Shown in pieces: positions 1 through 64,000 of a stretch of DNA of 64,000 nt (position 1 is its first letter; each line of letters opens with the position of its first letter). The notes under the pieces were generated by a model, which saw only the letters and a program-made list of their open reading frames with translations, had not been told where the DNA came from and did not search any database. Location of the stretch: contig NC_134847.1 in NCBI RefSeq assembly GCF_965363235.1, positions 61,412,439-61,476,438 of the forward strand, in the 5' to 3' direction. The position numbers and the translations under genes are program-made. This DNA is from Mytilus galloprovincialis. Taxonomy: Eukaryota; Mollusca; Bivalvia; Mytilida; Mytilidae.

Positions 1-1345
1 TTTTTGTAAGCCAACAGGACCGATTATTCATTTTCTGCACTATTGAAGCAAGATTTTTCATTTTCATTAAAGCAAGGGACTGATTATTCAGTTTCACAAC
101 TATATTTATCATATTCGAAGACACACAATTTTTAAATGATTTGTTTTGTAATAAATAATGTATAGTCAAGTCAGTATGTACCATTTAATCAGAATTGATG
201 ATCATGCTCTGCAGAAATGAATCTTTTATATTCCCAACTGCATATACATGTATTGCATACATACATAAAAAAAATTGAAGGGTTTTGGAGCCACTGAAGG
301 CCCAAGAAGCTATAGAACAAATGATGCAAAATCATGCTTTCTGTGTGTTCCGAAGACCCTTTCATAATCTGAAAATGCAAGTTTTCATTTAGTCATTTTT
401 TTACAGTCTTTTGGTCTCAAAGCAAAATGTATAAATTCAGTGTAAGACTTAAGTTTCTAGGTACAACATCAAAAGACCAATGTGCATGATAAAGCAAAAT
501 TAGAATTCACATAGTTAAGTCTGTGGCTGCTGTTTTTTTTTTAAAGTCAGGATCAAGTTCATAACAAAATTACTATATTTCAAAAGGAATGCAACACTGA
601 CAGAATACAGAAGGGCAAACAATGAGCAAAAGACAAATAAATAAGAAACATTGTTCCCGAAAAATCAGGGCTAAGTCTGAAAGGAAACAGAACTTGCTTC
701 TTGCAAGACACTCGCTGTGAACACAATTTGATATGTATACAAGCGTTTGGTTTTGAAATGTCCTACAAGAGGCATTTGCCTCAATGTAGTTACGGCCCTG
801 TTAAAATAAAAGAGAGGTAAGGTTTCCTGAGACAATATACCTCAAATTTTCAGACATTTCATGTATTATTTATTTAAATAACACTTATTCTTTTATTATT
901 AAAAAAATGGGAAGTGCTTCCCGATTTTTTTTTTTTTGGGGGGGGGGGGCAATGAATTAATAAAGAATCTGGTGCTATCTTATACTTTCGATTAGACCTG
1001 CTGAGTTATTTATTTTCAATACATTGAAAGTCAGGTAATTTATTTTCAAACTACCACAGAACAAACCATTTCTTTTTGTGATTATCAAGACTGAGTTATT
1101 TATTTTCAAAACCTGCCCCCCCCCCCCCCCCCCCGAATATCAAATGGTTGTACCCTTACCAACAAAACAGATAAAAATAAATACAATTATGTAAACAATT
1201 AACAAATAAATGATACGATTTCGTAAATCAACAATACTGATATACAAATAAGGATGATAATTTATGATAAAATATACATTTTTATGATCATGCATTCTGA
1301 ACAAATGAGTTTTTTTTTCAAACAGACTCTATTGTCTGCGTTCTG
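1..1345. other. Region downstream of SAR1-like copy 1, no gene seen
   Basis: No convincing coding exon was found. The stretch holds a G run (about 941-950), a run of 19 C at 1116-1134, and from about 1150 to 1345 the likely 3' untranslated region of copy 1. That last part matches the DNA downstream of copy 3 (about 28945-29100) nearly base for base, so it belongs to the duplicated gene unit. The C run marks the point where the match stops. Confidence 0.5.
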
Positions 1346-4300
1346 TCAGTTAGTTCGATCATTTTTCTGTATCTGTTTGACCATCCATCTAAAGCCATCA
1401 ACATATCCAATCTGTTGTACAACACTACTCATTACTAAGGTACATGGTCTGGTGCTGGATTTATCTTCTGTATTTACCTATAAATGGAGAATTTGTGAAC
1501 TTAGATTCAAGAAGATGTGGCATGAGTGCTAATGAGACAAATCTCCATCCAAGTCACAATTTGTCAAAAAAAAAACATTATAGGTCAAATTTATTTGTTT
1601 TACTTGACAGGATATAAATGAGAAAAAAGAAAAGTTTAAGAAAATATACTGTAATTGAGTATTAAGGTTAATGCTTTTCCTGCCCATCAACCAAATCGTC
1701 GAAAATTGGTACTCCACGAATATTAATAAGAATTCTAAGGTACGTCAATGAGAGTTCAAACAAAACTTTATGACCCCTTGGCTTTCTGTTTTATCATGCC
1801 TACTGTAATATCAGTTTTTCAAACTTACGTTTTCCGATAAGTACATGTTTATTCCAAGCTCTTGTATAAGTTGTTCTTTACCATAGCAACCATGTCTGTC
1901 TATTTTGTTACCAAGTATAAGGATTGGTACATCGGATACTATTTCATCTGTAAGAATACCCTGAATAAAAAGTTAACCTGATTATTATAATTAACTATTT
2001 TTTTTTTTTTTTTGCTTAAAAAATGACTTTTTCGCGTAAAATTATATCTTTTTATGGGGATTCAAACGCTGATAAAATATTATAAGACATTCAAAGTGTA
2101 TTTTCTATGTTCATACACTCACTTTTTATAATGAATATCCACAATTATTAATTAAAGCTATCTGTTGACTTGGTCTTACGTCGACTTGAACTTATGCAAT
2201 TCCTTTTTTGCTGCTTTTTTTTTCTGAAGTACGAGATTTTTCACATTTGCAAACAGAGCTTTATATACAAATAAGAAGATTTGGTATATAAGCAAAGAGA
2301 CAGCTCTCCATACAAGTCATAATGTGTGAAAAGGAAAACAGTATAGGTCAAAGTACGGTCTTCAACACGAATCCTTTGCTCATACCGAAGTTGTTCAAGC
2401 TACAATGGGTACTAATGAAACAGGGACCTTCACTGAGATAGCTGTATCAGTGGAGTAATTGTTAACAGTGTGCAATACTGTTGTTGAATAATAAGAAAAA
2501 CAATGGGCCCAGAAAATTATTTCAACAGAACAACTAACGGTCTAATCTATATAAAAAACGAGAAACGTAAAACAATTATTAACCACATCAACAAACGACA
2601 ATCACAACAGGTTCCCGACTTACTGCGTTATGTTTACTGGCCTCTACTGTAACAACAGTTTCTTAGGACCCTCCGTGCTATGTGAAAAGATATACACATT
2701 TTTCAGAAAAAGACAAGTTAAAGTGTTAGATTGTTAATTATTGTAAGCATTTCAGATCTTTGTAAACACTGGATTTTACGTGCTTATATTATCCATTTCA
2801 CTGACTTTTACGCTGGGCTTTACACGTGTTTCAGCATTACATGACTTACAGTTATTTCTTCTCTAGCCTCTGGTAGTCTTTCAATGTCACAACCATCAAC
2901 CATAAACACTATACCATCAACTGCTGGGAAATATGTCCTCCAAACTTTTCGTCGTGCTGGTAAAATAAATACCAAAATTTTATACAACTACCATTATAAG
3001 CAACTACACAATGTTGAACACTTACAAATCATTTTTTATTGAATGATTGCCCAGTAAAGCGATAGGAACAGAAAGCGCTTTTTATTCAACATGCTTTCTT
3101 CATTTGACATCTGAATTTCATACATCTTAAAATTGAGTATTCATTTTGGCAGATATGCTGGTTTACCTCTATCGTTTTTCTTCTTCCTTAAATCTTCAAC
3201 CCTTAAATACATAAAACCAATTGAAGTTTCAGATGCCTGTGGATATAAATATTTTTTTCAATGGTTTTATTTGACAATGATAGTGGTTTTACTGTGTTGT
3301 AATTACCTGATGCATGTCCTCCTAGATCGTACGCTTGACAAGTCACTTTACCCATCGTGAGCTCCTCTGACCCTGGTTTATAAATAAATTAAAAAACATA
3401 TATAATTTTTATTATATTGTCAATGCAAGAGGATTTCGATAGTCTAAACAAAGCAATGCTACATTCAGTAGCCTGTTATTGCTGGTTTTTGTTTGTTGCT
3501 GTATAGCATAGACACGATAAGATGTGGTATGAATGTCAATGAGACAAATCTCCATCCAAGTCACAATTTGTAAAAGTAAACCAGTATAGGTCAAAGTATG
3601 GTCTTCAACACGAAGCCTTGGCTCACATCAACAGCATTCACACATGTTTCGAACACAAATCAGGCCGTTAGTTTTTACCGTCTAAATTAATCTATATTTG
3701 TCATATCTGAACATTTGATAGAGTGTTTTGTGGTATGTATTTTGCTCATTGTTTAGGGTTGTATGCTGATCTAGATATTTGTGAACTTTTTTAATTGTAT
3801 TTAGTTTTATTAATGTTTAGTATGTTAACTTAACTGTTTTGCAGAATGTTTGTCCTGACATTTGAAATTGATTTTCATTGGCACTCATACCACATCTTCT
3901 TATTTCTATTTGTTTATCTACACAACCGTTTGATTATGTATTAAGACAGAAAAATATAGTTTACTTCAAAGCAACCTGCATGTGCTTGTAACAAATTTCA
4001 AAACTTATACATAACACAGGGTTACCAAAGTATCTGCCCTGAATCGTCCTTAGACTCGACAAGTAATAAATGAGTTATTGGGAACTAACCTACAAAACGA
4101 ATATTATGTTTTATAATCGTTTATACATTGAACCCTCGTTGTATATGAATATGTGTACGATTAACAGGTAGCATATTATTGAACGTTACAATATCCAATT
4201 TTATGTTGGCTTAACATCCTAAGCCGTACTGTGTACTAGTATATAAAAACAACTTACATGGTTGATTTGTTGGTGGATATTGCACAAGACGCCCATCTTT

Positions 4301-5511
4301 TATCTTCGATAGAAGAGTTGATTTTCCAGCGTTATCTAGTCCAATGATGAGCAATTTGCATTTCTTGTTCATGAAACCTACAACCGGAAACTTAATTAAT
4401 ATTGTATTTTGCGAACTTAGTTGAAAAGCCATTTTTCGTTTACTGTTATACTGTTGTATACCATCTATATAGTTTTCTTATGCACACTCATTCTACATCA
4501 ACTGTACAGTACTGTTTTTTTTTAAAGCTTGACAGACAGAACAGATAATCATAATGTTAATTAACGAACAAGCACATTGTTATGTATTTGTCAATGTAAA
4601 GTCTCTATTTGCCTTTGCGACAATGTTGACCTAACATTTGTGTTGGCTAGTCTGTTTGAATTCCTTTCTGTCTTATTAATCCTCAAGTATTTAAAAATTC
4701 TCGCACATCTTTAAGCCGCGTTCCTAATGAGAGCTACATTCAAATTTGTTGTTTTCATTAATTGCGTTAATGATACATGTATGTCGATGTAAATATTCTA
4801 TAAATCAAAGTTAAAATTTATTGAAAATGATACCAACGCTGTTAATTCAGACATATTATATAATTGCGATAGGTTTTTGCTTCATTAAAACTCTTAATAT
4901 ATTGATCATATTTTGAAATGTCATACATCAATCTGTTAATTATTAATCCTATTCAAAATTCACGCAATAATTTAATTGTAAAAAGTAAAATCACAAAAAT
5001 ACTGAACTCCGAGAAAAATGTAAACGGGTTCAAAAACGAAGCTTTCTATACACAATAAATAATCTAACACCCTCTCAACAGTTACCAAAAATATATCATG
5101 TATATGTTGTGTAAATACCCCCTTTTTCCTTCCTTTTTTCAGTATGCATAGTATTCAATATGCGATACATTTACGAACGCCAAATAAATGAAAAGTGTTA
5201 GCATGTGCTTTCATATAATAATCACCCAAAACCAGTCCCCTTTTTATGTACTGAATTGTACTGTGTGCCATTCTATTAATACAGCGAATGTTTCAACATA
5301 ACCGTTTTAAACGATTTGTCTTATGATGTTTTATTTTAAATTCAAATTGAGCTCATGTGTGTTCAAAAGTTTTATCAATAAAGACCAAATAGGATATTAT
5401 ATTAAAGGAATTATGTAATAACTTATGATATAAAAATATAACAATATAAAAATTAAAAATAAACCTACCGAAATACTGCAATATAGTTATAAACCAGTCA
5501 AACAAAAACAT
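1346..5511 (-). CDS. SAR1-like small GTPase, copy 1 (type I), six exons
   Basis: Predicted exons, 5' to 3' on the minus strand, are 5511-5469, 4377-4258, 3372-3307, 2956-2850, 1960-1829 and 1477-1346. They total 600 coding bases (199 residues plus TGA), and every intron is GT-AG. The protein starts [15 protein letters not shown], matching the amphipathic membrane-inserting N-terminus of SAR1. The P-loop GLDNAGKS is at residues 27-34, the switch I threonine at 51, switch II DLGGH at 70-74, NKID at 130-133, and the C-terminal GFRWM resembles the SAR1 end. SAR1 proteins are about 198 residues and recruit SEC23/24 to ER exit sites. That role here is inferred from family. Residue 55 is Trp, encoded across an intron, where SAR1 usually has Thr. 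Codon 80 is an extra Lys not seen in copy 3. A 5.35-kb transposon block begins about 140 bases upstream of the start codon and may have moved the promoter. All G motifs are intact, so it looks functional. Confidence 0.9.
1509..1596 (+). repeat. Dispersed repeat family R1, 5' fragment
   Basis: Begins near AAGAAGATGTGGCATGAGTG and continues with the family's CTCCATCCAAGTCACAATTT segment. It lies in intron 5 of SAR1-like copy 1. At least 14 copies of this family occur in the window on both strands. Confidence 0.7.
2268..2690 (+). repeat. Dispersed repeat family R1, long copy in intron 4 of copy 1
   Basis: A diverged, nearly full copy running from the AAGAAGATTTGGTAT start through the AAAACGAGAAACG segment to about the TTTCTTAGGACC end. 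The same intron of copy 3 holds the matching copy at about 31137-31480, so this insertion is older than the copy 1/copy 3 duplication. Confidence 0.7.
3519..3720 (+). repeat. Dispersed repeat family R1 copy in intron 2 of copy 1
   Basis: Matches the family from GATGTGGTATGAATG through CAACACGAAGCCTTGGC. A short oppositely oriented piece of the same family (CTCATACCACATCTTCTTAT) lies at about 3884-3903. Confidence 0.65.
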
Positions 5512-5652
5512 TTTGAAGATTTCTTTGCTTACATACAATTAATGATTTAGTTTATGTTCATATTCATTATAAATATACAATTTCTTGTTCTATTTTTAGA
5601 TATATCCGTCAGTCCAAACATGTAACGGTATCCACGGTAGCAATGATCTAGT

Positions 5653-6101
5653 GGGGTAAATTCAGTAAAAAATCTCCCATTGACTTTAATGCTAATCTAT
5701 GTATGGAATTAAATTTATACCTGATTTACCTTTAGAAATTGGAAACTTTCATATTACATTCATGAAAGTACAAATGTAGCCCTATCTTTTGCACTAATAA
5801 AAACATAGGGTCATGCGGCATTTTTGGGCATTCACATGGCCTTGTTTACAAACAATGAAGATTCGCACTGAATTCCTATACTGACCCCCATTACTTTTCA
5901 AACCTGTAGTAAAAAAAGTTAGTACATTCAGCATTTATTTTTTATTTATTTTCAACTCTAGTTTTGATCCATCTGCCAAAAAATATTTATTACAAACATT
6001 ATCTACCAATCAGAAGAGCATATGACTTCAGTGTTATACAGAAAGCTCTCCCCTAAATGGGCGGTCCCTGATGACGTATATTTATTTACTGAATTTACCC
6101 C
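5653..6101. mobile_element. Inverted-repeat element M1, empty copy (449 bases)
   Basis: Terminal inverted repeats read GGGGTAAATTCAGTAAA on the left and TTTACTGAATTTACCCC on the right, with TA directly after the right end. No coding capacity is seen. The same sequence, without interruption, forms both arms of the element at 7345-10921. TA flanks and short inverted ends fit a nonautonomous Tc1/mariner-like MITE, but no transposase is present to confirm the superfamily. Confidence 0.8.
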
Positions 6102-7344
6102 TATAAGGGACTTTTTTACTTCTTTTCCCACTTTTTTTGTAATAAACATGTAAGGAATCCAATTTTCAAGTTCCAGTTTCAATACAACATTCATAAATGC
6201 TGAGTTTGTAAAGATAGAGCAAAATTTATACTACAGCCCATACTGCGGCCAATGTATATTTGGTATATAAAGTTGCACATTGACTGTTTTTAAAAGAATG
6301 GTGTAAAATACTATGTTTTATAAATATGAATTGTTTTCTGTGTTTGCTTTGACCAGTATTGCAAGCACACCTAGAAACTAAAGACTTGGTGTACTCTTAG
6401 TTAAATTTTTCCTTATATGGAAGTTTTTGATTAAATACCCTGAAAAGAGCACACAAGGACTTTTTAAAGGCTTTTTAAAGCAGTTTGATACCAAATAAAA
6501 CAACAATTATGTTTCATTATACTAAATCTGTGTTTTAATTACTTGTAAATTTCACAAAATGTCATTGACAATCACTCTGCAGAAATTCCTGTTACCCCAA
6601 CATCAGGATGGATTCTTCGCCAAAACTAGACAGCCAAAACTGAAGTAGAAAAAAGTGCCAAATATGAATAAATAAGTCTAAATAGAACCAAACTTTGCAT
6701 TTGGAAAATTAAAGTAACAATTTAGAATATTTAAAAGCAATTATTTAACAAAAAAATCCAATTACAAACATTTCAACACTAGTTTCCTAGATGAAGGACA
6801 TGTAATCATGAAAAGTTGTCTAGTATAGTTTTTAAATAAAGAATCGCAATGCGTTATGTGAAAATAAATGAATATCTTCATGCGGTCAGATTATTTGAGT
6901 GTTAAAATACTAGAAAAGTGCTTATTTACCACTTGTTCTACAACTTAACATGGGGAACACAGCTAAAAAAAATCACTATGTCAAAGGGAGGTAGTCCATT
7001 TTTTCATATGATTTTATATATATTATGAGGAGAAATATGTGCAAAATGTGATGTAAATGGGGAGGATATTTGTGCCTTTCATTGATATCATAACTCTAAA
7101 GTGTCATTTCTATTGTTTCTTTCAATCTGCACACAAAAACTGATTTTTAACATATACCCCATGCTTCCTCTCACAGTACACTCAGTGCATCCTGAATAGC
7201 CGCGGCTAAGATAGAAATTTGTGTAAAAAACAACTTCAAATGGTTCCAAAATCCTTCCATTACATTAAAATTTACAGGAAATGAGTTTGTGGATTATTGT
7301 GTGGCCTTGGACAAGTACAGTGAAAGAGTGCATATTTTCCTATA
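6102..7344. other. 1.24-kb spacer between two M1 copies, no gene seen
   Basis: AT-rich sequence with no persuasive open frame. It is part of the 5.35-kb block flanked by a 15-base direct repeat and has no counterpart at the matching site upstream of copy 3, so it arrived with the block or between its elements. Confidence 0.5.
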
Positions 7345-10300
7345 GGGGTAAATTCAGTAAAAAATCTCCCATTGACTTTAATGCTAATCTATGTATGGAA
7401 TTAAATTTATACCTGATTTACCTTTAGAAATTGGAAACTTTCATATTACATTCATGAAAGTACAAATGTAGCCCTATCTTTTGCACTAATAAAAACATAG
7501 GGTCATGCGGCATTTTTGGGCATTCACATGGCCTTGTTTACAAACAATGAAGATTCGCACTGAATTCCTATACTGACCCCCATTACTTTTCAAACCTGTA
7601 GTAAAAAAAAATTAGTACATTCAGCATTTATTTTTTATTTTTTTTCAACTCTAGTTTTGATCCATCTGCCAAAAAATATTTATTACAAACATTATCTACC
7701 AATCAGAAGAGCATATGACTTCAGTGTTATGCTAGACAGTATATCAGATTCATCCATACCATCAACATCAGGATCAAGCATTAACTCACCATCTTTCAAC
7801 ACAACATCATTCAGTACAGATATACCGATCATGACATCATCGCCTAAACCAGCCAAAACGAAACCAACCCCTAAGAAACAACTAAGACTGCTGAACATCA
7901 ACTTCCAGAGTCTAAGAAAAAAGGGTAAACTTCTGGAGGCAATCATAGAGTCAACTGATCCGGACATAATAATAGGCACAGAAACATGGCTAGATCCAAA
8001 CATTAAATCAAGTGAAATTTTCCCTGATTACCTTAAATATGATATTGAGTGAAGGGATCGTCCCAAAGACCCACATGGGGGAGTTTTGATAGCAGCCAAA
8101 CAAACATTACAACTAGGGAACATAACAAAAAGCGGTGAGATAGAACTATTAACTGGTACAATCGCGTTAGAAGGGAAAAAGAAAATGCTTATTGGTGCAT
8201 TTTATCGCCCTCCAGATAAAACAGATGACACCTACCTTAATACAGTTAAAGAGGAAATAAGTACCATCAAATCAAAACATCAAAAAAACATCTTCTTGAT
8301 TGGAGGTGACTTCAACCTACCAGATATAAATTGGCAAGAACAGACCATCACACATAGACAGTACCCACAAGAACCAGTCAAGCTTTTTTAGACACCGTAG
8401 CTGATAATGGTTTAGAACAAATCGTAGATTTCCCAACACGCAAAGAAAACACCTTGGATTTAATACTTACCTCTCATCCATCATTCAAACTAAGATGTAA
8501 ACCATTACCATCAATAGGAAACAGCGACCATGACATTGTCTTACTTGATATAGCATGTAAACCTTTAAAACCCAAACCAGTTAAAAGAAAGATATACCTG
8601 TGGAAAAAATCAGATATATATAAGATAAAGGAAGACCTCGAAACATTCAAGACATCTTTTAAAAACACCTGCAACAGAACTGTAGAATCCATGTGGCAAA
8701 GCTTCAAATCAGAAATTCAAAAAACCATTGAGAAGCGAGTACCAACAAAAATGACTCAAGGTAGACACACCCACCCATGGATGAACACAGCAATAAGACG
8801 CAAGATCAACCAAAAACAAAAAGCTCACAAGAAAGCTAGGAAAACCAAAAAGAAAAGAGACCAAGACAGATACAAGAGACTACGACAAGAAGTACAATGG
8901 GAAATACGACAAGCCAATAAGAAATACATGGAAGAAGTCAGCTCCAACTACAAGGACAACTCCAAGAAATTCTGGTCCTATATTAAAAGCAAAGGTCAGG
9001 AATGGACAGGAGTAGCACCATTGAAGAACAAAATGGGATTCCTCCAAAGCGACAACAAAAGCAAAGCTAATATTCTTAACGACCAATTCCAGTCCGTATC
9101 TACAAAAGAGAACCTGAACAACTTCCCAAATAAAGGGAAAAGTCCATATACCACCATGGCTGACATACAAATCAATGTAAAAGGAGTTCATAAATTATTG
9201 AAGAACCTGAAACCACATAAGGCTACTGGACCAGATGCTATACCATCCTGTATACTAAAGACAGCAGCAGACCAACTTGCTCCAATTCTTACAGAACTGT
9301 ACCAAGCATCCCTCAACACCGGAGAAGTCCCTCAAGACTGGAAAGATGCAAATGTAGTCCCACTCTTCAAAAAGGATGAAAGACACTTAGCATCAAACTA
9401 CAGGCCTGTTTCACTTACCTCCATTACATGCAAAGTCCTAGAACACATTGTACACAGCAGCGTAATGGACCATTTCGACAAATACAAAATTCTCACAAAT
9501 GCACAGCATGGATTCCGCAAACGACGATCTTGCGAATCCCAACTCATCATCACCATTCATGATATTGCATCGAAATTAAAAGGTAACAGCCAGGTAGATA
9601 TCATACTACTAGATTTTGCTAAAGCGTTTGATAAAGTGCCACACCATCGCCTACTACATAAACTTGAGTACTACGGAGTAAATCCTAAAGCAAACAGGTG
9701 GATAAGATCATTCCTACAAAACAGAATGCAAAGCGTTATTCTAGAAGGAGCTGTCTCTGAACAAGTACCAGTACTCTCTGGTGTTCCTCAAGGAACAGTC
9801 CTTGGACCCCTACTGTTCCTGGCCTACATAAACGACATGCCAGAAACAGCAACATCATCAGAGACCAAACTTTTTGCTGACGACAGCCTCCTCTATCAAA
9901 CCATCAGTAACCAAGCAGAAAGTGACCTACTACAGAAAGATCTCACATCATTAGAGGATTGGGAAGATAAGTGGCAAATGAGCTTCAATGCAAAAAAATG
10001 CATTGTAATTAGAATACAACCCAAGAACCGTCCTGTAATACCAACTAATTACAAATTACACGGACACACACTGGACACTGTTGAAGCTAGTAAATACCTA
10101 GGAGTTACTATCAGCAATAATCTAACCTGAGACAGACACATCGACAACATAGTGGGAAAAGGAAACAAAACACTAGGCTTCATACGACGTAACCTAAAAG
10201 ATTGCACTAAACCGGTCAAAGCAGCAGCATATTCAACAATAGTAAGACCTTCAGTTGAGTATGCTAGCACAGTATGGGACCCTACGAAACAGGCTAAAAT

Positions 10301-10921
10301 AAAAGCAATCGAGCAGGTACAGAAAAGAGCAGCTAGATTTGTTAACAACAACTACACAGACCGCACACCTGGCTGTGTAACAAAAATGGTAACATCTTTA
10401 AAATGGGAAAGCCTCGAAGACCGCAGGAAACAAAATAGGCTATGCATGCTATTCAAAATCCAACATGATCTGATAGACATAGATAGGCATTAATATCTAA
10501 CACCAAACGATAGCCGGACCAGAGGTAAAAACCGCTTCTTCCAAGAAAGGGCCACAACAGACGCCTTCGGACAATCATTTTTTCCAAGGACCATTAGAGA
10601 CTGGAACCAACTGCCAACATCCGCAACATCAGCTGACACAGTTGATGGATTCAGAGCTGCCCTGAAGGCATGCTCTGCTAAAATTTAGACAGTAACATCC
10701 TGTACATAGTTTTAATTGTATATATATAGAGAACGTTTTATCCTGCAAATAGCCAAGAGAAAACTTTCTGTGTTGTCCGACATTGCGTTAGTTTTCGCGG
10801 GACCTCATACATTCAAGATTTGAATTCGGTTCCTTACCTGGAAGAAGAAGAAGAAGAAGAGAAAGCTCTCCCCTAAATGGGCGGTCCCTGATGACGTATA
10901 TTTATTTACTGAATTTACCCC
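7345..10921. mobile_element. Inverted-repeat element M1, copy interrupted by a LINE
   Basis: Outer ends match the M1 copy at 5653-6101 almost exactly and are flanked by TA on both sides. M1 sequence runs 7345-7730 and resumes at 10861-10921. Removing the LINE between them gives a 447-base element. The near identity of the two M1 copies suggests they are young or recently homogenised. Confidence 0.85.
7731..10860 (+). mobile_element. Broken non-LTR retrotransposon (LINE) with endonuclease and reverse transcriptase
   Basis: The left part encodes an APE-type endonuclease (LRLLNINFQSL, GTETWLDP, GAFYRPP, GGDFNLPDINW). The long frame 8454-10130 is a reverse transcriptase with YRPVSLTS, AFDKVPHHRLL, GVPQGTVLGPLLF and the catalytic FADDSLLYQ, followed by the C-terminal AAYSTIVRPSVEYASTVWDP region and a final stop at 10686-10688. 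The left end lacks any ORF1 and is probably truncated. In-frame stops at 8050-8052, 10128-10130 and 10491-10493 and a frameshift near 8375-8392 show it is dead. The tail is a GAA repeat (10841-10860). The motifs place it in the broad CR1/L2/jockey-type group; the exact clade needs a tree. It sits inside an M1 element. Confidence 0.9.
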
Positions 10922-11002
10922 TAGTCTCGGTTACCCAGAGGCTTGAATTTTACAAATCTAACTATATTAATGCATAATAATGCGTCTGGGTGATCGAGAC
11001 TA
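10922..11002. mobile_element. Tiny inverted-repeat element, 81 bases
   Basis: Arms GTCTCGGTTACCCAGA (10924-10939) and TCTGGGTGATCGAGAC (10985-11000) pair with two mismatches, and TA lies at both outer ends. It abuts the M1 element directly and forms the right edge of the 5.35-kb inserted block. It could be a minimal MITE or the folded terminus of a larger element. Confidence 0.55.
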
Positions 11003-11110
11003 GCAATGATCTAGTATATGTATAATACACGTAAAATACACGACGACAAATCGTTGCTTTTAAATTTCTCAATAGGTATTTTCTTTCAATAGTAGATATG
11101 AACTATAAGG
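11001..11110. promoter_or_regulatory. Displaced upstream region of copy 1
   Basis: After the second copy of the 15-base direct repeat, the sequence (ATATGTATAATACACG and on through CGACGACAAATCGTTGC) matches DNA about 130-200 bases upstream of the copy 3 start codon (34163-34230). It was therefore adjacent to copy 1 before the block inserted. A promoter role is inferred only from position and conservation. Confidence 0.35.
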
Positions 11111-12060
11111 AAATTAGATTACATTTCAAAAAACTAAAATCACCTAGATTTATTTATTGTTATCAACCGTGTTTACGTGTTATAATATCTATTTATAGAT
11201 CAGATATAGTACGTTACTTAAAATAGATTGAGAAGTAAACTATTTCTAAGTTTGTATGAAAATAAGGAGGAGTAGTATGCAACTATACTTTTTGTAATTT
11301 AAATATACAAGAAATATGTGAGTTTAAGTCAAATTTTGGTGTAGACGAATTTGATATAAATTAAATGGCTTTTAAACATTGCGGAACAAATTATTGTTTT
11401 ACAAATATACAGTTTAAAATTGAGTGTAAAATGTTTGAAATATTTTTAACCTGGAGTATCATCAATAAGATTAATTTGTAGAAATGCAGAAAAATGTGTC
11501 GCAACTTTTCTAATGGTTTAGCAAATTTCAGTAGAACGTGCATGTATTGTTTCTTGTGTCTTGTAAATATTGTTTTGTATCAACCTCATGTATATACGTC
11601 AGGAACGATTTGTCAAAACGATGCATGAAAAAATATATACCAAACAGAGGGCTAACAGAATAGTCTAAAAATTATACGTTTGTATTTCAATGATACAACT
11701 CTTAGAGAGAGGCGGAAGTGAAAAAGGATAGTATAAAAAGTTGAAAACAAATTGAAAACTCCAGGCCGGGTAAAAAAACGAAAAAAAAACTACCAGAACA
11801 CAAACAATTAGTCTACAAAACACAACCATAAAAAATAAAACTAAGCAACATAATCGCCGAACCCACCATGCAATAACCGGCGACCTACACAAAAACTTTC
11901 AACTCTTTTTTTTTATTTTTTTTTTTTTTTTTTTTGAAAAGCCTGGATAGACAAAAACATGCACGTTTCAAAGACAATTCACTTTGTGGTTGAGAAAGTT
12001 ACATTCAGTTTGCATGGTTTGTAGAAGGCAACTTATTTTATAAATGAGGGACAAAATATA
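11111..12060. other. No gene seen
   Basis: AT-rich DNA with scattered T and A runs. Open frames here (for example 11665-11892, minus) are low complexity and lack domain signals or splice context. Confidence 0.5.
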
Positions 12061-12345
12061 CCAGAGGGACAGTCAAATTCATAGATCCAAAATAAACTGC
12101 AAACGCCATGGCTAAAAAAGAAAAAAACAAACAGACAAGTAGTAATAGAACATAATACATAACATAGAAAACTAAAGACTAATCATCACGAACCCCACCA
12201 AAAACTGAGAGTGATCTCAGGTGCTCCAGAAGGGTAAGCAGATCCTGCTCTACATGTGGCACCTGTCGTTTTGCTCATATGTTATTACAAACCCGGTAAA
12301 TAGTCTAATTCGGTAGGTCAAGGTCAAGGGGATTATAGCTACGAC
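12061..12345 (-). repeat. Dispersed repeat family R2 (3' tail of a retroelement)
   Basis: Contains GCAAACGCCATGGCTAAAAA and the segment giving GGTGCTCCAGAAGGGTAAGC. It matches 43180-43480 (minus) and 36120-36350 (plus), where the same tail follows a reverse-transcriptase-like fragment. The element is broken here and only the noncoding tail remains. Confidence 0.65.
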
Positions 12346-12763
12346 ATAAGGAATTAACATAACCGATAGTTTAGGTCCTCAATGCTTTTCAACTCTTCGT
12401 TCTTTATTTTGCATTTTAACTGGTTTTGATTCTAGTGTTGCTGATGAAACGCCTGTTCTGGTACGGTTTAATTGTTGTTTTAACAAAATATCAACATTTT
12501 CAAACATGAAAAACACCTATCAAATAAAAATAAAGAAAATCAACTGGTGTCTTTCTTCCTATTACGCGTGTGTTATGTGGACTATTATAACATGTTATTT
12601 TTACTATCAAGTTAAAATATTTGGAGACTTTTAATGAACACACTATTTGGAGATTTTATCATTCAAATAATTACAGGGGTGCATCTCTCAAATCTAGACA
12701 AAACCTTAATGGCACTACAAGACACAGAACACACAGGATTTGAGCAAAATACGTTATCAAAAT

Positions 12764-12845
12764 AAGGAGATGTGGTATGATTGCCAATGAGACAACTATC
12801 CATCAAAGTTCAAATGGAGCTCATGTAAGCAATATTTATTAGACC
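12764..12845 (+). repeat. Dispersed repeat family R1, 5' fragment
   Basis: AGATGTGGTATGATTGCCAA followed by TGAGACAACTATCCATCAAA. This subtype also occurs at 32388, 39322 and 48802. Confidence 0.65.
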
Positions 12846-13004
12846 ACTATAAAGTGACCACAATTTGAATTAAGCCATCTATATAACGGCTTTGTCGAGA
12901 TCTAGCTGTTAGTTCTTATTAAAATGGAATTATTTAAACACAAACCTTTCAATACAACTACTAGTAATATAAAGAAACGCTTAAAGTCATAAACATTTAT
13001 TCTT

Positions 13005-13170
13005 CAGTAGCAAATAAAGGCAACAGTAGTATACCGCTTTTCAAACTCATAAATCCATGGACAAAAAACAAAATCGGGGTAACAAACTAAAACTGAGGAA
13101 AACGTATTAAATATAAGAGGAGAACAACGACACAACACTACAATGTAACACACACAGAAACGGACCAAGC
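13005..13170 (-). repeat. Dispersed repeat family R3
   Basis: Contains GGCAACAGTAGTATACCGC and AACGACACAACACTACAATG. Further copies lie near 27250-27690, 30355-30512, 36370-36620, 36790-36920, 46995-47285 and 48290-48390. It produces open frames such as 13004-13348 that recur with the repeat, so those frames are not host genes. Confidence 0.65.
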
Positions 13171-13455
13171 ATAACAGATATATAAAGCAAATAAAAACAA
13201 TGTATACAAAATAAATGACAGTAACAAATAATTCTATTGTGTGAATAAACAGATAACTAAATGATAAAGATTTATGATCATGATGTATGAAGAAATGAAA
13301 ATATATATAGGATTGATGAATTGATTGATCGTAGGTTTTTAACGCCACTTTCGGTCAGTTTTTATTGGTGGAGGAAGCCAGTGTGCCCGGAAAGAACAAC
13401 AAACTTTCGATAGAATAGCCGACGATCCTAGTAAATTAATGTTTTAATCAGACAC

Positions 13456-13530
13456 AACTGCCATGTCAGTGTCATGTGATATTGGTACAGGACGCAGCTG
13501 TCATGTCAGTGTCACGTGATATTGGTACAC
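13456..13530. repeat. Two-unit 40-base tandem repeat
   Basis: CATGTCAGTGTCATGTGATA at about 13461 recurs at about 13501 with one change (CACGTGATA). It lies just downstream of the copy 2 stop codon and so probably falls within its 3' untranslated region. Confidence 0.6.
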
Positions 13531-13592
13531 TAGATGAACTACATAGAATCGGTAACCGAGGCCCCTGTTACTGTGGTGGAATTGTTACTTTT

Positions 13593-16500
13593 TCAATTTT
13601 TTTTATTGATTTGTGTTGCCATCCATTTCAAACCATCACCATATCCTGTTTGGTGTAAAAGACTACTCATTACTAAGGTACATGGTCTGATGCTGAATTC
13701 GTCCTCTGTATTTTCCTTTAAAAAAAAATTGTTACGGCCATTTACTGAACAGGTAAGATTGAGACACAGCTAATTGTAAGAGTAAATATACTTGAATTAG
13801 TTGAAACATTTTTGTTGTACTGTTGGTATCTAACGTTTACAAGTACCATAATGCAAGAGAACGATTTCTAAGAAAGGTTATGTTACAAATAACTATTTAC
13901 TTCATTACACAATGTACTACAGTGTATGTAAAGTGCGGATCCTAAAATATCATTTTTACTGTATATGCCATAAATGTCTAATGTAGAATGATAAATAAAC
14001 AGACGAACTTTTTTTTACTTTCGAAGAAAATGAAGAAAATTAGTTAAAATGTATATGTTCAGAAATACATAATACTAATAAAACAAAGTAAGAGATGCGA
14101 GCGGGGTTTTATCGCGCCTAAAGCCATCCAGCTTTGAAATATATACCAAAATAGGTGAATATTTATGACATTTCACGAACAGATCGTGCAGGTGCTTTAT
14201 AACTAACAGGTAAGATGTTGTTGCAGTACAAAATATACATTTTAATACAATTAATAAAGTTGTATAACGTAGAATATGTTTTGTCATTCAGTTTCTTCAT
14301 ATTTAACTAAATTCCACTATGATGATTTCGTAATGCTAGTCATGTTTACTGTCGAATAATGATACTATTCTTTCATTTTTACTGTGGAGCGAATCATTAG
14401 TACTGTATATGCGGTGCATTTTCACTGTATAATTTTTTATTTATTTTTTTATCTATTACAGCTCATTTCTTTAAGCATGTAGAGCAAGACTTTAGTTGAC
14501 TTGCTTGTTTTTCTTTTATTGGATAATCGTTATGATAACACCCAATTTAATTCAAATATTAAAAATACAGGTTAAACTATCATATGCCTAATCATATTGT
14601 TTAAAAATGTCAATCTTATTTACAAAGTTTGTATAAACCATTAAACAAACAAAGCAAGCAAGCCAACCAAAGTTTTGCTTTGCATGCATTATGAAATTAG
14701 CTGTAAGGCCTTAATTTAGCCGACTTGCTCAAACAATAGATAAAGTAAGAGAAAGATTTGATAAAATTTAACTTACGGAGGAAAGTTTGGTTTTAAAACA
14801 CTCTAATAAATTCAATAGAAATAACATTTATTTCAAATGTATTCCATTTAGTTTCTTATAAAGCGTATAGGGATCTTTATCCTTATTTTTTTTTATCCAT
14901 TTCCATGACACTTCACCACTAATTACGTACATCTTGATATAGATTGAATCTTTGTTTTCCCGTTTAAAAGGTTTTACACTGGCGCCATTTATAACTTGCT
15001 GTTCGGTGTGAGCCAAGACTCCATGTTGAAGACCGTATGTTTACGTATAATGGTCTACTTTTATAAATTGTGACTCGGATGGAGAGTTGTCTCATTGTCA
15101 CATACGACATCTATATATGGCTCAAAAACGAAACGAGACGGGATAAAAAGGTATAAAAAAATCCACACTACATTTTTAATATATGTATAATGGGCTTAAT
15201 ATGATTCAGAATAGAGTAAAATAGTGGGTCGCATTTTGGTATAAGCGTGACGCCGGATTGCCGATTTTTTGCAAGCGTGACAGGTGAAAGTCAAATGATT
15301 GTGTCGTGAAAAACGAGAAATGAAGTCTAGCGGGACACAGGAATCAGCCAAAACAATAAGCGGAATACGGGAACTGCCAAAACAGTAAGCGGGATCCGGG
15401 ATCAGAACCCCCCCCCCCCCCCCCCCCCCAATGAGACCCCCAGAATAAGATATTTGTGTATATCAATCCTATTGTTACAGCCATGCCTTCAATAACAAAT
15501 GTATCCGATGCATGCATTTTTTTTATATTTTTGGTCCCTTTTTCAATTTTGAGGGGTCCAAATTTAAAGACAAAAGTCCTTTAATATAGATATTTGGGAT
15601 TCGTTGACATGCTGAATCTAACTGTGTATCTAGTTTGGGGATTTTTTGTCTAGTTGCTGAAACAGCCCACATAGAGTTCCAAAGGGTCTAAAATCAACAA
15701 AAATTAATTGTAGCAATCATTTCGTGTACAATAACCCAAATGTGTATGGTTTTACCTCTGCGGTAGTATCCATTCGCGGAAATGAATTTTTCATTTTGAG
15801 AATCGCTTTTGTTACAAGTTTGAAAAGCTATATATTTGATGAAGAATGAATGAGGAGTTTGTATTTCAATTTGAAAATACATGTATCATAAATCCTAAAG
15901 TCATCAACTAAGTTTTTTCGTTTGTTGCAAGTGCATTTATCACATAATTCTACAATAAAAATTCCTCGCATCTTTGAAAATTCTACATTAATAATGACTG
16001 CACTAACAGTGATAATTCATCGCATCTATAGCTAAAATGGATCGCTTTCAATAATCGATATGCTATATTATGATGCTTTTATAACACTTATTTGAACTTT
16101 AATGCTATGTTTGTATATTATAAAGACATATCACAATGAAAATATGTTAAAACTTATCTTCAAATCACTTAACTTGATATTTTCAAAACATAAACAAATA
16201 CAGTTTTCCCATGATCCTTTATTCTACAATAGACATACCCGCATATAACAGTAAAAATGAACTAGCTGGATTCGCACTTTATATACACTGGTACTATGCC
16301 AAAGTAAAATTAGGTATGCAGAGTGATCAGACTCATAACGTATAGAGGTTTGTTTTGTCCGTTTGTTTTAGGTTTTTGACCTAAATTTGTAATAAGTCAT
16401 TTTTGGGGTCCTTTCTTGCTTGCTATTCGGTGTGACTCAAGGCTAAGTGTTAATGACCGTACTTTGACCTATAATGATTTGCTTTTACAAATTGTGACTT

Positions 16501-19500
16501 AGACTGAGAGTTGTCATTGGGACTTATTCCACATCTTCTTATATCTGTATAAAGTATTTAGAATTATCTTCTTTCGGTAAAATCTGAATCATAGCGATCA
16601 ATTTGCCAAATATTTGTAAATAAACAACAAAAGTCTCTACATAATTTCTAAAACGTCCAGGGTACACTTTGCTGGAGATATAATACACTTTTAACAGTAT
16701 CATAGTTTATGAATTTGAAATAGCCGAAAACATCATTTTTTCATACTATCCATAGTTAATTAACATTTTAATAATGATATCGATTCCTTTCATAATCTTG
16801 TTTTCATTATCATCGATACGAGAACTTACATTATTAGATAAATATTTGTCGATTCCAAGCTCCTTGGTAAGTTGTTCTTTTCCATAGCAACCTCTGTTGT
16901 CTGTTTTGTTACCAAGAACTAGAATCGGTACATCAGACACATTTTCATCTGTTAGGATATTCTGAATAACATTACATTAGTCTTAAGTTATTTTGAATTT
17001 AGGAATGTTTCTTTCCGATGCATAGCTCATGATTTTTTGTCAATGTTTGTCTTAACTGTTTGACTTTTGTGATTTTGTCATCTCTTCAACATATTTATTT
17101 GGCCCTCATTATCATTGATTGACGGGACAAATATTTTCAAAAGGATGAGTCTGGTGCACTACAGTAGATACTTTTAATGTTACAACACTTGACTTTAGTT
17201 GTACAGTTGTACTAGAATAAATTCATTAAAGCCTTGACAAAAGATTCAAATTTGTCTAGGACAGATTTTACACAAAATACATTTATTTGAAAATAGTTAT
17301 GTGAAATATTGAGAGTTACGTGGGGCACTTTAACCGCACGACACCAATAACCAAAAAGGGCAATTCTTATGAATCTTCGTGTTCTGCCTTTATTGTTTGA
17401 AGACAGTCGATATTCTAGATTTTAAATGAATAAAGTCTTTATTTTTATTGTGTTTAAATTTTAATATTACGAATATATTACCAAGTCAGCAACCTTGTTT
17501 TCCATGTGCTACAAGTAGTATTACGTTGCTTATTTTAAATTTTTGCCATGGAGCTAGTAGTGTGGAATTTATTTGTCATACATATGATAAAGTATTTTAT
17601 TACTTACATTTAATTCTTGTCTAGCCTGTGGTAGTGACTGAGAGTTTGAAGCATCAACAACGAACACTATACCTTCAGCTGCTGGGATGTCTCTTCTAAA
17701 CAAACTTAATGCTGTTCTAATTCTTGGATCACAAGAATTGACTGTTCATGAATAAATAATTTGTTTTAGCAGGTTTATTTCGTCTACTCAATAACAAAAT
17801 TAAATTTAAAAAAAGTAAGAAGTTACCAATTTAATCCATCAAAGAAAAGGCTGATATTTACTGTGCAGTTACAAAATTACAAAATGCAATGATAAACAAA
17901 CGGAGAATGTGTTTAAAGGGAACACATATGATGCCCCCGCTTGCATATAATGTTATAAAGGAACAGACTCAAAATCTGTAAAATGACGATACCCACATTT
18001 GTACTTGATCTGAGTTTTGTTGTAACAGGCATTAGGTATACGTTTCATAACACTAAGTTGAGGCAAACTTAAGTTCGAGAACGGAAACGAAAAATTTTGC
18101 ATTTTTTCTATTTTGAGAGGGCATAACTCTAGAACGGTGAAAGTGACACCACCAAAATCGAAATTTTGGTTTGTGTTTTGTGGTAATTAACATTGTGTAT
18201 AAGTTTCATTACACTTCGTTTAGGCAAACTAAAAATAGAGAACGGAAACAAAAAATTCAGCAATATTTCATTTGTAGAGGGGCATAACTCTAGAACGGTA
18301 TACGTGACGCCACCAAAATTTTAACTTGATCAGTGATTTGTGGTTAAAAGCCTGTGTATAGATTTCATAACATTTAGCTGAGATAAGCTTAAGTTAAAGA
18401 ACGGAAACCAAAAAAAAAAGACAACAAAATTTCCATTTGTGGAGGGACAAAACTCTAGAACGGTAAAAGTGACGCCACCAAGATTCGAACTTGATCTGTG
18501 TTTTGTGGTAATTAGCATTGTGTATAAGTTTCATATTATTTGGTTAAGGCAAACTATATTAAAACAGCAAAAATTAATTATGGGACGTACGGAAGGACAT
18601 ACGGACAAGGGTAATACTTAATGCCGCCTCAGCCAATATGGGGGCATGAAATACTTTTGTGCTTAAACATTTTATTTTTCGTTTCAGTTGTCTGGAAAAA
18701 ACCTATCACCGATGACCACGAATGTGTCCGCTTGTTTACATCATCGCAACACGATGGCGTGCGACTAGTGTCACATGATCTGATTTCTATTCCAGAGTAC
18801 CTGAAATCGACCTTCCGTTTTGCGGGGTTTTCGTTTTTGCTCAGTCTTACGTTTTTTATGTAGTGCTTGTAAACATTTTCGTCTTTTCGTTATCTTATTT
18901 TTTTGCCATGGTTTGTCATTGACTTTCGTCCTATTTGTTTGTTTTTAATATGGTCTTGGTATCTTTCGCCTCTTAACCATCTTGGTGGTCTCGTGGTAGC
19001 AGTCTCGCTTTGATAGCATATTATCGAGGGTTAAACCAAAGATTAGCTGCTTCTCCGATAACGGAGAAACACGATAGGTGCCAAATGTGGAGCAGGAACT
19101 GCTCAACCATCCAGATCACCCTATATCATGCACGGTTATTAATGGGGTTCGTGTTGATCAGTCTATTGTGTACTATAATAAATGTTTACTCTTGTACTGA
19201 GTTCTTATACTGATCTTATACTGTTATTTGTCTTTTCTTTTTTTTCTTTTTTGCCATGGCGTTGTCAGTTTATTTTCGACTTATAAGTTTGAATGTCTCT
19301 TTAGTATACGTTGTCTCTCTGCTAGTTCATAGCAGCGTTAATAGTTTATATTTATGTTCCGTCCTGAATATGCATCATAATTGCCACTAAACGTAAAACA
19401 ACCATCCATTTATCTTCCGCTTGTGATCGTATAATTTCGTAGCTACAATCATGTCCTCTTTTCTTCATCGAACGCTACGTATCACCCTATTTTCACTTTC

Positions 19501-21000
19501 CATTAGCTACACGGCGGTTGCTACTAGTTGATTAGGATTGGTTTAACCTTCCTGTTATCTTAGACCCCACATAAGATTTATTTGGGTTATAACTACCTAT
19601 ATGTGCTCCTACTTCATACCCTTTGAATGTCACGTTACCAATTGTAAACTCTTCATAACCTACAAAATGAATTCGTCTTTTTCAGAAACTAGAGGACTAT
19701 GGTTAATCTCATTGTTGTTACACCAAAATGAATATAACGTTACGTCATTGGTTGCCTTTCAATTGTTTAGAACGTTTTTAACTAATCACAACGTTGTGGT
19801 GTACGCTTTTCCTTGTATAAACCATAATGCATTAGATTCTGAAACGGCGAATTACATAACACACTATTTTGATCATGTTTTATTTAATCTGATGTACTGT
19901 CGAATATTATTGGTGATTCCTGTTATCCTTCTAATGTTTTATATAATAAGTTTATTATGTAATCATCAAGGGCACAATTTCAAACTAGAAAGCAACCGTC
20001 TGAAAAATCCAGCCTCTCTTATCATTATCAACCTTTTTTGTACTGTTTTACAGGTCTTCTTTCTTATTTCAATTAAAGTGGATCGAGTTCTTTTGTATGA
20101 CAGTTCATGAGTGTATTCGGGATCTAAATAACTGAAACGCCACTCATATTCGAACTTTATGTGTGTTTGGTGGTTATAAGCATTCTGTACAAGTTTCGTT
20201 ACATTTGATCGAGGCAAACTTTAGTTAGAGAACTTAAACTAATATTGGGACATACGGAAGGATGTACAGGCAGAAAAGGCTAAAACATAATGTCCTCTCT
20301 ACCTCGGCGGGGTCGTAATTTTTTAATAATTCATTATGTTTGTGCTCCATACAAGTTGTGCTTCTGTCAATGTTTTAAATATTCCTTCACATTGACATTG
20401 AAAACACGTGTATTGTGTAATGTAATTCCATATTAACAATATAAGGCCACACCAATTTGACTCCTGTTCGACGGACCCGCCCGCACCTATTTTTTTCAAA
20501 ACAGAATATTTTTATTTTTTTTATATTCCCGCTTCCCGCATCCGGAAATGTAATCATGTCCATTTCCCGCACCGTTTTTTTTTTGTAAATATTATAAAAA
20601 GATATCAACATTTGTTTTTAAAATCACAGTCTAACCTGTATATAACGATTTTAAACATAAAAGCACCCCACAACACTGTGTAAATATCTGTGAGAATATT
20701 TGTTTTAGCATGAAACCTATTTTTCAAAAGTGAGAGTGTTCCGATGTAAATTTATAACAGCGGGAATACCTGTAAAGAACAAAAAATTGGTTTCTTTCCC
20801 CCTTACTTATATTCCCTATCAAAAAAATGTTCGTTGTTAGAATAAAGTACAAAGAACTTCTGAAGGATTTGCCTTCAACTGCAATTATATTGTATGCTGG
20901 CGAAACAAACTATCCATAGCCGCTGCATGTTTATGCACCTGTCCTGATTGATTCAGTGGCCTGTCGTTCAGCAGTTAGGCAACAACCATTTTCTTATCTG

Positions 21001-21031
<31 letters not shown>

Positions 21032-24000
21032 TGGGATTTTTTTGAAAAAAATATTTTGATGGCCTAGCTGAACGAAAAAAAAATTATGTTTTGCACTGTA
21101 GCTGAAAAAAAAATTATGCTGTCACCTGCTTGAAAAAAAAAATTTGCACTGCTGAATTTGAGAATAGTGAAAATAACAACAGTTGAGACAGTGGAACAGC
21201 AGATTATAAACATCTGTCCAGTCTACAGATTAAGCTAAGACTTATATTTATACCTTATTACTTTTTGTAATTTCCTGTAATAGTGTTTGATCCAGAAATA
21301 TTTAAAAGCATTCCAAATCTCCCGCATGTATGCTACTACATTAAGACATACTTAAAACAGCAACTATTATAAACATGATATGGTCATTTTATAACAGGGA
21401 TAGATATGGTATCATATTAAAACAGTCTTTTAAAGTAGCCCTGATTGTGTATGACACAGACTTGTATACCGGTAGTATTTTCCTTTGTATCATTCTGTAT
21501 CGTTCTTTCTACCTCTTTTTTCAATGGAATGTCAATTATCATAGTTGGAAACAGTGGATGTTTATAATTTGGAGCTACTCACTCTTTGCCATTACATATG
21601 GCAATGGTGGCCACTTCAATTGCAGTATTAAAATTCAAGGACTGTGGTACCTGTATGACAGACTCAGAGAATATCATAATGTAGAAAGTGGGCTAAAAAA
21701 ACAACAGAGACAACAGCCAATGCCAGGATACAGACAGAGCCATGCACTTTACATTTTACATCAATTAAAAAATTAAAATGAATTTTATGTAAATTTTATG
21801 GTTTTGAGAAAAAAAAATGTATTTCTGTTCCACATTATGAGAAAAAATTTTTTGCTTTCCATAAGAGCATTTATCCATTTATCGGAGGAAGGTTCTGAAA
21901 AAAAAATTATGAACATAATAAAAAATCCCAGGCCCCCCCCCCACCCCCAGATAAGAAAATGGTTGTTGCCTTATCATTTGTTGATGTGGTTCATTGGTAT
22001 TTTCCGGTTCGGATATATAAATTAGATCGTTGGTTTTCCTGTTCGAATTGTGTACGCTAATAATTTTGGGGTCCTTTTTAGCTTGCTGTTTGGTCTGTAT
22101 CAAAGCCCTGTGTAAAAGGCCGTACTTTGACCTGTGTTTGTTATTATCAGGTTGAGAACAACCCTCCCTCAGACAAGGGGTCATTTTACTGATGTCGAAA
22201 AGAAAATAGAAATACCAAGGATTTGTATAGTTCTTCTATACAAAACCTTTGAAAACTTAGAATTTTGTACTCAAAAAAAGGAAAGTTACATCATATGTTA
22301 AACAACTTTTTCTAAAAGAGGGGTCCACTTATTTTGAATAATATTAAACTGTTAAAGTAAATGTGTTAACATGGTTAAAGTCCAGGAATATTACAAAAAT
22401 TCTTGGACATGTTTTGACCATTTAATACCAGATAGATATATAGTTCTTTGAGAAAATATGAGCCCTTTTGTACAAACAAATATATTATATTTTATATTGA
22501 TCCTTCATAAAACATGTAAAAGGGATATTTATAACATTAAGGGGTTGCCCCAAAACTGATTATGACTTTGATTGAGAATTGTCTAATTGTCAGTTACACA
22601 TACATAGACCAGATTTAATTATTTCTTGGTGAACAGGGAAAAAATACTGCAGAAATTAAAGAAATGTCAAAGTACAAGTGATAAATCAAGTTTTAATATT
22701 GTCAAAACCTACTATTTTATGTTTACAAAAAAAAATTATAATCGCTCGCCTTTACTTTTCAAGCTTCGCCTCAAAAATTTTCAAATTAAATATTTTTTTA
22801 TTAAAATTTTCAAATCGCTCGCTCGCCCCAAATTTTGGAGTCCAAAAATCCGTAGAACAAGAAATTAAATTGGTGTGGCCTAAGTACTCTTTAACAATGT
22901 TACTCAACAGAATAAAATAGAAATATGCATTTACCCTAAGATAAGAGGACAAGTCAATTCTTTAATTACGTATGAATCACACCAAACGCGAACTATACAA
23001 ATATGTTTTATCTTGATCAGATCTTCAGTTTTGAAATCCACTCTATCATTTTGTATGCTGTGGATTCATTAATTTTCGTTGGATACCAATTTTCGTGGGT
23101 TTCGTGGTTACAGGTAAACCACGAAATTAAATGTTCCACGAATGACAAATTTGCTATGGGCTTATAGGAAGACTGCATCAAAACCACGAAATTAAATATC
23201 CACGAACATCCAAGTTTTCCCTTATCCACGAAAATTGGTACCCACGAAAACAAATGAATCCACAGTGTCTGGTTTTCTTTTATATCACCCAAATCGCTGA
23301 TTGACAGAAAAAGTGGAACACTACTTATATATGTAAACTTACAGGGGTAAGTGTAGTTTGTTGGTGTATGTTGAACTAGACGACCATCCTTCAGCTGACT
23401 CAGCTGACTCAGGAGAGTAGATTTACCTGCGTTATGAAGTCCTAGAATAAGCAAGTTGTATTTCTTGTTGATAAACCCTGTAATGGTAAAGTTAATAAAT
23501 GTGATTTTGTATATTCAATTGTAAGGTCAGGCATTATTGATTGTTTCATTGTTTAAAATAATAATATTAATATATCAATTCATGGTTGAATTAATATAAA
23601 TTGTTTGCCAGCTCATTTATTTTCAAAGTTTCAATCCCTTACAAAAATTGCGGTAAACAATATAAACCTCATATCTTATTTGACAAAATAAAATAAGAAT
23701 GTATCCATTGGACAAAGATGCCCCACCTTGTTAATATAGAAGAGTCAATATCTTATAGGTAGTTATCCTTTTAAAAAGGAACGTAACACAAGAACAATGT
23801 AATTGATGCCATCCAAATTCGAACTTAATCAGTGTTTGATTGTAAAAACCATTTTATATCAATTTGATTACATTTGGTTGATTCAAAGAAAAGTAAGAGT
23901 GAGAAAAGGGCAAACTCATATTTTTTACCATTTACAAAGGGACAAAAAAAAATAACAGTGAAAGTTACGCAATCCAAATTATACTTTATTCATGTTTGGC

Positions 24001-24354
24001 GGTAGTAAGAATTATGCACCAGTTTCAGCACATTTGGTTGTGACAAAGCAAAGTTCGAGCAAGTGCGGAAATGTTAAATTCAGCATTTTATTTATTTCAT
24101 TTATGAAGGGACATAACTCAAGAATGGTGAGGGTGATGACACCCAAATTTGAAATTTGATTGTTGGTAATAAGTATTGTGTATCAGTTTCATAACATTTG
24201 GCAAAATGAGGTAAGGTGACGGAATCCAATTTCCAGACTATTGACAAAAAAACAAAACAAAAACTAATAATGAAAGGCCATAATATAATCTAAGATAATT
24301 TAAATACATACCAAAATACTGCAGTATACTCGTAAACCAATCAAACAAAATCAT
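13593..24354 (-). CDS. SAR1-like small GTPase, copy 2 (type II), six exons, altered switch II
   Basis: Predicted exons, 5' to 3', are 24354-24312, 23477-23343, 19659-19597, 17711-17608, 16961-16830 and 13715-13593. They sum to 600 coding bases (199 residues) with GT-AG introns throughout. The N-terminus MILFDWFTSILQYFG matches SAR1. The P-loop is GLHNAGKS (residues 27-34), NKTD is at 133-136 and the C-terminal GLKWM resembles the SAR1 end. A 9-base tandem duplication in exon 2 gives SQLSQL. Switch II, DLGGH or DIGGH in the other copies, reads EVGAH (75-79). The invariant Asp and the second Gly are both replaced while the His stays. In this family those residues contact magnesium and the gamma phosphate, so nucleotide switching is probably impaired. 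The frame is open from end to end, so it may be an altered-function protein or a young pseudogene. Transposon insertions enlarge the introns, which stretch the gene over 10.8 kb. Confidence 0.85.
14993..15120 (-). repeat. Dispersed repeat family R1
   Basis: Reverse-strand copy with GGAGAGTTGTCTCATTGTCA and the preceding GAAGACCGTATG segment, in intron 5 of copy 2. Confidence 0.65.
15330..15429. repeat. Short tandem repeat and a 22-base C run
   Basis: Two to three units of about 30 bases containing AAAACAGTAAGCGGGAT are followed by an unbroken C run at 15408-15429. The length of such a run is often wrong in assemblies. Confidence 0.6.
16425..16550 (-). repeat. Dispersed repeat family R1
   Basis: Reverse-strand copy ending in CACATCTTCTTATATC, in intron 5 of copy 2 a few hundred bases from exon 5. 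Confidence 0.65.
17985..18650. repeat. Tandem array of about 160-base units (family R5)
   Basis: The phrase ACTCTAGAACGGT recurs at about 18127, 18287 and 18451, each followed by GTGACGCCACC or a variant and later by GTGTATAAGTTTCAT. The array ends in GGACGTACGGAAGGACATAC. Related diverged units lie at 20110-20320, 23780-24240 and 43020-43150. The array fills intron 3 of copy 2. Confidence 0.7.
18650..19045 (+). repeat. tRNA-derived SINE-like repeat in intron 3 of copy 2
   Basis: The right part (about 18982-19036) resembles a tRNA, with an A-box-like TCGTGGTAGC and a B-box-like GGGTTAAACC. The left part (GATCTGATTTCTATTCC and flanks) and the tRNA-like head both match 41495-41845 in intron 3 of copy 4. 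Sharing at the same intron means the insertion predates the copy 2/copy 4 split. It is not a working tRNA gene because the stems are poor. Confidence 0.55.
19240..19330 (+). repeat. Dispersed repeat family R2, fragment
   Basis: GCCATGGCGTTGTCAGTTTA followed by a run close to 36280-36350, the retroelement tail. Confidence 0.55.
21000..21029. repeat. 30-base G run
   Basis: Unbroken guanine tract inside the Harbinger-like element. It can form G-quadruplexes, and its true length is uncertain. Confidence 0.8.
21990..22140 (-). repeat. Dispersed repeat family R1, diverged
   Basis: Contains GGGGTCCTTTTTAGCTTGCT and GGCCGTACTTTGACCT, the reverse-strand signature of the family, nested inside the Harbinger-like element. 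Confidence 0.55.
23058..23265. mobile_element. Short inverted-repeat element (about 208 bases)
   Basis: Begins CTGTGGATTCATTAATTTTC and ends in its complement (AAATGAATCCACAG), with inner arms rich in CCACGAAA and TTTCGTGG. It is a typical small MITE with no coding capacity. It sits in intron 2 of copy 2, 78 bases past the exon 2 donor. Confidence 0.75.
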
Positions 24355-24383
24355 TTTGATGTTCCATGTTATACTAAATACAT

Positions 24384-25486
24384 AATTGTTTACCTTTGGT
24401 GTGTATTTTTAGTCTATTTTTAAGTATGACATGTGACATTTAAATATAGTATGAATGGATATCAATCTAGTAATGGTCAATATTAATAATTCTGGACAGA
24501 AAATCTTTACCTTTTATATATGAATAGGTGGAGTTACTTGAATACTGTTTAAGTATGAGACATATTACATGAAAGATTTTTAAAAAAAAGTTATTAATTT
24601 TGTTTAATAGTTTATCTAAAATTTGAAATAGTCCACAATTCAAGATCATTTAATATTCATGAAGTCTTAAACTGTCTGAGCACATATTTATTTTAACTTT
24701 TTCAGATTAATTTTGAATATAGGTTCAAGGTAAAATTCGTTTACAATATTAACAAAGAGCATTACTAGTGGAGTTTTAATTCAACTAGAGTATAACCAGC
24801 CCAATAGTCAGCACATCATTTATCATTGATATGGACATAATTATAAATTAACTGTTTACAATAATTAACATTTCCACCATGAAATACTAAGGCTTTTCTA
24901 CATCAGGAATAGATTATATCACCATTATTTGGCAAATCTTTTAGGAATGTTTGGTCCGCAATGCCCTTTAACTTCGTATTTGGCTTTTTGACATTTTTAT
25001 TCGAGAGTCACTGATGAGTCTGGCGCAATTACAAAAAAATCCAGGTATCTATGATGAGTTTATTTACGGTATACCAAAACATGAATTTTAAAAAGAATAT
25101 TTTTTTGTTTATATTGTAAAACGGACAATGTAACCACAATAAATGATCGACATAAGGTTACTCTTATTGTCATTTTATAAAGTCAACTGTCATTTGTATT
25201 TAGAGAATCATTTCAACAACAAACGTCTTTTGTAGACGAAACTCGCGTCTTGCGTGCATAATATTTACCCTTGTATCTTTGAAGAATGCTTTTATTTAAT
25301 GTATACAGTCTGCAATTTAGATTTACTTATGGATCATCTATTTTTTAACCCATGTTACCGCCATAGTTTAATTATATCTGAATAGCATCCATGCGCTAGC
25401 TTGTGTTTATGTATGTTTGAATTACATAAAAGTATGATATATTCACTAGTACTAGTTTTTCTTACGTCCTAAATTAAACCTGGCAT
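24384..25486. repeat. Segmental duplication, upstream of copy 2
   Basis: About 1.1 kb that matches 34336-35413 (upstream of copy 3) at high identity. Its first part also matches 44040-44650 (upstream of copy 4) at lower identity. It includes a hammerhead-family relic at 24895-25075. Because it lies directly upstream of the type II genes, it probably carries their ancestral 5' flank. Confidence 0.8.
24895..25075 (+). repeat. Hammerhead-bearing repeat, relic
   Basis: Carries CATCAGGAATAGATTAT, the CTTCAACTTCGTATTTGGC segment and GAGTCACTGATGAGTCTGGCG. Stem II and the second half of the ribozyme core have been lost, so it cannot cleave. Confidence 0.65.
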
Positions 25487-25649
25487 CTCATCATTTAAAA
25501 CATTTTAACATTTGTCAGATTTCCTCTGTCTGTAGTGGTTTTCAAGATAATGGACAAACGATATATTTCACCCCTATTCTCTATTTTTTGCCATGACGGT
25601 TATGTTTGTTGCCAAGCGGGGTCATCGGACACAGTATTTCAACTATATA

Positions 25650-26270
25650 GGTGTAATACCACCAAATCATGGTACGTCACATCCGGTTGTATACGAAAGT
25701 AGGTCGAAAAAAATATTCCCTTGAATTTGACAGTTGTAGGTAATTAATCCTACATTTAATTGCAGTAAAACCATTTCTGTGTCATAAACATATGTCTTGG
25801 GTATTTCAAAACACTATTATTTTTTATTTGGGATTTCTATAGAAAATTTTGTAATCTTGAGGTTACATGGTGACTAAACCTTGTACACTGATAAAGAAAT
25901 ACTTGGCATGAGTAAAGTTTTATCCTGTTCAGTTCTATAGAAAAAAAATCACATAACATTTCATTGCATATAAGAAAATAACCATCATTGGAAGTTAACC
26001 AATTAAATTTCTCCCCTTATTTTATCTGTGTACAAGGTTTAGTCACCATGTAACCTCAAGATTACAAAATTTTCTATAGAAATCCCAAATAAAAAAAAAA
26101 TAGTGTTTTGAAATACCCAAAACATATGTTTATGACACAGAAATGGGTTTACTGCAATTAAATGTAGGATTAATTACCTACAACTGTCAAATTCAAGGGA
26201 ATATTTTTTTTTTCGACCTACTTTCGTATACAACCGGATGTGACGTACCATGATTTGGTGGTATTACACC
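25650..26270. mobile_element. Fold-back element with about 240-base arms
   Basis: The left arm 25650-25888 and right arm 26028-26270 are near-perfect reverse complements, separated by a spacer of about 139 bases. Outer ends are GGTGTAATACCACC and its complement, flanked by TA on both sides. No coding capacity was found. A transcript across it would fold into a long double-stranded hairpin. It lies between copies 2 and 3. Confidence 0.9.
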
Positions 26271-26665
26271 TAAAGAAGACATTTTTGTTCAATAAACTGA
26301 ATGTGACTTTTTTCCTTTGTAATACTAGTTATTTCAAGCATTTCTGTTAAGTTTTGTCATAAGCAGTTCAATAGTTTGAGAAAAATCTAGTATAATGAAA
26401 GACGACATCTACAGCGATTCGAGCAAAATTTCTTCGACAAATCCAAACCAAGCCGCATCAAGATAGAATAGAGTGTGGACCAATAAATGATCAAATATCT
26501 ATCTTATCTGCCTACAGACAGTTGAATATGATACACAAGATGATTTTTGGAAGATAAATACCACTAATGGACCTCTTTGTTTTCTTTATAAGGTCTCTTT
26601 TGTTCTATTTTAATCTTTAATCAATCCTAATTCTATCTTACTTTTGAGATATAGTTTTTCATATG

Positions 26666-26778
26666 TGACGTAATTTTTCTGTTGTTTCAGAAATTTCATA
26701 TGTTCAAATTTTTAATGCCTTTTCACCATCGTATGTGACGTAATTTTTAATGCCTTTTCACCGTCGTATGTGACGTCA
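26666..26778. promoter_or_regulatory. Periodic TGACGT (CRE-like) motifs
   Basis: TGACGTAA at 26666 and 26736 and TGACGTCA at 26771 sit at multiples of 35 bases, the last two within a 35-base tandem duplication (TTTTAATGCCTTTTCACC). TGACGTCA is the consensus CREB/ATF site. Position alone gives no target gene: copy 2 starts 2.3 kb to the left. Confidence 0.3.
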
Positions 26779-26984
26779 TTTTCATAATTTACTGCGTTGA
26801 GGCCTGGACTGAGTCGGGTGTGTCTATTCTGTGTTGGTCATTCATTATGTATTCGTGTTTGTTTTATGTAATGAGTTAATACTTCAGTTTCATTATGTAT
26901 ATCTGTTATATTCATTTGATAAAATTTACTGTTTGCAATAGCATTAATTGTTCTAAATAATTAGGATGTTCTTATCCCAAGCAT

Positions 26985-27145
26985 ACAAACTTAGCTGTAT
27001 TTGACACAACCTTTTTCAACTTTTGATCTTCAGTGCTGTACAACTTTGTACTTTTTTTCGCTTTCGATCTTTTATATCTGGGCGTCACTGGTGAGTCTTG
27101 TGTGGACGAGGCGCGTTTTTGGCGTATTAAATTTTAAACCTGATG
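26985..27145 (+). repeat. Hammerhead-bearing repeat, degenerate
   Basis: Family segment with GGGCGTCACTGGTGAGTC and later GGCGCGTTTTGGCGT. Several core bases differ from the hammerhead consensus, so it is judged inactive. Confidence 0.55.
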
Positions 27146-27249
27146 CTTTTTGTTATTCATTATAAATCATGTGTTTCTTTGTCTAATACGTTTTCCTATT
27201 TATTTGTATTGTAGTCCTGTAACATTATGTTGTCATTTCTATGTTATAT

Positions 27250-27690
27250 TTAACATTGCCATTAAAGTGCGAGGTTTGGCATGCCACAAAACCAGGTTCA
27301 ACCCACCATTTTTTAAAAATGTCCTGTACCAAGTCAGGAATATGGCCATTGTTATATTATAGTTCGTTTCTGTGTGTGTTACAATTTAACGTTGCGTCGT
27401 TTGTTTTCTCTTATTTTTGAGTGTAAATTGACATTGCGATAAGACGTGTCACGGTACTTGTCTATCCCAAATTCATGTATTTGGTTTTGATGTTATATTT
27501 GTTATTCTCGTGGGATTTTGTCTGATGCTTGGTCCGTTTCTGTGTGTGTTAGTTACATTGTAGTGTTGTGTCGTTGTTCTCCTCTTATATTTATGCGTTT
27601 CCGTCAGTTTTAGTTTGTTACCCCGATTTTGTTTTTTGTCCATGGATTTATGAGTTTGAACAGCGGTATACTACTGTTGCCTTTATTTGG
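27250..27690 (+). repeat. Dispersed repeat family R3, longest copy
   Basis: Runs from GTGCGAGGTTTGGCATGCC to GCGGTATACTACTGTTGCC. It is probably close to full length for this noncoding family. Confidence 0.65.
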
Positions 27691-28189
27691 TTAATTTATA
27701 TCTCTCATTTCCTCAAAATTTCAAATTTTCAGGCCAAAAAATAAAAGTAATGGGGTACCTTTCACTCAGTTATGGTAGAAATGTTATGAGAAATGAGTAA
27801 TTGAAGCATTTTAGCGGAATGAACAAACCATATAAAAGTTTACTGTCTCCAAGGAGGTTTCAATAAGTCCTGACGTAAAAATTAAATTTACGCCGCGTTC
27901 CAAAGAGGGACATAAAAGGCGTCTCTTTTAGTAAATAATTTGTTGTTACAGCATTAAAAATAAATTCATCTAATTATAACTATTTATTTAAGTATTTCCT
28001 AGGAAAATGTTCTATCATAGCAGAATATAAGAAATAAAGAGAAAAAGCCCCCCCCCCCTTTTTTAGTATGGCTTGTTCTGTCAACTGAATATTCATGGCA
28101 GAGTCCTATTTCAAGACAATTTTATCATAAAATGTGTTTTGGAGACTCAATTCACTCATTTTTTGAATTATTTCACTTAAATAGCAAGA

Positions 28190-28395
28190 ACTTTTAACAC
28201 ATGAGATTACTCACAAGGTCAAAGGTGCATGTACAGCTTCCCATATACACCACTGATAATTGTGACTTAGATTTGTCAAATTTGGCTCAGTAGTTTCGGA
28301 GGAGATAATCTTTGTTAAATTTGACGGACGACTACAGACGACGAACGGCAAGTAATGAGAAACGGTCACATGGTCTTTCTGGTCAGGTGAGTTAA
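28190..28395. repeat. Repeat ending GGTCAGGTGAGTTAAAAA
   Basis: Contains GACGGACGACTACAGACGAC and ends in a phrase that I associate with common bivalve repeats. Only one copy is seen in this window, so the call is weak. Confidence 0.35.
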
Positions 28396-29131
28396 AAACA
28401 GTAAATAGGACATCATTTGGTTTGTCAGAACACCCTAGCTTGTCATTTTTTTTTTAAATTCTATTGACATTTGTTTACATTTATATGCTTGTCGTCTTGA
28501 ATATATCTTTTATTCTTCAATCGTGCATTCTTAAACTTACATCTACGCTCTATATCATGATTCCTTTTACTAATATAACATCTCAATGCATTTCAACAGG
28601 AGTAAGACAACGTATGCCAACAGTGAAAAACAAAAAAACGAATTCATTAATTCGATAGGTCACATTCGTGAAAAGGGAACGGAATTGTAGTAACGACATA
28701 AGGCCATACGGTGACATATAGTTGTTAATTTCTGTGTCATTTGGTCTCTTGTGGAGAGTTGTCTCATCTGCATAAATGGCATCAGGTCATTAATGGAGAC
28801 ATAAAGGATTATTAGGTAGCATACCAACAATAAGTTGGTTCATATTCCGTTCTAAACATTTGTGTGCAACTTCTTTAAACGCTACATGTAACAACTAGAT
28901 TGAAACAATATTAAAACAAAATATATATACCATATTTATTTTTCATTACCAACAAAACAGATAAAAATAAATACAATAGTGTAAAAAGTTAACAAATAAA
29001 TAATACGATTTCATGAATCAACAATACATATATACAAATGAGGATGATAAATAATGATAAAATATACATTTTTATGATCATGGATTCTGAACAAATGGTT
29101 GTCGGAAACAGTATGTAATATCTGTGTCCTG

Positions 29132-29231
29132 TCATTTAGTTCGATAGTTGTCTTGTATATGTTTGGCCATCCGTCTTAAGCCATCACCATATCCAATATG
29201 TTGAACAACATTATTAAGGTACATGGTCTGA
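29132..29231 (-). pseudogene. Relic second copy of the last exon of SAR1-like copy 3
   Basis: It lies directly downstream of the copy 3 stop codon with no gap. Read on the minus strand it repeats the second part of exon 6 (GYGDGLRRMAKHIQDNYRTK, then TGA) but lacks the AGTAGT hexamer, which leaves a two-residue deletion. It would form part of the 3' untranslated region of copy 3. It appears to be a tandem partial exon duplication and is not translated from the main frame. Confidence 0.8.
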
Positions 29232-32200
29232 TCAGTTAGTTCGATCATTTTCCTGTATATGTTTGGCCATCCATCTAAAGCCATCACCATATCCAATCTG
29301 TTGTACAACACTACTCATTACTAAGGTACATGGTCTGGTGGTGCTGGATTTATCTTCTGTATTTACCTGAATGGAGAATTTGCGAATTTATTTGCTTCAC
29401 TAGACAGAACTTAGATGAGACAAGGATAAGTTTTAAAAAATGTATGCTGTAGTTGAGTATTTTTAAAGTAAACTATATTTGGCATAACTTTTACTCATAT
29501 GGCAAAATCAAAGGTACTTTATTCAAATGATTTGCACTATGTGACTTTGTCCCTTTTGATCAAATTACTTCCCTTAGCTAAAGATTAAAAATATAATGTA
29601 TTTTAGTTTTACGGATAATCCAGTCCTTTTCCGTCGTGTGTCTAAAACTAATGTATCTTCAAAACTCCCTTTGGTGGATATTTATAAAAATTCTGTGTAA
29701 TTCTAAGGGAAAATGCTTCAAATTTGACTTTTTAAGAAATAGGAAGATTGAAATCATCATATTTTTACAAGAATTTGGCCGAAAACTTAAGAAAGCATGT
29801 AAGTTAAAAGTTATTTTACTTTAAAAATTAAACCTACAAGGTGTTTCCTTAGATGCGAACAAATCATGAACAATATCTTCTTGCATATGTATTTCTGTTC
29901 TGAATCTTGCTATTTTACGATTTTCCGTCATTTTATTTGATCTTATATAGCAATTATACTATGGTTACGCTTACGATTTTTAAACTAAAAAGGCCGAAAG
30001 ATTTCAGAGTAGGCAATGTTCATTTGTACACGGACAGAAGCCTAAAACATGTACAATTCACCTATATGCGAACAAATTGTTCATTCGACATAAGTATTGG
30101 CATATTGGCATTTTTATCTAAGGGGCTTATATAATCCTATTGTAATGACTGCCATCATGAAAAGGCTAAATTGCCGCTATGCAAATTAGCAAATTACCCC
30201 AAATTTTGCCATATGAAGAATTTTTGATCCTCACGCTCTTCAACTTTGTGCTTTATTTGACCTTTTAAACTTTTTTTTAATCGAGCGTCACTGATGAGTC
30301 ATTTGTAGACGGAACGCATGTCTGGCGCAAATATAAAATTTTAATCCTAATTTCTATGCTTGGTCCGTTTCTGTGTGTGTTACATTGTAGTGTTGTGTCG
30401 TTGTTCTCCTCTTATATTTAATACGTTTTCCTCAGTTTTAGTTTGTTACCCCGATTTTGTTTTTTGTCCATGGATTTATGAGTTTGACCAGCGGTATACT
30501 ACTGTTGCCTTTATTTCTATGATGGGTCTTTTTAATGCTTTCCCTGCCCATCCACCAAATCCTCGAAAATTGGCACCCCACGAATATAAATAAGAAACCT
30601 AATGTACGTCAATGACAGATCACAAAAAAACGTGAAGACACCTATTTTTTTCTGTCTGTTTTATCATCCTTACTGTTATATCAAACTCAAACTTACGTTT
30701 TCTGATAAGTACATATTTATTCCAAGCTCTTGGATAAGTTGTTCTTTACCATAGCAACCACGTTTGTCTATTTTATTACCAAGTATAAGGATCGGTACAT
30801 CGGACACCATTTCATCTGTTAGAATACCCTGAATAAAAAGTTAACTTGATTATCATGATTATAATAATTAACTATTTTTCTACATTAATTATAAATGTTC
30901 TCGTTAAATCATTCCTGTTTTGGCGGATTCAAACGCTCATAAAATATCATAAAACATTTAAAATGTATTTCCAATGTTCATACACTCATTATTTATAATG
31001 AATATCCACAATTACTAACTAAATCTATCAGTTGACTCGGCCTAACGTCGACTGAAAATCATGCAATTTCCTCCGATTTTTTCTCTCTTCTTTTAATGTA
31101 CGAGTTTTGGAAAATCGGCAAACAGAGTTTTATAAAGAAATAAGAAGATTTAGTACGAGAGCCAAGAGATAGCTCTCCATCCAAGTCATAACGTGTAAAA
31201 AGTAAACGATTATATGTCAAAGTACGGTCTTCAACACAGAGCCTCTTCTCACATCGAACAGCAAGGTATAAGGGGTCCAGAAAAAACCGGTGTAAAACAA
31301 TTTAAACTGAAAAAAAAAACAACGGTCTTATCTATAGGAAAAACGAGAAACGTGAAACACTAATCATTTACATCAGCATTCGACAACCACTTAACAACAG
31401 GTTCTCGTCTTCCTGTGTTATGTCTAATGGCCTCTACTGTAACAACAGTTTCTTAGGACCCTCTATGCTATGTGAAAAGATACAAATTCTTTTTGATATG
31501 TTTCAGAAAAAGTCAGATCAAGTTTAAAATGTTAGATTGTTAATTATTGTAAGCATTTTAGTTCTTTATTAACACGGGATTGTATGTGGTAATATTATTC
31601 ATCTCACTGATTTTTTTTTCGCTGGGTTTTTAATGTGTTTCAGCATTAGATAACTTACAGTTATTTCTGCTCTAGCCTCAGGAAGTCTTTCAATGTCACA
31701 ACCGTCAACTATAAACACTATACCATCAACTGCTGGAAAATATGTCCTCCAAACTCGTCGTGCTGTTTAAATAAATACCACAATTATATAAGACTATTAT
31801 TAGCAACTACTCAATGTTGAACATTTAAAAAGTATTATAATTGCCCAGTATAGCGATAGAAAGAGAAAACGCTTTTTTATTAAACAGGCTTTTTTATTTG
31901 ACATCTGATTCATATATATCTGAAATTTGAGTATTCATTTTGGCAACTCTGGTGATTTAGCTCTATCGTTTTCTTTCTTCTTCCTTAAACCTTCAATCCT
32001 TAAATACATAAACCAATTCTAGATTCAGATGCCTGTAAATATATGTATGTTTTCAATGGTTTTTATTTGATAATGATAATGGTTTTACTGTGTTGTAATT
32101 ACCTGATGCATGTCCTCCTAAATCGTATGCTTGGAAAGTCACTTTACCCACCATAAGCTCTTCTGACCCTATTATAAATAAATTGAAAAACATATATCAT

Positions 32201-34024
32201 GCAAGAAGATTAAGACGGTCTAATCGAAGCAATGTTATATTTTAGAGATGCATATCTTAAGATATAAGTCTGTAGTTAGTGGCTATTGTTTGTGGCTGTA
32301 TGTTTTGAACATAGGTCGAACCGTTAGTTTTTATCGTTTGAATGGTTAGAACTATATTTGCACTATCTGATATAAAAAAAAATAGTAAGGTGATGTGGTA
32401 TGATTGCCAATGAGACTCATTTCCACCAAAGTTCAAATAAGTTGATCTTAGAATACTAGACAACAGTAAGGCCTTCAACAATGGCGAAAACCCATACCGT
32501 ATGGTCGACTGAACCTTTTACAGCATGCTTTGTGATATTGGTTTTGCTCATTTTTTAATTTCGTATGCTGATCTACAGTTACTTCTGCATCATTGGTATA
32601 TCCTATTAATTATTATTAAAGTTTATCTTGAATAAGTCTTTTCTGATGTTTTTTTAAATATGTTGTGTTAAAATCATTTTAAATTAGTTGCATTTAATTT
32701 TATTGATATTTAGTATGTTAACTTGGACTGTATTGATGAATGTTTGGCCTGACATTTGACTTTTTATATCTACATAACCGTATGTGTTCGTGTTAAAACA
32801 GAAAAATAAAGTACACAAGGTTACCAAAGTATCTACCCTGAGTCTTCCTTAGACTCGACAGGTAACCAATGAAAGCTTTGGAATCACACTTTAAGTAAAT
32901 GAATACAACATTATTTTTCATAACCGTTTTTTCCAATGAACTCTCAGTGTATATGAAAGTTGTACAGCTAACAGGTAGCATTGTCCTGAACTTTACAATA
33001 TCGAATTTTATGTTTGGTGTAATTACACAAAAACATAACAAAATGACAGAATCATCCTAAGCAATACTGTGTATATATATTCAACTTACATGGTTGATTT
33101 GTCGGTGGATGTTGCACAAGACGCCCATCTTTTATCTTCGATAGAAGGGTTGATTTTCCTGCATTATCTAGTCCTATGATGAGCAATTTGCATTTCTTGT
33201 TCATGAAACCTATAATCGGAAACGTAATTAATATTGTATTCTGCGAACTCAAGTGAAATATATTTTCGTCTACTGTTATATGGTTGGATAATATCTATAT
33301 CAATTCAGTTTGTCATATTTTTCTTATTGTGATTCATGAATTATCTAAAACTCACATTCATTGAATTTGCATTTTAACAAATCCTGAAATAGCATGTTTT
33401 ATAATCTGACTTGTTCGTTAGTTCACTATCAATCCCATTGAAAATTCACGCCACAATTTGAATTTAAAGTAATCAAACGGTGTTGTCTTTACAAAATAAA
33501 CAATTAATACATCAACTTAACAGTTTTTAAAAGTATACGGAGTAACCCCCCCCCCCTCCCCCATCTCTTCTTATGTGTTCATTATATATATATTGAAGTA
33601 TAAAATCCATTTTACGCTAAATTAATCATTAAAGTTTTAGCATGTGTTTTCATATAATAATCACAAAAAACTAGTTCCCCTTTTTATGTACTGCGTGCTT
33701 TTCTTTTTTCACAGCTAATCTTTTAGTATACTAGTAACTGTTTTACACGATTTGTCTTATGACGTTAACTTTGTATGCATATTTTTTTATTTTCTTTTAA
33801 TATGCATACTAAAAATTCACCCGTACATTACAGTGAACGATAGCAATAAGTCAGCTCATTTATATTCCAAAGTTTGGATTAATTAAGACCAAATTTGCTA
33901 TTATATTAGATGAATAATTTATGATAACTTATAGTATTGTGATACACAAATGTTAATATTTAAAAATTATAATAAACCTACCGAAATACTGCAATACAGT
34001 TATAAACCAGTCAAACAAAAACAT
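29232..34024 (-). CDS. SAR1-like small GTPase, copy 3 (type I), six exons
   Basis: Predicted exons, 5' to 3', are 34024-33982, 33209-33090, 32168-32103, 31762-31659, 30828-30697 and 29366-29232, giving 600 coding bases (199 residues) with GT-AG introns. The protein is about nine-tenths identical to copy 1 by eye. It has the N-terminus [16 protein letters not shown]-loop GLDNAGKS (27-34), PPT switch I, Trp55, DLGGH (70-74), NKID (129-132) and the end [16 protein letters not shown]. It matches SAR1 in length, GTPase motifs and order, so a COPII-type role at ER exit sites is likely but unproven. Introns 4 and 5 carry the same repeats as copy 1. The 5' flank is type I for about 300 bases and then switches to the type II flank near 34330. 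This copy best preserves the ancestral type I gene. Confidence 0.92.
30160..30350 (+). repeat. Hammerhead-bearing repeat in intron 5 of copy 3
   Basis: The ribozyme-like part is 30285-30328. The box CTGATGA is intact, but the second core box reads GGAA where GAAA is required, so self-cleavage is unlikely. The upstream family segment includes CTCTTCAACTTTGTGCTTTA. Confidence 0.65.
30355..30512 (+). repeat. Dispersed repeat family R3
   Basis: Matches 27530-27690 closely, from TTGGTCCGTTTCTGTGTG to CTGTTGCCTTTATTT. Confidence 0.65.
31137..31480 (+). repeat. Dispersed repeat family R1 in intron 4 of copy 3
   Basis: It is at the same intron position as the copy at 2268-2690 in SAR1-like copy 1, which dates it before that duplication. 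Confidence 0.7.
32388..32510 (+). repeat. Dispersed repeat family R1, 5' part
   Basis: GATGTGGTATGATTGCCAAT then TTCAACAATGGCGAAAACCC, in intron 2 of copy 3 just beyond exon 3. Copy 1 has a different R1 insertion in the same intron. Confidence 0.65.
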
Positions 34025-34325
34025 TATTAAGATTTCTTTGCTTACACACAATTAATGGTTAAGTTAATTTTTGTATTCTTTATATATATATACTATTTCT
34101 TGTTCTATTTTTAGATGTCCGTCATTTTAAACATGTAACGGTATCCACGCTGGCAATGATCAATATGTATAATACACGTCTATTACACGACGACAAATCG
34201 TTGCTTTTAAATTTCACAATAGGTATATTTATTTTGCTATTAACAAAATCCCTAGTATCTTTGATAAATATAGACAGGGAAACAATTCAATAAACTAAAA
34301 TCACCTTCAATTATTTTTTTTTTGT
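34025..34325 (-). promoter_or_regulatory. Likely 5' flank of SAR1-like copy 3 (uninterrupted)
   Basis: Conserved with the split upstream region of copy 1 (5512-5652 plus 11001-11110). It includes TGTAACGGTATCCACG, CGACGACAAATCGTTGC and TATAATACACG. It shows the site empty of the 5.35-kb block, at about 34153-34164. Core promoter elements cannot be assigned with confidence. Confidence 0.4.
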
Positions 34326-34335
34326 TTATGTGCTT

Positions 34336-35413
34336 TGTTAATTGTTTACCTTTGGTGTGTACTTTTTAGTTTATTTTTAAGTATGACATGTGACATTTAA
34401 ATAAAGTACGAATGGATATCGATCTGGTAATGGTCAATATTAATAATTCTCGAGAGAAAATCTTTACCTTTTATATATGAATAGGTGGAGTTACTTTAAT
34501 ACTGTTTAAGTATGAGGCATATTACATGAAAGATTTAAAAAAAAAAGATATTAATTTTGTGTAGCAGTTTATTTAAAATTTGAAATAGTCCACAGTTTAA
34601 GATCATTTAATATTCATGAAGTCTTAAACTGTCTGAGCACATATATATTTTAACTAGTACTTTTTCAGATTAATTTTGAATATAAGGTTCCAGGTAAAAT
34701 TCGTTTACAATATTAACAAAGAGCATTACTCAGTCTGGTGGAGTTGATAGTCACCTAGAGTATCACCAGCCAAATAGTCAGCACATCTGTGTCGACACGA
34801 TTTATCATTGATATGGACATTATAAATTAAATGTTTACAATAATTATTTCCACCATGAAATACTAAGGCTTTTCTACATCAGGAATAGATTATCTCAGTT
34901 ATATTTGGTAAATCTTTTAGGAATGTTTGGTCCGCAATGCTCTTCAACTTCGTATTTGGCTTTTGACATTTTTGTTCGAGAGTCACTGATGAGTCTGGCG
35001 CAAATACAAAAAAATCCAGGTATCTATGATGAGTTTATTTACGGTATAACAAAACATGAATTTTAAAAAGAACACTTTTTTGTTTATATTATAAAAAAGG
35101 ACAATGTAGTCACAATAAATGATCGACATAAGGTTACTCTCATTGTCATTTTATAGTCAACTTTCATTTGTATTTAGAGAATCATTTTAACAGAAATGTC
35201 TTTTGTAGACGAAACTCGCGTCTTGCGTGCATAATATTTACCCTTGTATCTTTGAAGAATGCTTTTATTTAATGTATACAGTCATACCGCCATAGTTCAA
35301 TTATATCTGAATAGCATCCATGCGCTAGCTTGTGTTTATGTATGTTTGAATTACATAAAAGTATGACATATTCACTAGTACTTGTTTTTCTTACGTCCTA
35401 AATTAAACCTGAC
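34336..35413. repeat. Segmental duplication, upstream of copy 3
   Basis: Partner of 24384-25486. It contains the matching hammerhead-family relic (34865-35045) with the same internal loss, so the loss predates the duplication. Confidence 0.8.
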
Positions 35414-35539
35414 ATTTCAGAGACTATTTACAACCATTTGGTGCTACCAATACTGGTTGAAATTTTCTCTCTGAAAGTATCCATCCTCAAAACCATGTTT
35501 TGATGTGTTAGAAATACACAAGACTTTAAATCCAAACAA

Positions 35540-36350
35540 AAGAATTTAGCAATATCCTTTAACTTTACTTTCCACTATAGATATGATGTTCTCTCACTAA
35601 ATAAAATTTTGATGACTATGTTGAACGCATCTATCCCATCGAACTAGAAATAATGGATACAACAGATACAGTCAAGTCTGTCTCATATCTTGACTTACAT
35701 CTAGAAATTGACAATGAGGTTGGGTTGGAAAATAAAACTTATCGACAAAACAAATGATCTCAGCTTCCTAATTGTGAACTTTCCATTTCTATGAAGCAAC
35801 ATTTCTATGAAGCAACATTTCATCAGCGCCTGCATTCGAAGTTTATATCTCCCAACTGGTTCTCCGGGCTTGTTTTTCCTATCATGATTTCCTTGATAGA
35901 TGGTTGCTGTTCATAAGGAAGCAATTAAACCAAGAGTTCCGAATAGTGAAGTTGAAATCATTTCTTTATAAGTTTTACGGACGTCATCATGAATTGCTTG
36001 ACAGTTATGGAATAACCATTTTACAGATGGTATCGGATATGTTCCTTATGTCGTACCTACAATTCACTTACCTTTTCACTACAAATGTGACCTACCGAAT
36101 TAAACTTTTTATAACGTTTGTAATAACATGAGCAACACAACGGGTGCCACATGTAGAGCAGGATCTGCTTAATCTTTCGAAGCACCCGAGATTACCCTCA
36201 AGTTTTGGTGGGGTACGTCCTTAGTTTTTTATGTTGTCTGTGTGCTGTTGTTTGTCTGTTTATATTTGTATTTTTCAGCCTTGGCGTTGTCAGTTTATTT
36301 TCGAACTATGAACTTAAATGTCCCTTTGGGATCTTTCGCCCCTCATTTAT
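35540..36350 (+). mobile_element. Retroelement reverse-transcriptase fragment with its 3' tail (R2)
   Basis: Conceptual pieces include RIYPIELEIMDTTDT, SYLDLHLEIDNE and KLKSFLYKFYGRHHELLD. These resemble the C-terminal part of a reverse transcriptase seen in many invertebrate repeat proteins. The family is uncertain and Penelope-like is one possibility. The 3' tail from about 36120 matches 43180-43450 and 12061-12345. The element is truncated and broken in several places and is treated as a fossil. Confidence 0.55.
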
Positions 36351-36369
36351 GTAGACGAAACGCGCGTCT

Positions 36370-36620
36370 GACGTGTGACGGTACTTTTCTATCCCAAATT
36401 CATGTATTTGGTTTTGATGTTATATTGGTTATTCACATCGGATTTTGTCTAATGCTTAGTCCGTTGCTGTGTGTGTTACATTTTAATGTTGTGTCGTTGT
36501 TCTCCTCTTAAATTTAATGTGTTTCCCTCAGTTTTAGTTTGTTAAACCGTTTTTGTTTTTTGTCCATAGATTTACGAGTTTTAAACAGCGGTATACTACT
36601 GTTGCCTTTATGTATCAAAT
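36370..36620 (+). repeat. Dispersed repeat family R3
   Basis: Contains GTACTTTTCTATCCCAAATT and GCGGTATACTACTGTTGCC. A second partial copy follows at about 36790-36920, after a hammerhead-family tail fragment. Confidence 0.65.
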
Positions 36621-36924
36621 TATAAGCCTGGTACCTCCGATAAATATCTAAACCAGCGGGACGATGCCACTGAAGGTGGACGTTTCGTCCTCTAAGGGTA
36701 TCAGCAGCCGAGTAGTACGCACTGCGGTGTTGACGTGAACATCGATTATATGTGGTCATTATCACAAATTTACTGCTTGCAAGAGTATTTTCTTGTCCCA
36801 GGCATATTTATATTTAATACGTTTCCCTCAGTTTTAGTTTGTAACCCGGATTTGTTTTAAATTTTTTTTCTGTCGATTTACGAGTTTCAAACAGCGGTAT
36901 ACTACTGTTGCTTTTATAGATTAC

Positions 36925-37110
36925 CGTAACCGTAGCCGTATTTGGCACAATTTTTTGGAATGTTGGGTCCTTAAAGCTCTTCGACTTTGTACTTGTTTTG
37001 ACGTTCTATTTATTTTGATATGAGCTTTACTGATAAGTCTTATAGAGACGAAACGCGCGTCTGGAGTATCAAGTTATAAGTCTGGTACCGTTGATAACTA
37101 TAACCACATC
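36925..37110 (+). repeat. Hammerhead-bearing repeat, core changed
   Basis: The ribozyme-like part is about 37024-37066. Box one reads CTGATAA where CTGATGA is expected; box two GAAA and the CGCGCGTC segment are intact. The altered base is the conserved G8, so cleavage is not expected. Confidence 0.65.
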
Positions 37111-37939
37111 AAAAGCAGTATTCATACAATATTCTCATCACCTATTTTTATTTTTGCTTTAGTCAAGGTAATGGCACTTACAGTATCATACCCTGGTACC
37201 TTTATTGAGTTTTTATATGTCCATGATTGGGATTGAATCAACTTGTGAAAAGTCTTCTGAGATAACAAGGTTAGCTTACAAATCATTTGGATCACTTCCT
37301 GAACAGTATTAAAATGGAGAATGTCTCAAAGATGCTGTGATACACTATGAGGAATATGTGAGGTAAAGTTTGGTCAAAATGAAAAGCAAAGGTTTTGAAG
37401 ACAAAGAAGAGTAGCACTAAAACGTCTAAATTTTTGAAATATTTTCTCGGACTATTTAAGTCATACTTGAACAATAAACTCAATATGGATATCCGAATTA
37501 AAAATGTGTACGCAAGACGTACGGTTCATCAAAGCAAATGCTCATCATTGAACCACGAATCTAAATGTTTAAAAGGCCAAACGCAAAGACCAAAGTTGAA
37601 AAGTATCGACATACCAAAATTTCGATGGTATTGCAACTACAGATAAGGTCGTCTATTTATTGGGTTGTCAGTTACCACGTTTATAAAGATCAAATTAAGA
37701 GTGTTTTTTTTTTATGTTTCTGATAAATGCAGGCTGAATTAACAACCAAATATTACTCGATTAAACGTAAACATAATTCTTGTTACACTCTTTATTTCCC
37801 GTTCTCAAAACAAGTGATTAACAAAGAAGGCAAGAAAAAGCTTGACAACCCTAAATGTGTCCGTCAAAAGTTACAACTTCCTTCTTATTATTTAGTTCTC
37901 CTTTGACCCAAAGTAATAATTACATTATCATGTGCTTTG

Positions 37940-38560
37940 GAATTTTTCCATCAACAACGTAACAACCATTCACATGCCTGCGTTTTGACATGTTCGAGTT
38001 ATATGATGTTAGTACCAATTGAGAGTCCATGTTTCACCACATTTGATTTTAATCTTCGAATGATACATCCATCAGACCATGTTTAGCGTGTTTCAATAAC
38101 ATCAGGGTAGTACCCACATGAATCTGCGTCTTGGGTGTATGAAAACCAAAACTTGTAAATTACCATCCACGTCACATTTAAGCCCGGGTTTCTACATGTG
38201 TGATTACATCAGAATTATACAAATATGAAGGCATGCTTGAATTACATAAGAGTAGCATCCAACACTAGTCTGCATTTCTGCATATGTAAATTACATCAGA
38301 GTAACAACCATTCTCCATTCAGTGTTTCATTGTGTCTGAATTACATCAGGGTTGCATCCGAACACAATCTCTTGCTTTTGCAAGTGGAAATAGCATTCGG
38401 GTATTCGAAATACATATTGATAGCAACAATAGACCTGTACATCTTAAAGTATAATTAAATCAGGGTATCATCTATCTACTGGTTAGATTGGTTAAATTCT
38501 CGAGGTTAAATTACATGTGGGTACCAGTTGTTCACTAGATGACTATCCTGGTTAATTGAT
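37940..38560. repeat. Degenerate minisatellite, about 50-60-base units (R6)
   Basis: Loose repeats of TTTGAATTACATCAGGGTAG followed by CATCC and a short variable part. The same unit is found at 44760-46260 and as single units in the segmental duplications near 25380-25450 and 35290-35390. The copy 4 stop codon follows at 38634. Confidence 0.55.
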
Positions 38561-38633
38561 ATTTACTAAGTAAGTCCCAGGTAACATGCTATTTATGCAG
38601 TAGATGAACTATTCCGCCACTGAGGCACTGCTA

Positions 38634-41600
38634 TCAAGTCGTGTTTGAATTCTTATTTATACGGTCTTTTTCTTTGATTTGTGTTGACATCCATTTCAAA
38701 CCATCACCATATCCAATCTGTTGTACAACACTACTCATTATTAAGGTACATGGTCTTTTACTGGATTTGTCTTCTGTATTTACCTTTAAATGAAGAATTT
38801 TTACAGCGATTTACTTATCAGAATATGAATGAGACAACGTTAACTATAAGTGAATCATCTCAAATTGGTTGAAATATTTTTATCACTAATCACTCTCCTA
38901 ACATATTTGTCACAATTTTCTCGTGTTTTTTTTTTTTTTTTTTTTTTTTTGTCCGTTTGTTTTATGCTTTTGTTTTAATTTATTTTAGGACTAAAGTATC
39001 TAAATGATATTCTTTTCGGTAAATTGATAGCCTGAATTATAACGACAAATGTTCCAAATTTGTATTTTTAAACAAGCCTATACATAACTATCAAAACGGC
39101 AAGGGTTAACTTTACCTAAAATATATACATTTTTTGTCAGTTACATACTTTTCGAATTTGAAAGAGTCGAAAATGCGCGTTAAATTAGCTGACACGTTCA
39201 CTTTAAAGTGTTTGTAACAAGTTTAATAAAATTTTCACATCTATTTGTTTAACTTATAGTTATTTGTATCATAGTTGATTGTTTTATGCTTGTTTGATAT
39301 TCATTTTGTAGATCAGTATAAAAAAGAAGATGTGGTATGATTGCCAATGAGACCACTATCCACAAAAGACCAAAATGACACAGCCATTAACAACTATGGG
39401 TCACCGTACGGCCTTCAACAATGAGCAAAGCCCATACCGCATAGTCAGCTATAAAAGGCCCCGATAAGACAATGTAAAAAAATTCAAACGAGAAAACTAA
39501 CAGCCTTATTTATATAAAAAAAAAAACGAAAAACAAATATGTAACACAAAAACAAACGACAACCACTGAATTACAGGCTCCTGACTTGGGACAGGCACAT
39601 ACATAATGTGGCGGGGTTAAACATGTTGGCGGGATCCCAACCCTCCCCTAACCTGGGACAGGGGTATAGGAGTACAAAATAAGAACAAACTATAAAAATC
39701 AGTTGAAAAAGGCTTAACTCATCAGATGGACAAAAATACTAACATATTTGATATTTGTTAAAATAATAAGAAAGGAATGAATAGATAAAATGTTGAATTT
39801 ACTTTCTTGTTTTATTTATATTTGTGTGTGTGCTTGTTTGATTGAAAAGTTCCTGTTTTCTCACTTATGTTATCATTTTATCTTTGAACATGAAACTTTT
39901 AAAATATTATGAAAATAATTAAAATTGTATTGCCTTTCTTTTCGAAATACTTAAAATGTGTATGTGAGCCTATATTTTCTTTGAGACGTTTCTGCTATCA
40001 AACCAGGTTCAATCCACCATTTTCTACATACGAAAATGACTGTACAAAGTCAGGAATATGACAGTTGTTAATCATTGTTTGATGTGTTTAAGCTTTTGAT
40101 TTTGCCATTTGATTATAGACTTTCCTTTTTGAATTTTCCTAGGAGTTCATTATTTTTGTGATTTTACTTCTTTCTTTATTTGTGTCTGTTATTATGATTT
40201 GCTTGCTCAAAATATTTAATCGTGCATACAGAAAACATCGGTGCTTATATTTTCATATTAATGATAGTTATCATAACGTTTTCATAAATGCGATCATCTT
40301 CATAATTTTAATTTCCTAGTTACATGAACCTACAGTAATAGATTGACGTTGATATATTCCAAGCTCCTTGATAAGCTGTTCTTTACCATAGCAACCTGTT
40401 TTGTCTACTTTGTTACCAAGAACAAGAACCGGTACATCATACACATCTTCATCTGTTAGGAGACTCTGAATAAAATGAAAGCTTGAAATTTTACATTAGT
40501 CTTAATTTATTTCAAAAGTAATGTGTCTTCCCATGCATTGGTCCAATTTTTGTTGTTGTGATTTATCATCTCTTCAAAAGAATTGTTTGGCGTTCAAGAT
40601 CACTGAAATGAAATGTATGTCTCTTTAGTCATACTATAAATTGACAGTATCACAAGAAAAAGAAGGCAGTAATAAGGTATTGATGGGTATGGTTTGATTG
40701 AAATTAGCTGTTATAAAATATTTTATTTTTCATTGTTTGGTGACAGTCGAGTTTCTGACTTTGTTTGTAAGCACTGTGTCTAAATTCAAATATAATGAGT
40801 GTATTACCACCTTGTTGTTCCATGTGCTTGAAGAAGTATTCCGTTACTTACTTTTGATGTTTACCAAGTCACTATTAATCTGGAACTTATATTTCATGCA
40901 TATAAACTAGTATTTATTTACTTACATTTAATTCTTGTCTAGCCTCTGGTAGTGAGTGTGAGTTTGACGCATCAACAACGAACACTATACCTTCAACTGC
41001 TGTTATGTATCTTCTCCAGAAACGTAGTGCTGTAATAAGTCTTAGATCATAACAATTGATTGTTCTTCGATAGGTAGAATTTTCATTGAATTGTTCGAAA
41101 CATTTAAGCATCAAATTTTTGATTCAACGACATGAAAATGATTTGCGATTCCTCGAGTGACTGAAATGTATATTTCATAACCGTAAAAATTAATTGCGGT
41201 TTTGTCATTCTGTTTTCCTATGCTTTTTCTTTTATAGCGGATTTTTTTTTTTTTTTTTTTTGTGAACCGAGCTGGAGTCCGTTCACATTGTGAGACATAG
41301 ATTACGAATATCCAGTATTTCATTAGGGTAATAATATGTTTAAAAAAAAGGTTTATAACATCTATTTGATAATCAACTTGAAATATAAAACAGAAAACAA
41401 AACCCAATTAATGGCATTAAAAAAGGCTGATGTTTACACCACAGCTACAAAATTACAAAATAAAATAACATAACTTTTATGGTTTAACATGCAGTTTGTT
41501 CTACTTGGCTGGAAAATCACATCACAGATGACCACCCAATTTTTGTTCTCGATTTTGTCATCACCGAGTGTGTACTTCCCTATTGAGCACAATATCTGAT

Positions 41601-44005
41601 TTCTATTCCGAGGCAAGTGAAACCAACCTCAGTTATTGTTGTTTATTGTTTTTAATTTTTGTGCTCAGTTTTTACTTTTTTAAGTAGTGTTTTGTAAAAA
41701 AAGTTCATTCGATCTCGACATATTAGTTCTTTTTTAGTATAGCCTTGTAATCATTCGTCTCTTAACCGCATGTGTGGTCACGTTGTAATGGTCTCGCTTC
41801 GAGAGCCTTAACTCGATGGTTCAAATTCCGGCCGGATCAGTCCAAAGATTTGAAACATTTGCTGTTGATCCGTCTATTTTCTCTCTTTTTAAGATTTTTA
41901 ATTTTCATTTGTATATTTTATTTGACAGATTTTTGCTACGCAATGATAATTACCTAATATGTGACCTCCTATATCATACCCTGTGAATGTCACGTTATCA
42001 ATGGTAAACTCTTCATACCCTACAAAAATAAATTTAATTAATAAAATACAAGTTTGATCTGACTCTTGTGTTATTTGTTGCTGTATGTCTGTTGTCCAAT
42101 GATATGGGTATTGGTGCTGATGAAGTATGTTGTACTGTCAAATACTTTTTTATTCATATTATCCTTTTTATGTTATAAATAATAAGTATATTCATCATGT
42201 AGAGCCAATTTCCAACTGGAGAACCCTAATCTAAAACAAAACACACAGTCTTTCTAATCACAATTAACTTCTTTACACTGTTGAACATGTGTTCCTCTTC
42301 ATTTCAGTTAAAGTCCGTTGCGATCCTTTTTGATGACAGTTCCTGAATGTATTTTGAGTCATACAAACGTCACCATGAACATTAAATCATAAAAAAACTT
42401 AATGAAAATAAAAAACAATCGGTCCGTGGATTACAGATTGAAATCCATTTTATCAATGTGTATGTCTGTTTTATAACATTACAATCACTGATACAGATTA
42501 ATAGAGAAAGCGGCAAACTTCTTATATATGTACAACTTACAGGGATAATTTGTTGGTGAATGTTGAACTAGACGACCATACTTAAGCCGACTCAGGAGAG
42601 TAGATTTTCCTGAGTCGTGTAGTCCGAGGATAAGCAAGTTGCATTTCCTGTTGATAAAACCTGCAATGGTAAACGCAAATAGTTGTGATTGTGAATAATA
42701 AAGTGTAAGGCGATGCATCATTAATTGTTTCATGGTTGAATTATTATAGTTTGCTGGGTTTGCCAGATCATTTATTTTCCGAGTTCCAATACCTTGCAAA
42801 AATGGCGGTGAACAATGTGCACTTTATATCTTATCAAACAAAATAAAAGAAGAATGCGTCCATATTGGACAAATATTGTTAATATGCAAGAGTTGATATG
42901 TATATTACTAGTAGGTAATTTTACATTTAAAAATGGACATACCATAAGAACGATGAAATTGATGCAACTCAAGTTCGAACTTGATGGTGAAAATTAGCAC
43001 ATTAACTTAATGCACAGAGAAGTAAGAGTGTGGAAAGGGTAAACTAGCGATTTTTTTCCATTTACAAAGGGACAAAAATCGAGGACAGGGAGAGTGACGC
43101 CATACAAATCGAACTTGACTTGTGTTTTGTGGTAATGAGCATTATGTCCCAGTTTTATGTATTATGTCGGTATTGTGTATAAAAGAGGGACGAAAGATAC
43201 CAAAGGGACAGTCAAACTCATAAATCTAAAACAAACTGACAACGCCATGGCTAAAAATGAAAAAGACAAACAAACAACAGCACACACTACACAACATAGA
43301 AAACTAAAGAATAAACAACACGAACTCCACCAAAAAACTAGGGGTGATCTCAGGTGCTCCGGAAGGGTAATCAGATCCTGCTCCACATGCGGCACCCGTC
43401 GTGTTGCTTATGCGATAACAAATCCGGTAAATAGTCTTATTCGTTAGGTCACATTCATGAAAGGGAAGGGAATTGTAGTTTCGACTTAAGGAACATATCC
43501 GATATCATTTGTGAAACGGTTATTCCATAACGGTCAACCAACTCGTGATGGCGTCCGTAAAATTTACGAAGGGATGATTTCAACTTCACCATTTGGAACT
43601 CTTGGTTTAATAGCTTCCTTGTGAGCAGCAACCCTCTATCAAGAAAATCATGATAGGAAATACAAGCACGGGAATATCGTATCAATTGGGAGATATATAC
43701 CCCGTATGCAGGTGCTGCTGGAATGTTGCTACTTAGAAATGGAAAGTTCACAATTGGAAAGCTGAAATCATCTCTTTTGTATAAGCTTCATAAAAAGTTG
43801 GTTACGGAAAATTGAAGTTAGGGAACGGAAACCAATTTCCTCACGTATGGTTGAACAAACGGAGCAGTGTAAACCATAATACAATAATAATATAAAATCA
43901 AAACAAAAACTAATAATGAAAGGCCATAATATAATTAAGAAAAATTCCAAATTAATACATACCAAAATACTGCAGTATACGTGTAACCCAATCAGACAAA
44001 ATCAT
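38634..44005 (-). CDS. SAR1-like small GTPase, copy 4 (type II), six exons
   Basis: Predicted exons, 5' to 3', are 44005-43963, 42660-42541, 42019-41954, 41029-40926, 40465-40334 and 38783-38634, giving 615 coding bases (204 residues), all introns GT-AG. The start is MILSDWVTRILQYFG. The P-loop is GLHDSGKS (27-34), so the DNA of the canonical GLDNAGKT becomes HDS. Switch II is DIGGH (70-74), NKVD is at 129-132, and the protein ends GLKWMSTQIKEKDRINKNSNTT, a few residues longer than the others. It is about two-thirds identical to copy 2 by eye. The N-terminal helix has lost two aromatic residues that help SAR1 enter membranes, so membrane binding could be weaker. It keeps all GTPase motifs and looks functional. 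Intron 3 carries the SINE-like repeat shared with copy 2. Confidence 0.9.
39317..39745 (+). repeat. Dispersed repeat family R1, long copy (second subtype)
   Basis: From AAGAAGATGTGGTATGATTG through CGTACGGCCTTCAACAATGA and CCTGACTTGGGACAGGCACA to about CAGTTGAAAAAGGC. It is the most complete copy of this subtype, and lies in intron 5 of copy 4. Confidence 0.75.
39995..40180 (+). repeat. Dispersed repeat family R4
   Basis: AACCAGGTTCAATCCACCAT through TTTGATTTTGCCATTTGATT. A second copy lies at about 48465-48620. Confidence 0.6.
41495..41845 (+). repeat. tRNA-derived SINE-like repeat in intron 3 of copy 4
   Basis: The tRNA-like head is about 41773-41840, with a B-box-like GGTTCAAATTCC. It is the partner of 18650-19045 in copy 2. 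The head is better preserved here, but the acceptor and D stems do not pair well enough for a tRNA gene. Confidence 0.55.
43180..43751 (-). mobile_element. Retroelement reverse-transcriptase fragment with 3' tail (R2)
   Basis: The frame 43751-43455 reads NFPFLSSNIPAAPAYGVYIS followed by an SLRKFYGRHHELVDRYG stretch, the same protein family as at 35540-36130. The noncoding tail follows to about 43180. It is a 5'-truncated fragment in intron 1 of copy 4, treated as a fossil of uncertain retroelement class. Confidence 0.6.
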
Positions 44006-44039
44006 AATGATGTTCGAATACAAACTACATTACTGCTTA

Positions 44040-44650
44040 CCTTTGTTGTGTATTTTTAGTCTATTTTTAAGCATGACATGTAACATTTAAATATAGCATA
44101 AATTGATATCGATCTATTAATTGTCAATATCTATAATTCAATATAACAAATATTTACCTTTATACAATAGGTTGCGTTACTTTACTGTCTAAGTATTAGA
44201 AATATTACATGGAAGATATGAAAAAAGAGTTATTAAGTTTGTTATATAGTCTATTCAAAATTTGAAATAGTCCACAATTAATTATCTATATTAATAATTT
44301 ATAGTATTAAACTGTCTAAGCATATGTATATTTAAAAACTTTTTCAGAATTTGAAAATAAGGTATCAGATAAAATTGACCCGTTCACGATCATGTGAATG
44401 TGAAACGAGCTCGAAACAGTATGATTTATAAATCAACAAAGATTTTTGAGTGATAAAGAGATTACATTTATAGTTTATGAGTTGTTGTTTGAGACAACGT
44501 GGCCTTTTGCACAATCAAAAAACAGTACAGCAAACCAAATCATGAGTTTTAAACGAGGATTTTTTTTCTGTTGATACTGTAAAATAAGATAACGTAGTCA
44601 CAATAAATGGTCGGTATAAGGTTACTCTTATTTAATTATATAATGTAAAA
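44040..44650. repeat. Upstream flank of copy 4, related to the upstream duplication
   Basis: Diverged match to 24390-25170, including CTATTTTTAAGCATGACATG and ATAAGGTTACTCTTATT. This supports a shared origin of the type II gene flanks. Confidence 0.6.
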
Positions 44651-44759
44651 CTGAGATGTAAAACCACCGGTATAATCTATATAAAAAAACGAGAAACGAG
44701 AAACACTTTGATTGTTAGACTCCTTCCAATATCTTTAGCAATTTTAAATTTTTTGATTC

Positions 44760-46260
44760 AACCATCCCTTGATACGACTTGCCAGGTATCAATCTACTAC
44801 ACCCTGTTTCGACATGTTTGGTTTAAATCAAGGGGACGAAACTTGAACTAGCTCTTTCTTTCTAATGTTTGAATAAAATCAGATAGGCTTCCATAAAATA
44901 GCACTTACATTATAATGAATGAGTTATTTCAACGTAGCATCCATACCATTAGCTGTATTTATGCTTGTGTTGATAGTTTCCATACACTAGCCCATGTTTC
45001 GTCATGTTTTAACTAGACCAGGATACTCTAGTAGGTTCATACAACTTCTTGTTAAGGTTCATTAACAACTTGATTGCATCCATTTAGTAGTCCGTGTTTT
45101 GGTATGTTTAAAAAAATCAGGTGAGTATCCATGTCAAACCCTCTAAGTCAGTTGAGTTAAACAACAATAGAGATACATACATAAACTAGTGCGTGCGTCG
45201 CCATCTTTAAAGTCCCAAATAGCATATAACATCAAGTTCTTCCTTCGTCATGTTTCAATTACACCAAGATAGTTTCTAAACCTGCATGTTTTGATAATAA
45301 CCGGATGGCATACACACAGTATTCCGTGCATTGGTATACTTTAATTACGCCAGAGTAGTTTCATACACCTGCTTGGGCATGTTTGGATAATAACCGGGTG
45401 GCATCAACACAGTAGTCCGGACTTTGGTGTGTTAGAATTACATCAATCTATCGTTTATACACTACCTTCTGCATTATGTTAGGAATACATTCGGGTTGTA
45501 TTCATACACAAAATTAATGTTTGCCTCGTCATGTTTAAAATCTATAAGAATAGTATTCAACAATTTACCTTGCCTTGGCATCTATGAATAATATCAGTTT
45601 GGCATCTTTACACTATCATTTGCTTAGAATATTTGAATCGCCTCAGGATTAAATATTTACAATAGCTTCTCCATTGGCATGAAGAATTGGGTGAATGTTT
45701 CATTTGTACAAAAGTCAATTTTTCTACATGTTAAAAGGGTAGCATTCATCCACCAGTACTTGTTTTTCATATTTCAATTACATTACATAAGGCAGAACTC
45801 ATATATTAGCCCTACATTAGCCCAGGTACGACATGTTTGAATTACTTTATGGTAGCATCCATCCACCACCCTGTGTTTAGGCATGTTGCAGATACTTCAG
45901 GGTAGTATTCATACATGTACCCTCTTTTTGACATGTTTGATTTACATCAAAGTATCATCCATACACTAATCGACATCTAAAAACACTACTTTTGCATCAA
46001 TCAACTATACCGTAACGTCTGATTTAAACGCAGGTCTTTAGTTTGGTATGCTTGAATACAACTGGTTAGTATTCATCCAACAGTCAATGCTGCAGCTTTT
46101 ATTATATCATAGTAGCCTCCTTTCACTAGTCAGTAGTTCGGCATATTTGAATAACATCAGGAAAGATTTCATACATCAGGCCTTGTTCTTGCTTTTCCGA
46201 ATTACACAAAAGTAGATTCCATACACTATCTCTTGATTTGAATATTGTGAAAATAATTGT
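44760..46260. repeat. Degenerate minisatellite, about 1.5 kb (R6)
   Basis: Some 25-30 loose units in which CATGTTTGAATTACATCAGG and CATCCATACACTAG recur at about 50-60-base spacing with many changes and indels. No long open frame is present. It lies upstream of copy 4. Confidence 0.6.
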
Positions 46261-46564
46261 ATACAGTTCGAGATTACATGATAGTTATGATAAGTTTGCA
46301 TGTTGTGTAGACTATTTTATTCTTTGTTTTTGCGTTTCTCTGGTATGCATGTTCTTACAGATACAATACAGAAAAAAATTACAGTTGTTTCTCATTTGTT
46401 TCGTTGGTTGACAACATTTGATTTTTTTTAGTTTAATAATTTGTACTTTTTGAATTTGCCTTGTACTTACTTTGTTTTAAATACATCAGTTTCACGAACT
46501 GTTTTGGGAAGATATTTAATATAAAAATATATTATGTTTGTTGACACACTGGTTCAAAGGAATG

Positions 46565-46790
46565 ATCTGTATCTTTATGTTTATCCCATAAAGACATAAA
46601 CTTGGAATGCTACCAGAGGCGCGTTTCGTCTTCAAAAAGACTCATCAGTGACACTCGAATAAAAAAAGTTAAAAATGCCAAAGCACGAAGTTGAAGAGCA
46701 TTGAGAACCAAACTTCCTAAAAGTTTTTCCAAATACAGCTAAGGTAACTTGTTCCGGAGGAAGAAAATGAGTATAAATACACATGAATAG
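46565..46790 (-). repeat. Hammerhead-bearing repeat
   Basis: The ribozyme-like part is 46654-46610 on the minus strand: CTGATGA, a 4-base stem II, GAAAC, then a cleavage triplet changed to CTC. Stem I pairs over about five bases. Activity is possible but doubtful. Confidence 0.65.
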
Positions 46791-46994
46791 CGGCGATATT
46801 AAATTCTGAGGAAGATTCAAAGTGAAATGAGGGGTAGTGTAAAAATTAAGTACAAGTTAAATATCTTAAAATTTCGGGGCAAATTAATGTTGAAAATATG
46901 CCACACAGCTCTATGCTTTGGGTCTTTTAAAAATTAGTAGTGTATATCATTTGTTCTCTTGAGGATATAATTTTTATGAAACTGCATAGTAAAA

Positions 46995-47285
46995 ATTGCA
47001 CAAGTTTAGCCATTAAATAAAGGCAACAGTAGTATACCGCTGTTCAAAATTCATAAATCGATAGAGAAAAAAAAACAAATCCGGGTTACAAACTAAAACT
47101 GAGGGAAACGTATCAAATATAAGAGAACAACGACACAACAGAGACACAACACCGAAATGTAACACACACAGAAACGAACTATGATGTAACAATGGCCATT
47201 TTCCTGACTTGGTACAGGGCATTTTATGAAAAAATGGTGGGTTGGACCTGGTTTTGTGGCATGACAAACAAACCTCACGCTTTAA
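46995..47285 (-). repeat. Dispersed repeat family R3
   Basis: GGCAACAGTAGTATACCGCT to GGTTTTGTGGCATGACAAAC. It explains the overlapping frames at 47013-47278. Confidence 0.65.
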
Positions 47286-48289
47286 TGGCAGTGTTAATTA
47301 TAATTATTAAAGGAGTTCCTATGATAAATTTAATTTTCTGTATTTACAGAAGTGCAACATATAACATCAAAGAAATATCCTGGTATCTTTATTAAGTTTT
47401 TAAATGTTCATTATTTGGATTAAATCAACTTGCTTTTTATATTTTTAACTGTGTTCTGAAATGCCAAAATTAGCTCACAAATAATTTTGGATCACTTTTG
47501 GTTCTTTTGTACTGTTTTTTTTTTTTTTTTTATCTTAAAATGTTAACAGTGGTCAACAAAACAAACAACATCCATATTTTGGTCAATTTCTACGTCGAGT
47601 TACTTCCCTTCCAACGTGTTTTTTTTCAATTTTACACAAGGAAAATATTTGGGGCTATTGCTTTAAAAGTAGTGTTGCATAATTTGACGATTAAAATGTG
47701 ACAATCGATATCATACTAAAATTTAAGAGATGATTAAAGTATATGGCTGATGTTTCAAACCTGAAGCTTTTAAGGTAAATCATTGGATTGCTTGAGACCC
47801 ATTTTATGAAAATTTACAACGAAGACAAATAAATAATTTTAAAAACAATATGTAGATTCAATAAAGTTAATCACTGTTTATTACAGCCGGAGGTTATGAC
47901 TGTTATATTTTAATGGTATAAGATATGGTCTGAAAATTTGCCTTGCAGAGGACTACTAACGGACCCTCAAACAGACAGATGTTGCGAAGTGTTTTAACGG
48001 TCAGCGTGCATGGTTTCCATCGTGATGCATCAACATCCCCTATTGACCGGACGTTGCCATATAATTATAAATCCCATGCAATTTGGGTTGTAATACTGGA
48101 GGTCCAGTCAACCCTTGGTCACTATTCAAAGTGTAGTTATAAACTTTGATAACTTTATTATAGCAGGACAAATAAAGTTTTATCAAAATTGTAAAGAACT
48201 AAAGTAAAAACAAACGCACAATGATGTGTTTAGATGAAAATGACGAAAATGCTCGGAACAACAATAAACCATCTAATGTGATTTTACGT

Positions 48290-48620
48290 GTATTTCCCGT
48301 GTTTTGGTTTGTAACCCGGATTTTCTTTCTTTAAACTCTAAATCGTTTTATGACTTTTGAACACCGGTATAATACTGTTGCCTTTATTGTTTGCTGTGTT
48401 ATGCCCCGTCACGAATCGTTGTCAATATAATGGAATTTGATGCGACTGTCATACGGGTGAGAAGTTTGGCAAGGTTCAATCCATCATTTTCTACATAAGA
48501 AAATACCTGTACCAAAGCAGGAATATGAAGTTGGTATCCATTCGTTTGATGTGTTGGGGCTTTTGATTTTGCCATTTGATTAAGGACTTTCCTGTTTTAA
48601 TTTTCCTCGGAGTTTAGTTT
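48290..48620 (+). repeat. Repeat families R3 (partial) and R4
   Basis: An R3 piece ends near 48390 (CTGTTGCCTTTATTG). R4 runs about 48465-48620 and matches 39995-40180. Confidence 0.55.
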
Positions 48621-48801
48621 GTTTGCTATGCTATGGCCTGTCTACGAAAGAATGGTCATTTGAAGTTCCGGTCTGTGTGTCCTCCGTCATCTCTCTGTAA
48701 GGCTGCTGTGTTTCACGTCGAAGATTTTTTTTAAAAAATCGGTCACTCACCAGAAAGATGTGATTATATCAACTTGAATTGAAACACATTGTATATATTA
48801 A

Positions 48802-49000
48802 AATAAAGAGATGCAGTATGATTGCCAATGAGACAAGTATCACCAATACCGTATAGTTAGCTATGAAAGGTCCCTGACATGACAAAATGTGTCACTATTC
48901 AAACGAAAAAAAAAAATAACTCACAAGCATGAACCAACGAAACCTTGGGACAGGCACATCATGAACGTTTCGGGGTTAAACATGTCTGTTAGCGCTTAAA
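48802..49000 (+). repeat. Dispersed repeat family R1 (second subtype)
   Basis: AGTATGATTGCCAATGAGAC with downstream CTTGGGACAGGCACATCATG, missing an internal part. Confidence 0.65.
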
Positions 49001-49729
49001 CCATATGTTTATTATAATGTGAATGTTATATAAAATATATGCTAAAGTAGAGTTTTTACCAAAATATCCCAATTCATTATTTAACAAGAAAATGCAATTA
49101 TGAGAAACCAAGATATCTCTTTTTAAAGATTTTTTTAAAGGTAGTATCAAATAAACATGTGGTCACGTCAACTTGAACTTGAAACGTAGTACGCATGTAC
49201 ATTATAATGTTATAATGTTAACTTTTTGTTAGATGTATGTCAAATTAGGGGTTTGACCTACCTATTTTTAGTGGTTCACAGAATATATTAATGCGAAAAT
49301 ATATGTTAATTGAGAAATGCGAGCGGGACATGGTGTCCTATGGTCTCATATTCTTGAATATCTCTATTGAATTCGAAAATCAAATACACTATATAGATGT
49401 TGACATACATATATTTCTTTTGACTTCGTTTTTGTCTCTATTTAATGAAACGATGCTAAAAAAAAAAGCTCCATATGATATTAATTTGTCGTCAACATGC
49501 ATTTAATTAAGATTCACAGCCAACCCGTATGACTTTTTTGCTACAAAAGTGTTTATTTCATGGTATGGGAACGTATCTTGCAAATTTTTGCAATACTAGA
49601 TATAAAAATGGCCAGGTTACACACTTTGAAAAACAACACCGTGTAAATAAATCAAATTAAAACACAGCTTCAAATAAATCTATAATAATTTCGATTAAAC
49701 TTGTGTTTCAAATAAACTCATCATAGATA

Positions 49730-49940
49730 CCAGGACATAATTTAGTATAAACGCCAGACGCGCGTTTCGTCTACAAAAGACTCATCAGTGACGCTCGAAT
49801 CCAAAAAAGTTAAAAAGGCCAAATAAAGTACAAAGTTGAAGAGCACTGAGGACCAAAATTCCGAAAAGTTTAGCCAAATACAGCTACGGTAATCTATGCC
49901 TGAGGTAGAAAAGCCTTAGTTTTTCAAAAAATTCTAAAGT
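49730..49940 (-). repeat. Hammerhead-bearing repeat with an intact ribozyme core
   Basis: The repeat carries a complete type I hammerhead motif (49794-49751, minus). Further 3' lies the family's CTTCAACTTTGTACTTTATT segment on the same strand. See the separate ribozyme entry. Confidence 0.75.
49751..49794 (-). ncRNA. Type I hammerhead ribozyme motif, intact core
   Basis: On the minus strand stem I is GCGTCA pairing with TGGCGT (six pairs, two of them G-U). Core box one is CTGATGA, stem II is GTCT/AGAC with a five-base loop, core box two is GAAA, and stem III is the palindrome CGCGCG, so it is short in one molecule and six pairs in a dimer. Cleavage would follow GTC. All invariant core bases are present. 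Such short-stem-III type I hammerheads are known from small retrotransposons and Penelope-like elements in animals. Confidence 0.75.
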
Positions 49941-50169
49941 TTGTAAACAGTAAATTTATAAATATAACCATATCAATGGGGCGTTTATACCTTGAAATAT
50001 AATTGGTTTCTGCCTATTTAAAGAGGACTGAAGTTGTCTTTTGGTTATCTGTAGCGTCGAGTTGCTGTCTAAATTGATGTAAGTAACTATAGGTCACTAA
50101 ACGACCTTGAACATCACATTTACATGGCCAGAGCCTATTTCGTAAAGTCTGCTTTATACAAGGCCTGAT

Positions 50170-50560
50170 AAATACATACCAACGTAAGATGTTAAGTGAA
50201 ATCTTAAGATTGCGCTATGGGTCTCTAGTGGAAAGTTGTCTAATTGAAAATCATACCACATCTATAAAAGGTTGCGATTCTCACCTTTTCGTTCGTAATT
50301 TAGTAGACTCTCCAAATTGCCGTTGTGGTGATGTAGAAACAAATACTCACTTTCTGTTATCTTGTCCTATATACATTAATTTAAGACATGAACTATTAGA
50401 TTCTATCTCAGTTCTTCCTGTCCAAGTAAACACAAAAACTTTGCTTTTTGGATCAACGGTACTCTCAGATGAGCAAAATAGTATTTTATTCAGTTTGGTG
50501 CAAAAATATATTATTAAAAGTAAACGTTTTAACCCTTGATGTTAATGCCTCATCACTCAA
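50170..50560 (+). mobile_element. LINE 3' fragment with zinc-finger C-terminus
   Basis: The frame 50189-50539 reads CRCGDVETNTHFLLSCPIYI followed by NLRHELL. This is the CxC...H...C zinc-knuckle tail that follows the reverse transcriptase in many LINEs. The upstream RT domain is absent. It comes from a different family from the LINE at 7731-10860, which lacks this motif. Confidence 0.65.
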
Positions 50561-53500
50561 TAGGAACCCAAGCATTTCACACTGTATAAATTACAATTAT
50601 TCACGTTTATTTATTATTATTTTTATTTTATTTTTCTCATGGATTTTTTTTTTTTCTTCTTCCTTTTTCTCCTTTTTCATATTCATATATTTATTACAGA
50701 GCATGCCAGTATTTATATTTATGTATTGTTCAATAAGTGTATTATATTTGTAAAAGGAGACAGATTTGTAAAAGCAAATTGCTTGTTTCTGAATCCTTAA
50801 AATTATTTCATTGTATAATATGTTTAATGTTGATTTATCTGAATAAATATTGTTTAAACTAAAAGGTTGCGCAAATTTACGACTCTTGCACTGCGTATTC
50901 TCTATCAAAATGTGTGAATACAGCTTCACAAATAAATATTCGAAATATTAAGCTTCATAGCAATGCTTTTCTAGTAGCATTTCCCAATTTTGGTCTTATA
51001 ATAAATATTTCTTTGTCCATTATTTTTATTATAAAAATTAAGACCTTAACAAAATATAAGTAAATGATCTTTTAAAAGTCTTCCAAATTAGTATGCTGTA
51101 TAAACCCCCAATGAAACACAGTACCGCAAAATTCGAGCGGAACTTTATAGCCTTCTATTGTTTTGTATATTGTTTAATTGACTTGTATTTTGTTCGGTTT
51201 TGTGATATTTTTTTATGTTTGGGGAATGATTTGTTTTGTTGGTTTGTTGGAACATGTACTTGGTCATATTTTTGATCTTTTATTTATTTGGTTTCTTTTC
51301 CCTCCAATGGGGTCGACTATGAACATGAAAAATGAATTTCATTAGCATTGGTAATGTTAATATGGCTGTGGTAAACCAATTGATGACTAAAAACTTTTTT
51401 TAGTTTACTCATGTTCAAATTAATTAAAATCAAATTTTAACTGAGGTTGATTTTTTTTCCTAAGCAACTAAACTCAATTGTGTATATAAAAAGGTTATAA
51501 TAATCCAAACATATAAATCACTTCTAACACTTAGTTACTTGAATTTTTATTTTTTATATTTCCTACATATGGAAAATGTGAAGTATAGTTTTAAATAACA
51601 TAAGTGCCTCCTCTACAGGGTATCCATCCCGGCTGGGAGAGGATATTTCAGATTATTTTTTTATTCTAATTTTAAAGAAAGATTAGCTTTAACGAAATAC
51701 ACATTACAGTCTTGATTATATTGAGCAAACAGATATCCCCATATATGCACTATAGTTATAAAATCTCGCTATCATTAATACAATAACGAACCTTTTGATA
51801 CGCCGTGAAATGTTTTGTTAATTAATGACAGTCAGATAGTTTCACTAGCTGCACACGGCAAACATAAAAATGCTTTCCATTAACCAAAACATAATAAACA
51901 GTGATATCTAGACAGATATTAAAAGCTATTAAATGAAATATTACGAAATTTTGTGTAAATAAAGAAACGATAGATGATCGTATCTGCGTTTCGTCGAGTG
52001 GGTAAATGAAACTAAAAACACAAGAAAAAGCGAGACTTATTTTTGTAGAAAATAAAACTGAATGACCTAAGTCACCGACCCGTAACCCAAACTTCTTTAC
52101 AGACGCTTCGTCACTGCTTTACTATCAAAACCCAAATCAAAGAGCCAATTTGATCCGTGGAAAATGGGAAGCTATAATTTATCCTTAAATGGTCTTATCC
52201 TTTGTTAGAAAAATAAATTTTATTAGATGTAATCCTATCTGAATGCAAGGTCTATAACTAAAGGCATTGACTCTGATACATGGCAAATTAGCCGCAAGGT
52301 GGGAAAACTACCACTAACTTATATTTTGGCAATGAAAGAGGATGTCCTTAATTTCTTTAAATCTTTGGATTCCTGAACAGGTGTGATTATTGATAAAAAA
52401 ATCTATTTGGGATTTTATTAAAATCTCAAAATATCCCACGATCGGACTCAGTATTGGACAGGAAGAAATCTGAATGGTTTTGTTCTACCTTTAATTAATT
52501 CTTTCAAATTTAAAAAAGAAGTTCATATTTCAAACAAAAACATTTGTCATTGTTTGAACAAGAATAGATTGGCATTCTTTGAAAAGAGTGTCATCTTCTT
52601 CAACAGGTGTTTTTGTTAAATGAAATAAAAGAAATCAGCGTAAAACATTGGTAGATCAACGAATGAGACAATTTGGGAAAAATTGTTGCCAAAGTAGCTA
52701 ATTCTATTTTGAAACACTGTTCTTGATTATAAAATCGTTTTGCACTGTGGACTCTATAAAATGTGTTTCTAGATACATGATTTAGTCTTATAAATATATA
52801 ATGTTGTTTTTTTGTTATGGGTTTTGATCTAGCGGTCTTTATTGTTGTTAGGGATGAGGGATGGATAGATATACCCCGCCACGGTGGACTCTGTAAAATG
52901 TTCTTTAATGATGGGATAATATGCTGCTTACTAAGAGACGTCTTGTAATGTTTAATCTGTATGTTTTTTTTTTCTTATTCTTCCGTTACTTTTTTTTATT
53001 AGGTTTATCCATTTTAGCACCAACTTATTTGTTAAATGTTAAGGTTATCCACAAGACGCAAATGTGTAGGAAAATGCGATGCAAGTGTAAAGAATGTGTG
53101 TTGCAAGTTAGTGAAATAGCGTGTAGAAAATGTGTGAAATAAGAACTGCATATATATACAGATACTCTCAAGACTATATCAACATCAGTTGCGTTGCCAG
53201 CGTTGACATAATTGGCAGTTTCTTGTAATTATGTAACCGTGGTTTAAGTACAAAAACTGTTTTAATAATAATAATGGGGTCAATATTGCTACCTCATTGT
53301 ACCAGTTATACCTGTATCTTATGCAAGTTTGATTGAAAACAGCATATTAAGTTCATAGAACTCTATGAAGTGTTCTTTTAATCTTTAAATAACAATAGAT
53401 TCACATCCTGCAACTGATATAAGTACATTTTGCAAGCATTTTAAGTACAGAGAAATTATATCTGGGTCTACAATTTTTATTGAGAATACTTGTATGTCGC

Positions 53501-54356
53501 ACCTTTATTTACACTACCATAGACCGATCCATACTCGGCTTCTCTTAACGATTCTCATTGAAATCCACTCAAGAATATGATTGACGAAGGCAGTGTACAA
53601 AAACTTCCAATAACAATTATTACGCATGGCTTTGATTGCCAAGTTTAACTTCATTTTTATCTACTTGTAAGCGTTAATTCCACTAATTAACGCACATAAA
53701 CCAATTAACGCCGATGTTACGGGTAAACACTCAAACCGGAAGTGTCACGTCGACGTTCAAAGGAGAGAAGTATGTTGGAGTACTCGTTGATCCTTTTGGT
53801 ATTCGCCGAGTTTGTTTATATCCAGAATCATTATCGTTCATTTCGATGTGTTAACACCAACTTAAAATATGTTTTTAGACAATATAAAATAAAATCAAAA
53901 GACAAAGAGCACAATCATTGATTGAGGGATCGGACTGACAGAACATTAAGTGTTGTTTTTTTGTTTGTTTGTCTTCTTCGTAAAAGTGATTCGTTTAAAA
54001 AAGAAAGATATGGAGTGTCTTTAATACCGTTCACAGAACAAAAGATTGTTTGCTCTTCACCATTATGTTTGCTTTATATGACATATTATTTACAAAGCTT
54101 ATTTAGTCTATCTAAGCAAAATTCCACTGTTATGGAGAGAGGACTTTCATTTCCATTTCATTTCGTATGTGTTTTATGTGCGTTCATGTTCACAAACATG
54201 CTAATAATTACAAAATTTTAATCATATCAATTTCCATTATTAACAGAAGGAGAAGGGGAGTCAAGACTTTAATGTTATTCCACTACGAACAAGTGCACTT
54301 ATAAAAAGACTTAATTGTCAACTATGGTCACATACACATAAAAATTAAAACCATAG
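50561..54356. other. No gene recognised
   Basis: AT-rich sequence with T-rich low-complexity tracts near 50630-50690. The frame 52921-53142 ends in a cysteine-rich stretch, but no domain or splice context supports it. Confidence 0.45.
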
Positions 54357-54680
54357 ATATAAGAAGATGTGGTATGAGTGGACAACACTTAATCCAAGTC
54401 CCAATTTATAACAGAAAACCATAATAGGCCAATGTACAGTCTTAAACACGGAGCTTTTGGTTCATACCTAACAACAAGCTATAAAGGGCCTCAAAAATTA
54501 CTATAGTGAAAGACAATTCAAACAGGATAACCAACGGTCTAATTTATATAAAAACGAGTAACACTTATAAACCACATCATCAAACGACAACCATGTGCAC
54601 TGATCATCAGGTCCCTGACTTAGGACAGGTGCAAACAAATGCATTTTGGCATTAAACGTTTTAATATGTACCAACCTTCA
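54357..54680 (+). repeat. Dispersed repeat family R1 (first subtype)
   Basis: AAGAAGATGTGGTATGAGTG through GGTCCCTGACTTAGGACAGG, close to full length. Confidence 0.7.
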
Positions 54681-55261
54681 CAATGTCTTCTAACTATTTC
54701 ATAGGGAAATATTGAACAAGAAAACTTACAGCATTTCGACACAATAGAACAACACTCCAGTCCTCACTTTTAGGAAAAATTGCAGGAAGTTTGATCAGTT
54801 GCTTCCTGTTTTTGAAAAATAAGATCCTGATCTCGCTATATAAATCATAAATTAGTGAATGGCATAGTAAAAGTGGTCATAAACTTTCTTCTAGTAAATT
54901 ATGGGCCATATTTCCGGAGGAACCGGAAAGACAAATATTGTTCTAATCAGCCTTTCATGGGACACATCACGACAAATAAACGCGTTTTCTCTCAGATTTC
55001 TGTTATTTTATTTGAGGGAACTGTCACGTTCAGAGACAATTGCTATAAAAATATTGTCAATTTCATCTTTATTTGACAAAAAAATCTAAAGCAGACATTC
55101 AAAATATAATTAAAAAGACTAAACCGATAGAATACGATATTCACCGGAAAATGTCCGAAATATTGTCACAAATGGGCAACTCGTTATGTCCTCTTCACGT
55201 CGTTAAGCAGCTAAGATCAATTTCACGTGTCAATTTCCGACTATTTATGCATGGATTCTAA

Positions 55262-57141
55262 GTGTTTTTATTGTATTTGTCCAATGTTAGCATCATGTTG
55301 TTATAATTTAGTGACTATATTGTAGAAAAGCGACTTTTTGCTCCAATATTATCTAGACAGATACAATGATTTACTGGTATTAGGAATGATTCTGTATACT
55401 TGTTATGACTGATGAAACTATAACTACATTCCAACTGACTATTGGATGTACGCGTGTTTTAATATTAACTACGTAAATGATTCTTTAAATATGGTAGAGA
55501 CTATAAAAAGTCAAAAAATATTTATGATCATTGTTTTATGCAAAAAAATGAAATTTCATTTGATTTTCGATCCAAAAATAGACAACTTCAAACAATTGCG
55601 AATAATCATTTAAATTTTGGTTTTAATAAACAAACCCAATTGCGGAACATCCGCTATTTTAACCAATAAATGTCTATGATTTGTTCAATGACACAGGTCA
55701 GCAATATGCAATTATTTGCGTGGGACTGATCAGCTCAGCTATATAGTTTAATACTATATAACAAACTAAAGAACTCTGTCAACTTTTCATATATCGTTTT
55801 TTCAAGATACGACATACTTGTAACGCTTTGTCACCATAATTTAACTTTTGAACATGTAAAATATGACACATACTCCTCCCCATATTTCACTTAAAAAGCT
55901 TTTTCAATACCTTTGTCATATTTTGTTGCACAAAACGACATTCATCTCACTGGTAAAACAAGTAAGGTCGTGTTATAGTTGCCCAGGGCAAAGTTGTGCT
56001 TCGTTACAGACACTGTGCACATATAATTATTAAAATGCCTTTTTGTTTCATTTATTTACTAAATAATAAAGTTGAATTAATGCATTGCGCTGTCTTTGTT
56101 TTATTGGGCTTTTATTGTGTTTAACTGCTTGTTATAAACTAAGTTGACGTTTTTAGATTCGGCTAAGATCTATTGTTTGTGGTTCGTCTAAAGTGAGGTT
56201 GACAATTCATGTATAGTCTGGTTTTACAGACAATTAATATTAGGTTGCTCGGTGCTTAACTGTTTCTATCATGTAGGTATCATGAACCATTTAATCAGAA
56301 CAGATTCCAGAAAATGAGATACGATGTAAAGCAGTGCAGGTTTTATTTTGATACGGAAGCAAAAATAATATAATACAAAATGAGGCTCCTATTAGATAGA
56401 GTGAGTGTCGCTCTCCAGCCAAATTTTGTACTTACAAATGTAATTGCACAATAATCCTGAATAAAAAGTAGCTACAGTTATGAAGTGCACTAGTTTAAGC
56501 GGATTCTTTTTACCAGTCAGAACCAGATTGACTCAAGCGGTCAAATGCGCAATAGTTGTGGAATACCCTTCAGAACAGCATTCTAGATAAGAGAGTTAAA
56601 ACAGAGTAAGTAGTTTTTAAAAAAGATGAAAATGAAACTTTCTCTGATAATATGTTATCAAAAACTATGTGTCGCCAATAACGCCATTTTTGCCACCTGA
56701 TATATTTACAATATAGAAGATGCCGCAAAAACTGCCCAACAAACATTCCATGTGTCAAATAAATGGTGAAATTCTTAGTAAAGTGAAATACTTTAGTCTC
56801 TTGTGTATGGTGCTGGTCGTTAATTCTCTATCCAAGAGTGCCCAATATCGTGACTCCCATGAAAGAGCTATTTTTTTTTCTTCAAAATTTGAATGTATCT
56901 TTATAATGTTTTAGTTGTTTAACAGAACCATTAGTGATATGGTGGTAGGTTTTCGCATTTTCTTCATGAGGGTGTGGGTTTTTATCACCGGTATAGTCAA
57001 GGTCAAATAAAGAACTTTATTCTCTTCTTCTTTGTTTAAAATATAGTACATGAGAGATCAAAGACTGGTCAGTTCGGAGTCGGAATAATGTGTCTGAGTA
57101 GGGTGGTGTTTTCCTTTGGACTTTTATCCTATGAGACTACA
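55262..57141. other. No gene recognised
   Basis: AT-rich sequence without exon-like open frames or a repeat family that recurs elsewhere in the window. Confidence 0.4.
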
Positions 57142-57868
57142 CGTTTATAACACTTAGCTTACTCGTTTAAACAACTTAGCTAACTTGTTATAACGACTTA
57201 GCTAAGTTGTTATAGCGACTTATCATATTTATCTTGTTATAACAACTTAGCTAACTTGTTTTAACGACTAAGCTAACTCGTTTAAACAACTTAGCTTACT
57301 TGTTTAAACAACTTAGCTTACTCGTTTAAACAACTTAGCTAACTTGTTATAACGACTTAGCTAATTTAACTCGTTATAACAACTTAGCTAACTTGTTAGA
57401 ACAACTTAGCGAATCTATCTCGTTATAACAACTTAGCTAAGTCGTTATAACAAGTTAGCTAAGTTGTTTAAACGAGTAAGCTAAGTTGTTTAAACAAGTT
57501 AGCTAAGTCGTTAAAACAAGTTAGCTAAGTTGTTATAACAAGATAAATATGCTAAGTCGTTATAACAAGTTAGCTAAGTTGTTTAAACGAGTAAGCTAAG
57601 TCGTTAAAACAAGTTAGCTAAGTTGTTATAACAAGATAGATATGCTTAGTCGTTATAACAAGTTAGCTAAATTGTTTAAACGAGTAAGCTACGTTGTTTA
57701 AACAAGTTAGCTAAGTTGTTTAAACGAGTTAGCTAAGTCGTTTAAACGAGATAGCTAAGTTGTTAAAACGACTTAGCTAAGTCGTTATAACGAGTAAGCT
57801 AAGTTGTTATAACGAGTTAAATTAGCTAAGTCGTTATAACAAGTTAGCTAAGTCGTTAAACGACTTAA
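57142..57868. repeat. Array of about 33 quasi-palindromic 22-base units
   Basis: Units read CAACTTAGCTAACTTGTTTAAA with variants such as CTTAGCTAAG, GTTATAAC and GTTTAAAC. They face one way up to about 57430 and mostly the other way after that, so the array contains long inverted repeats. No coding frame is present. Such DNA can extrude cruciforms and is hard to assemble. Confidence 0.85.
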
Positions 57869-58169
57869 AAATAAAACTCTACCCTGACACTAACCGGCTT
57901 CCGTAGATGAGCATTTGTTGCCAGAATGTAATTGTTTTTATCTCATAAGAATACTGAACTTCACTCATAAGAATTTGGCTGTTGTAAAGAATGTCCTTCT
58001 AATTTGTTCCTTTTTTTTTCAATATTCAAAATTTGTCAATATCTATCATAATTGTGGTTTCCGGCCTTCTTTACGAATTTACAATGTGGTAAAATGTTCA
58101 GAAAACGTATGATATTAGTGCGTTTTGTAATTTGTATATACATTGTATATCCATGATATCAGAATAACC

Positions 58170-58270
58170 ACACCGTACTTTGACCTTTAATGGTTTACTT
58201 TTATTAATTGAGACTTGGGTGGAGAGTAGTCTCATTGGCACTCGTGCCACATCTTCTTATATCTATATGC
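58170..58270 (-). repeat. Dispersed repeat family R1, 5' part
   Basis: CTCATTGGCACTCGTGCCAC followed by ATCTTCTTATATC, reverse orientation. Confidence 0.65.
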
Positions 58271-59669
58271 TGAAGCAAAATTTAAACGTGGTAGCCCTGG
58301 AGGAATATACTGACATTATTTGATCAGCAACATTGTCTTTTTGAATCTAAGTAGACTTAAAGTCAGAGAAGCCTTTGATTCAGAAATTGATCAGTCAGTG
58401 AATTTGAATGGTATCAAGGTTGATTAAACCATGCAGCAACTGTAGATTTGTCCTACTATAGGACGACATGGTCAATGAATATCATTCAAGATGCGGGGCT
58501 GGTATGTTTCACATGTGCTTTTCTACTTTCGAAATGAATGAATTGTCACATGATGTTTTCATTTTTAAGTTCAATTGCGCATCAATTATTTTTGAAGGCA
58601 ATGACCACAACCAACATGAATACTAGTTTATAGGTCATTGGAAAATTTTGAAATTAAAATACTATTTACATCCATCTTCAAGAATGATAGAAAAATGTAA
58701 GTCACAATTGTTTACCATGAAATTTGAATTGATGACAGAAATCAAATTTTGAAATTTTCTAGCTAAGATAAGTAATGAACCGTAATCATATTAATATATG
58801 ATAATTCTATTGCAAAAAAAGGAATAAATGAATGCTCCAAGTGCAAAAACCTTAAATGAATTTCCCATAAATGAATATATTCTTTCTAGCTCGCATTGAA
58901 GTAAACATATGTTCGCTTAGTTAAGTCCTTTTGGCAAATCAGTTATTCATAGAAATTCACTACATACATATACATGAAACCGTAATTTATTCTTTTCGTA
59001 TTTGAAATTTCAATTGTTATTTTATTGCTAATACACCGAATGTATAATAAAGCAAATCTGCATCAAAATGAGTTAAATGAATAATTCTGTTTCATTTTAG
59101 CCAGTATGACTCGTTTAGTGAAGTCGAATGCATTTTTCGGATAGATACTATAAAACTGCACTCTTTTTCCTTCAGACTGTGTTAATGATAAGTTCAAGGA
59201 TATAAATTCATTAGAGAAATTAATTTAAGGAGGGTGTAGAAAACGAGATGTAAGTAGAGATCTTAACCTGTTACATTTTATGTCTTAATTTTACGAGATC
59301 ATTTGTCATTGTAACACCTCAAAATAAATGTCTGTAACGCGTTACTTCCTGGTATTTTAAACGCATGCGCATTGTGAAAAATGCTGTGCGTCCATTTTAA
59401 GCCTAAAAAGAATGATAGTATAGTCTGAACATAAAATGTACTCAAGGTTGCTCTAACTATAATAGATTAACATGTAACTTTAAAATTGATGGAATCGTGC
59501 TCAAGATGTTTTATCTAAAAACCAAAATTTATTCTTTTTTCATAATTTCTTGAATGAATAAATTTTATTGTTATGAAGATAGTCTAGAAGGAAATACATT
59601 TATTTCATATGTTTTAAAAATTGTATTCTCACATTTTTCATTGACAAATGGACTCATTCACTTTAACAG

Positions 59670-59876
59670 TTGTTGACAAATGCACCATATTTTCTTGTAA
59701 ATCAAGCTTACAGCTTTGTTAACTTAATACTTGCCGCATTTGCAATATATCTTCACTATCAATGTGACAAAGAAATTGAGGCAAGAACCCAAAGACACAC
59801 AAAACCAAAAGTCCCCGGTGGTCAAAATGCAGTTTACAATAATAGACAGAGGTCTCTACAATATGCAAAGCTTTAA
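59670..59876 (+). CDS. Candidate terminal exon of an unidentified membrane protein
   Basis: The frame opens directly after a good splice acceptor (TTTAACAG, ending at 59669) and has an in-frame stop just upstream, so if real it is an internal-to-terminal exon with no start of its own. The translation has a hydrophobic stretch (FVNLILAAFAIYLHY) and then a charged tail ending NNRQRSLQYAKL and TAA. AATAAA lies at 59891-59896. This would be a single membrane pass with a short cytoplasmic tail. I do not recognise the family and found no upstream exons. The exact first base and phase are unknown. Confidence 0.35.
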   Translation: MLTNAPYFLVNQAYSFVNLILAAFAIYLHYQCDKEIEARTQRHTKPKVPGGQNAVYNNRQRSLQYAKL

Positions 59877-59896
59877 ATTGCCCGAGGTCTAATAAA

Positions 59897-61880
59897 TATT
59901 TGTTAATTTTTATTCACCTAGTGACAAATTTTTATATTCTGTACTGATGTTTCATCTCTTGCACGCGGCTTGCAATTTGCATATTTTATATCTTTTTAGC
60001 ATCAATGAAAAAACAGCCGATTAAACATACGTTATACGTATATAAAACACCATGTCATCTGAAACATTGCATAGGTTTATAATGATAAAAATCGATGTCT
60101 TTTTGTACGTTAATATTTCTTGTCACGACAATCAATCAAAAACAGTTACAGAAAACTCACAAAAAGAATGTATGGCATGTAAAATTTTAAAAAGAATTAA
60201 TACATTTTGCCTGCAAAGACTTTGTATTCTCTGAAGAAAATGTCCAAATGGTCACGATTTATAAAACTTTGCATCTGACGGTAAAACATATAAATTCGTG
60301 TCTAGAAGAAATTCATACTCCAAATCTGCCCAAAACCTATCAAAACACAGTTTTAAGTCATCTTCCGAAAGTCAACTTGGGTGTAGAAATATAGTTACAA
60401 TAACCGAAATTCTATCATAAGAAATAAAATTCCATACTTATTATTGGAGCTTTCGTGTGGGTGTCAGTATGTAGAGACTCAGAAACATACTGTCGGAATG
60501 CATGAGGACATAAAATCTAAAGGAGTAAGGACCGATTTTGGCCTCAAATTTCAGGTTCATCTAACGAAAGATTATGGACACTTTTTAAACACTTAAGTGT
60601 CTATTTCAGTTGATTAAATTAATTTATGTGAAATATTTTAACTGATTTACTCATTAAAAAACGCTCCGATTCAAGCTTAATTATGAAAAATCTATCAAAT
60701 ATGCCAAAACATGTCACTTTTCAGATGGTTTTTGTCAAAAATAAAAGTGGCTGCATCCGTGTTCATCCTCAACCTTTATATATGTTATGTATTATCATCA
60801 AATACAACTTTAAATTTCAATATTAAGAATGAACACAAATGCGGCCAAATTCATTTAAGACGAAAACCGTCTAAAATTTAACTAAAATGCTGAAATTGTG
60901 AAGATTTCAGTAATTTAGCACGACTTAATGATGCTAGTACCCGATATATGTGCATTATATTGTCAAAAACAGCCCGTATTTATGTAGCAGGAGAATTGTA
61001 CTTTCCAATAAATTACTAAAAGTTTACCTTTTAACAATTTTGTAAAACTGCTATAATTTTGGGCCAAAAAGGGGTCTTACTGAACCTACTCCTTTCCCGC
61101 TATTTACACCGGTTGACCTACTTTGCAGAACTTATCAGCAGGATCTATCGTTAATTCATTTTCGTCCTAAATTTGCATGAAATATCGGCCACTTGACTTA
61201 GTTTGCAGCATTTTCGTCTAAACTCAATATATGTCAGTGATCATGATATCTGTTTTCTTCAAATCTTCAACACACCATATACAGATGTAATATTGAAGAA
61301 CATACTAAAAATTAAAATAAAAATCACAATAAAAGAAAATAAATAGAGAAATAACAGTGACGTTTAGAGCTTTCTTTCTTCATAGCTTTACACATGATGC
61401 TTGAAAACATTAAAATGCTGAAACATATCTTGCAGTCAAAGCTGCTGTGTATTCGTTGTAGGCATGTGTGGTTGTTGAGACATATTAAGTAAAAATGTCC
61501 TTTAAAGTGTGCATGCTAGTTTGTTTAATCATGGTCGAACATTGATGCACGTGTGTCGGTGTGCTTTTTTCTGTGTTTAATTGGTGTGTGTGTAGTGGGA
61601 TGGCAATAGGAGAAGCAAAAGTTAATTATACCCTAGCTTCTATATTAAATTAATCAGTTTCAAGCCGTTACAGATCTTTTGTCTTAAGTTAAAAAAAAAA
61701 GAGGACAATCATTGCATGTCCATGCAACACCTCATGGATTCGTTGGGGGGGATCAACATACCCTCAACTGATTTCAAGAGAGTACTTTCCGGGCAATTCA
61801 ATTTCGATTTCAATTTCAATTCATATTCTATAGTGTGCCTTTCTATGTTGTGATGTTACGCTATTGTTCCAGAAAAAGGT
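59897..61880. other. No gene seen
   Basis: AT-rich sequence; short frames at 60052-60234 and elsewhere show no domain signal. Confidence 0.45.
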
Positions 61881-61889
61881 GAAGGTTTG

Positions 61890-62205
61890 GTACCAATTAA
61901 ACGTTTAACCCCGCTGCAATTTTTTGCACCTGTCCTGAATCTGATGATCATAAGTGTTCGTTTGTTTACGTGGTTCATAAGTGTTTCTCGTTTTTTTATA
62001 TAGATTAGACCGTTGCTTTTCCCATTTGAATGGTTTTACAAGTAGTAATTTGTGGGGCCCTTTATAGCTCGTTGTTCGGTGTGAACTCAGGCTCCGTGTT
62101 GAAGACCGTATTTTGACCTATAGGGGTTTACTTTTATAAGTTGTTACTTGGATGGAGAGTTGTATCGTTAACACTTATACCACATCTTCTTATATCTACT
62201 TGTTC
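61890..62205 (-). repeat. Dispersed repeat family R1 (first subtype)
   Basis: Reverse-strand copy from TTAAACGTTTAACCCCGC... end region (about 61895) to CACATCTTCTTATATC (about 62197), near full length. Confidence 0.7.
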
Positions 62206-63299
62206 CCGGAACAACGGAAGTACCAAAAACAGATTTTACAGATTTTAAAAACAAGCAAAAGGTAACTTTCGTTTTAAACTATCTGCAAGTTTATTATTAT
62301 TTAAAATTAAAGGTAAAAAATGTCTATATTGATCACCAGTTATTTAGCTTTTACTGGATACTTCAGGTACCAAAATATTCAATATATTTGAAAAGTTACA
62401 CCCATGCTTAAGAACGTTTTTGTTTTAAATATGTTCTTCTTTCTGGTCAAATTTCTTTCTGATCGTGCAAGATTTAGTGGAGCTACACCTTAAAAAGTGG
62501 TTGGGTTTGAAGATATATGTTTGTGTCTGTGCATGCCTACCATTACATAAGTTATCACTTTTATATTTCATGTTCTCCTGCTAAACAAACAGCTTTCAAA
62601 TAAACAACATACTAAGTTTAATTTTGCAGCCTCTCTATCATAAACTTGGTTTCTGTTTTTCCTTATAAAGAGTTATGGTCTATATAACAAGGTCATACAC
62701 TTGTTATATTTATAACTGAATATGATTACTTTGTGAGCTTTGGTTCTGCTTACCATTAAAACGTTAATGATAAATATGAGAAAATAGACAATTATATTTC
62801 ACTTCAGAGACAAAGAAAAGATTAACGATGTCAGTTGTCTGCCCTTGTCATGGCCGTCATTTTTACCCTGCTGACGTAATTAAGAGACGATTAATTTTAC
62901 GTCATTTTATTTTTTTCATTGTGATGTGACTCGTGCAAAAACAACTATTAATTAACAGAATTCTCATTCACTTCATAAAAGATATTTTTTATGATTATTA
63001 TTGTTTTCTGTTTACATGCTTATTTCTACTGAGTGAACTCTTACATTATTCTTTAAAATAGTATTTGGCATTTAAAAGAAAAACGTCTATGTTGACCTAC
63101 CATCGCTTCCGTCGCCAACGAAAACATACATTCTTTAAAAGGGCAGATAGTGAAAAGGAAATTTCGGAGAAGAAAGACGACTGTCGGAAATAACAAAATG
63201 CATGTGGAAAATACACATAACAACAAGTATCTTGCAAGATTCAAAACTGTTAATATGAAATGCAGGGTTGAAGTGGAGTCTTTCAAATGCAGGGTTGAG

Positions 63300-63470
63300 G
63301 TGGAGTTTGGCACAACTTTTTGGAGTTTTTGACCCTCAATGCTCTTCAACTTTGTACTTGTTTGGCTTGATAAATATTTTGATATGAGCGTCACTGATGA
63401 GTCTTATGAAGACGAAACGCGCGTCTGGCGTACTAAATTATAATCCTGGTACCTTTGATAACTATCAAGT
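63300..63470 (+). repeat. Hammerhead-bearing repeat with an intact ribozyme core
   Basis: Includes CTCTTCAACTTTGTACTTGT, the ribozyme at 63388-63431 and the downstream AATCCTGGTACCTTTGATAA tail shared with 37070-37100. Confidence 0.75.
63388..63431 (+). ncRNA. Type I hammerhead ribozyme motif, intact core
   Basis: Stem I is GCGTCA/TGGCGT, core box one CTGATGA (63394-63400), stem II GTCT/AGAC, core box two GAAA, then the CGCGCG palindrome and cleavage after GTC at 63425. The core is identical to the minus-strand motif at 49751-49794, while the stem II loop differs. Confidence 0.78.
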
Positions 63471-63646
63471 CTTTCCATGTTCTGAGGTCTATGAGCATAA
63501 AACATAAAACAGTTTGACATTGTATTTGTATGGGTGGGTACCTGCTTTCAAGCTGATATATTATGTGTATTATTGTTTTATCTGAACCGATGAATTAGGG
63601 CTAAAAGGTTATAGGCAATGTGTGATATATTATTTTTCAAAATAAA

Positions 63647-63760
63647 AATTAAGAAGATGTGGAGTAAAACTACCAGTTTTCACCAAAGACCAAATGACAA
63701 GAGTATTAATAACAAAAACAAAAAGCTATACCGTGTAGTTTGCTAGAAAAAGGCTCTCGA
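63647..63760 (+). repeat. Dispersed repeat family R1, 5' part
   Basis: AAGAAGATGTGGAGTAAAAC and AAGACCAAATGACAAGAG resemble the second subtype at 39317. Confidence 0.55.
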
Positions 63761-64000
63761 AAATTTGAAACTAGTAAAATCTAAAAGTTGCAATAGTTTC
63801 AGCTCCGTTTTTACGGATTTTTCATTTAGAGAATAACCTATGTATGACCAGAGACATATAATACATATGTCTCTGGTATGGCCAACCTGGTATGGACATC
63901 ATGCAATTATATCGGATAATTCCCAGTCATGGATGACTAATCGAAAGGACGTGATTCACTTGCGCGTGACAAAACCGTTGTTTATTTGTTGCATCAAAGG

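Follow-up and report, generated by a model that had tools for sequence, protein, structure and literature searches.

The small GTPase SAR1, which is strongly conserved, is the switch that starts ER export: it recruits SEC23/24 and begins COPII budding. According to one study, many invertebrates have a single SAR1 paralogue; the human pair SAR1A and SAR1B differs at 20 of 198 residues, and the residue clusters 106-117 and 139-146 set its GTP exchange and its binding of SEC23/SEC31 (PMC7307210). The four mussel genes described here resemble vertebrate SAR1A/SAR1B in being extra SAR1 paralogues that differ in these clusters, and at least half of their residues are not those of the mussel's own SAR1. 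As in SarB, part of whose introns are exclusive to it and whose Walker B motif generally has a Trp, divergent SAR1-like paralogues are present alongside a true SAR1; Phe before the Walker B Asp is given there as typical of SAR1 (PMC8358228). Altered switch residues are shared with the atypical ARLs and pseudo-GTPases of the ARF family (PMC12722892). Among the literature matches listed there was no published account of a mussel or bivalve SAR1 array, which may exist elsewhere.

The array locus and its gene models

The window, a stretch of 64,000 nucleotides of Mytilus galloprovincialis DNA, contains four SAR1-like genes (A, B, C and D) that lie head-to-tail on the minus strand of one locus (Table 1). 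The span of 1346-44005 proposed in an earlier note on this DNA was correct, as A's last exon ends at 1346 and D's start codon is at 44005, and the common six-exon structure and phases that it described for four head-to-tail copies were borne out by the gene models. All four copies have an intact ORF, six coding exons, GT-AG introns and the phases 1,1,1,0,0. When the exon plan was compared with that of this genome's own SAR1, exons 1-5 had the same 43/120/66/104/132 bases apart from B exon 2 (+15), B exon 3 (-3) and A exon 4 (+3), all multiples of three, and all five introns matched in position and phase. For A and C, other splice acceptors by which the Trp codon could be bypassed were inspected by eye and dropped because they produce a stop codon.

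Table 1. Features of the array locus, in positions of the window.
Feature	Position	Strand	Exons or other details	Product
Copy A, alpha type	1346..5511	-	Exons 5511-5469, 4377-4258, 3372-3307, 2956-2850, 1960-1829, 1477-1346	199 aa
Retrotransposon	5638..11015	+	Insert 5653-11000; reverse transcriptase on + strand (RVT_1, E 6e-34)	
Copy B, beta type	13593..24354	-	Exons 24354-24312, 23477-23343, 19659-19597, 17711-17608, 16961-16830, 13715-13593	199 aa
5' flank of copy B	24383..25490	-	88% identity to C's 5' flank 35419-34339	
Remnant of duplicated exon-6 3' part	29138..29232	-	Directly behind C; 29227-29138 has 67% aa identity to C's end	
Copy C, alpha type	29232..34024	-	Exons 34024-33982, 33209-33090, 32168-32103, 31762-31659, 30828-30697, 29366-29232	199 aa
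Copy D, beta type	38634..44005	-	Exons 44005-43963, 42660-42541, 42019-41954, 41029-40926, 40465-40334, 38783-38634	204 aa

Direct repeats of 15 bases (5638-5652 and 11001-11015) border the retrotransposon; C has this site once, near 34150-34161. The insertion precedes A's start codon by ∼130 bases, and A may therefore have lost its promoter. Within the 5' flank of B, dispersed repeats make up 25067-24760 and a small segment near 25307-25225; the remainder matched the array only.

The separate canonical SAR1 that the earlier note suggested looking for is present as an intact gene on another contig, C9, with the same exon plan; the possibility that the genome holds no extra canonical gene therefore falls away. 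A decayed duplicate of this gene is also located on C9. The genome (1.385 Gb, 331 contigs) is Mytilus-like and contains the myticin family. It was searched twice with array proteins, with every first-look candidate scored (55 in one search, 70 in the other). Matches were confined to the array locus, the SAR1 locus on C9 and distant Arf-family places (at most 45% identity); a fifth array copy was not among them. Nor did one appear in eight stretches of 10 kb, of which three adjoin the window and five lie on C9. In these searches the array-type copies were thus found at one locus only, and they are a local tandem expansion, which may be lineage-specific, as the earlier note suggested.

SAR1 identity and remodelled residues

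In the PDB search, which covered C and D, SAR1 ranked first for both (E 6e-51 and 1e-46, respectively). Copy C scored 176 bits to SAR1b/SAR1a; the top chain under another name, a G-alpha construct, reached 88 and the top Arf 82. Copy D scored 162 bits to SAR1 and 85 to the best other chain. A and B are tied to these two by the single clade that the array copies form (support 96.9/95). The Pfam Arf domain was found in all four copies with E values of 4e-33 or better, and chance similarity is excluded by these PDB and Pfam values. By sequence, the copies belong to SAR1, and as to gene identity we are nearly certain that they are four genuine, SAR1-derived genes. Their identity to the mussel's own SAR1 is 41-50%; that of the mussel SAR1 to human SAR1 is 70%.

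The best matches of the array are the SAR1 proteins (SAR1A/SAR1B of mammals and yeast Sar1p), with which it shares the mussel SAR1 exon plan and a short N-terminus without Gly2, the Arf myristoylation site. The N-terminal segment M(F/I)L(F/S)DW(F/V)xxxLQYFG is present in every copy, its amphipathicity being judged by eye. Arf/Arl marks are absent throughout: F or I stands at residue 2, and a His takes the place of the catalytic Gln of switch II. All four proteins have the P-loop GxxxxGK[ST], the Mg-binding Thr of switch I, NKxD and the catalytic His after G3, which reads DxGGH in A, C and D and EVGAH in B. A loss of the switch I Thr was considered and ruled out, as T56 (human numbering) is kept and T60 is the residue replaced.

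In contrast to SAR1, in which HPTSEEL at the end of switch I is invariant across the five reference sequences aligned, the array has [QY]P[WC][SY]EE[LF] (HPTSEEL in 0/4 copies), the Phe before the Walker B Asp is replaced by Tyr in each copy, a GCYGKEQ loop is present and B has an altered G3. HPTSEEL and the Walker B Phe are typical SAR1 features that, to our knowledge, are not known to be required. The array-wide changes of switch I and the interswitch include T60W (Cys in B) and F74Y. The Trp at residue 55 reported in the earlier note is found in A, C and D, but the same split codon encodes Cys in B, where two small inserts shift its number to 60. Other features that set the array apart from SAR1 are its four tandem copies and longer C-termini. 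The earlier note had already described these as running past the usual end; compared with the mussel's SAR1, the excess is 6 residues in A and C, 3 in B and 12 in D.

Of the 99 positions invariant in the five reference SAR1s, 30 are replaced in every copy of the array, and at 17 of these the four copies have an identical new residue. This pattern suggests a remodelling fixed in their ancestor, rather than decay at scattered sites. Positions 141, 143 and 144 are altered in every copy and 107, 110 or 115 in some. The GTP-adjacent GCYGKEQ loop lies where human SAR1A/B set GTP exchange and the SEC31 contact. In the alignment, T60 and F74 pair with Asn52 and Trp66 of Arf1; Asn52 is described as bonding the Walker B Asp, while the next residue packs on Trp66 (PMC3012027). 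A literature search for Sar1 T54A returned nothing.

The individual copies differ in the state of their nucleotide motifs. A and C retain GxxxxGKS, the switch I Thr, DLGGH and NKID. GLH P-loops, already recognized in two copies, are those of B and D. B carries D75E and G78A in the G3 motif, D34H and T60C, with inserts of 3 and 2 aa and the loss of one aa after the catalytic His; D has the P-loop GLHDSGKS with D34H, N35D and A36S. These substitutions in B and D, together with the several atypical ARLs and the pseudoenzymes known among small GTPases (PMC12722892), would fit proteins that bind the membrane and COPII parts, cycle nucleotide poorly and compete with canonical SAR1 as non-catalytic modulators. 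In contrast to atypical ARLs and pseudo-GTPases, A and C have the full set of nucleotide motifs and group with SAR1 by sequence, and we regard this explanation as unlikely.

Two alternating types and the history of the array

In an observation that goes beyond the earlier note, the copies fall into two types that alternate along the array, D-C-B-A being beta-alpha-beta-alpha. A and C share 93% of their residues, as could be expected if uncollapsed haplotypes had been stacked as a tandem in the assembly. Such an artefact is extremely improbable, as dS is 0.17-0.19 for A-C, 0.26-0.33 for B-D and at least 0.76 across types, and the introns of A and C are unequal in length with an identity of only 57-83%.

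In the best tree with ARF1 as outgroup, built with few reference sequences, the array was placed outside the other SAR1s with a split support of only 77.3/68, and the AU test disfavored its pairing with mussel SAR1 (p 0.03 with ARF1, 0.11-0.30 without). This placement would agree with an ancient SarB-like paralogue retained in molluscs instead of a younger duplicate of animal SAR1. When ARF1 was removed, the AU test on the same few sequences rejected no placement of the array, as expected under long-branch attraction. Moreover, the array has Tyr in the Walker B motif, not the Trp general in SarB (PMC8358228), and all five of its introns are common to it and its own SAR1, which may set it further apart from SarB; we consider the SarB-like origin quite improbable.

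Under the favored history, a canonical SAR1 was duplicated early at the DNA level with its introns kept, and the duplicate would have diverged strongly before it split into the alpha and beta types. The alpha-beta pair was then probably doubled to give the present order; the flank similarities agree with this doubling only in part.

Selective constraint and putative function

A and C are clearly under constraint: the omega of their tips was 0.136 and omega=1 was rejected (p 3e-8). The internal branches of the array had an omega of 0.21 (p 7e-9), and at least two copies seem to have been kept working by evolution. B and D are relaxed. The omega of the D tip (0.69) was not different from 1 (p 0.56), and that of B was 0.31 (p 0.026) in one model and 0.47 (p 0.21) in another, so that neutrality is compatible with D and, in one of the two models, with B. 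Both may be losing function.

These values raise the question of whether the array consists of SAR1 pseudogenes in progress whose frames are open by chance. The altered G3 of B and the exon-6 remnant behind C would be consistent with decay, and the decayed duplicate on C9 shows that the genome produces such pseudogenes. In trials of random substitutions matching the divergence of the copies, 2-3% stayed free of stops for B-D and 0.3-0.4% for A-B and C-D; for A-C, 19-20% did so by chance and open frames alone say little. Decay is already unlikely for A and C, given the strong constraint on their tips and on the internal branches, and the uniform GT-AG splice sites, the replacements common to the whole array and the length changes of exons 2-5 by multiples of three also argue against it. 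The length argument rests only on the exon lengths of the gene models; in-frame gaps of the protein-guided alignment were dropped as a sign of constraint, being multiples of three by construction. For the array as a whole, we consider decay unlikely.

Overall, the array is best explained, with moderate confidence, as neofunctionalised SAR1 paralogues with altered effector coupling. The proteins would still insert the N-terminal amphipathic helix into the ER membrane, and A and C are predicted to bind and hydrolyse GTP. T60W beside the Walker B strand, F74Y and the GCYGKEQ loop may alter nucleotide cycling or SEC23/SEC31 coupling, and the copies could thus be variants of the COPII switch dedicated to particular tissues or cargoes, by analogy with SAR1B for lipoproteins in mammals; the chances of such a role are about even. 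B, and perhaps D, may be drifting to a pseudo-GTPase or loss. It is rather improbable that the array forms a GTPase subfamily of its own in animals, whose aromatic interswitch (W60, Y74) would recruit an effector other than SEC23/24 for a non-COPII coat or a branch of ER export.

The interpretation given in the earlier note is partly supported: the array points, by its sequence, to a modified secretion switch, and a specialised secretory role is something we only infer. As intact paralogues of 41-50% identity, two of them clearly selected, the copies, with changes fixed near the interswitch and in the loop that faces SEC31, amount to a natural experiment on the SAR1 residues that set coat choice and GTP timing. 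Because mussels secrete heavily, as in making byssus and shell matrix, their glands are where a specialised export switch could be tested.

Gene models and family membership

The window (G000:C10:61412439-61476438) belongs to a genome of 1.385 Gb with 331 contigs. A human SAR1A probe matched four sets of exons here, each of them on the minus strand, and the first exon of every copy was then located through the peptide MxLxDWxxxxLQYFG. The joined models of the four copies (alpha type, A and C; beta type, B and D) were intact, with six exons each, GT-AG borders at every intron and phases of 1,1,1,0,0, and copies A and D bound the array exactly at positions 1346 and 44005, where the earlier note had placed the limits of the array.

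The same genome carries an intact canonical SAR1 on contig C9, with exons of 43/120/66/104/132/117, phases equal to those of the array copies and 70.5% identity to human SAR1A. Exons 2 to 5 of the array copies differed from it in length only by +15 and -3 bases (copy B) and +3 bases (copy A). The human disease deletion p.Ser117_Lys160del is an exon skip. Exon 5 of these SAR1 genes has the same size as that deletion, which spans 44 codons (PMC10182130). In a decayed duplicate of the canonical gene, the exon-4 stretch was out of frame and the exon-5 stretch truncated.

Coordinates of the array copies, neighbouring elements and other loci
Feature	Position	Strand	Remarks
Copy A	window 5511-1346	-	joined model, 199 residues
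Copy B	window 24354-13593	-	joined model, 199 residues
Copy C	window 34024-29232	-	joined model, 199 residues
Copy D	window 44005-38634	-	joined model, 204 residues
Partial second copy of exon 6	window 29138-29232	-	directly behind copy C
Tandem repeat	window 18003-18556		161-base unit, 3.4 copies, within intron 3 of copy B
Dispersed repeat	window 24760-25067		inner 5' flank of copy B; many places in the genome; on C9 it also forms tandem runs, near 80.955 Mb
Retrotransposon insert	window 5638-11015	+	~5.35 kb, 15-base target repeat on both sides; ~130 bases upstream of the copy A start codon
Its reverse transcriptase frame	window 8358-10130		
Tandem repeat array	window 57142-57867		TTATAACAAGTTAGCTAAGTCG-like unit
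Canonical SAR1	C9 (L029:1104-9944)		193 residues
Decayed SAR1 duplicate	G000:C9:55242084-55246214 (L030 6084-7325, L031 152-214)		~34 kb downstream of canonical SAR1
Arf-family cluster	G000:C3:41527400-41582101	8 on -, 1 on +	nine P-loop-region matches in 55 kb
Myticin match clusters	G000:C10:51838130-51883736; C1:94607997-94641584		antimicrobial peptide family

In a PDB search, copy C (188-residue query) scored 176 bits to SAR1b/SAR1a chains; among chains with other names a G-alpha construct came highest at 88 bits, and the best Arf reached 82 bits. Copy D scored 162 bits to SAR1, against 85 to the best non-SAR1 chain. Pfam Arf scores were 155 (A), 115 (B), 164 (C), 145 (D) and 204 bits (canonical SAR1). 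Identity was 92.9% for A-C, 73.2% for B-D, 63-65% between A or C and B or D, and 41-50% between the array and the canonical SAR1. The tree united the four copies in one clade (support 96.9/95), with A+C at 93.3/91 and B+D at 99.7/99. The four copies are divergent SAR1 paralogues that form a local set and exist alongside the normal SAR1; the array is new in detail but of a known kind, small-GTPase duplication with divergence.

The retrotransposon near copy A was judged by eye to be of the non-LTR type. Elsewhere in the genome, the P-loop matches on contig C3 seemingly represent a further tandem array, larger than this one and made up of ARF-family genes. The Pfam family of mussel myticins matched 17 places in the genome and none in 14 control genomes, at least ten of them prokaryotic, and on this basis the genome was taken for that of a Mytilus-type mussel.

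History and placement of the array

The two types alternate along the array (beta in D, alpha in C, beta in B, alpha in A), an order that points to the doubling of a two-gene unit. The flank similarities fit such a doubling incompletely. In their 3' flanks, C and A had several related pieces, and the 3' flank of C switched at ~25,490 from A-like sequence to sequence resembling its own 5' flank. The 5' flank of B was 88% identical to that of C, versus about 80% to that of D, and exchange between array copies therefore probably also occurred. Two parts of this B flank were dispersed repeats, and the remainder matched the array only, among the 40 scored of 4,216 first-look candidates.

Placement among SAR1 genes was based on only five comparison sequences. 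When ARF1 served as outgroup, the array fell outside the remaining SAR1 sequences in the best tree; of the placements tested, pairing with mussel SAR1 alone gave an AU p of 0.032 and the other four were not rejected. When ARF1 was omitted, none of the five placements was rejected at 5% (AU test, three models), and pairing with fly SAR1 was excluded by bp-RELL and c-ELW in two models.

Selection and remodelling of the switch

Three methods put pairwise dN/dS at 0.16-0.18 (A-C) and 0.38-0.51 (B-D), with YN00 values for five of ten pairs and synonymous change saturated relative to the canonical SAR1. In a purpose-written codon model (191 codons, fixed tree), omega was 0.136 on the A and C tips (vs 1: p 3e-8), 0.21 on the internal branches of the array (p 7e-9), 0.31 on the B tip (p 0.026) and 0.69 on the D tip (p 0.56); a coarser model gave 0.47 for B, which did not differ from 1 (p 0.21). 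Exons of A and C were 88-98% identical and introns 57-83%. Under random substitution, the chance of open frames was 2-3% for B-D and 0.3-0.4% for A-B and C-D; for A-C it was 19-20% and little informative. By the omega measure A and C are constrained, and constraint on B and D is less certain.

Residues were numbered on human SAR1A. Of 99 positions invariant across the SAR1 proteins of yeast, fly, mussel and human (A and B), 63 were retained in A, 64 in C, 54 in D and 50 in B; 30 were altered in all four copies, 17 of them to one common residue. All copies retained the P-loop lysine and Ser/Thr, the switch I Thr (PPT/SPT/TPT), the catalytic His and NKxD. F74 was changed to Tyr throughout, and T60 was also altered in every copy. 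The earlier note had given all four a Trp here; nearly all its details held, and the Trp was found in A, C and D, with Cys in B. Intron 2 splits this codon (canonical A/CA; A, C and D T/GG; B T/GT). Further changes were D75E, G78A and D34H in B, D34H, N35D and A36S in D, and an additional Lys following R84 in A. Loop 139-146 read xGCYGKEQ in all four.

In published work on Arf1, a bond links Asn52, which aligns with T60, to the Walker B Asp, and the following residue packs against Trp66, the counterpart of F74 in the alignment; in the GDP form the interswitch toggle disrupts these contacts (PMC3012027). Loop 139-146 of human SAR1A/B sets GTP exchange and contacts SEC31 (PMC7307210).

The residues of A and C suggest competent GTPases, and those of B an impaired one. 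The array products would most likely be membrane-bound SAR1-type switches with altered nucleotide timing and coat contacts and, by analogy with SAR1B in lipoprotein export, would serve particular cells or particular cargo. This proposed working is a lead from residues. What makes the array interesting is a fixed remodelling in a switch that is usually conserved.
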